A stretch of 42,457 nt of DNA. It comes from a virus. Under the pieces are notes generated by a model, which searched no databases, was not told the DNA's origin, and saw only the letters and a program-made list of their open reading frames with translations. This document shows positions 1 through 42,457 of the stretch, one piece after another; positions within the stretch are counted from its first letter, which is position 1, and each line of letters opens with the position of its first letter. The stretch lies in the IMG/VR virus record IMGVR_UViG_3300005577_000054, positions 1-42,457 of that record, one strand, 5' to 3'. The position numbers were made by a program, and so were the translations under genes.

Positions 1-429
1 CAGCGCTTCAATTTCTTCTTCAAGGTGCTGACCGGTAGCGAGACCACGCTTTCGGTCATGTCGGGCAATCAGGCCGAGGACGCGCTCGCCGTCATCTGGT
101 CGAAGTCGAGCGGCACCTGGGGCACACCGGCAAGCGTAGTCAATGCTTCCGATCTCTCGGGCGCCACGACCCCGGCCAATCAGACCATCACCGCAGGCAG
201 CGGCACCGCGCCGCTCCTTGTCGTAGGCATCAACACTGTCTTCATCAATTCGCCGACCGGTGTGGTGAACCTCGTGATGTCGCCCACGGCCGACGCTTCG
301 TTCACATCACCTCAGTACACGTCGATTGGTTATAAGATCTATCCCTCGAGCCCGGCCAACAATACGATCTCGAGCACCAGCGGCAGCTCGACCGTGCTGG
401 CTGGATTTTACGTGCAGCTCGGGCCATGA
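1..429 (+). CDS. C-terminal part of a phage structural protein (5' truncated)
   Basis: The reading frame is open from the first base, so the gene starts before the window; 142 codons are visible. The protein is rich in Ser, Thr, Gly, Ala and Val, has almost no Lys or Arg, and alternates polar and hydrophobic residues as beta-rich virion proteins (decoration, head fibre or tail proteins) do. No catalytic motif or named domain is recognisable. It ends 21 nt before the next gene, which has a GAGGAGG ribosome site. Its place just before the lysis-like and adaptor genes suggests it belongs to the capsid or head-decoration end of the structural operon. That role is inferred from composition and position only. 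Confidence 0.7.
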   Translation, partial: QRFNFFFKVLTGSETTLSVMSGNQAEDALAVIWSKSSGTWGTPASVVNASDLSGATTPANQTITAGSGTAPLLVVGINTVFINSPTGVVNLVMSPTADASFTSPQYTSIGYKIYPSSPANNTISSTSGSSTVLAGFYVQLGP

Positions 430-450
430 TGGCCTGAACGAGGAGGCTTC

Positions 451-777
451 ATGACCAACCCGACCCCGCCTGTGCCGCCGCAGGGCCCACCCGCTATTCC
501 GCAGGATTATGTGATTTCGATCGCGCTTTCGGTGGCGCAGATCAACTACGTCCTGGGCTGCCTTGGCCAACGGCCGCATGTCGAGGTCCAGCAGCTGATC
601 GATTCAATCCGCGGCCAGGGCGACATGGCACTTGCAGCGGCAGGCTATGGCCCCAATGCCAAGCCGCCCGGCACGCCTCCGGCGCCGCTGTCCGAAGATC
701 CGCCCGGATCCAATTCGCCCGACAAAGCCGCTGACAGCAAGGATCCGCCGCGCAAGACGGGTGCGAGGCGTCATTGA
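451..777 (+). CDS. Small proline-rich phage protein of unknown function
   Basis: The 108-aa protein starts at an ATG behind a strong GAGGAGG site. Residues 1-20 are Pro-rich. Residues about 24-65 form a more ordered stretch containing ALSVAQINYVLGCLGQRPHVEV, the kind of segment seen in small phage proteins placed beside the capsid gene. The C-terminal third is a disordered Pro, Ala, Asp and Lys tail. There is no signal peptide or membrane segment. Its TGA stop overlaps the TTG start of the next gene by four bases, so the two are probably translationally coupled. Function unknown; a virion-associated role is possible from position. Confidence 0.75.
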   Translation: MTNPTPPVPPQGPPAIPQDYVISIALSVAQINYVLGCLGQRPHVEVQQLIDSIRGQGDMALAAAGYGPNAKPPGTPPAPLSEDPPGSNSPDKAADSKDPPRKTGARRH

Positions 778-1274
778 TCAATCCGCAGCAGCTGCTGGAT
801 TGCGTCATCTATCCGGTTCTCAACCGGCTCAGCCTGCCGAGTGATCTTCCCAGCAAAGGCCTCGCGGCAGCGCAGCTGCTGCTCGGCACGGCGATGCAGG
901 AGAGCGAGTGCGGGACGTGGCTCACCCAGATTTCGGGCCCCGCGCGCGGGATCTGGCAGATGGAGCCTGTGACGCTGCAAAGTCACCTCGATTGGCTAGA
1001 TGACCGAAACGACCTGTTCCTGGTCGCCGTCACCAATCTAACGATGCCGCTGAAACCTCTCGCGGTGCAGCTCGAAGGTAACCTCTATTTCGCCTGCGCG
1101 ATGGCGCGAATCCATTACTACCGGGTGGCTGCTCCGTTGCCCGCCGTCGACGACACGCTCGCGCAAGCCCACTACTACAAGCAGTATTACAACACGCCCG
1201 CAGGCGCCGCGACCGTCACCCAGTACATGCAGAACTGGACGATCGTGTCCAAGGAGATCAGCCGCTGGGCCTAA
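774..1274 (+). CDS. Putative transglycosylase-like cell wall hydrolase
   Basis: The 166-aa protein starts at TTG, giving a TTGA overlap with the previous stop. Residues 38-62 contain GTAMQESECGTWL followed by SGPARGIWQMEP. This resembles the catalytic Glu-Ser helix and substrate-groove region of lysozyme-fold lytic transglycosylases, with Glu43 as the candidate acid. A Tyr-rich C-terminal part (HYYR, AHYYKQYYNTPAG) would complete the fold. No signal peptide is present, so it would act in the virion or cross the membrane through a holin. It opens a run of lysis-like genes (holin-like protein, protease, lipoprotein, spanin-like proteins). The enzyme assignment rests on short motifs; a non-catalytic virion protein cannot be excluded. 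Confidence 0.6.
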   Translation: MINPQQLLDCVIYPVLNRLSLPSDLPSKGLAAAQLLLGTAMQESECGTWLTQISGPARGIWQMEPVTLQSHLDWLDDRNDLFLVAVTNLTMPLKPLAVQLEGNLYFACAMARIHYYRVAAPLPAVDDTLAQAHYYKQYYNTPAGAATVTQYMQNWTIVSKEISRWA

Positions 1275-1322
1275 GGGCTTTTTTCTGGTATTGGCTCTCG
1301 CACTATTCCGCGGGGGCGGCGT

Positions 1323-1769
1323 ATGAAGGTCAATCTCGACGTCATCAAGTCGCTATTGCTCGACGTGCCGGTCGGGATTGGCCTTCTCGCTGGGCTCCTC
1401 AGCGCCATCGGTCTTGGCTCCGCACAAGTTGGATATGTTACCGGCATCGTGGTCGCAGCCGCGGCGCTCGGTGTGTTCGTCATCGGGGCGATCAAGCGCA
1501 CATCGGATCAGACCGACACGGGCAAGGCTGCGAGCTTCGACAAGCTCGATGATGCAGGACAGCAGGCTGTTCTCGATCGAGTGTCGAATGACACCCTGAA
1601 CCGTCTCGCCGACCGGCTACCCGAAGAGATCAAGGTCAATGCCGTCCAGCAGCTCCCCGACGTCAAGCAAGTCGTCATTTCCGACACCCCATCGAACGGC
1701 CTGAAGACACTGGCCGACGATCCGACCGTCACCAAGGTTGTGACGGAGAGCCAAGCGAAGGTCGCATGA
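1323..1769 (+). CDS. Membrane protein, holin candidate
   Basis: The 148-aa protein has two hydrophobic segments near its N-terminus, about residues 15-32 and 37-56, separated by a short loop. A long soluble, charged C-terminal domain follows (residues 60-148). Two-helix topology plus position between a transglycosylase-like gene and a protease gene suggests a holin. The C-terminal domain is longer than in most holins, so a membrane anchor for another lysis factor is an alternative. The stop overlaps the ATG of the C1 peptidase gene (ATGA), implying coupled translation. The 48-bp gap upstream has a T-run after 1274 with only a weak hairpin, not called as a terminator. Confidence 0.6.
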   Translation: MKVNLDVIKSLLLDVPVGIGLLAGLLSAIGLGSAQVGYVTGIVVAAAALGVFVIGAIKRTSDQTDTGKAASFDKLDDAGQQAVLDRVSNDTLNRLADRLPEEIKVNAVQQLPDVKQVVISDTPSNGLKTLADDPTVTKVVTESQAKVA

Positions 1770-2536
1770 AGCGCGGCTATGGCTGGAAGCCGGATCGCAA
1801 GGGCGTCGACGATCCCAAGTTCAAGGCCTCGTGGTTCTCACCAGCGCGTTACATGCCGCTGTCGTTGATGCCCGATGACCTCAATCTCCGGCAATGGGCG
1901 CCGCCGATCTTCGACCAGGGCCTGTACGGCACCTGCACCTGCAATGCGGTCCCCGAGTTGCTCGAGTACAACATGATCGTGAATGGGCTCCCGCCCACGA
2001 TCCTGTCCCGCGCGTGGCTCTACACCCTCTCTGGCGAACTGGAAGGCGACACCTCAGACGTCGGCCGTCAGCTGCGCGACGTCGTGGCCGTGGCCGCCCA
2101 GCAAGGCGTCGTAGCGGAGGAAATCTGGCCGTACAGCAACGTCTTGCAGCCGATCGACAGATCCCTCAAGGCACCGCGGATCTTCGCCTCCGACTTCGGC
2201 AAGGTCGAGAGCACGGTCCCGGCGATGTGCACGGCCCTGATGGTCGGCCGACCGTTCTGCATCGGTATTCCGGTCTACCCGCAATTCGAGAGCGATGAGG
2301 CAGCCGAGACCGGCAACATCACCATGCCGACCTGGGGTCAGACGCCGGTCGGCCAGCACGCCATGTCGGTGTTCAGGATCCAGCGCCGGGCTGAACAGGC
2401 TTCAGGGCCTAATTCCTGGGGTGAGGGCTGGGGTGATCGAGGCTGGTTCAAGCTGCCCCTCGACTATCTCGTCAAGCATGCCAGCGATTGCTGGACGGTA
2501 CGCAGCAACACGGAGAGCGCCAATGCTACGTCGTAG
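1766..2536 (+). CDS. Papain-like (C1 family) cysteine peptidase
   Basis: The 256-aa protein carries the full papain signature. FDQGLYGTCTCNA (residues 49-61) supplies the oxyanion Gln51 and nucleophile Cys57. GQHAMSVF supplies the catalytic His198. GPNSWGEGWGDRGWFKLP (residues 214-231) supplies the third-site Asn216 with the conserved Trp-Gly that follows. There is no propeptide of usual length and no signal peptide, so the enzyme is probably made active and cytosolic. Its ATG overlaps the stop of the holin-like gene, and the next gene (a lipoprotein) starts inside its 3' end. Possible roles are host protein degradation, virion maturation or lysis. Context fits lysis, but that is inference. 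The family call itself is strong. Confidence 0.88.
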   Translation: MKRGYGWKPDRKGVDDPKFKASWFSPARYMPLSLMPDDLNLRQWAPPIFDQGLYGTCTCNAVPELLEYNMIVNGLPPTILSRAWLYTLSGELEGDTSDVGRQLRDVVAVAAQQGVVAEEIWPYSNVLQPIDRSLKAPRIFASDFGKVESTVPAMCTALMVGRPFCIGIPVYPQFESDEAAETGNITMPTWGQTPVGQHAMSVFRIQRRAEQASGPNSWGEGWGDRGWFKLPLDYLVKHASDCWTVRSNTESANATS

Positions 2537-3002
2537 TTTCCTCCTCGGCAGCACCGCGCTCGCGGGCTGCGCGACCTTCAGCGCCAACTTCAAGCAGGGC
2601 ATCACCGATGCTCTCAATCTGGCCAATGGTCTCGAGACCATGCTGGCCAATCTGGGTCCGCTCAACATCGTTGGATCCGACCTCCTGGCGCAGATCGGCA
2701 CCTACGTCGCCGACATCAAGGGCTTTGCCTCCTCGCTGCAGGGCTCGTGGAGCGACACCTCGGCGGCGCCCCTGGTCCAGCAGATCGAGGACACCTTCAA
2801 CAAGATCCTAGCGGCGCTGGGCTCGGTCCCGCTGCCGCCGCCGATCAGCACCATCGTGGCCGCCGCCCAGGTCATCATCCCGTTCATCGAGGCCGCGGTC
2901 GGTCTCGTGATCCCCGCCTCCCAGGCACGCGCCAAGGCGGTCGGCATGTCGGTCGATCAGGCCCGTCAGATCCTGTCGAACGCGGCGACCCAGCGGAAGT
3001 AA
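2523..3002 (+). CDS. Predicted lipoprotein
   Basis: I start this gene at the ATG at 2523, inside the end of the peptidase gene, because it gives a complete lipoprotein signal: MLRRSFLLGS then TALAGC, with the lipid-modified Cys at residue 16. The frame is open further upstream, but that extension is a shadow of the peptidase gene. The mature part (about 143 aa) is Ala, Ile and Leu rich and helical, with a hydrophobic Pro-rich stretch (LGSVPLPPPISTIVAAAQVIIPF) that may touch the membrane. It has no enzyme motif. Position after holin-like and protease genes suggests an envelope role in lysis or superinfection exclusion, unproven. Confidence 0.8.
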   Translation: MLRRSFLLGSTALAGCATFSANFKQGITDALNLANGLETMLANLGPLNIVGSDLLAQIGTYVADIKGFASSLQGSWSDTSAAPLVQQIEDTFNKILAALGSVPLPPPISTIVAAAQVIIPFIEAAVGLVIPASQARAKAVGMSVDQARQILSNAATQRK

Positions 3003-3031
3003 TGCCTGCTTAGCTCCTTGCGCTGCTGGGC

Positions 3032-3199
3032 GTGGTAGGGGATTTTCTATGGAAGCTCATCCGCCGGCCCAAGCCGGCGGATGACCCTCTCGGCAGAGTG
3101 AGAGCCGCCACCGAGGCGGCGAAAAAGGTCGACCCCTCGCAGGAGGCGATCCGTGCCGATGAGGATAATCTTGATGGGCCTAACGCTCGTCCTCGCTAG
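3032..3199 (+). CDS. Possible inner-membrane spanin-like small protein
   Basis: A 55-codon frame from a GTG at 3032 overlaps the start of the next lipoprotein gene by 47 nt in another frame. The protein begins with a short hydrophobic stretch (VVGDFLWKLIRR), then a charged helical region (VRAATEAAKKVDPSQEAIRADE). Overlap of a small membrane-anchored helical protein with a lipoprotein is the arrangement of Rz/Rz1 spanin genes, so an i-spanin-like role is possible. Weak points: no clear ribosome site, a hydrophobic part shorter than a full membrane helix, and a strong hairpin inside the frame. Frame openness in GC-rich DNA could produce this by chance. Confidence 0.35.
   Translation: MVGDFLWKLIRRPKPADDPLGRVRAATEAAKKVDPSQEAIRADEDNLDGPNARPR
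3057..3084 (+). other. Perfect 12-bp inverted repeat (RNA hairpin)
   Basis: TCATCCGCCGGC and GCCGGCGGATGA form a perfect 12-bp stem around a CCAA loop. No T-run follows, so it is not a typical intrinsic terminator. It lies between the lipoprotein gene and the o-spanin-like gene and could stabilise the mRNA or hide a ribosome site. Confidence 0.6.
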
Positions 3200-3362
3200 T
3201 TGCGCCGCCCAGGCGCCGCGGCCCAGCGCATCGAAGCTCGATGCTGGATGTGAGGCTATGCGGCCGTTCATGCCCATCAAGTTCCACGGCAACGACGACA
3301 CCGCTTCCACGATCGGTCAGGTCCGCAATGCCAATGCTGCGTTCAGGAGCGCGTGTCCCTAA
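3153..3362 (+). CDS. Small lipoprotein, o-spanin (Rz1)-like
   Basis: The 69-aa protein starts at GTG 3153 with AGGAGG 6 nt upstream. The N-terminus, MPMRIILMGLTLVLASC, is a short lipoprotein signal with a lipobox at LASC (Cys17). The mature peptide is about 50 residues and begins with AAQAPRPSASK, the Pro-rich start typical of outer-membrane spanins. It then has a C..M.PF.PI motif followed by DDTASTIGQVRNANAAFRSAC, a pattern seen in small lysis-cassette lipoproteins of phages. It closes the lysis-like cassette and overlaps the adaptor gene start. Confidence that it is a lipoprotein is high; the spanin role is inference. Confidence 0.7.
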   Translation: MPMRIILMGLTLVLASCAAQAPRPSASKLDAGCEAMRPFMPIKFHGNDDTASTIGQVRNANAAFRSACP

Positions 3363-4096
3363 TGGTCGTCGGCCTCGACTACAATTCCTACCAGACGGTC
3401 ATGGCGACGCTTGCCGTCACCCAGACCTCTGATCCGAACTTCCAGTCGATCCTCTCGAGCATGATCGACAATGCCGAGCTTCGGATCTGCCAGGACCTCG
3501 ACATGCTGGCCAACCAGCAGCCCAACACGTCGTTCTCGACCATGCCGCTCAGACAGGCCGTGAATGTACCTGTAGGTACTTTCGTCACGATTGAGAACGT
3601 GAACGTGCTGACGCCCTCAGGCACGACCAACCCCGACTTCGGCAAGCGCAATCCCTGCACGCCTGTGTCGAAGGAGGTGCTGCAGTTCCTGCATCCTGAC
3701 AACACCGACAATGGCGTGCCGAACAAGGTCGCGGTATTGGGCCAGTTCCAGCTCCTGTTCGGGCCGTTCCCCAATCTCGCCTACGGCCTCGAGATCATCG
3801 GCACGACGCGCCCGGCCAGCCTCAGCGCCACCAACAACACGACCTTCATCTCGCTCTACCTGCCGCACATCTTCATCGCGGCCTCGATGGTCTTCATCTC
3901 GGGCTACCAGCGCAACTTCGGCCGCATGTCGGACGATCCGCAGATGGCCACCTCGTGGGAGAGCTACTACCAGACGATGAAGGCCTCGACGATGATCGAG
4001 GAGGCACGCAAGAAATTCGAAGGCCCGGCCTGGACGTCGAAGAGCCCGGCGATCGCGGCGACGCCCAATCGCGGGCCGATGCCGAAGGCGGCCTGA
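3353..4096 (+). CDS. Head-tail adaptor (connector) protein
   Basis: The protein is 247 aa from GTG 3353 or 244 aa from ATG 3362. The AGGAG at 3345-3349 is close to the GTG, while the ATG gives a TAATG coupling with the previous stop; both are possible. It matches the adaptor proteins of P22-like short-tailed phages that sit between portal and tail hub: an N-terminal helix (DPNFQSILSSMIDNAELRICQDLDML), a beta-rich middle (FVTIENVNVLTPSG, RNPCTPVSKEVL), then LEIIGTTRPASLSATNNTTF and a C-terminal helical part (MVFISGYQRNFGRMSDDPQMATSWESYY). It directly precedes the large tail-hub gene, as expected. It is a structural protein with no enzyme motif. Confidence 0.8.
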   Translation: MSLMVVGLDYNSYQTVMATLAVTQTSDPNFQSILSSMIDNAELRICQDLDMLANQQPNTSFSTMPLRQAVNVPVGTFVTIENVNVLTPSGTTNPDFGKRNPCTPVSKEVLQFLHPDNTDNGVPNKVAVLGQFQLLFGPFPNLAYGLEIIGTTRPASLSATNNTTFISLYLPHIFIAASMVFISGYQRNFGRMSDDPQMATSWESYYQTMKASTMIEEARKKFEGPAWTSKSPAIAATPNRGPMPKAA

Positions 4097-6225
4097 TGCC
4101 CCACTTCAGCGTCCAGCTCCTACCGACCACGGACATCCAGAAGACGCCGACGCTCAATCAGGCGGCGATCAGCGCAAGCCAGCTGATCCGCTTCCTGGTC
4201 GACACGACGGGTCAGCCCTTGATTCAGAAGTTGGGCGGCTGGACGCGCTGGTTCCCCAACGCCCTGCCATCGATCTGCCGGGCGCTGCATGGCTGGCAGG
4301 ATGTGAACGCCAACAAATGGCTGGCCGCGGGCTGCGTCGACACCGGAAGTTTGGGCGGGCCTTTGCTGGTGATGACACCCAGCTCATCGCTCACCATCAC
4401 CCCTCGAGTCGTTGCCGACAATCCTGCCGTCTCGGTCACCACCAGCACGGCCAGCAACATCGTCGACATCGATGACACCGGATCGAACATCACCAGCTTT
4501 GATTCGGTGTTCATCCAGACGCATATCAGCGTCGGCGGCGTCATCCTGTTCGGCTTTTATCCCTGCATCCTGGTCGGCCCAAACTCTTTCGAGATCGCGC
4601 TGGTCGATCAGTTCGGCAATCCGATCTTCCCGACCTCGAACGTGACGGCTGGCGGCGTGGTCGAGAAATTCACCACGACCTCGGGCTCCAACGTCGTCAC
4701 CGTCACCTTGCCCAACCACGGCTTGTCGCCGGGCGATGATTTCCCGGTGATGATCCAGACCACCCTGGGCGGCGTCACCTTGCAGGGCGACTACACCGTC
4801 CAGCAGATCGTCGACGCCAGCAACTTCACGATCCTGGCCCAGCAGACCGCCAGCTCGAGCGCCGGGCCGACCGCGATCAATGGCGGCAATGCGCGCTACG
4901 ATTTCTATCTCGCCTTCGGCGCGCTGCCGCAGGGCTCGGGATACGGCGCGGGCGGTTATGGCATCGGCGGCTATGGCACGGGCACGACGCCGACGGCGAA
5001 CCAGGGCTCGCCGATGGTCAACTATGACTGGACGCTCGACAACTGGGGCTCGCTCCTGATCGCAAGCCCGCGCAAGACGCTGTTCGGTTCACCCGACGGC
5101 ACGACCCGCATCGGTGGGCCGATCTACTACTGGGATCCGACAGGCACGACCCCGACCGCTGTGGTGATCCCGCAGGCGCCGGTCGCCAACGAGGGCATCT
5201 TTGTCGCGATGCCCCAGCGCCAGATCGTGGCCTATGGCTCGACCGCGACCGGCATCCAGGATCCGCTCCTGATCCGCTACTGCGACGCCAATGACTTCTT
5301 CACCTGGACGGCGACGCCGCAGAACCTCGCCGGCTCTTTCCGCATCCCGCGCGGCTCGAAGATCGTCACCGGGCTACAGATGGCCCAGCAGCTGATCTTC
5401 ATCACCGATCTTGCCGTCTGGTCAGGTCAGTTCGTCGGCGGCTCCGACGTCTACTCGTGGAACGAGATCGCCGAGAATTGCGGCTGCATCGCCCAGAAGG
5501 CGGTCGGCACCTTGCACGATGTCGTCTACTGGATGAGCCAGTCGCAGTTCTTCATGCTGTCGGGCAACGGCGTACAGCCGATCCCGTGCTCGGTCTGGGA
5601 CTTCGTGTTCCAGAACCTCAACCCGTCCTTCACCGACAACATCCGCTGCTGCACCAACAGCTACTTCAACGAAGTGATGTGGATGTTCCCGTCGGTCAAC
5701 GCGACCGATGGCGAGTGCGACAGCTACGTGAAGTACAATGTCGTGACCGGCGGTTGGGACATGGCCGCGAACGCCGGCACCAATGTCGGCCGCTCGGCCT
5801 GGATCAATCAGTCGGTGCTGGGCCCGCCAATCGGCACCGACCCAACCAACAACTTCATCTACCAGCACGAGACCAGCAACGATGCCGATGGACAGGCCCT
5901 GATCTCGGGTTTCCAGACTGGCTACTTCGCGATGAGCGAAGCTGACGTGCTGATGTTCGTCGATCAATACTGGCCCGACATGCGCTGGGGTCAGTTGCCC
6001 GCCGCCGCTAATGCCCAGCTGCAGCTCTTCTTCCAGGTGGCCGAGTATCCCAATGACCAACAGACAACCTTCGGGCCGTTCGTGATCGATTCGGGCGTGA
6101 AGTACATCACGCCGCGCTTTCGTGGCCGTCTGGTCGCGCTCGAGTATTTCAGCCAGGACGTCGGCAGCTTCTGGCGCATGGGACTCGGACGCTACCGCGC
6201 TCAACAAGATGGCAAGTTTTTATAG
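4096..6225 (+). CDS. Tail hub / packaged-DNA stabilisation protein (P22 gp10-like)
   Basis: The 709-aa protein starts at the ATG at 4096, which overlaps the previous TGA (TGATG). Reading further upstream in the frame would run through the adaptor gene and is rejected. The N-terminus (VQLLPTTDIQKTPTLNQAAIS, then SQLIRFLVD and KLGGWTRWFPNALPSICRALHGWQD) is typical of the stabilisation proteins that plug the portal and form the tail hub of short-tailed phages. The rest is beta-rich, with a Gly-Tyr-rich loop (GSGYGAGGYGIGGYGTG, about residues 276-292) and propeller-like segments. The adaptor gene beside it supports the assignment. It would retain packaged DNA and carry the tail needle or fibres. 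Confidence 0.82.
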   Translation: MPHFSVQLLPTTDIQKTPTLNQAAISASQLIRFLVDTTGQPLIQKLGGWTRWFPNALPSICRALHGWQDVNANKWLAAGCVDTGSLGGPLLVMTPSSSLTITPRVVADNPAVSVTTSTASNIVDIDDTGSNITSFDSVFIQTHISVGGVILFGFYPCILVGPNSFEIALVDQFGNPIFPTSNVTAGGVVEKFTTTSGSNVVTVTLPNHGLSPGDDFPVMIQTTLGGVTLQGDYTVQQIVDASNFTILAQQTASSSAGPTAINGGNARYDFYLAFGALPQGSGYGAGGYGIGGYGTGTTPTANQGSPMVNYDWTLDNWGSLLIASPRKTLFGSPDGTTRIGGPIYYWDPTGTTPTAVVIPQAPVANEGIFVAMPQRQIVAYGSTATGIQDPLLIRYCDANDFFTWTATPQNLAGSFRIPRGSKIVTGLQMAQQLIFITDLAVWSGQFVGGSDVYSWNEIAENCGCIAQKAVGTLHDVVYWMSQSQFFMLSGNGVQPIPCSVWDFVFQNLNPSFTDNIRCCTNSYFNEVMWMFPSVNATDGECDSYVKYNVVTGGWDMAANAGTNVGRSAWINQSVLGPPIGTDPTNNFIYQHETSNDADGQALISGFQTGYFAMSEADVLMFVDQYWPDMRWGQLPAAANAQLQLFFQVAEYPNDQQTTFGPFVIDSGVKYITPRFRGRLVALEYFSQDVGSFWRMGLGRYRAQQDGKFL

Positions 6226-6235
6226 GGAGGCTTTC

Positions 6236-6442
6236 ATGATGTCCTTTCTCGTCCTGCTCCTGGTCGCATTCCTGATCGTAGGGATTGCCTGCTCGATCGT
6301 CTGGTACATGCCGCTGCCGGCGTGGCCGCCGATGTTTCCGATCAAGAATATCATCATCTGCGTGATCCTCCTGATCTTCCTGCTTTGGCTTCTCTCCAGC
6401 CTGACAGGATCCGGGATCGCGTTCCCGAGACTGCCGAGATAA
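6236..6442 (+). CDS. Small two-helix membrane protein (alternative holin candidate)
   Basis: The 68-aa protein starts at ATG 6236 (ATG 6239 also possible), behind a TAGGGAGG site. It is almost entirely two membrane helices: MSFLVLLLVAFLIVGIACSIVWY, then after a Pro-rich turn, NIIICVILLIFLLWLLSSL. The C-terminus is short and basic. It resembles the small two-helix membrane proteins seen in many proteobacterial phages, whose function is not established. Size and topology also fit a class II holin. It lies in a run of small structural genes, so a virion or envelope role is equally possible. Confidence 0.75.
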   Translation: MMSFLVLLLVAFLIVGIACSIVWYMPLPAWPPMFPIKNIIICVILLIFLLWLLSSLTGSGIAFPRLPR

Positions 6443-6445
6443 TTC

Positions 6446-6835
6446 ATGCCACCGCCCGTCAACCCGCAACAGAACGCGCCCGCCGGCACGCTGCTCAACA
6501 TCCTGTCGGCGCTGCAGTCGATCGCGCAGTCGCTGATCGCGGGCGTCACCGAGCTGACCAAGCGTACGCCCAACCAGACCACCGGCCAGCTCACAGCCGA
6601 CCATCTGGTGTTCACCGGCTTCGTGCGCGTGAGCGGCATCTCGGTGATCACCGCGGGCTCGCCGGTCGGCAGCCTGAATGATGCGGCCACGATCGCCACC
6701 GCCGCGGCGGGTAACGACATCTTCACCCTGCCGTCGACCGCGGGTTATTACGCCGTCGATTTGCTCTTCGCCAATGGCTGTGTTTACAAAGCGGGCACCA
6801 GCGAGAAGGTCGCAATCTTCTTCGGGAGGAACTGA
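6446..6835 (+). CDS. Probable minor virion protein
   Basis: The 129-aa protein starts with ATG 6446, 3 nt after the previous stop. Residues 1-15 are Pro, Gln and Asn rich. Residues 18-42 form a helix (LLNILSALQSIAQSLIAGVTEL). The rest is a small beta-rich domain (FVRVSGISVITAGSPVG to YYAVDLLFANGCVYKAGTSEKVAIFF). That architecture is common in small head- or tail-associated proteins downstream of the tail hub gene. No enzymatic motif. The stop overlaps the next ATG (TGATG). Confidence 0.7.
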   Translation: MPPPVNPQQNAPAGTLLNILSALQSIAQSLIAGVTELTKRTPNQTTGQLTADHLVFTGFVRVSGISVITAGSPVGSLNDAATIATAAAGNDIFTLPSTAGYYAVDLLFANGCVYKAGTSEKVAIFFGRN

Positions 6836-7293
6836 TGCACGGGCTGCCAGAAAAATCCTTCATCTTGCAAAAGGGTGATTACCCCCATCGACTCGAGGAA
6901 CTGGTCAAGACGCTCGAATATCGTCCGGGCTGGACCTTCCGTCTCGATATAATCAGTCGAGGTCAGGGTAGTGAAGGCTTGACGCTGATCATCACGACAC
7001 GCGGCTACGACAGCTACCATCCTGAAGAGGGTGAGAATTATCGCGTAAAGCACTACATGATCGTGCCGCCCGCTTCCTACAATCGCGCCAGCTGGCAGCG
7101 CTGGCTACTCGATCAATGCCTGCTGGTCGAGCGTCACGAGGCTTGTGAGTTCTTCAAGATCGATGGCAAGCGGCCCTATGCGCCGCATCATGGCCCAGGC
7201 AACGACCCCTACATCATCTTCACCCATGGCAGTGACGTCGACAAACGCACCATGTACACGGGTGAAGTCCTGAAGCCGAAGGAGGCGACATGA
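6835..7293 (+). CDS. Phage protein of unknown function
   Basis: The 152-aa protein starts in a TGATG overlap with the previous gene. It is soluble and mixed alpha/beta. It has an N-terminal region rich in charged and aromatic residues (DYPHRLEELVKTLEYRPGWTFRLDIISRGQGSEGLTLIITTRGYDSY is its core). Then comes a VKHYMIVPPASYNR strand-loop, a helix (WQRWLLDQCLLVERHEACEFF) and a tail with PYAPHHGPGNDPYIIF. Proteins with the same helix-then-HPHG layout recur in phages of this type without known function. It overlaps the next gene by 4 nt. Confidence 0.7.
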   Translation: MHGLPEKSFILQKGDYPHRLEELVKTLEYRPGWTFRLDIISRGQGSEGLTLIITTRGYDSYHPEEGENYRVKHYMIVPPASYNRASWQRWLLDQCLLVERHEACEFFKIDGKRPYAPHHGPGNDPYIIFTHGSDVDKRTMYTGEVLKPKEAT

Positions 7294-7547
7294 CCCTCAG
7301 CGTCAATCTCGACGATCTCAGCCAGACGGCCAAGGATGCGGTGCGTCTCTCCTTCAATCCCAGTCAGCGCGCCGACGTACAGCTCCTGAAATCGCTCGCC
7401 GCTGCCATGATCACCGTGCTCGAGGGCGTCCGGGAAGAGAAGACCAAGACGGCAGATGGTCCATCGATCTATGAAGTCTCGACTGCTATCACCCACATCC
7501 AGACCGCATCGATGTGGTCCGTGCTGGCGGCGACGAAAGGATCCTGA
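7290..7547 (+). CDS. Possible Acb2/Tad1-type hairpin protein (signal-nucleotide sponge)
   Basis: The 85-aa protein starts in an ATGA overlap. After FNPS it is essentially two helices. The first is VQLLKSLAAAMITVLEGVR. The second, after a polar linker, is EVSTAITHIQTASMWSVLAAT. This helix-linker-helix pattern with an A-T-x-I-x-T-A-x-M-W-x-V-x-A-A-T second helix resembles the Acb2/Tad1 hairpin family, whose members bind cyclic oligonucleotides or gcADPR and blunt CBASS or Thoeris immunity. The match is by motif shape only. A structural helper is an alternative given the structural neighbourhood. The gene 17386-like virion genes nearby give no independent support. Confidence 0.5.
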   Translation: MTLSVNLDDLSQTAKDAVRLSFNPSQRADVQLLKSLAAAMITVLEGVREEKTKTADGPSIYEVSTAITHIQTASMWSVLAATKGS

Positions 7548-8401
7548 TGCCGCTCGCCCATGGAAAATCGCAGGCGACGATCAGCTCCAACATCAAGGAG
7601 ATGATCGCTTCAGGTCATCCGCGCGATCAGGCGATCGCCGCGGCGATGAACACAGCGCGGCACAGTCGTGCGCAGGGCGGCAAGGTCAAAGCGACCAAGG
7701 AGAGCGTTCACTACTCCGACGGTATGCCGTCCAGCCATTGCGGGATCTGCGTGCATTATCACGATCACGTCTGCACCGAGGTCCAGGGCAAGATTGAGCC
7801 CGACAAATGGTGCGAGAAATTCAAGAAGCGCGCGGCGCGTGCGGAGGGTGGCCATGCTCTGTTGCCTAAGCGAGTTCGCGGCATTCGCCTGCACACCGGG
7901 CCGATCCATTCTGCGGTGGCTGGGCGCACTGATCATCTGCCAATCCATGTGCCTCATGGCTCTTACGTGTTACCTGCTGACATCGTGAGCGGCATGGGTG
8001 AAGGCAACACGCTGGCCGGCTTCAAGATCGCGGCGCAGCTGCCGAAGTCGATGTTCGCCATCCATAACCGCACCAAGGGAACGCCCTATGGAGAAGCCGG
8101 TCTGCCCTATCGATCGGAAGGCCTGCCGTACACCGGGGGGCAGGATCTGCCGTACGGTGTGCCTAGTCCTCATCGATCGGGGGGCCAAGCGGACAGCAAT
8201 TCCTCTGATGCAAGCGCAGACAGCGAAGGAGTTCCAATCGTTGCTGCAGGCGGCGAGCACGTCTACTCACCGGCCGAAGTCAAAATGATCGGCAATGGCG
8301 ATCTCGATCACGGCCATCGTGTGCTCGACGCTTTCGTGAAAAATTTCCGCGAGCAGCTCGTCAACAAGCTCGACAACCTTCCAGGACCGAAGAGGGACTG
8401 A
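7547..8401 (+). CDS. Multi-domain phage protein with Cys-ribbon (HiPIP-like) motif
   Basis: The 284-aa protein starts at ATG 7547 (TGATG overlap); the open frame further upstream shadows the previous gene. Residues 1-40 (KSQATISSNIKEMIASGHPRDQAIAAAMNTAR) match a short motif common in phage head-region proteins. Residues 65-89 place four cysteines as C-x2-C-x7-C-x12-C (CGICVHYHDHVC, then DKWC), reminiscent of the HiPIP-type iron-sulfur or zinc ribbons seen in such genes. Residues 115-160 include LPIHVPHGSYVLPADIVSGMGEGN, another phage structural motif. A disordered Ser/Gly region and a C-terminal helix (RVLDAFVKNFREQLVNKLD) follow. Function unknown; virion association likely. Confidence 0.65.
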   Translation: MPLAHGKSQATISSNIKEMIASGHPRDQAIAAAMNTARHSRAQGGKVKATKESVHYSDGMPSSHCGICVHYHDHVCTEVQGKIEPDKWCEKFKKRAARAEGGHALLPKRVRGIRLHTGPIHSAVAGRTDHLPIHVPHGSYVLPADIVSGMGEGNTLAGFKIAAQLPKSMFAIHNRTKGTPYGEAGLPYRSEGLPYTGGQDLPYGVPSPHRSGGQADSNSSDASADSEGVPIVAAGGEHVYSPAEVKMIGNGDLDHGHRVLDAFVKNFREQLVNKLDNLPGPKRD

Positions 8402-8799
8402 TGTCAGACGGTATCGCGCTGCAATCCATGCCGCATCCTTACAGCGAGGATCTCATTCGTCGCGTCATGCTGGCGATCAATGGTCCTTACAATCTTCGGG
8501 CACAGGCTACAGCTGCGATCGATGCCTACTTGCAGCACCAAACAGCATTCGATGAAGCCGAGATTTCCGACGCTGCAGTCGAAATCATAACGATCGAGGT
8601 CAAGATGGATGAACCCATTCTACAATTCTTCGACTACGCGCATTTGCCTGTGCATCTTCAGCAGGTGTCGCAACGTTTCGGTGAACTGGCGACCGCGCTC
8701 GTGAAGGACTTGCCGCGCAATCCCGAGCGCACGACGGCGCTGCGCAAGCTCCTCGAGGCCAAGGACTGCGCCGTACGCGCGGTGCTGTTCAAAGGCTGA
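8401..8799 (+). CDS. Probable Acb2/Tad1-type hairpin domain protein
   Basis: The 132-aa protein starts in a TGATG overlap. The N-terminal 70 residues are a helical region with no recognised domain. The C-terminal 60 start with FFDYAHLP, followed by helix VHLQQVSQRFGELATALVKDLP, a turn (RNPERT) and helix ALRKLLEAKDCAVRAVLF. The order F-x-Y-x-HLP, long helix, P-x-x-R-E/T turn, L-x-x-L-E-A-K helix is what I know from the Acb2/Tad1 hairpin family, which assembles into oligomers that sequester immune signal nucleotides. The gene lies three positions after another hairpin candidate. No other family explains it as well, but confirmation needs a profile search. Confidence 0.6.
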   Translation: MSDGIALQSMPHPYSEDLIRRVMLAINGPYNLRAQATAAIDAYLQHQTAFDEAEISDAAVEIITIEVKMDEPILQFFDYAHLPVHLQQVSQRFGELATALVKDLPRNPERTTALRKLLEAKDCAVRAVLFKG

Positions 8800-8803
8800 G
8801 ACG

Positions 8804-9388
8804 ATGGACGGGGGCACCCATCATCCGCTGTTCGACGGCAAGAAGGGTATGGTGCTCGATGAAGGCCCGGCCCGTCGGCCGCGGCTCGGCACGCCCGACG
8901 ACGTCGATCGCATGATGACGCTCACCATGACGGCGAGCGACGAGAACAGCTTCATCCAGCCCAGCCCGCGCAAGATCCTGCAAGACGTCTATCCGGCCCT
9001 GCACAAGGACCGGGGCATGGTCTGGATCATCGGACCAGACGAGGGCCCGCTCGAGGCCGCGGCGCTGTTGCGCATCACCGAGCTTTGGTATTCTGAAGAT
9101 CTCGTGCTCGAGGAGCGGGGGATTTACGTCCACCCGCACTACAGGCACAAGAAGGGACGGCGGGCACACATGCTGATCGACGCTTGCAAGGCGTCCGCTC
9201 AGCAGCTTGGGCTACCGCTGTTGATCGGCGTCCTGAGCAATCAGCGCACCGAGGGAAAGATCAGGCTGTACGAGCGGCAACTCGGCATGCCTCAGGCGGG
9301 CGCGTTCTTCCTGTTCAATGCGAAGACCGGCGTCAATATCAATGCCCACACCGGAGGAGCGGTAAGGGAGGAAACCGCGGAGACGTAG
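8804..9388 (+). CDS. GNAT-family acetyltransferase-like protein
   Basis: The 194-aa protein starts at ATG 8804, 4 nt after the previous stop. Its central region follows the GNAT order: strand LRITELWYS, strand LVLEERGIYVHPHYR, the acetyl-CoA loop region HKKGRRAHMLIDACKASAQQLG, then strand LLIGVLSNQRTEGKIRLYERQLG. The pyrophosphate loop (RHKKGRRA) lacks the usual G-x-G spacing but keeps basic residues and the helix that follows. In other phages such genes lie between head and ejection genes, as here. Substrate unknown; it might modify a host or virion protein, or a small molecule. Confidence 0.72.
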   Translation: MDGGTHHPLFDGKKGMVLDEGPARRPRLGTPDDVDRMMTLTMTASDENSFIQPSPRKILQDVYPALHKDRGMVWIIGPDEGPLEAAALLRITELWYSEDLVLEERGIYVHPHYRHKKGRRAHMLIDACKASAQQLGLPLLIGVLSNQRTEGKIRLYERQLGMPQAGAFFLFNAKTGVNINAHTGGAVREETAET

Positions 9389-9389
9389 C

Positions 9390-12300
9390 GTGGGCGGGGG
9401 CAAGGGCGGCACAAGCACGACCCAGAATTTCTCGAGCGGTTCATCGTCGACGACGATCCCGCCTGAGGTCCTGGCGCGGTACAACGCGGTCAACGAGCAG
9501 GCCCAGGCGGCAGCGGCCCAGCCGTTCCAGCAATATGGTGGCGAGTTCGTCGCCCCGGTCAATCAGACCCAGCAGGGCGGCATCAACACCATCACAGGTG
9601 CGGCCTCGAGCTGGCAGCCCAATTTCAATGCCGCCAGCAGCGCGCTCTATCAAGGTTTTGGTGCGGCCTACCCGGCGCTGCAGCAGGGACAGGCCTACGG
9701 CACAGGGCTCGGCAACCAGTCGATCGCGCTTACAGGTCAGACCGGCGCCCAGGCGCAGCCCTATAACGCTGCGGCCGGCAACCTCTATGCCCAGGGCCTG
9801 GGCGCGGCGTCGCCCTACAATGCTGCCGCTGGCCAGTCGTTCAACCAGGGTTTCGGTGCCGCTCAGCCTCTCAACCAAGCTGCCACAGGCCTTGCGCTCG
9901 CTGGCACGGGCGCTGTCAATCCAGGCGCGCTCGGCCAGTCCCAGATCCAGCAATACGAGCAGCCGAACTTCGCCGACGTCGTGAACCCCGTCGTCGCGCA
10001 GATGCAGAACCAGTTCGGTCAGCAGCAGCGCGATCTCACCGGCAATCAGATCCTGAGCGGCTCGTTCGGCTCCGATCGCGGCGGGATCGGCAAGTCGACG
10101 CTGTCGAACCAGCAGGATCTGGCGATGGGCCAGACGCTGTCGGGCCTGTACCAGCAGAACTATGCTCAAGCGCTCGCAGCAGCCCAGCAGCAACAATCGC
10201 TTGGTCTTGGAGCAGCTCAGGCAAACCGCGCAGCTCTTCAGCAAGGGGCCAGCCAGCTGCAGGGTCTCGGCCAGCAGCAATTTTCGCAAGGGCTCGGGCT
10301 CGGCCAAGCGCAACAAGGGCTTGGTCAACAAGTGTACGGCCAAGCAACCGGCACGGGTCAGGCTGTGCAGGGGCTCGGCCAGCAGGTCTATGGTCAGGGC
10401 CTGGGTCTGGCACAGCAATACCTCAATGCCGGGAACACGCTCTTTGGCCAGGGTAACACGGCGGCCGGCACCTACGGCAATCTTGGCGCTACGCAGTCCC
10501 AGGCCGAGATGGGGCTCGGCACCCAGAACCTGCAGAATTATCTCGCGCAGGGTCAGGCGCAGCTCGGCGCCGGCACCGTCGCGCAACAGACGCAACAGGC
10601 GCAGGACACCGCCCTCTACAATCAGTTCCTGCAGCAGCAGGGCTACCCGTTCCAGGTCGCCCAGTTCCTGGCGGGCATCGCCGAAGGCACGGGCGCGCTC
10701 TCGGGCTCGACCACCACCTCGACCGGCCAGACCAGCGGCACGAACTACTCGCCGCAGGCCTTCTTCTCTGACGAGCGGTTGAAAGAAGACATCCACGTCA
10801 TCGGCAAGACCAATGATGGTCAGGCAATCGTGCGTTATCGCATGAAGGGCCAGCCCCACACCCAGCTCGGCCTGATCGCCCAGGAGGTGCTGAAGAAACA
10901 CCCCGAGGCGGTCGGCCGCGACCAGGGCTACCTGACAGTCGACTATGACGCGGCCACCCGTGGCGCCATCAAGCGCGCCGACGGCGGCCTCGTGCCCAAG
11001 CACTACGACGCAGGCGGTGATGTCGGCTCGATCGGGGGCTCGCCCGACATGGCGGCCATCCTGGCTGCCCAGAAGGCAATGTATCCCGGTGCGGTGAACT
11101 CCCGCGGCATCGGCACCGGTCCTCGAGGCATGCAGCTCGCCCCGTCGGGCGGCCAGCAGATGATCAAGGGCCCGCCGGTCCAGCTGCCCAAGCCCGGCGA
11201 GCCGCCCAAGCAAGAGCCGTCGACCATGCAGAGCGCGCTCAAGACGGCGAGCGACGCGGCAAGCGATATCAAGAATTTCAAGGAAGCCGGCAAGGATATC
11301 GGCGACGCAGGCCGCTGGGTGGGCAAGCAGTTCGGTTCAGGGGTGCCGACCCCGGCCTCGAGCCCAACCCCTCCCGGCTCGATCACCTCAGCACCGAACC
11401 CGCCGCCCACCGGGTCTATCCCGCCGCTCCAACCCAGCGATCAGGCCGCCCACGAAGCCGCGATCAAGACCGCGCTCGATAAGGCCGCGCCTCCGGCCGA
11501 CACGGGTGGTGCCCCCAACGGCAGCGGCAATGTCGCGCCGACCCCGCCGCCTGACGCCACACCTCCGGCACAGGTCTCGGGCCTGGACGCCTCGTCCAAC
11601 ATCGCCACCGACATGGCGCCGCCGGTCGATATGGCCGATGCAGGCGGTGGCCTGGGCGATCTTGGCGATCTCGGCGACCTTTTCGCCAAGCGCGGCGGGC
11701 GCATCAAGCGTGCCGGCGGCGGCGATATCTCGCCCTACGGCGCCGACAGCTACGTGCCGGATCCCGACCAGCCGAACACCTCGACCCTGGTCGGTGAGCA
11801 AAAGAGCATGGCGCACGACCCCGCCGATGCTTTGCCCAAGCCTGCCCAGAGCGGCAGTAGCGGCGGGGGTGGTAGCACCTTCGGCGACGCGCTCAAGACC
11901 GCGGCCTCCGTGGCAAGCCTCGTAGCCCTGTTTCAGCGCGGCGGGCGTGTGGGCCGCAAGCTCGGCGGGCTCGCCGGCATGGTGAGCGGTTCGAGCAAGC
12001 CGCCCCTATTCGATCTCGTGAGCGGCGACACCAAAGATCTACCCGATGATGCCCTGGCCTCAGCCGGCCTGGACGGCTTTGCAGGGGGTCTGATCCCGTT
12101 CGGCCGCGGCGGCCGGGCTGGTTTCGACGACGGCGGCACACCGGACGTCGATATGGGCTATGGCGACGAGCCGAAGCCCCAGGCGCGTGAGCCTGCAGTT
12201 CCTATCAACGCGCCGAAATCCCGTGGCCTGGATGCTCTCGATCGCCGGTCTCGCGATATCGTGGCCAATGAACAAGAGGCCACACGCCAGCAGCTGCGTG

Positions 12301-14675
12301 AGCCTGACGCCCCGCCTCCTGTCACCAGCGAGGGCCTGAAACCTGCTCGAGCCCCGACTGGACCCCAGATCGCCGACACCAGCCCGGATGCGGGCCTGGG
12401 GGCTGCTCAATTCACGCCGTCCACCCCGCCTGCAGCCCCTGCTGAAAATCCGGCCGTGACCGCGGCGAAAAAGACCGCTGCAGCGCCTGCGACGGCCACC
12501 CCTGCGCCTACGCCTGCTCCGGCGCAAACCGCTCCTACGAGCCCCGCAGGCCCGGCAAACGCCACCCAGCCGGGCGGGGATCTCGACAACGACACGCTCG
12601 AGAAGATGCGGAGCACCATCACGAGGATGGAAAACGCGTCCGGTCGCTACGACACGGTGAGCAAGCCCAACTGGAACAACACCTGGGACATCGGCCGCTA
12701 CCAGATCAACAGCGCCAATGCCGGCCCCTGGTCCGAGCAGGTTTTGGGGCGGCGCATGACGCCGGAGGAGCTGCGCAACGACCCCAAGGCCCAGGACGCT
12801 ATCTTCGAATACAAGATGAAGCAGTACACGAAGATGTTCGGGTCGCCCGAAAAGGCCTTCCTGGCATGGCACGGCGGCGAGAACATCTTCAATCAGTCTG
12901 CCGATAAGGCCATGACGCCCGAGCTGCTGGGCTATGGCCAACGCGCCGCGGCTCTCTTCAGGGGCGAAAAAGATCCGGGTCCTGGTGGCACGCAGGTGGC
13001 CGCCAATGTGCCTGCCGATCGTGCCTCGGCTCCTCAGCTCGCGGGCACTAGCGCTGTTCCAGGCGGCTTCGGGGACGCGAAATACGACCCCTACACCGGC
13101 CGTGCCGCGCGTGACCCCAATGCCGGCTTCTTCGACCATGGCGGCTGGCTCGACCGAAATCAGAAGGAGGTCATGTCGGGCCTCTCGTTCCTGGGCAACA
13201 TGTTGGGGTCTCCCTCACGCACGCTGGCGGGGTCGTTCGGCCAAGGTCTTGCCGCGGGCGCTGGGACCTATCTCAGCCAAGCCAATAAAGAGCAGGGGCT
13301 CGGACAGGAGCAACAGGGCCTAGGCCAGGGCCAGCAGCGCATCGGCCAGGAACAGCAGCGCATCAACATCGCCAATCGTGGCCAGCTGATGAACCTGTGG
13401 TCGCAGCTCAGCCAGCGAGCGGCCGGTTTTGTGATGGCGCGCCAACCGGTGCCGCCGGATCTTCAGAAGTCGATCGACAGCATTCGCGAGCAGCTCGCTC
13501 GCATGCCCGTCGATACGAGCAACCCGCCGACAGGCGGGCCAAGCGGGGGCGGGAGCGGTGCCGGTGCTCCAGCAGCGGCACCGCCTCCTACGGCACCCAG
13601 CGCAGGACCAGGAGCCGCCCCGCCACCGCCTGCTCAAAGCAACGGCTCGACAATCGCGCCGTCGCCCACCAATCCGACGCCGGCCGACACCAATGTCGTG
13701 CCAGGACCGACCAGCGGCGGCACGCCTGCCGTTGACAAAGACGGCCTGCCGATCGTGAACGTCAACGATCCGAAGTTCCTCGAGAAGCTCGACCCGCAGA
13801 TGCGGCCAGATCTCCTGGCGCAGGATGCCGCGCGCATGGCGCAGTACGACCCGGCCAAGTCGGCTGAATTGATGACGCGCGCGCGTAATCTCACTTTGCA
13901 ATACGCGCAGCAGGGTTGGGCACCTGGACCGAACAACGAGAAGGTCCCGGTGCCGGGTTTCGCCGAACGTCAATCGGCTGAGCGTCGTCAGACGGCGAAC
14001 GACCAGACCAATGAAAATGAGTCGAAAGCTGTGACGGCGCGCCAGCAGATGCTGACGAACCTCAGCCACATCACCGATTCGCTCACCAACTACAAGACCG
14101 GCGACTTTAATGCGATCAAGGCCGAGATCGCAGGCAAGCTGCGCGGCATCGGCTTCAAGGTGCCCGACACCGCATCGATGAGCCCGACTGAGTTCCAGAC
14201 GATGTTGAAGAGCGCCTACATGGCGATCATCAACAAAGGTCAGGAAGCGGGCGAGCACAACACCGATGCGCTGCGACAGCAGATCGAGCACTCGCTGCCC
14301 AACCCAGAGTACCAGCCCGAGGCCAACAAGCGCTTGCTGTCGCAAATGATCGGGCAGCTGCAGTGGGAGAACAAGCACGGCCAGGAGCTGTCGCAAGCGC
14401 TGGGCACGAACCGGCAGCTCGACACCAATGCCTGGAACCAGGAGTGGACCAAGAACAAGGAGAACGATCTTCGTCACTTCCAGGATCAGGCTTACGCAAA
14501 TCTTGGCGTGCGCGGTGCCACGCCGCCCAAGTTCGAAGATCTCAAGCCCAACCATGTCTATGTCATCGAGCCTGATCAGCTCGAGACCTATCACATCAAG
14601 CCGGGCAAGTTTGCGCCTGCTGATCAGCCAGTGAAGGTGCGCTGGATGGGTAACGGCTGGGCGAGGGCGCAGTAA
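9390..14675 (+). CDS. Giant internal virion/ejection protein with S74-type and transglycosylase domains
   Basis: The 1761-aa protein starts at GTG 9390 with GGAG upstream. Residues 1-450 are Gln, Ala, Gly rich with repeated GLGQQ- and QGLG-like units. About residue 459 begins FSDERLKEDIHVIG...YRMKG..H..LGLIAQEVLKKHPEAVG...YLTVDY, the pattern of the S74 intramolecular chaperone domain, here mid-protein rather than C-terminal. Residues 550-1060 are Pro, Ala, Gly, Asp rich linker. Residues about 1072-1170 (TRMENASGRYDTVS, then WDIGRYQINSANAGPW, then AFLAWHGGENIF) form a lysozyme-like transglycosylase domain. The rest is helical with another Gln-Gly repeat. It most likely helps DNA cross the cell wall at infection. 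Confidence 0.82.
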   Translation: MGGGKGGTSTTQNFSSGSSSTTIPPEVLARYNAVNEQAQAAAAQPFQQYGGEFVAPVNQTQQGGINTITGAASSWQPNFNAASSALYQGFGAAYPALQQGQAYGTGLGNQSIALTGQTGAQAQPYNAAAGNLYAQGLGAASPYNAAAGQSFNQGFGAAQPLNQAATGLALAGTGAVNPGALGQSQIQQYEQPNFADVVNPVVAQMQNQFGQQQRDLTGNQILSGSFGSDRGGIGKSTLSNQQDLAMGQTLSGLYQQNYAQALAAAQQQQSLGLGAAQANRAALQQGASQLQGLGQQQFSQGLGLGQAQQGLGQQVYGQATGTGQAVQGLGQQVYGQGLGLAQQYLNAGNTLFGQGNTAAGTYGNLGATQSQAEMGLGTQNLQNYLAQGQAQLGAGTVAQQTQQAQDTALYNQFLQQQGYPFQVAQFLAGIAEGTGALSGSTTTSTGQTSGTNYSPQAFFSDERLKEDIHVIGKTNDGQAIVRYRMKGQPHTQLGLIAQEVLKKHPEAVGRDQGYLTVDYDAATRGAIKRADGGLVPKHYDAGGDVGSIGGSPDMAAILAAQKAMYPGAVNSRGIGTGPRGMQLAPSGGQQMIKGPPVQLPKPGEPPKQEPSTMQSALKTASDAASDIKNFKEAGKDIGDAGRWVGKQFGSGVPTPASSPTPPGSITSAPNPPPTGSIPPLQPSDQAAHEAAIKTALDKAAPPADTGGAPNGSGNVAPTPPPDATPPAQVSGLDASSNIATDMAPPVDMADAGGGLGDLGDLGDLFAKRGGRIKRAGGGDISPYGADSYVPDPDQPNTSTLVGEQKSMAHDPADALPKPAQSGSSGGGGSTFGDALKTAASVASLVALFQRGGRVGRKLGGLAGMVSGSSKPPLFDLVSGDTKDLPDDALASAGLDGFAGGLIPFGRGGRAGFDDGGTPDVDMGYGDEPKPQAREPAVPINAPKSRGLDALDRRSRDIVANEQEATRQQLREPDAPPPVTSEGLKPARAPTGPQIADTSPDAGLGAAQFTPSTPPAAPAENPAVTAAKKTAAAPATATPAPTPAPAQTAPTSPAGPANATQPGGDLDNDTLEKMRSTITRMENASGRYDTVSKPNWNNTWDIGRYQINSANAGPWSEQVLGRRMTPEELRNDPKAQDAIFEYKMKQYTKMFGSPEKAFLAWHGGENIFNQSADKAMTPELLGYGQRAAALFRGEKDPGPGGTQVAANVPADRASAPQLAGTSAVPGGFGDAKYDPYTGRAARDPNAGFFDHGGWLDRNQKEVMSGLSFLGNMLGSPSRTLAGSFGQGLAAGAGTYLSQANKEQGLGQEQQGLGQGQQRIGQEQQRINIANRGQLMNLWSQLSQRAAGFVMARQPVPPDLQKSIDSIREQLARMPVDTSNPPTGGPSGGGSGAGAPAAAPPPTAPSAGPGAAPPPPAQSNGSTIAPSPTNPTPADTNVVPGPTSGGTPAVDKDGLPIVNVNDPKFLEKLDPQMRPDLLAQDAARMAQYDPAKSAELMTRARNLTLQYAQQGWAPGPNNEKVPVPGFAERQSAERRQTANDQTNENESKAVTARQQMLTNLSHITDSLTNYKTGDFNAIKAEIAGKLRGIGFKVPDTASMSPTEFQTMLKSAYMAIINKGQEAGEHNTDALRQQIEHSLPNPEYQPEANKRLLSQMIGQLQWENKHGQELSQALGTNRQLDTNAWNQEWTKNKENDLRHFQDQAYANLGVRGATPPKFEDLKPNHVYVIEPDQLETYHIKPGKFAPADQPVKVRWMGNGWARAQ

Positions 14676-17386
14676 TGGCAGACCCCGCCAAGACGCCACA
14701 GGAGACGGACGACTTCCAGCCCGTCGACATGTCGACGATCGCCAAGTCTTCGACGGCCACCGCGCCGTCGAACGCGCCGCTGCCTGGAGAGACCGATGAC
14801 TTCCAACCGGTCACCAAGGACATGCTGGCGCCGCGCGAGCACAAGTTCCTCGAGCGGGACCAGAACGAGTCGACGCTGGCAGGCGTGGGTAAGAACGCGG
14901 CAACCGGTGTCGTGAAGGGCGCGAGTTGGATCGCGGGCATGCCGGGCGACGTGCAGAGCCTGATCAAGAAAGGCGTCGCTGGCCTTCGTCATACCTTCAA
15001 CAACGAAGACTACGACAAGGCGCTGGCCGATATCGATCAACGCACGCAGGGCACCAATCTGCCGACCAGCGAAGAAGTCGAGAAGTATCTCACCGACAAA
15101 ACCGGCGCCTACAACCCTGAAACTTTCTGGGGTCGCGTCGGGCAACAGGCGGTCGCCGGGGCAACTTCAGCGCTCGTGCCGGGCGGCCTCGCCAAAGCAG
15201 GCACACGCGCAGCGCTGGGCGCGGTGAGCGGCGCCGCTGCAGACATCGCAGGTGAAGCTGCTGGACCAGAGGCTGGTTTCATTGCCGGCGTCGGTGCGCC
15301 TTTCCTGGCGCACAATGCATTGCGATACGGGGCTGAGCAGCTCGGCCGCACCAGCGCTCAGCGTGCAGCACGATCGACCAGGGCAGGCGTCGCGCCCGCG
15401 CCTGGAGATCCGACATCGATCGGTCAAGGTCTCACCGATCATGCTGATCAGATCATGCAACAGCACGAAGCGCAGCTGCAGGCCTTGCAGCAGGGCGCCG
15501 AAAGCGCAGCGGCGAAGGCGCCGCAGGGCGGCAATCTCGACCAGCTTCACGAACGCGTGCAGGACCTCGCTTATCAGTCCGGCAAGGATACGCGTGTCAA
15601 ACTCGATGCGCTGGCTAAGACGATCGATCCGGAGGGCAAGCTCAACGTGCTCACGACACAAGTGCGTGACCACGCCCAGCAGCTGCTGCCTGAGGTCGAG
15701 GGACGTGTGAAGGCCAACGCCGCTGCACCCTACGTCAAGGCAGCTTCGGAGTTCGGCGATGTCGTGCCGTTCCATAAACTCTGGGACTTCGATCGCGAGC
15801 TGTCGGGCGCCATCAGTCAGGCGGCGACAAGCGGTGACCAAAATGGGTTGCGCGAGCTGAGAGACTTGAAAGCGAAGGTGAAAGAGACCATCAGTAAGGC
15901 GGCAGACAATCAGCATGCCTGGGAGCAGGCAGCTGTCGCGCGGGGCGACCTAACTCAGGAGGAAACCCTTGCCGCCCGCCAGCAACGACAATCAGCCGCC
16001 GCCCAAACCGGTACAGGATCCTACGTTGGATTGGTGCGACCAAACCGAACGGGACGTCCTGGCCAGCAACGGCCATTTGCCGCGGTTCCTCCTGGAGGGG
16101 GCGCGCCGACTGCGGGAGAAACTCCTCTCGCACCAAATGTCCAACCCGACACCGCCGACAAGCTCACCGACTTCAACAAGCAATACGGCGACTACGCGGG
16201 CACGTACCGCTCGGGTGTGGTTGGTCAAGGACTGAAGCGCGACGCTTACGGCAATTTCGCCAATCCTCAAGCCGGTAAAACGATCTTCGCACCGGGTGAT
16301 GCCGGGGCGCAGAACGTCCAGGCATGGCTACAGGCCAACAACTCGCCCGAGGCGATCGAGAACCTACGCTCGATCGCCTCGCAGCGCTTGCGCGAGAGCC
16401 TCGACGCTGATGGTCTGATCAATCAGCAGAAGCTCGACGCCTGGAAGCGGAAGTACGGTAAGGCGCTTGGCGCCATCGATCAGGTCTCGCCCGGTTTCTC
16501 TCAATCGTTCGACAGCGCGGCCCAGGCAACGGAAGCGCTTGCCCAAGCCTCGAGCGCCGCGGCGGCCCAGCGCAAGGCGCTGACGCAAGGCGCAGCGGGT
16601 CGCCTGATGGGGATGGATAATGCCGATGACGTGACCGGCGCGATCGGTCAGTTGATCAATGCGCGAGACAGCGGCAAGCAGATCCAAGCGCTGAAGGCGA
16701 AGATCGGCAGTAACCCCGATGCGTGGCAAGGCGTGCAACAAGCCGCTGCCGATCACGTCACCAACGAAATCCTGCCCAAGGGCCAGCTCGACAATTTCAT
16801 CAAGAACAGCCCGACGGCGATCAACGAGATCTTCGGCAAGGACGCCGACAAGGTGCTCGCGCAACTGAGTGAAAATCAGAAGCGCATGTACCAGCTTGGG
16901 CATGCGCAGTCGCCGACCCATGGTCTCGGGATCTTCGCTCTGTGGGAAGCACTGTCGCATGATCCGATCCATGGTATCGGGATCTTTGCCGCGAATGCTG
17001 TCGCCAACAAAGCGCTCAGGTCTTTCAACAAGTGGCGCGTCGAAGGTCTCAACAATACACAGGAAATCTACCAGCGTGCGTTGACCGATCCGGCGTTTCG
17101 TCAGGATCTCCTGGCCAAGGCATTTAAGCTGAAGAGCGGCGAGACGATCTCCAAGCTCGAGCTGCTGCAGCGCGCGGGCATCGCGGCTCACGCGTCGCAA
17201 GATGCGACACGCACGGGTTTTGCTCGAGGTGGCAGCGTCGGTGCCGAGGATCTCGGCATGCGCATGGTGCGCGAAGTGGCACGGATCCGCAAAGATCATG
17301 CCGCCCATACCGAGCCGCTGCTCGACAAACATGACAACCAGATCGCGACGGCGCTCGCCGTCGCCCGGCAGGCCGCGGGGGCGTAA
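14675..17386 (+). CDS. Second large ejection / internal virion protein
   Basis: The 903-aa protein starts at ATG 14675 in a TAATG overlap. The N-terminus carries the same short peptide twice (ETDDFQPV at residues 10-17 and 39-46), a repeat also used in internal virion proteins of other phages. An Ala-Gly-rich amphipathic or membrane-active stretch follows (about residues 155-225, QQAVAGATSALVPGGLAKAG and on). The remaining 650 residues are mostly long helices rich in Ala, Gln, Lys and Asp, with HDPIHGIGIFAANAVANKAL near the C-terminus as a second hydrophobic segment. No catalytic motif. It probably forms, with the protein before it, the conduit for genome ejection. Confidence 0.75.
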   Translation: MADPAKTPQETDDFQPVDMSTIAKSSTATAPSNAPLPGETDDFQPVTKDMLAPREHKFLERDQNESTLAGVGKNAATGVVKGASWIAGMPGDVQSLIKKGVAGLRHTFNNEDYDKALADIDQRTQGTNLPTSEEVEKYLTDKTGAYNPETFWGRVGQQAVAGATSALVPGGLAKAGTRAALGAVSGAAADIAGEAAGPEAGFIAGVGAPFLAHNALRYGAEQLGRTSAQRAARSTRAGVAPAPGDPTSIGQGLTDHADQIMQQHEAQLQALQQGAESAAAKAPQGGNLDQLHERVQDLAYQSGKDTRVKLDALAKTIDPEGKLNVLTTQVRDHAQQLLPEVEGRVKANAAAPYVKAASEFGDVVPFHKLWDFDRELSGAISQAATSGDQNGLRELRDLKAKVKETISKAADNQHAWEQAAVARGDLTQEETLAARQQRQSAAAQTGTGSYVGLVRPNRTGRPGQQRPFAAVPPGGGAPTAGETPLAPNVQPDTADKLTDFNKQYGDYAGTYRSGVVGQGLKRDAYGNFANPQAGKTIFAPGDAGAQNVQAWLQANNSPEAIENLRSIASQRLRESLDADGLINQQKLDAWKRKYGKALGAIDQVSPGFSQSFDSAAQATEALAQASSAAAAQRKALTQGAAGRLMGMDNADDVTGAIGQLINARDSGKQIQALKAKIGSNPDAWQGVQQAAADHVTNEILPKGQLDNFIKNSPTAINEIFGKDADKVLAQLSENQKRMYQLGHAQSPTHGLGIFALWEALSHDPIHGIGIFAANAVANKALRSFNKWRVEGLNNTQEIYQRALTDPAFRQDLLAKAFKLKSGETISKLELLQRAGIAAHASQDATRTGFARGGSVGAEDLGMRMVREVARIRKDHAAHTEPLLDKHDNQIATALAVARQAAGA

Positions 17387-18846
17387 TGTCGACTTTCACC
17401 ACCAACAAATCGATCGAGCAGCCGGCGCACAACGCCTTCGTGAATACGTGGGATACGCCGGTCAATGCCGACTGGGCGATCATCGACACGGCTCTGGGCG
17501 GCGTCACCAACCTCAACGCGACCGGGCTCTCCGGCGCGGTCAATCTCACGCTCACCCAGTACCAACCGCTCTCGATCCGCGTGACCGGGTCGCCCTCGGG
17601 CAACCTCACCTATGTCGTGCCGGCAGGCATCGGCGGACAGTGGGTGTTCTACAACAACGCTCCTGGCACGTTCCAGGTCGGCATCGCCTCGGCCTCGGGC
17701 GGCAGCACGATCGTGATCCCGTCAGGCGCCAACGCGATCGTGAGCTGCGATGGCTCGGCCAATGGCATGTTCCTGGCCGTCAACGTGCCGCCGAGCGCGG
17801 GCGGCGCCAACACCCAGGTCCAGTTCAATTCGGGCGGCCTGCTGGCGGGCTCGGCCAATCTCACCTTCGACGGCACGACGCTCTCGGGCACAGGCCTCTC
17901 GATCGCCGGCAACGTGGCGCTGGGCGTCAATGCTGGTTCGACGCTCACGCTCAATGGCAGCACGGTCTCGATCCCCAACAATCTCACGCTGGGGCCGAGC
18001 AACCTTCTTTTCCTGTCGGGCTCGAGCGGCCAGATCTCGATGGGCACCGGCACGCCCTTCGCCGGCTCGCTGCTGACGCTCGCAGGATCGATCAAGTTCA
18101 CCACGGGCGGCATCAATTTCTCGGACGGCACGCAGCTCCTCTCGGCCGCGTCGCTGGCGCCGGCCGGCGCAAATGGCAACATCCAGTTCAACAATGGCTC
18201 GGGCGGTTTCGCGGCCGACAGCGTCCTCACCTACAATCTCGGCAGCCATACGCTCAGCCTCACCAACCTGTCCGTCACAGGGACGGCGACGCTCGGCACG
18301 CTTGCTGTCACCACACTCAATCCAGGCTCGCCCTGGACAGGGACCGTGGGCTGGTTCGCGGGACCTCCGGGAAGCATCCCGGCCAACTCGATCGCCTGTG
18401 GCGGACAGGCCGTCAGCCGCGTCACCTTCGCCGCGCTGTTCGCCAAGATCGGCACGACCTGGGGACCGGGCGATGGTGTGTCGACCTTCAACGTGCCTGA
18501 CCTCAGGGGTCGTGTGCTCGCGGGCTGCGACAACATCAACGGCACGGCAGCTGGCCGTCTCACCAGCGCGACCGTATCACCCGACGGCAACACGGTAAGT
18601 GCCACAGGCGGTCAGCAGACCGAAGCCGCAAACGTGAGCGTCTCAGGCACCGTTACGGTGTTTGGCACCACGTCGACTGCCTTCAACGGCACCACCGTCT
18701 TCGCCAACGGCGGCGGCGGCGCCGCGACCGATTACTTCCATCAGCACAACGTCACCAGCACGGGCGGCAACAGCATGTCGGGATCAACGACGGCAGTCAC
18801 CAACGTGCAGCCCACCGCGCTCGGCACATGGTTCATCTGGACATGA
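17386..18846 (+). CDS. Tail fibre protein with C-terminal collar domain
   Basis: The 486-aa protein starts in a TAATG overlap. The N-terminal part (TNKSIEQPAHNAFVNTWDTPVNADWAIID) is the virion-binding start typical of fibres in these phages. A beta-rich repetitive shaft of Gly, Ser, Thr, Asn and Leu follows (NTQVQFNSGGLLAGSANLTF and GNIQFNNGSGGFAADSVLTY are two copies of one shaft unit). From about residue 322 comes a phage tail collar domain: GWFAGPPGSIPANSIACGGQAVSR, then FAALFAKIGTTWGPGDGVSTFNVPDLRGRVLAG. The C-terminus is Gly, Ser, Thr rich with HQHN, the metal-binding style of receptor tips. It is the likely host-receptor binding protein. Confidence 0.85.
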   Translation: MSTFTTNKSIEQPAHNAFVNTWDTPVNADWAIIDTALGGVTNLNATGLSGAVNLTLTQYQPLSIRVTGSPSGNLTYVVPAGIGGQWVFYNNAPGTFQVGIASASGGSTIVIPSGANAIVSCDGSANGMFLAVNVPPSAGGANTQVQFNSGGLLAGSANLTFDGTTLSGTGLSIAGNVALGVNAGSTLTLNGSTVSIPNNLTLGPSNLLFLSGSSGQISMGTGTPFAGSLLTLAGSIKFTTGGINFSDGTQLLSAASLAPAGANGNIQFNNGSGGFAADSVLTYNLGSHTLSLTNLSVTGTATLGTLAVTTLNPGSPWTGTVGWFAGPPGSIPANSIACGGQAVSRVTFAALFAKIGTTWGPGDGVSTFNVPDLRGRVLAGCDNINGTAAGRLTSATVSPDGNTVSATGGQQTEAANVSVSGTVTVFGTTSTAFNGTTVFANGGGGAATDYFHQHNVTSTGGNSMSGSTTAVTNVQPTALGTWFIWT

Positions 18847-18861
18847 TGATGGGGAGAGGAG

Positions 18862-18942
18862 ATGCTTTCACCACCACTGCGGTATCGCCATCAAAATGAC
18901 ACGGGGTGGCGATGGAACATCTGGATCCGGGCGAGATCCTAA
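18862..18942 (+). CDS. Possible 26-aa small peptide
   Basis: An ATG at 18862 follows a strong GGGGAGAGGAG site and opens a 26-codon frame (MLSPPLRYRHQNDTGWRWNIW and RARS) that overlaps the start of the next membrane protein gene. It could be a leader peptide coupling translation to the downstream gene, or chance. Confidence 0.25.
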   Translation: MLSPPLRYRHQNDTGWRWNIWIRARS

Positions 18943-19136
18943 AGAGTTTTGGTATAGCGAGCCCGGTCATTGTCATCTTGATCTGGCTGCTCGTTCGGGC
19001 AGAATTGCGGGCCGACCGGTATCAGCGAGACCTGAAGCTGTTGCAGGAGCGGTTCCTCAACCTCTTTCCGATCATCGTCGATACCGCCAAGGACGCCACC
19101 AAGGCGATCGACTTCATGAATCGGAGGTTGAAGTGA
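18912..19136 (+). CDS. Single-span membrane protein, possible holin or spanin component
   Basis: I use the ATG at 18912 (74 aa), which has GGGG 5 nt upstream; a GTG at 18906 would add two residues. The protein has a short polar N-terminus (MEHLDPGEILKSFG), one membrane helix (IASPVIVILIWLLVRAEL) and a charged helical tail (RADRYQRDLKLLQERFLNLFPIIVDTAKDATKAIDFMNRRL) likely to form a coiled coil. That topology fits i-spanins or one-span phage proteins beside tail fibres. The stop overlaps the GTG of the next gene. Confidence 0.65.
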   Translation: MEHLDPGEILKSFGIASPVIVILIWLLVRAELRADRYQRDLKLLQERFLNLFPIIVDTAKDATKAIDFMNRRLK

Positions 19137-19309
19137 GCCGACGCATCAAGCTCCCCTACGAGACGTTCGATCAGTATGCCAAGCGCATGTTCGATCTTCT
19201 GGCGCGGCTGCAGGAGAAGCGTCGTCGTGATCTACACTCGATCGAGATGAAGGACGGCCGGCACAGCAACGTCATTGCCTTCGGCCGCTATCATCTACTG
19301 TCGAACTAG
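19133..19309 (+). CDS. Small basic protein of unknown function
   Basis: The 58-aa protein starts at GTG 19133 in a GTGA overlap with the previous stop. It is Arg, Lys and His rich (MSRRIKLPYETFDQYAKRMF then LARLQEKRRRDLHSIEMKDGRHSNVIAFGRYHLLSN). It has one amphipathic helix and no membrane segment. It is the last gene of the plus-strand structural run and overlaps tail-to-tail, by 15 nt, the minus-strand ClpP-like gene. No family recognised. It could bind nucleic acid, judged only from charge. Confidence 0.55.
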   Translation: MSRRIKLPYETFDQYAKRMFDLLARLQEKRRRDLHSIEMKDGRHSNVIAFGRYHLLSN

Positions 19310-19741
19310 AGCCGTTCGCGCCTCAGCGTCGGGCTCCCAGAATTCGCCGGCATGCAGCGCCACGACGCGCTCGACAATCCACTGCGGGACGTCCCAATTC
19401 AGCAGGAGAAGAAAAAGCGACCAGCGCAGATTGGGCGTCATCTCGGGCGTGGGCCCGTGAAAGAGAAGACGCCCGCTCAGCTGCCGACGGGCACCGGACA
19501 GCCAAGCGAGCGCTCCTGCTGAGGCACATATGCTACCCGCGGGGACGGATGTAACAGCGTGCCTCCGGTGCAGATCGATCCCGATCCTGAGAGCATCAAT
19601 GACGCGACCCCCAGGCGTGTTGCATTCCCAGACCTGGACATCTCGAGCGGCCACCACGGCGGCGTCGTCTATCAAGGTCTGGGCCGCTACTGAGCTATAT
19701 CCCAAGGACAGCAGCAGGCCGGCTAAAGCAATGCAACGCAT
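19295..19741 (-). CDS. Exported ClpP-like serine protease homologue
   Basis: The 148-aa protein has a signal peptide (MRCIALAGLLLSLGYSSVAAQ, cleavage near residue 20). The mature part carries the ClpP-fold active-site order. NTPGG (residues 41-45) is the oxyanion-hole turn. SICASAGALAWLSG (residues 70-83) places the nucleophile Ser74. LLFHGPTPE (residues 92-100) supplies the catalytic His95. Periplasmic ClpP-like proteins share this C-A-S-A-x-A-L-A form. At about 128 mature residues it is shorter than ClpP, and the acidic triad residue is not obvious. It has its own promoter-like element about 30 bp upstream and points against the structural genes. It may trim an envelope or phage protein in the periplasm. 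Confidence 0.72.
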   Translation of the reverse strand: MRCIALAGLLLSLGYSSVAAQTLIDDAAVVAARDVQVWECNTPGGRVIDALRIGIDLHRRHAVTSVPAGSICASAGALAWLSGARRQLSGRLLFHGPTPEMTPNLRWSLFLLLLNWDVPQWIVERVVALHAGEFWEPDAEARTALVRQ

Positions 19742-19752
19742 GCCTTAGAGGT

Positions 19753-19776
19753 GGCATAAGGGCCCACCTATGTCAA
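19753..19776 (-). promoter_or_regulatory. TAGGTGTGCC-type promoter/operator for the ClpP-like gene
   Basis: On the minus strand the sequence reads TTGACA, TAGGTGGGCC, CT, TATGCC. The TAGGTGGGCC lies 29 nt before the ATG of the ClpP-like gene. One base differs from the commonest form. The TTGACA overlaps the 3' end of the zinc-finger gene behind it, so the ClpP-like gene can be expressed separately from the replication operon. Confidence 0.7.
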
Positions 19777-20004
19777 CGGTGGCAGGCCGTGCTTTTTTCG
19801 CACCCAATTCCCGACATCGCGGCGCAAAGTTCGGTCGACTGATTCAGGTGCATCGTCGCCATCGTACCAGACGGAGAAGCATTCGTAGCAGCCAAAAGCC
19901 GTGACATGTTCGGTTGCTGGAAACGTGCGCTCGCAGACCCAGCATGTCTTCGGCAGCAATACCTCACCTACCTCTTTGCCGTACATATAGCAGGCGTCCA
20001 TCAT
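19768..20004 (-). CDS. Small zinc-finger-like protein
   Basis: The 78-aa protein starts at ATG 20004 (a second ATG follows). It has a C-x2-C pair (TCWVCERTFP) and a second C-x2-C pair (FGCYECFSVWYDGDD) 15 residues later, the arrangement of a treble-clef or zinc ribbon. The C-terminal part (RTLRRDVGNWVRKKHGLPPL) is basic and helical. It begins 3 nt after the HAD gene stop and is the last member of the minus-strand operon. Small Cys-ribbon proteins like this are common in phage replication modules; nucleic-acid binding is likely but not shown. Confidence 0.68.
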   Translation of the reverse strand: MMDACYMYGKEVGEVLLPKTCWVCERTFPATEHVTAFGCYECFSVWYDGDDAPESVDRTLRRDVGNWVRKKHGLPPLT

Positions 20005-20007
20005 CGA

Positions 20008-20622
20008 TCACCGTTTGAAAGTCGGTCCCCGCGGCACGTCTTCATCGCCGAGATGCACGTACCGCTTGCGGCCCTGGTCATCCTCGATCAGCTTGATCGG
20101 CATCAGGGCCCGCAGACTGTCGAGCGCTTTCTCGGTTTCCTCGAGGAGAAACCGGACCCTGTTCATCAGCTCGAGCGTGCGATGCTCGAGATGCATGTAC
20201 TTCGCCGCGTCGACGTTGGGGATGGCGCGACTATGGCCGCGCCCGTCAGCCGATTTGTTCCACGGCTCGAACGCCATAAGCTCGGAGATCGCGGGCCAGG
20301 ATCCGGTGAAGGTGATGGCACGATCGTCGAGCGTGATCTTGGCCGGCGGCTTCTCAAGCGGCCATCGGATATGCTGCAGCCATTCACTGCCGAACCCATC
20401 GGCCAGCGAGTTCTTCAACAGCCACTGATGCATGGCGCCGATGCCGCCGTCTTGGTGTGATCGCGAGCTGAAGATGTGGATCTCGAAATGGCTGAGTGCC
20501 TCGCGCAGGAAGCGCAGCGCGCCAGGAACCGGGGGATCCGGGATGATCGTGGCATCCTGCCATTTCGACGTGTAGCTATGGATTACACCGTCGAAGTCTA
20601 CGACCAGAATAGGCTTGCCCAA
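20008..20622 (-). CDS. HAD-superfamily phosphatase-like protein
   Basis: The 204-aa protein starts with TTG 20622, supported by GAGGAG at a spacing of 7-8 nt. It has HAD motif I near the N-terminus (ILVVDFDGVIHSY, with the nucleophile and acid Asp 9 and 11), motif II (IHIFSSRS) and motif III/IV (ITLDDRAITFTG). About 60 C-terminal residues are helical and charged (RTLELMNRVRFLLEETEKALDSLRAL), an extension absent from minimal HAD enzymes. Neighbours are DNA polymerase and a zinc-finger protein, so a role in nucleotide or DNA-end metabolism (for example a 3' phosphatase) is reasonable but not determined. Usual phage HAD proteins are of this size without the extra tail. Confidence 0.8.
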   Translation of the reverse strand: MGKPILVVDFDGVIHSYTSKWQDATIIPDPPVPGALRFLREALSHFEIHIFSSRSHQDGGIGAMHQWLLKNSLADGFGSEWLQHIRWPLEKPPAKITLDDRAITFTGSWPAISELMAFEPWNKSADGRGHSRAIPNVDAAKYMHLEHRTLELMNRVRFLLEETEKALDSLRALMPIKLIEDDQGRKRYVHLGDEDVPRGPTFKR

Positions 20623-20634
20623 GTTTCTTCTCCT

Positions 20635-22722
20635 CTATTTCCCGTATGCAAATCCTGACGACGCTTCACTGGCGAGCGGCAGGCCGTCGAAGCAGGGCAG
20701 CGCATTATTCATGATGTCGCCCATCACCAGCTTGCACTGCTCCTCTTCATCCTCATCGACTTCGCAGCCGATCTCGTCGTGGGTGTGGACGACGATCGGC
20801 CAATCGTTGTCGTCCAGCTCGCGCAGGCCATAGCGCAGGATCGACGCCGCCTCGGCCTGGGTCACGTTCTCGGCCTGGATGCCGCCCCAGAGCTTCATGC
20901 GCGGCCAGTAATTGGTGCCTTTCTTGGGATGGAACGCACCCTTCATCGCCGTCACGGTATCGGCCGGGCCCCAGCGGCCCTTCAGCGTCACGATCTTGGG
21001 GAAGGGATAGGCGATCATGCGGCCCGAGGGCAGCATGCACCACAGCGTGTCCTTGGTGTAGAGATACTCGATGCGGCCAGCAGTGAAGACGGTGTCCTTC
21101 TCGCGCACCGCCTGGAAGGCGGCGACCTCGAGGTCGGCCCAGAAGCGCGGCGCCCAGGGATTGGTCTGGCGCCACGCCATTTTCCAGTCCTCTGCCGTCT
21201 GCTGGTCGATGTCGAGGCCATACACCTTCGCCATGCGCAAGCCCGCGCCCGCGCCGCCGCCGTAGCCAAACGACAGGATCTGCACCTTGCCGCCCTGGCG
21301 CATGCTATCCGTGACGTCATCGAATGAGACACCGAACGACATCGCGGCCTGATGCTTGTAGATGTCATCGCCGCTGGCGAAGATGTCGAGCACCTGCGAG
21401 GCTGAGTTCTGCAGACTGAGCCAGGGCAGCACGCGCGCTTCTATCGAGGACCAGTCTCGCCAGACGAGGATCTTCCCAGGCCCGGATATGATCGATGGCC
21501 GTAGGCATCGTGAAAGGATGGTGAGGATGTTGTAGGGCCGCTTGATGCGCTCCCTTCGCTTCTTGTCTGTGAAAGCGAGACCACCATCACGATCGTATGA
21601 TGCCGTGCGAATGACAGCTTCGGGATCTTCACCCCGAAGAATGCTTTCAACCACATCTTCGATATTAGGTAGGCTGGCCCGAATGAAATTATGGAGCTGT
21701 GCACCTGATGAACTGAAGCGACCGGTTTGCCCTGCACCGTTAAGGTGGTAGGCGCCACGAACACGCTGGTCGTGGTCACTAGCTCGAGCTTCCATCGCGG
21801 CGAATTTCGACGTCGATGCCTTGCCACCGTCATGAACCAGCTCAACGAACTCGCGCACCTCGCCGACCAGGACGTCTTCGTATTCATTACTCAGCATCTC
21901 CTCGCGCTTGGCGGCGTCGAATGAAACCTTGCCTGTCTTCTCGTCAGGATCGAGGAAGAAGGCAATCTCCGGCGGTAGGATCTCCCGGAGCCAGTCCTTG
22001 ATCCGAATATATTGCTTAGGAGTTGTGACAGCGCCGCGGGTGATGACGTTGAGCCTTTCACAGATGTCCGCCAGCTCCTCCCGAGCGTATCTCTGAGCAG
22101 CCCGCGCCAAGCCGATGTCAACCAGCAATCCCCGGTCATTGATCCGTTCATTAACCGCAAAGTCCACTCGCTCTTCTGGCGACAGAGGACGCACGAGTTG
22201 CGCGATCTGCGCCTCCGCTCGAGTGTCGTCGTCGCAATAGGAACAGAGCACCTCAAACTCGTCGAGATCATCGGCCCAGCTCCCGTCCTTCTGCGGCGCG
22301 CACCACTTCCGCATCATGGCGTCGTTGGCCTTCTGCACCGGCACCTGGAGCGCCCTGGCGCACAGCTCGAGCTTGCCCGGCAGCGCCATCGACCGAGCGC
22401 GGATCATGGTGTCGTGGAAGCGCTCAGGCTCGATCTTGATCTTGGCGACGTGCTCGAGGAGTAGGCGCTCGAAGGAGCCGGCGTTCCAACCCTGGATCTC
22501 GACGTCACGATCGTGAAGCGCATCGGCGAGATCGCGCGGCATCTTCTTGTGTTTGCCGCCGAGCCACGGCATCCAGCGGTGGATCCTCTCACCGCCATCG
22601 AATGAGTAGCTGCAGGTCAGGATCCTGGTCGAAGGATGCTGGGCGTAGATGTAGACGCCGCGCTTGACCAGATCGATGACGCTGCGTGTCTCAAGGTCCT
22701 TGTTAAGAGTATAGGTCGCCAC
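20635..22722 (-). CDS. DNA polymerase, family A, with N-terminal 3'-5' exonuclease domain
   Basis: The 695-aa protein starts at GTG 22722. The exonuclease motif I is DLETRS (residues 9-14) and the exonuclease region runs to about residue 190. Polymerase motif A is VWRDWSSIEAR near residue 422, with the metal-binding Asp. Motif B (QGGKVQILSFGYGGG, about 475-489) holds the O-helix Lys and Tyr-Gly. Motif C is HTHDEIGCEV near residue 645. It would replicate the phage genome. It is separated from the upstream operon by an intrinsic terminator, so it may be controlled by attenuation or by its own promoter. Codon use does not stand out from its neighbours. The HAD gene follows after 12 nt. Confidence 0.95.
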   Translation of the reverse strand: MATYTLNKDLETRSVIDLVKRGVYIYAQHPSTRILTCSYSFDGGERIHRWMPWLGGKHKKMPRDLADALHDRDVEIQGWNAGSFERLLLEHVAKIKIEPERFHDTMIRARSMALPGKLELCARALQVPVQKANDAMMRKWCAPQKDGSWADDLDEFEVLCSYCDDDTRAEAQIAQLVRPLSPEERVDFAVNERINDRGLLVDIGLARAAQRYAREELADICERLNVITRGAVTTPKQYIRIKDWLREILPPEIAFFLDPDEKTGKVSFDAAKREEMLSNEYEDVLVGEVREFVELVHDGGKASTSKFAAMEARASDHDQRVRGAYHLNGAGQTGRFSSSGAQLHNFIRASLPNIEDVVESILRGEDPEAVIRTASYDRDGGLAFTDKKRRERIKRPYNILTILSRCLRPSIISGPGKILVWRDWSSIEARVLPWLSLQNSASQVLDIFASGDDIYKHQAAMSFGVSFDDVTDSMRQGGKVQILSFGYGGGAGAGLRMAKVYGLDIDQQTAEDWKMAWRQTNPWAPRFWADLEVAAFQAVREKDTVFTAGRIEYLYTKDTLWCMLPSGRMIAYPFPKIVTLKGRWGPADTVTAMKGAFHPKKGTNYWPRMKLWGGIQAENVTQAEAASILRYGLRELDDNDWPIVVHTHDEIGCEVDEDEEEQCKLVMGDIMNNALPCFDGLPLASEASSGFAYGK

Positions 22723-22745
22723 GCTTCGCCCGCATGAATATGGCG

Positions 22746-22783
22746 AAAAACTCCCCAGGGCCGGTGGGGCCAGACCCTGGGGA
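22746..22783 (-). terminator. Intrinsic terminator between the 307-aa gene and DNA polymerase
   Basis: On the minus strand TCCCCAGGG pairs with CCCTGGGGA across a 14-nt loop, followed by GTTTTT. It lies between the 307-aa gene stop (22825) and the polymerase start (22722), inside what otherwise looks like one operon. It would reduce or condition read-through into the polymerase gene. Confidence 0.75.
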
Positions 22784-22824
22784 TAGGATCCCGGCGCGCC
22801 CCCTCGGGATCGCCGGGGTTCTCG

Positions 22825-23748
22825 TTATCCGCGTCTGCGCCGACGCACGACGCCGCGATCGACTTGCTGGGCGGGCTGCGCGGCGGCAGCGGCGGGACCG
22901 CGTCGACCTCGGGTCGCTTGCGTCTCGGCAGTTGCAGGACCGCGGCGACGCGTTGTCTGCGCAGTCTGGGTCTCGGCCTCCTGCTGCGGCTCGTCCTGGG
23001 CTTCCTCCTGCTGTTCTGCACCCTGGTCGTCTTCCTCGTCGCCTTCTTCAGGCACGACCTTGGTGTTCTCGCCCGTCATGGCGACCCAGTGGTCGACCCT
23101 GAAGATCGGCTTGTACTGGGTACCCCACTTCGGGTGCTGATAGCTGTCGGTGAGAAGCTCGATCACCGGCACGCACAGTTTCGGATTGTCGCCGATCTGC
23201 TGCATGATCGAGGCTAGGAGATCATCGAAGCCGCGCTTGCCACCATCGGAGTTCTGTTGATACGAGAGCACCTTGCCGATGTCCTCGTACTTGTACTTCT
23301 TGTCGGTGCCGCCGATGCACTGACACTGGAACGCCACGCACGGATCCCACACACCGCCATGAGCGGGGTCGGGCAGCTGGTCGGCGATGATGTCGGGGGC
23401 ATTGTCGTCGAAGATGTATTTCATCTTCTTGATCGGCTGCTTGGCCGTCGATTCATTCGGCGGCCATGCGATGGCGCCGATCTGCAGGCTGAACGGATTG
23501 ACGGCCCAGAGGGCGCCTTCCTCCACCTGCGTGTTTTCCTGGCCGTAAACCCATTCCCCCTGGTTCTTCGTCAGTCTGAGGAACAGGCCACGCTGGCCAA
23601 CCTGGATGTGGTCGCGTGCCTTCTGGAGTGACTCTTGCGCTTTCTTGACGAACTTTCCGAGATCTTGTGCGGGTAGGCCTGCATTGGTGAATTTCACCAT
23701 CTCGTTGGGTGCCATTTTCATTTGCCCTTCTGTCTTGCTGTTGCTCAC
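22825..23748 (-). CDS. Replication-associated protein of unknown function (SSB-like position)
   Basis: The 307-aa protein is shown from GTG 23748, which overlaps the DUF2800 stop (GTGA). The ATG at 23715 (MAPNEMVKFTNAGLP) has a better GAAGGG at 9 nt and may be the true start. Residues 20-215 form a globular domain rich in aromatics and Gly (GQRGLFLRLTKNQGEWVYG, WDPCVAFQCQCIGGTDKKY, YKPIFRVDHWVAM). The C-terminal third is disordered: first Glu, Asp, Gln rich, then RRRGP repeats ending in RRRRRG. It lies between nuclease and polymerase genes, and the acidic tail is reminiscent of single-strand binding proteins. That is a positional guess; no OB-fold is demonstrable here. Confidence 0.7.
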   Translation of the reverse strand: MSNSKTEGQMKMAPNEMVKFTNAGLPAQDLGKFVKKAQESLQKARDHIQVGQRGLFLRLTKNQGEWVYGQENTQVEEGALWAVNPFSLQIGAIAWPPNESTAKQPIKKMKYIFDDNAPDIIADQLPDPAHGGVWDPCVAFQCQCIGGTDKKYKYEDIGKVLSYQQNSDGGKRGFDDLLASIMQQIGDNPKLCVPVIELLTDSYQHPKWGTQYKPIFRVDHWVAMTGENTKVVPEEGDEEDDQGAEQQEEAQDEPQQEAETQTAQTTRRRGPATAETQATRGRRGPAAAAAQPAQQVDRGVVRRRRRG

Positions 23749-24869
23749 CTCTTGATGTTTTTGCGCGCCGCCGCGATCGCAGCCACTGGTATGACCGCGG
23801 GACGCTTATCCTCGTGAGGAGCGATGGTGTGTCCGCTCGACACGGGATGGGCGAGGTCTTCAACGATTTTCTTGGAGAGCAGTTTTTCTTTCTCGGCCTG
23901 AGCCGGAGAAACGAGGCTGCGCGGCATGAAGGTATCGTCGTCGACTTTCGCTTTCCTGAACGCTGTGATCGCTTTCGCTTCTGACTTCCATTGCCTTGTA
24001 GCGCGCTTGTCGACCAATTTCCAATGTGGATTTTTTCTGCCGTGCTCGAGTTCATAGAGGAGGCGTTCCTCTGCCTCTTCCATCCACTTCTTCCAGCTCT
24101 TGAATTTCTTCAGCATCGCGCCGAGGTCGTCGAGATCGAGAACGTGGTTCGGCTGCGTGAGCGTCTCGAGGCGCTGCAGCTTGGCAGGACAGGCGAGCTT
24201 CGCCTCACATCCCATGCCCTTGTCGCACCATTCGCCTTCGATGTAGACAGGGTTCGGCATCTGTGATGCCTTTATGGCAGCAAGAAAGTTCGTTTCCTCG
24301 AGGTCGAGAAGATGCTCAGGGTAGCTCGTTTTGACATGGGCAGGCTCGAACGCTGGCTGGATGATCCAGACATCAAGCTGCTTTACCTTGGCAAATGCCG
24401 GTTCGGTCTTACGAGCGCAAATCCCGTAAAACAGCCCTTGCGCATCGGTAACGTCGACCTCCATCTGACCAAATTTGAAATCGATGATTGCGCCTATTTC
24501 ACCAGCAGCAATCCCAGCATCGCAGGTCCCACCCGCTTCGTCGGTGAGATCAACCATGCGCTCGGAGAACAGGACTGCGTCCTCGGGATACTGCTCGAGA
24601 ATGTAGTCGTAGGACTCGAGAGCGATCGAGATCTCGGCGATGTGTTCCTTTTCCAGTGTGACCCCAAGCACGGTCGCGTCGAGAAACCGGTCGGGATCGA
24701 GGCTGCTATCATTGAGCAGCTGCTCCATCACGGCGTGCTGCGCTGTGCCCTTCTGAGCGGCCTCGGAGGTTGGCCGACGTGGTACTTGGGCACTTAGGCT
24801 GGCGTACCCTGCACAGTGCTTCCATCTCTCGCTGTTGGAGCCGCCGTAGACTTTGTGGATTGTTGGCAT
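23745..24869 (-). CDS. DUF2800-type PD-(D/E)XK nuclease (Cas4/RecB-like)
   Basis: The 374-aa protein starts at ATG 24869. It has the RecB-nuclease order: Cys19 in the SNSERWKHCAG motif, the helix GTAQHAVMEQLL with His45, TCDAG with Asp117, IIDFKFG with Asp130 and Lys132, then a Q-containing helix (DAQGLFYG). Three Cys follow as C-x5-C-x5-C in WCDKGMGCEAKLAC. With Cys19 they could hold a 4Fe-4S cluster, as in AddB and Cas4. The last 130 residues are charged and helical with a C-terminal basic tail. In phages this family lies with DNA polymerase and is thought to act in DNA recombination or end processing. Confidence 0.82.
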   Translation of the reverse strand: MPTIHKVYGGSNSERWKHCAGYASLSAQVPRRPTSEAAQKGTAQHAVMEQLLNDSSLDPDRFLDATVLGVTLEKEHIAEISIALESYDYILEQYPEDAVLFSERMVDLTDEAGGTCDAGIAAGEIGAIIDFKFGQMEVDVTDAQGLFYGICARKTEPAFAKVKQLDVWIIQPAFEPAHVKTSYPEHLLDLEETNFLAAIKASQMPNPVYIEGEWCDKGMGCEAKLACPAKLQRLETLTQPNHVLDLDDLGAMLKKFKSWKKWMEEAEERLLYELEHGRKNPHWKLVDKRATRQWKSEAKAITAFRKAKVDDDTFMPRSLVSPAQAEKEKLLSKKIVEDLAHPVSSGHTIAPHEDKRPAVIPVAAIAAARKNIKR

Positions 24870-24887
24870 GGATGTGTCCCCTTCTGG

Positions 24888-24965
24888 TCAAAGACCATAG
24901 AGGACACCTTGCACCATCAGCACGAGGATCATCAACGCAGATAGCGCGACGACGTCCTCCCACAT
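24888..24965 (-). CDS. Tiny single-span membrane protein (25 aa)
   Basis: The 25-residue protein (MWEDVVALSALMILVLMVQG and VLYGL) is almost entirely one hydrophobic helix. The ATG at 24965 has GGAG at about 9 nt and starts 4 nt after the stop of the preceding tiny gene. The tight chain of stop-start signals on both sides supports translation. Function unknown; a small membrane peptide of the kind phages use to modulate host transport or defence is possible. It precedes the DUF2800 gene by 18 nt. Confidence 0.55.
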   Translation of the reverse strand: MWEDVVALSALMILVLMVQGVLYGL

Positions 24966-24969
24966 CGGG

Positions 24970-25059
24970 TCATCTCCGGCTCGAGGTCATGCAGGCGCCG
25001 ATGAAGCACAGCACTGCGATGGCGGTGATGAGGCCGTCGACGTCGACGCCACCGATCAT
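24970..25059 (-). CDS. Tiny single-span membrane protein (29 aa)
   Basis: The ATG at 25059 overlaps the stop of the Tad2 gene in a classic ATGA. The 29-residue product starts polar (MIGGVDVDGL), crosses the membrane once (ITAIAVLCFIGACM) and ends polar (TSSRR). Coupling to the Tad2 gene makes co-expression likely. It could be partnered with the second tiny membrane protein just downstream. Function unknown. Confidence 0.55.
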   Translation of the reverse strand: MIGGVDVDGLITAIAVLCFIGACMTSSRR

Positions 25060-25619
25060 GTCGGTCTCGCAATCATCCAATCTTCAGCCACGATGTCGGT
25101 CTGGCTGGCAAGCCAGGGCACGATTTTTCGATCGGCCGTGCGCATGACGATCCAAGGAAGTTGTTCATAATTACTGAGCGGAAACCCTACTGACCAATTA
25201 TCGGCTCTGACGAAAGAGATCCACATGTTCTTGCCGTTCCAGCCTTCACGGCAAACACACTGGCCATCGCGCAGCGCCACCATGGCCTGACCGAAATTGA
25301 GCTTTGTCATATCGCGCATCCTCTCAACACTTTCCGATCCGGGCGAATACGCAGCGACGGCTGCCTTTGCTAGGGTGATCCAGCGCTCATATTCTTCGGG
25401 CCAAACGGCCTTGATTTCATCCCACGATCCGAGACGGCCTTCCGTGGCGTACATCGCCTTAGCAGCCCTCTCCACATCCCCCACAGCGGGGAGAGCAGAG
25501 GCGCGGCGCTCTTGTAGCTCGCGTGCCAAGTACAACGTTTCGTCGGTGCGCGCGCCAGCTCCATCTCTGCCAACGATTTCGTCAATACGATCATCAGTCA
25601 GTCGTGAGTGCTCACTCAT
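25056..25619 (-). CDS. tad2: Tad2 (DUF2829) anti-Thoeris domain protein with N-terminal extension
   Basis: The 187-aa protein has a C-terminal Tad2/DUF2829 domain (residues about 104-185): LNFGQAMVALRDGQCVCREGWNGKNMW, then a variable loop and PWIVMRTADRKIVPWLASQTDIVAEDW. The R-x-GWNGK and W-x-x-SQTD-x-x-A-x-DW motifs are family hallmarks. Tad2 proteins are tetrameric sponges that sequester cyclic ADP-ribose-type signals of Thoeris and, in some members, CBASS cyclic dinucleotides, blocking abortive immunity. The N-terminal 100 residues are an unrelated helical region (LTDDRIDEIV, RAAKAMYATEG, WPEEYERWITLAKAAVAA) that is widespread in phage early proteins. Family members of about 90 residues lack it. 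It lies in the replication operon, so early expression is likely. Confidence 0.9.
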   Translation of the reverse strand: MSEHSRLTDDRIDEIVGRDGAGARTDETLYLARELQERRASALPAVGDVERAAKAMYATEGRLGSWDEIKAVWPEEYERWITLAKAAVAAYSPGSESVERMRDMTKLNFGQAMVALRDGQCVCREGWNGKNMWISFVRADNWSVGFPLSNYEQLPWIVMRTADRKIVPWLASQTDIVAEDWMIARPT

Positions 25620-25623
25620 TTGG

Positions 25624-26238
25624 CTAGTCCTTCAGCTCCTGCCGCGCGTCGTCGATCGCGACGTTGAGTTCAGCCATCAGCTGCGGATCGCCGCCTGGGC
25701 TGTCGGGGTGCGCGTCGCGCGCCATCTTCTTATATGTCGCTTCAGCGATCGCGAGCTGCATGTCCTTCGGCAGGCCATCGGCGACCACCATTTTGAAAAC
25801 AGTGCGCCATGGCTTCTTCTGGTACTCGGCATGTCCGCCGGGCGGCGGCAGCGCCTGGAAGCCCGAGAAGGCGCGCTGCATCATGGTGCCGCCGCCATGA
25901 CGCTCGATCGCGCGCATGGCATCGATCGCAAGCGTCAGGCTGCGCGCGTTGGCGTAGACGCTGTCATAGGCATCCTGCGCCATCGTCATCTGGCGGCCGT
26001 TGAGGGTGAAGTAGATCGCGACGCCCGGATCTTGCCGCGGATCGCCGGCCGGGCCGGCGTAGAGCCTGGGCTTGAGGTTGGTGCTGAGAACGACGTCGCG
26101 CGCGCCCAGGCGCGTCAGTTCATCGGTCAAACCTCGAAACGCCCGGTCAGGCGTCAAATTCTTGAAGGCGCGGCCTGACTTCCTGTATTTCGACCGCGGC
26201 CAGCCATGTGGCCATTCCAGTGGATATGCTTCCGCCAT
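25624..26238 (-). CDS. J-domain-containing phage protein
   Basis: I start at ATG 26238 (204 aa) because GGGGAGAT lies 5 nt upstream; an ATG at 26250 adds four residues without a good ribosome site. The N-terminal part starts AYPLEWPHGWPR and contains ELTRLGARDVVLSTNLKPRL and DPGVAIYFTLNGRQMTMAQDAYDSVYANARSL, the layout of a phage family with a C-terminal J domain. At the C-terminus, IAEATYKKMARDAHPDSPGGDPQLMAELNVAIDDAR carries the HPD motif of DnaJ-type co-chaperones. It may recruit host DnaK to replication or virion assembly. It sits between an RHH gene and the Tad2 gene in the early minus-strand operon. Confidence 0.8.
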   Translation of the reverse strand: MAEAYPLEWPHGWPRSKYRKSGRAFKNLTPDRAFRGLTDELTRLGARDVVLSTNLKPRLYAGPAGDPRQDPGVAIYFTLNGRQMTMAQDAYDSVYANARSLTLAIDAMRAIERHGGGTMMQRAFSGFQALPPPGGHAEYQKKPWRTVFKMVVADGLPKDMQLAIAEATYKKMARDAHPDSPGGDPQLMAELNVAIDDARQELKD

Positions 26239-26262
26239 TGATCTCCCCATCCCAGGTGGCGG

Positions 26263-26493
26263 TTAAACTGTGGCCGAGACGCCGTTTTTCTTTTTTGTCG
26301 CGCGCGGTTTGCGTCCCAGGATTTTGTCTGCTTTCTCGCGGGCGGCTGTGGCGATGAAGTGCGATCGTGACACCCCCTCCTTCCTGGCTGCCCGGTCGAC
26401 ATTGTGGGCCCAGTCTGGATGCATATGGGTGTGGATCCGCACGAGATCGCCGGTCTTTGCCAGCCTCCGCCTCGTTACGCCTTCAACTGTCAT
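26263..26493 (-). CDS. Ribbon-helix-helix-like DNA-binding protein (regulator candidate)
   Basis: I start at ATG 26493 (76 aa), which has GAGAGG at about 5 nt; a longer frame would cross the promoter. The sequence TGDLVRIHTHMHPDWAHNVDRAARKEGVSRSHFIATAAREKAD reads as a strand followed by two helices, the ribbon-helix-helix pattern of Arc, MetJ and CopG-type repressors. The C-terminus is Lys and Arg rich (GRKPRATKKK). It is the first gene of the minus-strand operon, 34 nt downstream of a TAGGTGTGCC element, so it may regulate itself and the other copies of that element. The fold call is moderate; the regulon link is inference. Confidence 0.62.
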   Translation of the reverse strand: MTVEGVTRRRLAKTGDLVRIHTHMHPDWAHNVDRAARKEGVSRSHFIATAAREKADKILGRKPRATKKKNGVSATV

Positions 26494-26526
26494 CTTGACC
26501 TCTCGAACAGGGTGAGGGAAGGTGAC

Positions 26527-26556
26527 CAGATAACGGCACACCTACGGATAAGTCAA
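26527..26556 (-). promoter_or_regulatory. Promoter/operator of the minus-strand replication operon
   Basis: On the minus strand: TTGACT, 6 nt, TAGGTGTGCC, GT, TATCTG. The TTGACT to TTATCT spacing is 17 bp, a normal sigma-70 arrangement, with the TAGGTGTGCC lying inside the spacer as a repressor or activator site would. The -35 hexamer overlaps the start codon of the divergent VRR-NUC gene. Confidence 0.75.
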
Positions 26557-27110
26557 TGGCTGAGAAGGATCTCGAACGGCGCTGCCGCCTCCTGGTAGAG
26601 CAACTGGGCGGCCGAATGCCGAAATGGGTGTCGCCGGGGAATACCGGCGTACCTGATCGCCTGATGCTCTTGCATGGTTGGCCTATCACGCTGATCGAGT
26701 TCAAATACGGCACCGGGCGGCTCAGTCGAAAGCAGGCCGAATGGAATCTGTGGCTGGAGGAGAACGGTTTTGAAGTCGCCGTCGTCTGGACCTATGACGC
26801 CTTTATTGACCTCTTCCTCGCTCACACCAGCCGTCTTCCAGCAGGAAGCCGCAGGATTCTGCTACGAGCGCGACAGCTCAATGCTGCTGGCGGACGTGGG
26901 CAGCGGCAAGACCTGGATCTGGCTGAAGACCATCCAGGACTGGATCGAGGAAGGCGTGATCAAGCGCGCGATGGTGACGGCGCCGCTGCGCGTCATTCAA
27001 AACGTGTGGCGCCAAGAAGCTATCAAATGGCAGATCCCGCTGACGTTCGCCTGCTGTACGGGCGATCTCAGCCCGGCGCGGCGCGCCGAAGAGGTCAAGG
27101 CCAGGACTGA
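26556..27110 (+). CDS. VRR-NUC domain nuclease
   Basis: The 184-aa protein starts at ATG 26556. Residues 1-90 are a VRR-NUC domain: KWVSPGNTGVPDRL with Asp34, LIEFKYGTGRLSRKQAEW with Glu48, Lys50 and Gln60, and GFEVAVVWTYDAFID. Such single-domain nucleases pair with SNF2-type helicases in phage genomes, as here. The domain normally ends near residue 95, but this frame stays open for another 90 codons, giving an Arg, Ala, Gly-rich tail that overlaps the helicase gene by 317 nt. That tail is probably a by-product of GC-rich overlap rather than a domain. A lost stop codon or sequencing frameshift is another explanation. Confidence 0.82.
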   Translation: MAEKDLERRCRLLVEQLGGRMPKWVSPGNTGVPDRLMLLHGWPITLIEFKYGTGRLSRKQAEWNLWLEENGFEVAVVWTYDAFIDLFLAHTSRLPAGSRRILLRARQLNAAGGRGQRQDLDLAEDHPGLDRGRRDQARDGDGAAARHSKRVAPRSYQMADPADVRLLYGRSQPGAARRRGQGQD

Positions 27111-28146
27111 TGTCCTCCTCGTCAACAATGCTCTTGTTCCCGCTGTGCTCGAGTATGGCGGTGATGGCTGCGACGGCTTGGTTATCGATGAGCTGTCGAA
27201 GTACCGCGACCCGACCGGCTTCTGGAGCAAGACGCTTCGCGAGGCTCCTTTTACTGTCCGCTCTGGTGGTACTGGCACCCCAGCACCCAATGGTCTCACT
27301 AGCCTATATGGCATGTGCCATGCGCTTGGTCTTGGACATCTCGTGGGTCGCAACTTCGATACGTGGCGCAAGAAATATTTCTACCCGATCGACTATAACC
27401 GCTATGACTGGATCCCGTTCAGGCACACCAAAGGCGAGCTGGCCGAGCTGATCAAACCCTGGACCTACGTGATCGATGACGGCGCGGTCGACCTGCCGAA
27501 GGTGATGAAGGTGCCGATCGAGGTCGACCTGCCGGCCGACCTCAGGGAAAAATACAATGAGATGCGCAAGACGCTCATGCTGTCGGATGAGGGGATCGTG
27601 GCGGCAAACAATGGCGTCGCGCGCAACAAGCTTCGCCAGATCGCATCGGGCTTCGCGTATGACAAGGACGGCGATGCGGTGCGCCTCGGCGATTGGCGCC
27701 TGGAATGTCTGGCCGATCTTGTCGACGAGATGAACGGCAAGCCTCTGATCATCGCCTACGAATTTCGCGAGCAGAAGGCGATGATGAAGAAGCGTTGGCC
27801 GCGCATGCGCTTCATCGGAGGAGATACCAATGCCAAGGAAGACGAAGAAACTATCCGTGCGTGGTCACAAAAGGAAGTGCCGCTGCTCGGCATGCATCCA
27901 GCTTCGGCAGGACATGGACTTAATGATCTCGACCTCGGTGGTAGCAGCATCGCTTGGTGGCAACCCCATGATGATCTCGAATTGTTTGATCAACTCATGG
28001 GACGTCTTACGCGCCGCGGACAGGTTGAAAAAGCAGTTCGGGCTTACATGATCGTGGCCCGCCATACGATCGATACCACGGTGTACGATCGCTTGGGCGA
28101 GAAGACGATCGTCGAACAAGGGTTGTGGAATGCTTTGAGGAGATAG
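26794..28146 (+). CDS. SNF2/DEAD-type DNA helicase
   Basis: I start at ATG 26794 (450 aa), overlapping the nuclease gene in another frame. Motif I (Walker A) is ADVGSGKTW at residues 33-41, motif Ia ..VTAPLRVIQ, motif II DELS near residue 132, motif III SGGTGTPAPNG, and motif VI QLMGRLTRRGQ near residue 401. MHPASAGHGLNDL is the typical motif V region of phage SNF2-like helicases. The paired VRR-NUC gene upstream suggests the two act together on branched or stalled replication intermediates. The protein is at the short end for SNF2 helicases but complete in motifs. The gene ends 2 nt before the start region of the next small gene. Confidence 0.9.
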   Translation: MTPLLTSSSLTPAVFQQEAAGFCYERDSSMLLADVGSGKTWIWLKTIQDWIEEGVIKRAMVTAPLRVIQNVWRQEAIKWQIPLTFACCTGDLSPARRAEEVKARTDVLLVNNALVPAVLEYGGDGCDGLVIDELSKYRDPTGFWSKTLREAPFTVRSGGTGTPAPNGLTSLYGMCHALGLGHLVGRNFDTWRKKYFYPIDYNRYDWIPFRHTKGELAELIKPWTYVIDDGAVDLPKVMKVPIEVDLPADLREKYNEMRKTLMLSDEGIVAANNGVARNKLRQIASGFAYDKDGDAVRLGDWRLECLADLVDEMNGKPLIIAYEFREQKAMMKKRWPRMRFIGGDTNAKEDEETIRAWSQKEVPLLGMHPASAGHGLNDLDLGGSSIAWWQPHDDLELFDQLMGRLTRRGQVEKAVRAYMIVARHTIDTTVYDRLGEKTIVEQGLWNALRR

Positions 28147-28148
28147 AA

Positions 28149-28376
28149 ATGGATGCAATAGACCAGATTCTTCTAGATCGTCTTACCGCAGATTTAACCG
28201 ATCGTGTTTTCACGGCCTGCAAAGTCGATAAGCTTCCTACTGAGATTGTTCTCGCAGCATTGTGTTCGGCAATGCTGACCGTCTGCACAAAGATGGACTA
28301 TCCCTATGAAGAAATGGCGATGAGAGTTTTAGGCGCAGCGAAAGAGATGGCGGATGAGACGAAAACACGCTCATGA
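28149..28376 (+). CDS. Small helical protein of unknown function
   Basis: The 75-aa protein starts at ATG 28149 behind GAGGAGATAG. It is almost all helix (MDAIDQILLDRLTADLTDRVFTACKV, PTEIVLAALCSAMLTVCTKM, YEEMAMRVLGAAKEMADETK). There is no membrane segment long enough to be convincing. It is the third gene of the nuclease-helicase operon and is followed by a regulated promoter. Function unknown. Confidence 0.6.
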   Translation: MDAIDQILLDRLTADLTDRVFTACKVDKLPTEIVLAALCSAMLTVCTKMDYPYEEMAMRVLGAAKEMADETKTRS

Positions 28377-28400
28377 GTTGTATAGCAAAATTGCGATGAT

Positions 28401-28432
28401 TTGACTTTTCAAGATAGGTGTGCTACTATGTT
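28401..28432 (+). promoter_or_regulatory. TAGGTGTGCC-type promoter/operator
   Basis: TTGACT, 8 nt, TAGGTGTGCT, AC, TATGTT. The gene start is 55 nt after the T of TAGG. The TTGACT to TATGTT spacing is 20 bp, longer than normal for sigma-70, so the TAGGTGTGC box may substitute for a -35 through a bound activator, or the upstream TTGACT may be fortuitous. Confidence 0.65.
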
Positions 28433-28434
28433 CG

Positions 28435-28450
28435 ACGCTCGATCGAGCGT
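28435..28450 (+). other. 16-bp perfect palindrome in a 5' leader
   Basis: ACGCTCGATCGAGCGT is perfectly self-complementary. It lies between the promoter and the CTACCAC-GTAGGAG ribosome site of the next gene and would form a hairpin at the start of the mRNA. It could slow decay or hold a regulator. Confidence 0.55.
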
Positions 28451-28469
28451 CTACCACGTAGGAGACATC

Positions 28470-28727
28470 ATGAGACGTCGCAAGAGAAGTCGCGCTGCCA
28501 TCCTGGCAGAGCGCACGATAAAAGAGATCAAGCAGAAGGAACGGACCTTCCTGAAGGAGGTCAGCCAGATCCTGACCGAGGCCCTGGGCTTCCCCGTCAA
28601 GGTGAGCCACGTCAAGACCACCGATGCCAAGCTCAACCCCAGGGCCGAGCGGTTCAGGCGGATGAGCAAGAAGGACCTGAAGGCCCAGATGGCCGATGCC
28701 TTCGCCCCTCTGCAAAGCACCCTCTAA
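28470..28727 (+). CDS. Small basic protein of unknown function
   Basis: The 85-aa protein starts at ATG 28470 with GTAGGAG upstream. It is strongly basic at the N-terminus (MRRRKRSRAAILAERTIKEIKQKER) and continues as a helix with ILTEALGFPVKVSHVKTTDAK, then RAERFRRMSKKDLKAQMADAF. It could bind RNA, DNA or an acidic host protein. It is a single-gene transcription unit, bracketed by a regulated promoter and a strong intrinsic terminator, which is unusual among its neighbours. No family recognised. Confidence 0.65.
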   Translation: MRRRKRSRAAILAERTIKEIKQKERTFLKEVSQILTEALGFPVKVSHVKTTDAKLNPRAERFRRMSKKDLKAQMADAFAPLQSTL

Positions 28728-28732
28728 GATGG

Positions 28733-28757
28733 AAAGGCCTGGGAAACCGGGCCTTTT
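28733..28757 (+). terminator. Intrinsic terminator
   Basis: AAAGGCC-T-GG pairs with CC-G-GGCCTTT around a GAAA loop, followed directly by TT. It closes the unit of the 85-aa basic protein and is followed within 7 nt by the next promoter. Confidence 0.85.
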
Positions 28758-28763
28758 TCATGC

Positions 28764-28787
28764 TTGACATAGGTGTGCCTCTATGAG
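28764..28787 (+). promoter_or_regulatory. TAGGTGTGCC-type promoter/operator
   Basis: TTGACA, TAGGTGTGCC, TC, TATGAG. The TTGACA directly abuts the box, giving only 12 nt between the two hexamers. The ATG is 48 nt after the box start, preceded by CTACCACGGAGC. Confidence 0.7.
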
Positions 28788-28817
28788 AGCTTGAGGGCTC
28801 CTACCACGGAGCACCTG

Positions 28818-29264
28818 ATGTCAAAGCCTGTCAAATATTTCGTCATCGATCCGCAGGGCCGCGAGCACACTCGCAAGTCGCCCCGCGTCTATACCCATTG
28901 CGTCCTGATCTACACGCCTGCGGCATCGCAGGCTGATGAAGATGCTGCTGTCGCGCGCTACTGGCGCGCACATGCGGCCTACTGGGCATCGCAAGAGCGC
29001 GCCAGCCGCGGCCTCTTCGACGTCGCCACCCAGTATCAGGACCTCAAGGATGCGTGGCAGCGCCAGGGCGCGGCCTTCCTGGTCGAGCATCCTACCAACG
29101 ATGACTACCGTCGGCACATCGAAGCGAAGGCTCGCGAGAATTATCGCGCGCGCACTGACTTCGATACTTGGGGGTCGGTCGGCTGGTGTGGCCGCAAGGA
29201 CCTCGCCTTGAAACTCGCCGCTCAACATCCGGGCTCGCGCATCTTCGAAGCACAGGTGAAGTGA
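28818..29264 (+). CDS. Early phage protein of unknown function
   Basis: The 148-aa protein starts at ATG 28818, 8 nt after GGAGC. It is soluble. It begins KYFVIDPQGREHTRKSPRVYTHCVLIYTP, then a long helical middle rich in Ala, Gln and Arg (ARYWRAHAAYWASQERASRGLFDVA, AAFLVEHPTNDDYRRHIEAKARENYRAR). It ends WGSVGWCGRKDLALKLAAQHPGSRIF. The end segment recalls small phage proteins that wrap the N-terminal strand, but no family is certain. It is first in a chain of seven overlapping genes to 30450. Confidence 0.65.
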   Translation: MSKPVKYFVIDPQGREHTRKSPRVYTHCVLIYTPAASQADEDAAVARYWRAHAAYWASQERASRGLFDVATQYQDLKDAWQRQGAAFLVEHPTNDDYRRHIEAKARENYRARTDFDTWGSVGWCGRKDLALKLAAQHPGSRIFEAQVK

Positions 29265-29491
29265 TGGCAAACCGCTTTCGCTTCCCGGCCAACGCCTCGT
29301 TGAAATACTACGACGTGCTCGATACCGCGACCGGCGGTCTCATCCCCGGCATCAAGGTGCTGGGCAATCATATGACCAACGACGGCGTCATGGACAACGA
29401 GTTCATGGCGCTGTCGCTGGCTTGGCGGGTGCGGGCCAAGTCGATCGATGAGCTGAGCAAAAAGCTCGAGTTCATTCTTGAGGGGAGATAA
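29264..29491 (+). CDS. Small phage protein of unknown function
   Basis: The 75-aa protein starts in a TGATG overlap; the longer upstream frame shadows the previous gene. It is mixed alpha/beta (RFRFPANASLKYYDVLDTATGGLIPGIKVLGNHM, then EFMALSLAWRVRAKSIDELSKKLEFILEG). No membrane helix or cysteines. It is the second of the chain; function unknown. Confidence 0.6.
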   Translation: MANRFRFPANASLKYYDVLDTATGGLIPGIKVLGNHMTNDGVMDNEFMALSLAWRVRAKSIDELSKKLEFILEGR

Positions 29492-29494
29492 CCG

Positions 29495-29647
29495 ATGTTC
29501 TTCACCATCCTTGGGGTGATCGCGGCTGCGCTCATCCTCGTCATGTTCTGGCTGATCTTCTGCAGCGCACGGGCGCTGGGCGGCGGCTGGAGGATCACTG
29601 AATACTCGGCTGAGAAGCCGCCGATGTGGGAGGACCACCTGCTATGA
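29495..29647 (+). CDS. Small membrane protein (50 aa)
   Basis: The ATG at 29495 has AGGGGAG about 9 nt upstream. The 50-residue product has one N-terminal membrane helix (FFTILGVIAAALILVMFWLIF) and a soluble C-terminus (RALGGGWRITEYSAEKPPMWEDHLL). It overlaps the next gene's ATG (ATGA), which supports translation. Function unknown; the C-terminal part would face the cytoplasm if the N-terminus is outside. Confidence 0.6.
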   Translation: MFFTILGVIAAALILVMFWLIFCSARALGGGWRITEYSAEKPPMWEDHLL

Positions 29648-29877
29648 CTTCGCCCTTCACCCTGCTCATGGACCCCGACGAGATCTCGCTGCAGAGCATC
29701 GAGACTTACAAGGCAGCTCATGAAGTCGGTCTACACACCGCAGCCAATGCCATCCGCAAGCTGCAGCGTGAGAATGCGATCGACGTCCTGGCGGAGTATG
29801 CCGAGCGCGCCAAGGACCTCGACGACATGCGCAACGTCGTGATCGACACCCTGTTCCTGATGAAGAGGATGCTATGA
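29644..29877 (+). CDS. Small helical protein of unknown function
   Basis: The 77-aa protein starts in an ATGA overlap. After MTSPFTLLMDPDE it is predicted helical throughout (SLQSIETYKAAHEVGLHTAANAIRKLQRENAIDVLAEYAERAKDLDDMRNVVIDTLFLMKRML). The heptad-like spacing of Leu, Ile and Val suggests a coiled coil or helical hairpin. It overlaps the next ATG. No domain recognised. Confidence 0.6.
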   Translation: MTSPFTLLMDPDEISLQSIETYKAAHEVGLHTAANAIRKLQRENAIDVLAEYAERAKDLDDMRNVVIDTLFLMKRML

Positions 29878-30212
29878 CCCAGATCTCGCTCTATCTCGGC
29901 TCGATCCCCAACTTCGCCAACGTCGACCATGATGGCGGCAAAACGTCGATGAACGTGCGCCGCGTCAAGCCCAAGGGCGGCGCCGAGCACGTCCAGATCG
30001 AGATCGAGATCGTCTCGCGCGGCCCGCGTCGCACGATGCGTCGCCATGGCACCTTCAGGCTCTCACCCGAGGAGGCTGACAAGCTGGTCATTGCGCTCAC
30101 CCGGACGCAGCCCGAGGTCGACGAGGCGCCACAGATGTATGACTTCAGCACACCCTATGGCGAACGTGAGAAGCTGTGGACTGCGTTCTATGGCATCAAG
30201 GAGAAGTCATGA
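29874..30212 (+). CDS. Phage protein of unknown function
   Basis: The 112-aa protein starts in an ATGA overlap. It is beta-rich at first (SLYLGSIPNFANVDHDGGKTSMNVRRVKPKGGAEHVQIEIEIVSRGPRRTMRRHGTFRL) with a helical end (SPEEADKLVIALTRTQP, REKLWTAFYGIKEKS). The many Arg and His in the strands could suit nucleic-acid contact. No known family. The ATG of the next tiny gene overlaps its stop. Confidence 0.6.
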   Translation: MTQISLYLGSIPNFANVDHDGGKTSMNVRRVKPKGGAEHVQIEIEIVSRGPRRTMRRHGTFRLSPEEADKLVIALTRTQPEVDEAPQMYDFSTPYGEREKLWTAFYGIKEKS

Positions 30213-30286
30213 GCATGCCCGCGCGCCTTCTTGTCATCCTGACCCTCTCGGTCGGGCTCTGGTTCCTGATCCTGAAGCTAGTCTGA
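30209..30286 (+). CDS. Tiny single-span membrane protein (25 aa)
   Basis: ATG 30209 overlaps the preceding stop (ATGA). The 25-residue product (MSMPARLLVILTLSVGLWFL and ILKLV) is one hydrophobic helix. It resembles the tiny membrane proteins seen elsewhere in this genome (24888-25059). Translational coupling is its main support. Confidence 0.5.
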   Translation: MSMPARLLVILTLSVGLWFLILKLV

Positions 30287-30288
30287 AC

Positions 30289-30450
30289 ATGACACCTCTC
30301 GAGTCCTTGCCTTTGGCCGCAGCCCTGCTGGGCTGCGGCGTGCTCGCCTTCCGCTGGGTCGAGCGCCGGGCCGGCGCCGAGCCTGCCTTCTGGGCCATGC
30401 TGATGCTAATCTCGACCACCGTGCTCCTGATGGATGCGATCAGAGGTTGA
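30289..30450 (+). CDS. Small membrane protein (53 aa)
   Basis: ATG 30289 begins 2 nt after the previous stop. The product has two hydrophobic segments (LPLAAALLGCGVLAF and FWAMLMLISTTVLLMDAI) joined by a charged turn (RWVERRAGAEP). The frame is open further upstream, but that part lies in the previous genes. Its stop overlaps the TTGACA of the next promoter. Function unknown. Confidence 0.55.
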   Translation: MTPLESLPLAAALLGCGVLAFRWVERRAGAEPAFWAMLMLISTTVLLMDAIRG

Positions 30451-30470
30451 CATAGGTGTGCCTCTATGGC
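30447..30470 (+). promoter_or_regulatory. TAGGTGTGCC-type promoter/operator
   Basis: TTGACA, TAGGTGTGCC, TC, TATGGC. The ATG lies 48 nt after the box start, preceded by CTACCACGGAGC, the same layout as the element at 28764. Confidence 0.7.
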
Positions 30471-30500
30471 ACGATTTCGGTTCCTACCACGGAGCCTCTG

Positions 30501-31439
30501 ATGAACAAGCCTTTCGACCTCAACGACGACCTGTCCGACCTGCTGGACGGCGAGACCGTCGTCCCCTTCCCCCGGCGCGAGCTGCCCCAGGCGGCCGAAT
30601 TCGCCCGGATCCGCGAGACCGTCCCCGAGTTCACCGAGAGCTGCCCCAAATGCGGCGGCACGGGCGCCTTCCGCGCATGGTCCGGCCGCTCGGTCGGCCG
30701 CTGCTTCACCTGCCAGGGCAAGGGCAAGCTCACCTTCAAGACCAGCCCCGAGAAGCGCGCCCAGGCCCGCCAGCGGGCCCAGGAGGTCAAGGCTGAGGTT
30801 CGGGACACCTACAAGGCCGAACGGGCTTGGTTGGGCCAGAAACTGGCCTCCCCGGGTCTGCCTGAGGGCTACGCCAAGATGCTGCGCGACTTCCAGGACA
30901 AGCTCGAGGCCGGGCGCGAGCTGACCGAGGGCCAGCTGGGCGTCATCCAGCGCGGCATGGCCCGCGACGAGGAATATGCCTCCAGGCGCGCCCAGAAGGC
31001 CCAGGAACGGCAGGCCGCCGCCCCGGTGGTGGATGCCTCCCGGATCGTCGAAGCGGTCCAGAGGGGCAAGAAATCGGGCCTGATCTGGGTCAGCCTGCGG
31101 TTCGACGGGATCGTCATCCAGGAGGCCAAGAAGCACCCTGGCGTGCTCTACGTGAAGACCGGCACCCGCGATGCCGCCTACCTGGGCAAGATCCAGGACG
31201 GCCGGTTCCTGGCCTCCCGGATCTGCACGCCCGAACAGCAGGCCAAGATCATCCTGATCGCCTCGGACCCTGCCGCTGCCGCCAAGGTCTATGGCAACCT
31301 GACCGGCAGCTGCTGCGTGTGCGGTCGCGAGCTGACCAACAAGCAGTCGATCGAGGAAGGCATCGGACCGGTCTGCGCCGACCGGGTCGGCTTCACCTCC
31401 GGCGGGATCCGTGTCCCGGTCGAGCAAGCCCCCTTTTAG
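30501..31439 (+). CDS. DnaJ-type zinc-motif and DUF6011-like protein
   Basis: The 312-aa protein starts at ATG 30501, 8 nt after GGAGC. Residues 48-74 hold C-x2-C-G-x-G pairs as in DnaJ zinc fingers (CPKCGGTG, then CFTCQGKGK). Residues 75-180 are a charged helical region (EKRAQARQRAQEVKAEVRDTYK and on). Residues about 180-270 are globular (GLIWVSLRFDGIVIQEAKKH, YLGKIQDGRFLASRICTPEQQAKI). The C-terminus, CCVCGRELTNKQSIEEGIGPVCADRVG, is a DUF6011-type zinc motif found in many phage early proteins. Two zinc-binding sites suggest nucleic-acid or protein binding. A perfect 9-bp hairpin (31425-31447) covers its stop codon and the next promoter's TTGAC. Confidence 0.75.
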   Translation: MNKPFDLNDDLSDLLDGETVVPFPRRELPQAAEFARIRETVPEFTESCPKCGGTGAFRAWSGRSVGRCFTCQGKGKLTFKTSPEKRAQARQRAQEVKAEVRDTYKAERAWLGQKLASPGLPEGYAKMLRDFQDKLEAGRELTEGQLGVIQRGMARDEEYASRRAQKAQERQAAAPVVDASRIVEAVQRGKKSGLIWVSLRFDGIVIQEAKKHPGVLYVKTGTRDAAYLGKIQDGRFLASRICTPEQQAKIILIASDPAAAAKVYGNLTGSCCVCGRELTNKQSIEEGIGPVCADRVGFTSGGIRVPVEQAPF

Positions 31440-31444
31440 GGGGC

Positions 31445-31468
31445 TTGACATAGGTGTGCCACTAAGAC
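31445..31468 (+). promoter_or_regulatory. TAGGTGTGCC-type promoter/operator
   Basis: TTGACA, TAGGTGTGCC, AC, TAAGAC. The TTGAC overlaps a hairpin (CAAGCCCCC and GGGGGCTTG around TTTTA) that ends the previous gene. The ATG is 59 nt after the box; CCTACC occurs twice in the leader, then CACAGGAGC. Confidence 0.65.
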
Positions 31469-31509
31469 ACCATGTTGACGTTACCTACCACCTACCACAG
31501 GAGCTTTCG

Positions 31510-31845
31510 ATGTCTAACAAGGTTGATGCTGCAGCTGTCGCTGCGCTGGTGAAGGACAACACGCTGACGGGCCTGATCGACCGGCTGGGCGATATCGACG
31601 CGCAGGCCGCACCTCTGATCGCCCGGATCGGCGAGCTGAAGGCGGCGATCATCGTGAAGGGCGGCGCCGGTCGCCATGCCGGCACGCGCTACGACGCGAC
31701 GGTCAGCATCTTCGATCAGGACCGGCTCGACATGGATGCAGTGCGCGCCAAGCTGACGCCGCAGTTCATCCGCGCCCACACGATCACGTCGGTGGTGCGC
31801 AAGGTGCAAATCTTCGCCCGCAAGGTCACGCACTACGCGGCATGA
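31510..31845 (+). CDS. Small protein of unknown function
   Basis: The 111-aa protein starts at ATG 31510 with CAGGAGC at 7 nt; the longer open frame upstream would run through the promoter. It is helical at the N-terminus (AAAVAALVKDNTLTGLIDRLGDIDAQAAPLIARIGELKAAI), with a Gly-rich turn and a basic alpha/beta C-terminal part (RYDATVSIFDQDRLDMDAVRAKLTPQFIRAHTI, VRKVQIFARKVTHYAA). Its N-terminal half resembles helical segments of phage proteins that bind their own promoters, but this is a weak hint. Single-gene unit with its own promoter. Confidence 0.6.
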   Translation: MSNKVDAAAVAALVKDNTLTGLIDRLGDIDAQAAPLIARIGELKAAIIVKGGAGRHAGTRYDATVSIFDQDRLDMDAVRAKLTPQFIRAHTITSVVRKVQIFARKVTHYAA

Positions 31846-31904
31846 GCTAGGGTGTTCGTCGGCGCAATCACTGCCCCCGCGGTCTGCCGTCGACGATCAT
31901 CTGA

Positions 31905-31939
31905 GATGGGCCCTGTCGTGCCCCACGGTGGGGCCCATC
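31905..31939 (+). other. Intergenic inverted repeat
   Basis: GATGGGCCC and GGGCCCATC pair across 17 nt, and the loop itself contains GCCCCAC-G-GTGGGGC overlapping the right arm. No T-run follows, so it is not a clear terminator. It fills the 118-nt gap between two genes; the alternative pairings could be a switch. Confidence 0.5.
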
Positions 31940-31963
31940 GACTGATGACCATAGGAGAGTGTC

Positions 31964-32125
31964 ATGCATCTTGGATTTGGCGGCATCATCATCTTCCTCA
32001 TCCTCTACTGGATCTGGGAGGCGGGCGTGAACCGGGCCGAGGCCCGGCGCGAGATGGAGCGCGACCAGAAGACCCTTCGGCTGATCGATGAGGCGGTAAG
32101 CCGCGAACGCCTACGGCGGCGATAG
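31964..32125 (+). CDS. Small membrane-anchored protein (53 aa)
   Basis: ATG 31964 follows ATAGGAG at 6 nt. The product has a short N-terminal hydrophobic helix (FGGIIIFLILYWIWEA) and a long charged helical tail (NRAEARREMERDQKTLRLIDEAVSRERLRRR) suited to a coiled coil. The layout resembles an i-spanin, though its early-region position argues against lysis. Function unknown. Confidence 0.6.
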   Translation: MHLGFGGIIIFLILYWIWEAGVNRAEARREMERDQKTLRLIDEAVSRERLRRR

Positions 32126-32134
32126 TCCTGGGCG

Positions 32135-32410
32135 ATGCCAAAGTATCGCGTGACCATGCGGGAGCCGCCGCACCCGCCCGTAATCGGTCGTGACACCTTT
32201 ACGGCCGAGAAGCTGGTCGAGTATCTGACGGCGATCGTGCGCCAGCGTGGCCGCTACGGTTTCACCTCGATTACGATCCGCAGCCCTGGTGGCGCTACCC
32301 TGTTCATCCAAGACGAGGATCCCGATGAAGTATCTCCTGCGATGGCACCCGACAAAAGACCACCACCCCATGATGTCGACCGTAGCCGAGGACGAAAACG
32401 ACCTCGCTAA
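32135..32410 (+). CDS. Small protein of unknown function
   Basis: The 91-aa protein starts at ATG 32135. Residues 1-64 read as a small alpha/beta unit (YRVTMREPPHPPVIGRDTFTAEKLVEYLTAIVRQRGRYGFTSITIRSPGGATLFIQDEDPDE). The last 27 residues are Pro, Arg, Asp rich and lie in the overlap with the next gene. A shorter functional product ending near residue 64 would be expected if the overlap were not translated. Function unknown. Confidence 0.55.
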   Translation: MPKYRVTMREPPHPPVIGRDTFTAEKLVEYLTAIVRQRGRYGFTSITIRSPGGATLFIQDEDPDEVSPAMAPDKRPPPHDVDRSRGRKRPR

Positions 32411-32591
32411 GATCATCGCCGGCTTCCTGATGACGTCGCGTCCGATGGGCGGCGCCAAGATCCGGGTCGAGTGCGGCAACCGCTCCCTGGTGCTGATCGA
32501 GCCCGAAGGCGCGCCGGTCAGCCGCGAGGATTTCATCGCCGGCAACGTGCCTAAGATGGTGATCCCGAGAGGGGTTGACCCGAAGAGATAG
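32325..32591 (+). CDS. Small protein of unknown function
   Basis: I start at ATG 32325 (88 aa), which has GAGGATC at 6 nt; it overlaps the previous gene by 86 nt in another frame. The product starts MKYLLRWHPTKDHHPMMSTV, then EDENDLAKIIAGFLMTSRPMGGAKIRVECGNRSLVLIEPEG, a possible strand-helix-strand unit. It ends SREDFIAGNVPKMVIPRGVD. No known family. Its end overlaps the TTGACC of the next promoter. Confidence 0.6.
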   Translation: MKYLLRWHPTKDHHPMMSTVAEDENDLAKIIAGFLMTSRPMGGAKIRVECGNRSLVLIEPEGAPVSREDFIAGNVPKMVIPRGVDPKR

Positions 32592-32606
32592 GTGTGCCAC
32601 TATAAT
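32575..32606 (+). promoter_or_regulatory. TAGGTGTGCC-type promoter/operator with consensus -10
   Basis: TTGACC, 8 nt, TAGGTGTGCC, AC, TATAAT. This copy has the perfect TATAAT. The ATG is 56 nt after the box, preceded by CCTACCACAGGAGC. The TTGACC to TATAAT gap is 20 bp, as at 28401. Confidence 0.72.
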
Positions 32607-32644
32607 CCTGCGTCGCTAATGACGCCTACCACAGGAGCTTAAAA

Positions 32645-33496
32645 ATGCCGTTCGACAATCTTCCGTTCTCTGACGACCAGATCCGCCGTATCGTCCCGAG
32701 CGTGTTCGCTGAGCGCCCGGCACCCGGCGTGTCGACCCGTTATGCCTACATCCCGACCTACCCGATCCTGCCGCGGCTGCGCGAGATGGGCCTCGAGTGT
32801 GTCTCGGCGGCCGAGGGTCGCAAGCGCAACCCTGAGGGCCAGGAATTCGCCCAACACGTCCTGCGCTTCCAGCGCGCCGACGACAGCCACAAGTTCCGCG
32901 ATCGCACGCGGCCGTTGGGCGACCTAATCCCTGAGGTGATCCTGACCAACAGCCACGATCGCACGTCGCCGCTCATCTTCCAGGCCGGCATGCGGCGCAA
33001 GGTCTGCATGAACGGCCTCTATGTCCAGGACGCCGCCTACAGCGCCAAGCTGCGCCATGTCGGCGTCAATCTCTACGATCAGGTCCATGGCAAGGTCGGC
33101 CAGATCCTGGACAGTTTCGACAACGTGATCGGTGTCGCTGAATACTGGCACTCGATCGAGATGACGCCCGAGCTGGCACGTCGTTTCGGCCAGAAGGCGC
33201 TCGAGATCCGCGGCACTTCGCTCGACGTCCGTCCCGAGCGCGTGGTCGCGAACCTTCACACCCATCGCTGGGAGGATCGTGATCCCAGCCTGTGGAACCT
33301 GTTCAACCGCGCCCAGGAGAACCTGATGCGCGGCGATATGCGCGGTGTGTCGGGCGCTGGGAGGGTCCGGCGGCTGAAGCGCATCACTTCGCTCTCGAGC
33401 GAGGTGGATCTGAACCGCAAGCTCTGGCTGGCTGCGGCGGCGATGGCCGAGGAGGTCAAGCCTCGCCGCCTTGCTGTGGTAGGCGCTGCCGCCTGA
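32645..33496 (+). CDS. DUF932-family phage protein
   Basis: The 283-aa protein starts at ATG 32645, after GGAGC. It follows the DUF932 pattern: RYAYIPTYPILPRLREMGLECVSAAEGRKRN, then FAQHVLRFQRAD, then GDLIPEVILTNSHDRTSPLIFQAGMRRKVCMNGLYVQDAAYS and VGVNLYDQVHGKVGQ. The N-S-H-D and C-x-N-G-L motifs are family hallmarks. Plasmids and phages encode these proteins near anti-restriction and replication genes, but the biochemical role is not established. It has its own consensus promoter and a strong terminator, so it is probably abundant. Confidence 0.83.
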   Translation: MPFDNLPFSDDQIRRIVPSVFAERPAPGVSTRYAYIPTYPILPRLREMGLECVSAAEGRKRNPEGQEFAQHVLRFQRADDSHKFRDRTRPLGDLIPEVILTNSHDRTSPLIFQAGMRRKVCMNGLYVQDAAYSAKLRHVGVNLYDQVHGKVGQILDSFDNVIGVAEYWHSIEMTPELARRFGQKALEIRGTSLDVRPERVVANLHTHRWEDRDPSLWNLFNRAQENLMRGDMRGVSGAGRVRRLKRITSLSSEVDLNRKLWLAAAAMAEEVKPRRLAVVGAAA

Positions 33497-33518
33497 GAAA
33501 GGGGTAGCGGTTCGGATC

Positions 33519-33559
33519 AGGGCCCGTCGCTAGGGTGTGGCGGCGGGCCCTTTCTTTTT
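33519..33559 (+). terminator. Strong intrinsic terminator
   Basis: AGGGCCCG pairs with CGGGCCCT across a 17-nt loop, followed by TTCTTTTT. It closes the DUF932 unit. The loop happens to contain TAGGGTGTGG, close to the operator half-site but probably fortuitous. Confidence 0.88.
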
Positions 33560-33584
33560 ACACCAAACCGAGGAGATCGTTTTC

Positions 33585-33911
33585 ATGTCAAAGCCGTTCA
33601 AGCGCACCGTGCCCAGTTCCCTGCAAATCGTCGCTGCCAATGAGATCCTGAAAAATGTCTGCATCCTGATCGACGGGCATGCCGTCTATGAAGATGGGTG
33701 GAGCGACGCCCGCGTCATGAATGAGATCAACGCCAAATTTCCCAACCATCCCTTGTCGCTCACCTCGGTCCAGAAGCTGCGGCGTGATTTCGTGGGCGAA
33801 GTGCGCAAGCCGCGCAACGATTCGCATGTGGCCCTTGTCCAGCGTCTCGAGCGCCTCGAGCGCTGGGCCGCGGCGCGGCCGAGAGAACCCTTCAAGATGG
33901 AGGCCAAGTGA
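33585..33911 (+). CDS. Small DNA-binding-like protein of unknown function
   Basis: The 108-aa protein starts at ATG 33585, 9 nt after GAGGAG. Residues about 35-75 (GWSDARVMNEINAKFPNHPLSLTSVQKLRRDFVGEV) fit a helix-turn-helix, with the second helix TSVQKLRRDFVG as recognition helix, and the C-terminus is basic and helical (LVQRLERLERWAAARPREPFK). No TAGGTGTGCC element is seen upstream, only the terminator. It could regulate transcription, from fold pattern only. Confidence 0.6.
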   Translation: MSKPFKRTVPSSLQIVAANEILKNVCILIDGHAVYEDGWSDARVMNEINAKFPNHPLSLTSVQKLRRDFVGEVRKPRNDSHVALVQRLERLERWAAARPREPFKMEAK

Positions 33912-34573
33912 TGGGCGGGCCGCACGACTATCCAGCCGACGACCAGGAGTTCGAGACCAAGCGCATCGCCAAGGTCGAGCTGACCTCCGACAAAAAGAAC
34001 TGGACGATCCTCAACGACGACGGCTGGTCGATAACGGTGGAGCGCTATAGCGTCGTGCCCGAGGTGGGTAATGAGATCCGCATCTATGGCACGGGCTTCG
34101 GGTATCGCTTCCGCGGCGTCTTCATCGATGGCTGGAAGGTTTTCTATCGCACTCGAGAAGAGGACGAGGTTTATTACAACCTCTCCCTGTATGGAGCTGA
34201 CGTCGCCGACTGGCTGAAGCGATGGGATGAAGGCCGCAGCGTCTGGTCGTTCGAGATGGGCGGCATCGGCCCGAGTTACGAGCAGTGCATTCAGATTGCG
34301 GCGACTGAGGTGGTGCGTCATCTCTTGTCAGTGCCCTACGATGCCAGCGCCTGGAATGACCAGGAACAATGGAAACATGACCTCGTACATATTGAAAAGT
34401 ATCTGGGTGAGAACGTGATCGTGCGAAGGCTCGGCCTGTCGGGCGCGCAGTGGGGTGCCGCGATCAATCTCGGCAGCACGCTTTACAGGCACGGCCCGGT
34501 GGCTTGTTTCACCAAGCCCGAGAACAAGAACCGCCTGATCCAGGTCCAGAAACACTTTCCCTCCTTGCCTTGA
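33911..34573 (+). CDS. Phage protein of unknown function
   Basis: The 220-aa protein starts at ATG 33911 in a TGATG overlap (a GTG at 33908 would add one residue). Its first 80 residues form a beta-rich unit (KRIAKVELTSDKKNWTILNDDGWSITVERY, VGNEIRIYGTGFGYRFRGVFIDGWKVFYRTREEDEVYYN), the pattern G-x-x-x-R-G-x-x-x-x-G-x-x-x-x-Y-R-T known from uncharacterised early proteins of phages. The C-terminal 110 residues are helical. No catalytic signature. It is last before the palindromic operator. Confidence 0.65.
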   Translation: MGGPHDYPADDQEFETKRIAKVELTSDKKNWTILNDDGWSITVERYSVVPEVGNEIRIYGTGFGYRFRGVFIDGWKVFYRTREEDEVYYNLSLYGADVADWLKRWDEGRSVWSFEMGGIGPSYEQCIQIAATEVVRHLLSVPYDASAWNDQEQWKHDLVHIEKYLGENVIVRRLGLSGAQWGAAINLGSTLYRHGPVACFTKPENKNRLIQVQKHFPSLP

Positions 34574-34594
34574 TAGGTGTGCCACACCTAACAT
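34565..34594 (+). promoter_or_regulatory. Perfect palindromic operator TAGGTGTGCCACACCTA with promoter
   Basis: TAGGTGTG and CACACCTA flank a central C at 34574-34590, a perfect 8-bp inverted repeat. This reveals that the dispersed TAGGTGTGCC box is a palindrome half-site. TTGCCT (34565-34570) and TAACAT (34589-34594), spaced 18 bp, make a plausible promoter around it. The TTG start of the next gene is 43 nt after the box start, with GAGGAGG upstream. Confidence 0.72.
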
Positions 34595-34616
34595 CGCTTT
34601 TTACGAGGAGGCACCG

Positions 34617-34892
34617 TTGACCCTGCGCATCATCAAGGAGATCCCGATCGACCTCGGAGGCTACACGCTTCCCCTTCCCATCAGCAGCCGCGTGTTCGAT
34701 GCGGTGCCCGACGGCAAGCTGGGCTGCAAGCTGGTGGTCAACGTGCCGAAGGATACCCAGACCCATAGCTGGCGCGAGTTCTTGGCGACGACGGGCGAGC
34801 CCGAGCTGCAGCAGGGACACTGGTCCCATATCCGCTCGTTCGATCGCGGCGATGGCGTGATCCTGCATGTGCTCGAGAAGGTCGCAGGATGA
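34617..34892 (+). CDS. Small phage protein of unknown function
   Basis: The 91-aa protein starts at TTG 34617 with ACGAGGAGG at 6 nt. It begins MTLRIIKEIPIDLGGYTLPLPISSRVFDAVPDGKLGCKLVVNV and continues SWREFLATTGEPELQQGHWSHIRSFDRGDGVILHVLEKVAG. Short strands with an ILHV motif recall a small phage family with a strand-rich fold, but I cannot assign it. It overlaps the next gene by 4 nt. Confidence 0.6.
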   Translation: MTLRIIKEIPIDLGGYTLPLPISSRVFDAVPDGKLGCKLVVNVPKDTQTHSWREFLATTGEPELQQGHWSHIRSFDRGDGVILHVLEKVAG

Positions 34893-35101
34893 GCCAAACA
34901 TCGCCCGCTCTGAAATTTTGCCGCGACTGCAAATGGCGGGTCGGCGGCAATGAATGCACGCATCCGACGGACTGCGGCATCAACCTCGTCACGGGCGATC
35001 GCATGATCCTGCGCACGCCTCGCGACTGTTATCAGGAACGCGAGAGCGAGAGCCCCTACACTTGTGGGCATGACGCGAAATTCTTCGAGCCGAAAGACTG
35101 A
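34889..35101 (+). CDS. Small Cys-rich (zinc-binding-like) protein
   Basis: The 70-aa protein starts in an ATGA overlap. Cysteines occur as CRDCKW, ECTHPTDCG, RDC and TCGHDAKFFEP, six in all, with the C-terminal G-x-x-A-x-FFEP pattern common in small phage zinc-ribbon proteins. Probable metal binding; target unknown. The stop overlaps the next ATG (TGATG). Confidence 0.65.
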   Translation: MSQTSPALKFCRDCKWRVGGNECTHPTDCGINLVTGDRMILRTPRDCYQERESESPYTCGHDAKFFEPKD

Positions 35102-35496
35102 TGGCCGCCACCGATTACTGGCTCATGCTGTTCAACCATCCCGACTTCCGCGCGGGATGGCGGGAGTACGAGCTGGGCTATCCGCCGCAGGAGCATGGCA
35201 GCGATCAATACTATTACGGTCGGCAGACCGCGGCCGAGAGCGGCAAGCCGCTGCCGATGCCATCGGTCGTGTTCTCGCACGAGATGCTCGAGGTACTCGA
35301 CGTCTGCACGGCGTTGATGGAGGCGATCACCTTCCGCCGCTTCCTCAACGCGCTGAACGCCTATTGCAACGGGAACGGGATCAAGCTCGCCAATCCAGGC
35401 GAGGTGCTCGAGGTCATGCGTGCGCAGTGCGTCGTCGGTCAGCGGCAGATTGCCGATATCATCGCCGGGATCGGCGAGCTGGAGAACCGGTCATGA
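35101..35496 (+). CDS. Phage protein of unknown function
   Basis: The 131-aa protein starts in a TGATG overlap. It begins with an aromatic-rich segment (DYWLMLFNHPDFRAGWREYELGYPPQEH, DQYYYGRQTA), then a helical C-terminal part (EMLEVLDVCTALMEAITFRRFLNALNAYCNGNGIKLANPGEVLEVMRAQC, QIADIIAGIGEL). No family recognised. It overlaps the next ATG. Confidence 0.6.
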   Translation: MAATDYWLMLFNHPDFRAGWREYELGYPPQEHGSDQYYYGRQTAAESGKPLPMPSVVFSHEMLEVLDVCTALMEAITFRRFLNALNAYCNGNGIKLANPGEVLEVMRAQCVVGQRQIADIIAGIGELENRS

Positions 35497-35768
35497 CAGA
35501 GGACGAGATCAAGCGCCGCCTCGAGGACATGCATACCAAGATCGCCAATGCTCTGACGCCCTTTCTTCTGAAGGATGATCTCCTGGCTGTCGAGGTGTTC
35601 GCCCTGGTGAACGTGGGAGAAGATGCAAGATGCATTCGTCTCCTCGCCAATCCTTCAGAACAGGCGGTGTTTGTCGAGACGCTGCGCGATTACGAAAAAG
35701 GTCATGTGACAGGTACCGCAAAGATCGCAAACCGATATGAATTGCGTGTGCCCGGTCGGAAGAATTGA
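35493..35768 (+). CDS. Small protein of unknown function
   Basis: I start at ATG 35493 (91 aa) in an ATGA overlap; the longer open frame upstream shadows the two previous genes. The product has two helices (EDEIKRRLEDMHTKIANALTPFLLKDDLLAVEVFALV) and a basic C-terminus (AKIANRYELRVPGRKN). No family recognised. Confidence 0.6.
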   Translation: MTEDEIKRRLEDMHTKIANALTPFLLKDDLLAVEVFALVNVGEDARCIRLLANPSEQAVFVETLRDYEKGHVTGTAKIANRYELRVPGRKN

Positions 35769-35771
35769 ACC

Positions 35772-36056
35772 ATGAAGATCATCAAGGATACCAAGTCTCG
35801 TGTCAGCGCCTGGGCGTTCCCCGGCGAGATCACCAAGAGCCTGCAGACGTTTGGCTCAGCGACGGTATTCGCCAGTGAGATCGCGGCGCGCTCGACCTTC
35901 CCCAAGAGCACGCCCGTGCGCATCACGATCGTGATCCATCGCCCGCGCCTTTCGGTGTCAGCTGCAGCCCGTCGACGCGCCAAGCGGGCTCAGGATCTCA
36001 AGACATGGCGCAGCAAGATGAAGAAGCTAAGGAGAGACCCACATGCCGTTCGATAG
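35772..36056 (+). CDS. Small basic protein of unknown function
   Basis: The 94-aa protein starts at ATG 35772, 3 nt after the previous stop. The first 50 residues are a beta-rich segment (SRVSAWAFPGEITKSLQTFGSATVFASEIAARSTFPKSTPVRITIVIHRP), and the C-terminus is strongly basic and helical (AAARRRAKRAQDLKTWRSKMKKLRRDPH). Such basic tails often bind nucleic acid. Its end overlaps the first DUF6197 gene by 14 nt. Confidence 0.6.
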   Translation: MKIIKDTKSRVSAWAFPGEITKSLQTFGSATVFASEIAARSTFPKSTPVRITIVIHRPRLSVSAAARRRAKRAQDLKTWRSKMKKLRRDPHAVR

Positions 36057-36531
36057 TGTATTCAAACCGTTCGACCGCAACGCCACGGTCGAGAATTTGC
36101 GCAAGGCCAAGGGGATGATCAGCAACCCGAAAAATTGGTGTCAGGGAGCGTGGTCGAAGACGGTCGCAGCACACACCACCACCGGCACTCCTTGGCTAGT
36201 GGAGCGTGGCCACATCCTGCAGAACCCCGAATGGACGCATGTGCGTCTCTCATGCACGGCCGATGCCGTGCACTGTGCCGTCTATGGCATGAGCGTGGAT
36301 CAAGCGACCGATGGCCTGACCGGCGCTGACGTCGAGGCGCGTCTGAAGTTGTTCGGCCTGCGCCCCGAGATGCAGGCTCTTCAACACTGTCTTTCGATAA
36401 AGACCGGCCACCCTTATGCCGTGAGCGCGATCACGGCCTACAACGATTATCGCGATACCACGCATGCTGACGTGATGGAGCTGTTCGACCGCGCCATCGC
36501 CTATGCCCGCGAGGTGCACCATGCCGTTTGA
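36043..36531 (+). CDS. DUF6197-like protein, copy 1 of 3
   Basis: The 162-aa protein starts at ATG 36043 after GGAGAG. It contains VENLRKAKGMI, NWCQGAW, SCTADAVHCAVYG, then a helical middle, and ends TAYNDYRDTTHADVMELFDRAIAYAREV. The final F/Y-N-D...V-x-x-x-F-D-x-A-I-x-x-A pattern and the S-C-x-A-D-A-x-H motif fit the DUF6197 family found in phages and plasmids. Copies 2 and 3 follow with overlapping starts, and all three begin MPFD. The biochemical function of the family is unknown. Confidence 0.75.
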   Translation: MPFDSVFKPFDRNATVENLRKAKGMISNPKNWCQGAWSKTVAAHTTTGTPWLVERGHILQNPEWTHVRLSCTADAVHCAVYGMSVDQATDGLTGADVEARLKLFGLRPEMQALQHCLSIKTGHPYAVSAITAYNDYRDTTHADVMELFDRAIAYAREVHHAV

Positions 36532-36964
36532 TACTACGCCGCGCGAGGAGCGAAAGCCCACCGTTTGCGAGAACCTGATCAAGGCCCGTAGCATTCTCCG
36601 CCGAGGCCTGTGGTGCCGAAACCAATGGAACGTGTCCCTATCCAACGGCGAGCATCTCTCCTGCGCCGCGGATGCCATCCATGTCGCTCTCCATGGCGAT
36701 AGCTATATCCCCTACCTGAGGAAGCAGGAACTGCTTGGCCAGACCACGCAGGCTCATCGCAATAACTTTCCCAAATGCCCCGAGATCGCGCTGCTGGCCG
36801 ACGTCATTCGTCAATTCAAGCTGAGCATCCCTGACAAGCGCGGTTGGAGCGATCTGAACACCGTGACGGTCTTCAATGATCAAACATCGTATCAGCGTCT
36901 GTTGCTCGCGTTCGATATCGCCATCGAACAGGCGCGCCAGAAGGAGATGACCCATGCCATTTGA
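36521..36964 (+). CDS. DUF6197-like protein, copy 2 of 3
   Basis: The 147-aa protein starts at ATG 36521, overlapping copy 1 by 11 nt. It begins MPFDTTPREERKPTVCENLIKAR, identical in 17 of the first 19 residues to copy 3. It has LSCAADAIHVALHG and ends NTVTVFNDQTSYQRLLLAFDIAIEQAR. The middle diverges strongly from the other copies, consistent with duplication followed by selection for different partners. Function unknown. Confidence 0.75.
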   Translation: MPFDTTPREERKPTVCENLIKARSILRRGLWCRNQWNVSLSNGEHLSCAADAIHVALHGDSYIPYLRKQELLGQTTQAHRNNFPKCPEIALLADVIRQFKLSIPDKRGWSDLNTVTVFNDQTSYQRLLLAFDIAIEQARQKEMTHAI

Positions 36965-37433
36965 TACCACCTCGCGCGAGGAGCGAAAGCCGACCGTCTC
37001 CGAGAACCTGATCAAGGCTCGAGACCTCATTGCCCTCACAGGTCTCTGGTGCAAAAGCGCCTGGAGCACCACGAACATAGATCGGCACGCTTCATGTATG
37101 GCCGATGCCGTGCACATCGTGCTCTATGGCAAGGGGTATTGCGAATATCTCGAGGCGCGCGACGTCGATCCGTACATGTGGGAGCACAAGGGTCGGCACG
37201 ATCGCGAGCTTGATGAGCAGCCCGAAATCCGTTTTCTCGGGCGCGCGCTGATCGAGATGGGAAATACATGGCTAACGACATACTCTTCGACCGAACGCGT
37301 CGTGAAGTTCAACGACCATGAGCACACGCGACACCACCACGTGATGGCTGTGTTCGATTGCGCCATCGCGCTGGCAAAGTGTCGCGAAGCAGAGAACGCT
37401 AAACGCGAGCTTGCAAGCGTTACGTTTCGTTGA
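36954..37433 (+). CDS. DUF6197-like protein, copy 3 of 3
   Basis: The 159-aa protein starts at ATG 36954, overlapping copy 2 by 11 nt, the same overlap length as between copies 1 and 2. It has MPFDTTSREERKPTVSENLIKAR, then LWCKSAW, SCMADAVHIVLYG, and ends VKFNDHEHTRHHHVMAVFDCAIALAK. A His-rich segment (HEHTRHHH) precedes the last helix and is absent from the other copies. It is followed by a strong terminator. Confidence 0.75.
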   Translation: MPFDTTSREERKPTVSENLIKARDLIALTGLWCKSAWSTTNIDRHASCMADAVHIVLYGKGYCEYLEARDVDPYMWEHKGRHDRELDEQPEIRFLGRALIEMGNTWLTTYSSTERVVKFNDHEHTRHHHVMAVFDCAIALAKCREAENAKRELASVTFR

Positions 37434-37460
37434 CGGTGCGATAGTGCACAGAGCATAAAG

Positions 37461-37490
37461 AACGCCCCGCGGTGTGAACCACGGGGCGTT
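37461..37490 (+). terminator. Strong GC-rich hairpin terminator
   Basis: AACGCCCCG-C-GGT pairs with ACC-A-CGGGGCGTT around GTGA, ending in TTTGATTG. It closes the early operon after the DUF6197 genes. The T-run is short. Confidence 0.75.
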
Positions 37491-37587
37491 TGATTGAGCA
37501 CCTACCACAGTGCTTGGGGGCTTGACCGGACGAGACAAACACCCAGGCGCATCCTATCCGTCCTGGGCGACCTCAAGTCAAGCGGGG

Positions 37588-40041
37588 ATGTCAATGGATA
37601 GCGGGCGCAGCACGATTTCAGTGCGTGATTTTCTCAACATCTTGTTCCCTTCCAAAGCCGACGGTTTCATCACCCTCACCGAGTTCAAACGATCGTGGCC
37701 CGATGATTACGATCCGGCCGACGATCCTGAAGGCAAGACCAAGCCCGAGATCCATCCCTTCGACATGAGGCTCGAGGATTACCGCGACCCGGTCGGCGAT
37801 CGCGAGCTTTACTACTGCATCTCGCGCTGCGCCGGCCTGACGCCGCGGGCGCGCCTGCCGTCGCGCAAGCGGGCGGTGTCGACGCATGTGATCGTGTGCG
37901 ATGACATCGGCACCAAGATCGCGCTCGAGAAGTTCACCAAGCTCGGCATCGTGCCGACCTACGCGCTCGAGACGTCCAAAGGAAACTTCCAGCTCGGCTT
38001 TCGGCTTAAGGATCCAGTGTCGCCCGAGCGCGCCGCGACCCTGATCGATGCGCTGATCGCGGCTGGCTTCTCCGACAAGGGCGCCCATTCTGCCAACCGC
38101 GTCGTGCGCGTGCCAGGGTCGCTCAACATGAAGCCCGGAAAGGAGCGCTGGCGCGCAAGGTTGTCGACCTGGGCGCCCGACAATGCCTGGACGTTCAGCG
38201 AGCTGTGCGGACTTTTCCACGTAATCCCCAGAGATACCCACAGCCTGCCCAAGGCGGCGCGCTCGATCGAGGGCAAGGTCGACCCGGTCGAGGACTGGAT
38301 CTGGGCCCATGAGGGCGAGCTGGGCGGCGCGATTGGTGGCGAGGTGCGCGGGTTGATCCCACTGCGCTGCCCCCAGGAGCACCTGCATACGGTCACGGCC
38401 GAGCGCGGCAACGATACCTCGACGTCGTGGCTGATCGCCGAGCGGTCTTTCAAGTGCCTGCACGAGCATTGCGTCGGCTTCCGCACGGCAGAGTACAAGG
38501 CCTGGATCCTCGAGACCGACCCCGAGGCTGAGATTGGCGGCCCGGCGATCGACCCTGAGGCGCTCGCCAAGGCCCGAAAACGGCTCCTGGAGGCTCATCC
38601 AGGCGTGCGCTTCCCTAAGATGCCGGTAGCCGAAGATGAACGTCTGCATGGCACGGCATTGGAACAGCACGTTGCCCAGTCGATCACCGATGATCTGGTC
38701 AAGGTCGCCAGCGAGGACATGTATTGGTCGCTCTCGGGCAAGGCGTTCAAGTCACGTGCCGCCATCGATGATGAATGGACACCTCGGTTCGAGGGCACAA
38801 AGCTTCTCGATCGGCTGACGCCCGGCACAAAACGGCCAGGAGCGCCGATGGCGGTCTCGGCATGGCTAAGACGCAATCCCGATGTTCAGCATGCCGACAA
38901 GCTCGTGCATCGCCTGGGCGCCCCTCAGCTCTGCGATGGCGATCTCAACATTGCCGAGCCGCTGCCGCGTGCGCCTGACGCGCATGGCGAGCCTGAATAT
39001 TGGCTCTCACTGGTCGAGTTCCTGTGCGGCGGCGACGGCGCGATCGTCGACCATTTCCTCGACTGGCTATCGATCGTGGTCGGAAACATCACGATGAAAC
39101 CCGGCTGGCACGTCGTGATGTGGGGTGAGCATGGCGTTGGCAAGGATCTGGTGATGGAGCCGTTGATGCGCTGGTTTGGCGAAGCGCATTACAAACTGGT
39201 GTCGCCGGTCGAAGTCGGCAGCCAATTCAACGGTTTTCTGACCAAACGGCTGATCGTGCTCGACGAGCTTGAGATGAACACGCAAGGCGCGATCACGGCG
39301 CATGACGTGTACAACACGCTAAAGCCGTGGACGGCTTTAGGCAATTCGACGTTCCAGATCAATGAGAAATATCGCAAGCCTTACTCGGCCAACAATCTCA
39401 GTTGCTGGTACATCACGTCGAACTCGAACAAGCCCTTGCCGCTCGAGCCCGGCGACCGGCGTTATCTGGTGATCGAGACGCCGCGCAAAGCACTCGACAA
39501 GGATTGGTACCAGGGTCTTGTGGAGTGGGGTAATGCAGGCGGATGGGATCAGGTGATCGCATGGCTATGCCGCCAATGGAACACCATGCAACCAGCTATA
39601 AAACAAGGCCTTTTCACTCTTGCGCCGATGACAAAGGCGAAGGCGCGCCTGATCGAGGCGTCGGCGGAAGGCATCATGGGAGCGCTGCGTCTGATCACGG
39701 GCGGGCTCAATGGTGTCGTGTGGCCGCAGTTGATGACGATGGACGATATCCTGGCCGCCCTGCGCCAGAACAACGGCGGATATCTCACTGACCAGCAGCT
39801 GAAGCAGATCAACCGGCAACGCGTCGCTCCAGCGCTGCGGGCTGCGGGTTGGGTGATGCTGTTTGATGGAGAGGCGGTGCGCACAACTGATGGTCGTCGA
39901 AAGAGCTTGTGGTGCCAGGGCGGCGCGTCCAAGGCGGCACTTTATGAGCAGCTCGGCCAGGGACCGAAATTATGGGAGCGCTATGTGAAGGAACGCCATA
40001 CGCCCGGCGGTCAAAGAGAGCGCGATGCGAACGAAGAGTGA
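37588..40041 (+). CDS. DNA primase-helicase
   Basis: I use ATG 37588 (817 aa); ATG 37594 has GCGGGG at 6 nt and may be the true start, and a GTG at 37510 would add 26 unlikely residues. The N-terminal part has HVIVCDDIGTK, PTYALETSKGNFQLGFRL and NRVVRVPGSLNMKPG, as in archaeo-eukaryotic-type (RepB-like) primases of phages. Near residue 512 comes WGEHGVGKD (Walker A), near 555 RLIVLDELE (Walker B) and near 608 ITSNSNKPLPLEPGDRRYLVIE, the order of SF3-like helicases. It is longer than single-domain primases and should both prime and unwind. It lies directly before the candidate origin, with a CCTACCACAG leader copy 78 nt upstream. Confidence 0.9.
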   Translation: MSMDSGRSTISVRDFLNILFPSKADGFITLTEFKRSWPDDYDPADDPEGKTKPEIHPFDMRLEDYRDPVGDRELYYCISRCAGLTPRARLPSRKRAVSTHVIVCDDIGTKIALEKFTKLGIVPTYALETSKGNFQLGFRLKDPVSPERAATLIDALIAAGFSDKGAHSANRVVRVPGSLNMKPGKERWRARLSTWAPDNAWTFSELCGLFHVIPRDTHSLPKAARSIEGKVDPVEDWIWAHEGELGGAIGGEVRGLIPLRCPQEHLHTVTAERGNDTSTSWLIAERSFKCLHEHCVGFRTAEYKAWILETDPEAEIGGPAIDPEALAKARKRLLEAHPGVRFPKMPVAEDERLHGTALEQHVAQSITDDLVKVASEDMYWSLSGKAFKSRAAIDDEWTPRFEGTKLLDRLTPGTKRPGAPMAVSAWLRRNPDVQHADKLVHRLGAPQLCDGDLNIAEPLPRAPDAHGEPEYWLSLVEFLCGGDGAIVDHFLDWLSIVVGNITMKPGWHVVMWGEHGVGKDLVMEPLMRWFGEAHYKLVSPVEVGSQFNGFLTKRLIVLDELEMNTQGAITAHDVYNTLKPWTALGNSTFQINEKYRKPYSANNLSCWYITSNSNKPLPLEPGDRRYLVIETPRKALDKDWYQGLVEWGNAGGWDQVIAWLCRQWNTMQPAIKQGLFTLAPMTKAKARLIEASAEGIMGALRLITGGLNGVVWPQLMTMDDILAALRQNNGGYLTDQQLKQINRQRVAPALRAAGWVMLFDGEAVRTTDGRRKSLWCQGGASKAALYEQLGQGPKLWERYVKERHTPGGQRERDANEE

Positions 40042-40325
40042 TCATGCCAGGACGCATGCCGCAAATGACAGGATGCATCCTGGCAACCTTAACACGTTGA
40101 AAAATCGAACAAATAATCTGATTTGTCAGGATGACACCACTCTTTCTCTATTCTCTCTCTCTTAAAATATATTTCTTTAGATATAGAGAGTGGTGTCATG
40201 TGTTTTTATAGGGGGAGAATAGGCTGAGCATCCTGTCATCCTGGCAAAAATGCCATCCGATGCCGATGGCATATAGCTTTTGCGGCGCCACCATGCCCTA
40301 AAATTCATCCTGGCAAAAATGGGAT
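40042..40325 (+). other. Candidate replication origin with iteron-like repeats
   Basis: This AT-rich, gene-free stretch holds seven copies or near-copies of (G/T)CATCCTGNCA. On the plus strand they lie at 40075-40086, 40229-40238, 40236-40252 and 40305-40321. On the minus strand they lie at about 40046-40055, 40065-40075 and 40123-40133. The two CATCCTGGCAAAAATG copies (40237-40252 and 40306-40321) are identical over 16 bp. An A/T-only-like tract with TTAAAATATATTTC lies between. Iterons plus an AT-rich melting region next to primase-helicase is the usual look of a phage origin. Confidence 0.7.
40131..40199 (+). repeat. 13-bp perfect inverted repeat around an AT-rich core
   Basis: ATGACACCACTCT (40131-40143) and AGAGTGGTGTCAT (40187-40199) are perfect inverted copies. 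They flank a 43-bp pyrimidine and A/T-rich core with TCTCTCTCT and AAAATATATTTC. A cruciform or a dimeric initiator site inside the origin region is likely. Confidence 0.75.
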
Positions 40326-40342
40326 GGTGAGATCCCATTTTT
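40315..40342 (+). terminator. Bidirectional intrinsic terminator
   Basis: AAAAATGGGAT pairs with ATCCCATTTTT around GGTGAG. T-runs on both strands make it function in either direction. Its left arm overlaps the last iteron, so initiator binding and hairpin formation would interfere. Confidence 0.8.
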
Positions 40343-40381
40343 CAGTGAAGACGTCATGCAGAACTTGTAGGGTCCTGAGCC

Positions 40382-40597
40382 ATGGTGGCCGAGAACCAGG
40401 AGAGTGAGATGGCGCAAGCATCGATTGACCGCGAACGGGAACAGGCTGCTGAGGTCGCTCAAGTCCTGATACGATCTCGCGCACCTGCCGTGCTTTGCGG
40501 ATTGCAGATCCTCGAACTGATGGCGAAATTCGATCCCATCCGGTTCGATGAACGCAATCAGATGCTGATTGCCAGTGCGCTGGTGAACACGTTGTGA
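40382..40597 (+). CDS. Small helical protein of unknown function
   Basis: The 71-aa protein starts at ATG 40382; ATG 40409 (MAQASIDREREQ) has GGAGAGTG upstream and may be the real start. The body is helical (DREREQAAEVAQVLIRSRAPAVLCGLQILELMAKFDPIRFDERNQMLIASALVNTL). It sits right behind the origin region and before the terminase-like gene. No domain recognised. Confidence 0.6.
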   Translation: MVAENQESEMAQASIDREREQAAEVAQVLIRSRAPAVLCGLQILELMAKFDPIRFDERNQMLIASALVNTL

Positions 40598-40619
40598 TGC
40601 CTGGATAAACGCGCAGTCC

Positions 40620-40850
40620 ATGCATACGATCATGGTGACCAGGGTTGGCGCGTATGTCGTGCTCGAGCACGGCAAGATCCTGGTCGCTGGTCCTTTCGAG
40701 ACGATGGGTGAGGCTTATGAGCGGTGGGAAGAATGCTGCGCGATCGCCAGGGCCGAAGCGCGTAAAGTCAAGATCCGCTGGTGCGAACCGGATGATGATC
40801 ACGAAGGACGGCAAGTTGCATGTTCGTCCGAGGATCGAGATTGCAACTGA
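40620..40850 (+). CDS. Small protein of unknown function
   Basis: The 76-aa protein starts at ATG 40620 (a second ATG at 40632). It begins as a small beta unit (VTRVGAYVVLEHGKILVAGPFETMGEAYERWEECCAIARAEARKVKIRW), like the short strand-helix-strand proteins of other phages. It ends in an acidic then Cys-containing tail that lies in the overlap with the terminase-like gene. Function unknown. Confidence 0.55.
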   Translation: MHTIMVTRVGAYVVLEHGKILVAGPFETMGEAYERWEECCAIARAEARKVKIRWCEPDDDHEGRQVACSSEDRDCN

Positions 40851-41406
40851 AGAGATCTGTGCCAAGGCGCGCAGGCTTGCGCTACTTGGATGCACGCACA
40901 CAACGATCGCCGTGCATTTGGGAATATCTGACAGCACATTCTCCAAATGGTTGAAGTCGAGCCGGAAGTTCGAGGAAGCCGTAAAGGCCGGAAGCCTGGA
41001 GGCTGATGCGGATGTGGCGAGCGCGCTGTACCGAAGTGCGACGGGCAACCGCAGAACGGTGCAGAAGGAAATCGTGCTCAAGGATGGTAAGGACCGCGAG
41101 TGTGTCGAGGTGGTGGATGTCGTCTTGGAAGACGCGCCGAACGTGACGGCGCAGATCTTCTGGCTGAAGAACCGCCAGCGCCAGCTGTGGCGCGACGTGA
41201 AGGCGACCGAGCTGAGCGGCGTTGATGGCGGGCCGATCAGCAATGAGTTCATCCCAGCGAAGACGCTCGACCACGATGAGCGCGCGCGGCTGCGTGCGTT
41301 CCTCGAGCAGCGCGTGACTGACGTGGTTGATCAGAACAACACAACACAACCGGATGAGGGAGAGAGTGATGCCGAAAGCAACGACACAAGCGAGGGTGAA
41401 GCCTGA
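40792..41406 (+). CDS. Terminase small subunit-like DNA-binding protein
   Basis: I start at ATG 40792 (204 aa); ATG 40717 would add 25 basic residues. The N-terminal part has EEICAKARRLALLGCTHTTIAVHLGISDSTFSKWLKSSRKFEEAVKAG, a helix-turn-helix like those of small terminases. It continues EADADVASALYRSATG, the usual follow-on helix, and DAPNVTAQIFWLKNRQRQLWRD, the typical oligomerisation helix. The C-terminus is Asp, Glu, Ser rich. The protein would recognise the packaging site. The large subunit is not in the window and may follow beyond 42457. Confidence 0.75.
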   Translation: MMITKDGKLHVRPRIEIATEEICAKARRLALLGCTHTTIAVHLGISDSTFSKWLKSSRKFEEAVKAGSLEADADVASALYRSATGNRRTVQKEIVLKDGKDRECVEVVDVVLEDAPNVTAQIFWLKNRQRQLWRDVKATELSGVDGGPISNEFIPAKTLDHDERARLRAFLEQRVTDVVDQNNTTQPDEGESDAESNDTSEGEA

Positions 41407-41602
41407 GCCGCTCAACGTGATGCGCGTGCGAGCGGCGCTCAATCAGCTCTCGAGCGACGACATCACCAAGCTTGATGCCAAGCTGCGCATCATCCAGTTG
41501 GTGCTGCAGGCCAATCTCAACGCAATCAAGGACGATAGGATGGGCGACGAGATCGTGCTCCTGCTGCGTGGCATCCTGGCCAGCCATGGCATCGAGGCTT
41601 GA
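41369..41602 (+). CDS. Small helical protein of unknown function
   Basis: I start at ATG 41369 (77 aa) with GAGGGAGAG upstream, overlapping the terminase-like gene by 38 nt. The product is helical (LNVMRVRAALNQLSSDDITKLDAKLRIIQLVLQANLNAI, GDEIVLLLRGILASHGIEA) with an N-terminal basic arm. No domain recognised. Confidence 0.6.
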   Translation: MPKATTQARVKPEPLNVMRVRAALNQLSSDDITKLDAKLRIIQLVLQANLNAIKDDRMGDEIVLLLRGILASHGIEA

Positions 41603-41606
41603 CAGC

Positions 41607-41652
41607 TTGACTTAGGTGTGCTCGACGTGTTGGTGTCATTCCAGCACACCTA
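41607..41652 (+). promoter_or_regulatory. Inverted pair of TAGGTGTGC operator half-sites
   Basis: TTGACT then TAGGTGTGCT (41613-41622) faces AGCACACCTA (41643-41652), a perfect 10-bp inverted repeat 20 bp apart. No clear -10 follows the first box. The next gene starts at 41697. Repression by looping or DNA bending between the two half-sites would fit. Confidence 0.65.
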
Positions 41653-41696
41653 TTTTCCATAATGGATCTTATGCGATCTTACAGTGTCAAGATCCG

Positions 41697-41966
41697 ATGA
41701 AGCGCACAGGGCCGAGCTGCTTGAATTGTTATTTCTTTTCGCAGGGGAATAATACGTTCGAGGACGATGACGCGACAACCGGCGAGTGCCGCAAGCATGC
41801 GCCCCTTGGGGTGCTGGATGAGGGGGCTCTGACGCACGTACGCCACGCCTTTGCGGTATGGCCCAGGCTCGAGACCGCCAACACCACACTGTGCGGCGAC
41901 TGGCGCCGCACGCCTGAGAATGAACATAGCGCCGACAATGTGAGCAGCGACGAGCTTGACACTTGA
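41697..41966 (+). CDS. Small Cys-ribbon protein
   Basis: I start at ATG 41697 (89 aa); the ribosome site is weak. The product has SCLNCYFFSQGNN, GECRKHAP and TLCGDWRR, giving C-x2-C ... C ... C with a final C-G-x-W as in many small phage zinc-ribbon proteins. The C-terminus is acidic. Metal binding likely; target unknown. Its end overlaps the next promoter's TTGACA. Confidence 0.65.
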   Translation: MKRTGPSCLNCYFFSQGNNTFEDDDATTGECRKHAPLGVLDEGALTHVRHAFAVWPRLETANTTLCGDWRRTPENEHSADNVSSDELDT

Positions 41967-41998
41967 CATAGGTGGGCCACTATGATAGAGGCCCACCT
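41963..41998 (+). promoter_or_regulatory. TAGGTGGGCC-type promoter with inverted half-site pair
   Basis: TTGACA, TAGGTGGGCC, AC, TATGAT, then an inverted copy. AGGTGGGCC (41970-41978) and GGCCCACCT (41990-41998) are perfect 9-bp inverted repeats around the TATGAT. A dimer bound to both arms would cover the -10. No gene with a clear ribosome site follows for 400 bp. Confidence 0.7.
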
Positions 41999-42180
41999 GT
42001 TAGATCGGTGTTGACCAACCCTCACTCCCCGTCAGGCTCAGTCGCACCGATCAGGCGGGCTGGCGTGGTGCCAGCCCGCCCTTCCCATCCCGTCCTGGTG
42101 CGAGGTCGGTCCCCTTAGAAGCTCGAGCCAGTGCGGAGGAGCGCGGCGCCACCCGAGGACCGGGGCGGCGCCGCGCGTTT
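41999..42180 (+). ncRNA. Possible structured non-coding RNA
   Basis: Downstream of the promoter at 41963 no convincing coding frame exists, but three stems do. GATCGGTG pairs with CACCGATC (42003-42010, 42045-42052). GGCGGGCTGGC pairs with GCCAGCCCGCC around GTGGT (42054-42080). GCGCGGCGCC pairs with GGCGCCGCGC (42141-42150, 42167-42176) and is followed by GTTT. A regulatory RNA or mRNA leader is suggested; the transcript itself is not shown. Confidence 0.4.
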
Positions 42181-42358
42181 GTCAACAGCGCATCGGAGGT
42201 AGCCCAGGTTGAGAAGGGACCCGTTGACCGGCGCACCACCAAAAGTCGGGCCGCCGGGTGGAACGGCCGCAAATCGCCTGCCCAATGAGCCCGCCAGAAC
42301 TGGAAAAATTTCTGCCCAATGAGGGGTGGAGAAGAATAAAAAATTTGCAAAAATTTTT
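42181..42358 (+). other. Gene-free region with a 12-bp direct repeat
   Basis: No supported gene. CTGCCCAATGAG occurs twice (42278-42289 and 42312-42323), 34 bp apart. The last 30 bp (AATAAAAAATTTGCAAAAATT) are strongly A/T-rich and lead into the next promoter. Confidence 0.5.
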
Positions 42359-42392
42359 TAGATGTGCCTGTATGATAGGTGTGCTCTTACAA
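42359..42392 (+). promoter_or_regulatory. Tandem TAGRTGTGC promoter/operator
   Basis: TAGATGTGCC, TG, TATGAT is followed at 42376 by a second box, TAGGTGTGC, whose first T is the last T of TATGAT, giving a 17-bp tandem spacing. An A/T-rich stretch precedes it. The first box is 53 nt from the next start codon, within the usual 43-59 range. Confidence 0.68.
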
Positions 42393-42411
42393 CACCACAG
42401 GAGATCGCCTC

Positions 42412-42457
42412 TTGTTCAAGGTCGAATTTTTCATCGATGACCGGCGTTTGGGTGACG
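42412..42457 (+). CDS. Start of a phage gene running off the window end
   Basis: A TTG at 42412 follows ACCACAGGAG at 8 nt, the same leader form used by other regulated genes here. Fifteen codons are visible (MFKVEFFIDDRRLGD), an open frame to the last base. The strand-like start FKVEFFIDD resembles small early phage proteins, but too little is present for assignment. Confidence 0.6.
   Translation, partial: MFKVEFFIDDRRLGD

Follow-up and report, generated by a model that had tools for sequence, protein, structure and literature searches.

A family of short sequence boxes is dispersed over the promoters of the early and replication genes of this phage and is kept in its relatives. On balance we favor the view that the box, TAGGTG[T/G]GCC-N-N-TA, is an operator lying over the −35/−10 region of ~10 host-type early promoters, most likely bound by a ribbon–helix–helix (RHH) repressor. 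In the window (the whole stretch of 42 457 nt analysed here), a motif scan finds six exact copies of TAGGTGTGCC, at 26535(−), 28770(+), 30453(+), 31451(+), 32589(+) and 34574(+), and copies with one mismatch at 19761(−), 28415(+), 41613(+), 41969(+), 42359(+) and 42376(+). The original prediction had placed eleven or more box sites at these coordinates, and the scan bears it out. The pattern TAGGTG[TG]GC[CT] occurs 12 times, compared with a mean of 0.11 and a maximum of 2 in 200 first-order Markov simulations of the window, and a box followed by TA two to three bases on is found nine times versus zero in simulation. An analysis without a pre-chosen motif leads to it as well: among the 8-mers of the window, TAGGTGTG is the most strongly over-represented (11 copies versus 0.32 expected). 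Additional one-mismatch matches at 27422(−) and 30802(−) lie within coding sequence and look like chance.

The box is confined to one part of the window. Structural genes occupy the plus strand from 1 to 19 kb; a minus-strand block running from 26.5 down to 19.3 kb encodes a family A DNA polymerase and an exonuclease, and a plus-strand block from 26.5 to 42.4 kb encodes a VRR nuclease, helicase, primase and terminase small subunit. No site with zero or one mismatch occurs in the window before 19761, so the structural half is box-free, as had been claimed for the 19-kb structural region; random placement of 12 sites would spare the first 19.7 kb entirely with a probability of 5.6e-4. The 12 main copies run in the same direction as the genes, which agrees with the earlier description of sites facing transcription, but that description overlooked inverted partner copies at 34581(−), 41643(−) and 41990(−). 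The record is probably a fragment because no large terminase was recognised among the scanned window proteins, and its ends (positions 1 and 42457) are probably separated by several missing kilobases. An integrase search gave no match in the six contigs considered here (the window and five relatives, whose records may be fragments) and a match in 14 of 14 control genomes. We also note three consecutive genes at 36043–37433 (+) whose products are similar (start MPFD..., common 'LIKAR...W' pattern), an apparent tandem triplication.

On the minus strand, box TAGGTGGGCCCTTA with an abutting TTGACA (19757–19776) lies upstream of the last gene of the block (19295–19741), and box TAGGTGTGCCGTTA (26531–26556) lies in the promoter of the RHH gene, with TTGACT 6 bp upstream and overlapping the start of the divergent VRR nuclease gene. 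On the plus strand, the box at 28415 (TAGGTGTGCTACTA, 28401–28430) has TTGACT 8 bp upstream, TATGTT at box+12 and TACTAT at 17-bp spacing. Box TAGGTGTGCCTCTA is found twice with an abutting TTGACA, at 28770 (28764–28785, upstream of gene 28815–29264) and at 30453 (30447–30475, upstream of a DUF6011 gene). Box TAGGTGTGCCACTA is likewise present twice: at 31451 (31445–31473) it abuts TTGACA upstream of gene 31507–31845, and at 32589 (32575–32606) it has TTGACC 8 bp upstream and TATAAT at box+12, upstream of a DUF932 gene. A 17-bp perfect palindrome, TAGGTGTGCCACACCTA (34574–34590), consists of two overlapping boxes, without TTGAC, upstream of the gene at 34617. Inverted pairs occur downstream of the terminase small subunit gene (TAGGTGTGCT ... 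AGCACACCTA, 20 bp between, 41613–41652) and at 41963–41999 (TAGGTGGGCC ... GGCCCACCTG, 11 bp between); in the latter, TTGACA abuts the first box, a second TTGACA lies 8 bp further upstream and TATGAT lies between the boxes. Near the record end, boxes TAGATGTGCC and TAGGTGTGCT form a direct repeat on the plus strand, 17 bp apart and without TTGAC (42359–42389). The leaders hold a second element, CCTACCAC (9 copies in the window versus 0.41 expected), found just before GGAG ribosome-binding sites at 28800, 30483, 31484, 31491, 32625 and 37501 (+).

Protein searches identified five relatives (G002, G008, G009, G010 and G011), with DNA polymerases 52–58% identical to that of the window. The closest is G002, where TTGACW is followed directly by TAGGTGGG[C/A]C-N-CTA at 9061, 9760, 11688 and 21521, and where a box variant without TTGAC is present at 13592. 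Three of the G002 boxes, at 9760, 11688 and 21521, lie upstream of genes orthologous to those that follow 28770, 31451 and 30453, respectively, in the window; the last of these genes is located ~10 kb from its window neighbors in G002 and has retained its box. Drifted boxes are still found in TTGAC promoters of the other four relatives, in the forms TAGTGTGCC (G008), TAGTGGGCCCACTA (G009), TAGTTGTGCC-agtat-GGCACAACTA (G010) and TACTTGTGCC-tctat-GGCACAAGTA (G011). One outcome that would have refuted the original prediction, loss of the box in relatives that conserve the flanking genes, is not what we see: the same or a drifted box is present in TTGAC promoters of all five, with three orthologous positions in G002. 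Retention is incomplete, in that the G002 DUF932 orthologue has a different leader. The relatives have leaders (ACCACGGAG) similar to the CCTACCAC leaders of the window, and G002 (L036) additionally carries a repeated ~60-bp leader (GGATCCTGCTGACTGG...GGCGCC, hairpin-like) between early genes at 9322, 11971 and 13782, separate from the box. Tandem AT-rich, iteron-like repeats (GGGAAAATTGAAAATTGAAAAAGGGGACCC) at 60791–60852 (−) of G009 mark a possible replication origin.

Other routes to relatives were less productive. Megablast of the window against phages gave no match, and single-protein scans of viral contigs, queried with the DUF6011 protein or the polymerase, were negative, whereas alignment-based scans did find relatives. 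Exact TAGGTGTGCCNCTATG gave seven isolated matches among viral contigs, in unrelated lower-GC contigs, which we judged to be chance. Among viral contigs TTGACWTAGGTGKGCCNCTA is present in G002 (three sites) and in two others, where it lies inside terminase coding sequence and was also judged to be chance; it was absent from genome contigs. Contigs L041–L050, reached by the 25624–26250 protein alone, lack the box, and their over-represented words are other kinds of repeat. A prophage search with the polymerase alignment found none.

How the box is placed relative to promoter elements bears on what reads it. TTGAC occurs within 14 bp upstream of nine of the 12 boxes and is missing from three; TTGACN abuts the box at six sites and is separated from it by 6 bp at 26535 and by 8 bp at 28415 and 32589. 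These distances of 0, 6 and 8 bp are those described originally, but the TTGACN-to-TAT spacings in the window are 12, 18 and 20, not 12, 17 and 20, and TATNNN, reported after nine boxes, follows eight of the 12 on recounting. The box at 31451 is followed by TAAGAC and that at 42376 by TACAAC, and those at 34574 and 41613 have no TA there. Two promoter geometries coexist around one constant box: (i) TTGACW abuts the box, with a −10-like hexamer 17 bp past TTGACW in G002 (CATAAA, CATAAC, CAAAAC, GATAAC) and less clear or weak −10 elements in the window (CACGAT, CACCAT, CACCTC, GAGCTT) and (ii) TTGAC lies 6–8 bp upstream, with TATNNN overlapping the box end (TATAAT at 32589, TATGTT at 28415). Because the Caulobacter RpoD consensus is TTGaCgS / GCtANAWC (PMC8144410), an alphaproteobacterial-type reading of TAT as the −10 is also possible in the first class.

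The box and its TA are constant while their place relative to −35 and −10 changes, and the box therefore behaves as a protein site laid over promoters. It is probably an operator rather than a polymerase element. A polymerase element is disfavored because G002 retains the box and trailing TA without retaining TATNNN and has its hexamers 17 bp past TTGACW. The inverted pairs point the same way. Their spacing varies (overlapping at 34574, 20 bp at 41613/41643 and 11 bp at 41969/41990), which a core-promoter element would not need, and pairs of this kind together with a perfect palindrome would be expected of a protein-binding site. The fixed box-to-TA distance would be explained if the TA belongs to that site. 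Of the alternatives offered originally, a repressor sitting over the core promoter appears to fit best, and direct reading of the box by the transcription apparatus is disfavored by both the lack of a conserved TATNNN in G002 and the inverted pairs. A second half-site at fixed spacing is not general among the window sites; a 25-bp dyad at each of them is unsupported, such a dyad being present in G010 and G011 only.

A candidate for the binding protein comes from the gene content of the six phages. Seven window proteins are matched in all five relatives: the polymerase, the exonuclease, the 22825–23748 protein (whose gene adjoins that of the exonuclease), the VRR nuclease, the helicase, the primase and the 26263–26493(−) protein, which is the only regulator type among them. 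Its profile match marks this 76-residue protein as a small TacA1/RHH_1-like RHH protein, and the model and fold matches are consistent with that. It scores 22.6 bits with Pfam TacA1 (cut-off 21), and all six orthologues match TacA1 with E-values of up to 0.1. The predicted model (pLDDT 72.9, moderate confidence) has helices at 26–39 and 43–59 following an extended segment, and its top Foldseek matches are CopG, TacA1, AtaR and Arc, all RHH proteins, with E-values above 0.3 because the protein is short and thus none at the 0.001 level.

The RHH gene, whose own promoter carries a box, opens the minus-strand replication block. It is found at the corresponding place in all six phages and diverges from the VRR nuclease gene, next to which it lies in five of them; in G008 the distance is ~0.7 kb. 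Its promoter has the form TTGAC-N17/18-TA. The box there is recognisable in the window, G002, G008 and G010, partial in G011 and not clear in G009. Its neighbors are the divergent VRR nuclease gene and the gene for the 25624–26250 protein, and no toxin partner is evident among the neighboring genes examined. In an alignment, the strand residues that would contact DNA by analogy with CopG are R-H-H in the window, G002 and G008, R-H-Q in G009 and R-P-Q in G010 and G011. These residues appear to track the box groups, a co-variation that runs only along the phylogeny and is confounded by it.

The conserved sites, their placement at early promoters and their co-occurrence with the RHH gene suggest a simple scheme; that the RHH protein is the binder, that it represses and does not activate, and when it acts are inferences. 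Host RNA polymerase would fire the TTGAC early promoters at the start of infection. As RHH protein accumulates, it would occupy the promoter spacer at the box and block polymerase, shutting down the early genes and, by negative feedback, its own gene in an Arc-like manner. The box-free structural genes would escape repression.

Could another protein read the same operators? We regard this as unlikely, whether the reader were the relatives' HTH_3 protein or one encoded in a part of this genome beyond the window. HTH_3-type proteins are present in five of the five relatives near the early/late junction (small Cro/CI-like genes at G002 22600–22866, G008 10348–10647, G009 62584–62943, G010 24265–24525 and G011 58324–58581) and could act as the regulator in those phages, and a window without a recognised large terminase, probably a fragment, could lack such a gene. 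However, HTH_3 has no window match even by family profile, although the window has the most boxes; the region that holds it in G002, between the primase and terminase small subunit genes, is present in the window; and none of the HTH_3 genes was seen with an upstream box. It is quite unlikely that a phage middle-promoter factor uses the box as an activator site, as MotA does in T4. In MotA-dependent middle promoters, the distance between the phage-specific box and a −10-like element is likewise fixed, but the MotA box replaces the −35. In favor of this reading, the window boxes keep a constant distance to TATNNN, several sites have TTGAC and TATNNN at a non-canonical separation, and the abutting-TTGAC class has weak −10-like hexamers. 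The box here nevertheless lies within the spacer, between TTGAC and the −10 region, rather than in place of the −35, TATNNN is unconserved in G002, and the near-consensus TTGACW and −10-like hexamer at 17 bp in that phage make its promoters look self-sufficient.

The promoters may instead be copies of a duplicated promoter-plus-leader cassette in which the box is inherited and unread, given that the leader CCTACCAC[GA]GGAG, as well as TTGACATAGGTG, is common to several sites. This is highly improbable, in our judgment, as the box stays constant while the TTGAC distance, −10 region and leader vary, it persists in relatives at ~55% protein identity, and inverted box pairs exist without the rest of the cassette. 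We give almost no credence to a role of the box as promoter for a single-subunit RNA polymerase of phage type. The box is a compact conserved element that ends in CTAT and is reminiscent of the SP6 promoter, but no copies are found at the structural genes, where such a polymerase would act. RNA_pol (PF00940) has no match in the six contigs, a weak point since the control genomes also gave none.

The preferred reading, repression by the RHH protein, has partial precedents. P22 Arc is a small phage RHH protein that represses a phage promoter by occupying the spacer, its operator in Pant lying between −35 and −10. The system proposed here shares with it a small phage RHH protein, an in-spacer operator and repression of phage promoters, but Arc acts at one locus, whereas here the site is spread over ~10 early promoters, and the window protein resembles TacA1/CopG-type RHH proteins in sequence and is not demonstrably similar to Arc. 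The TacA/AtaR/KacA (DUF1778) antitoxins and CopG are similar in fold, Pfam family and location of the gene behind a promoter with a proposed operator; they regulate one operon, whereas the candidate here would control a regulon. TacA-type antitoxins are encoded next to a cognate GNAT toxin gene, and the candidate has no evident toxin partner among the neighbors examined.

Cluster A mycobacteriophages (L5, Bxb1, Trixie) have stoperator/operator systems of 20–30 sites; most of these lie away from promoters and affect elongation, and the reader is the helix-turn-helix immunity repressor of a temperate phage (PMC6550527, PMC9283540). Like these, the present family repeats one short asymmetric site many times, for the most part in the direction of transcription; its motif drifts between related phages, and there is a site at the locus of the proposed repressor itself. 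Unlike them, the sites here are at promoters (TTGAC within 14 bp upstream of nine of 12), the candidate reader is an RHH protein and the six contigs gave no integrase match. Literature matches listed for the box string came from unrelated contexts, and searches combining RHH proteins with phage early promoters or Arc found no matching system, in coverage that mostly excluded subscription journals. Dispersed phage operators (PMC6550527) are known, and so are in-spacer RHH operators; the literature searched gave no example of the two combined in this phage family.

A broader proposal, which we put forward tentatively and with rather less than even confidence, is that a toxin-less TacA/CopG-like RHH protein acts as master early-gene repressor through spacer operators, an undescribed system in which protein and operators drift together into different specificities across an uncultivated phage family of P22-like structure. 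The family gains a testable transcription program, with a candidate regulator and its sites, and joint change of repressor and operators could be followed across the five relatives, whose drifted sites make a natural series. If the proposal is true, an antitoxin-type RHH protein would be serving as a genome-wide phage switch.
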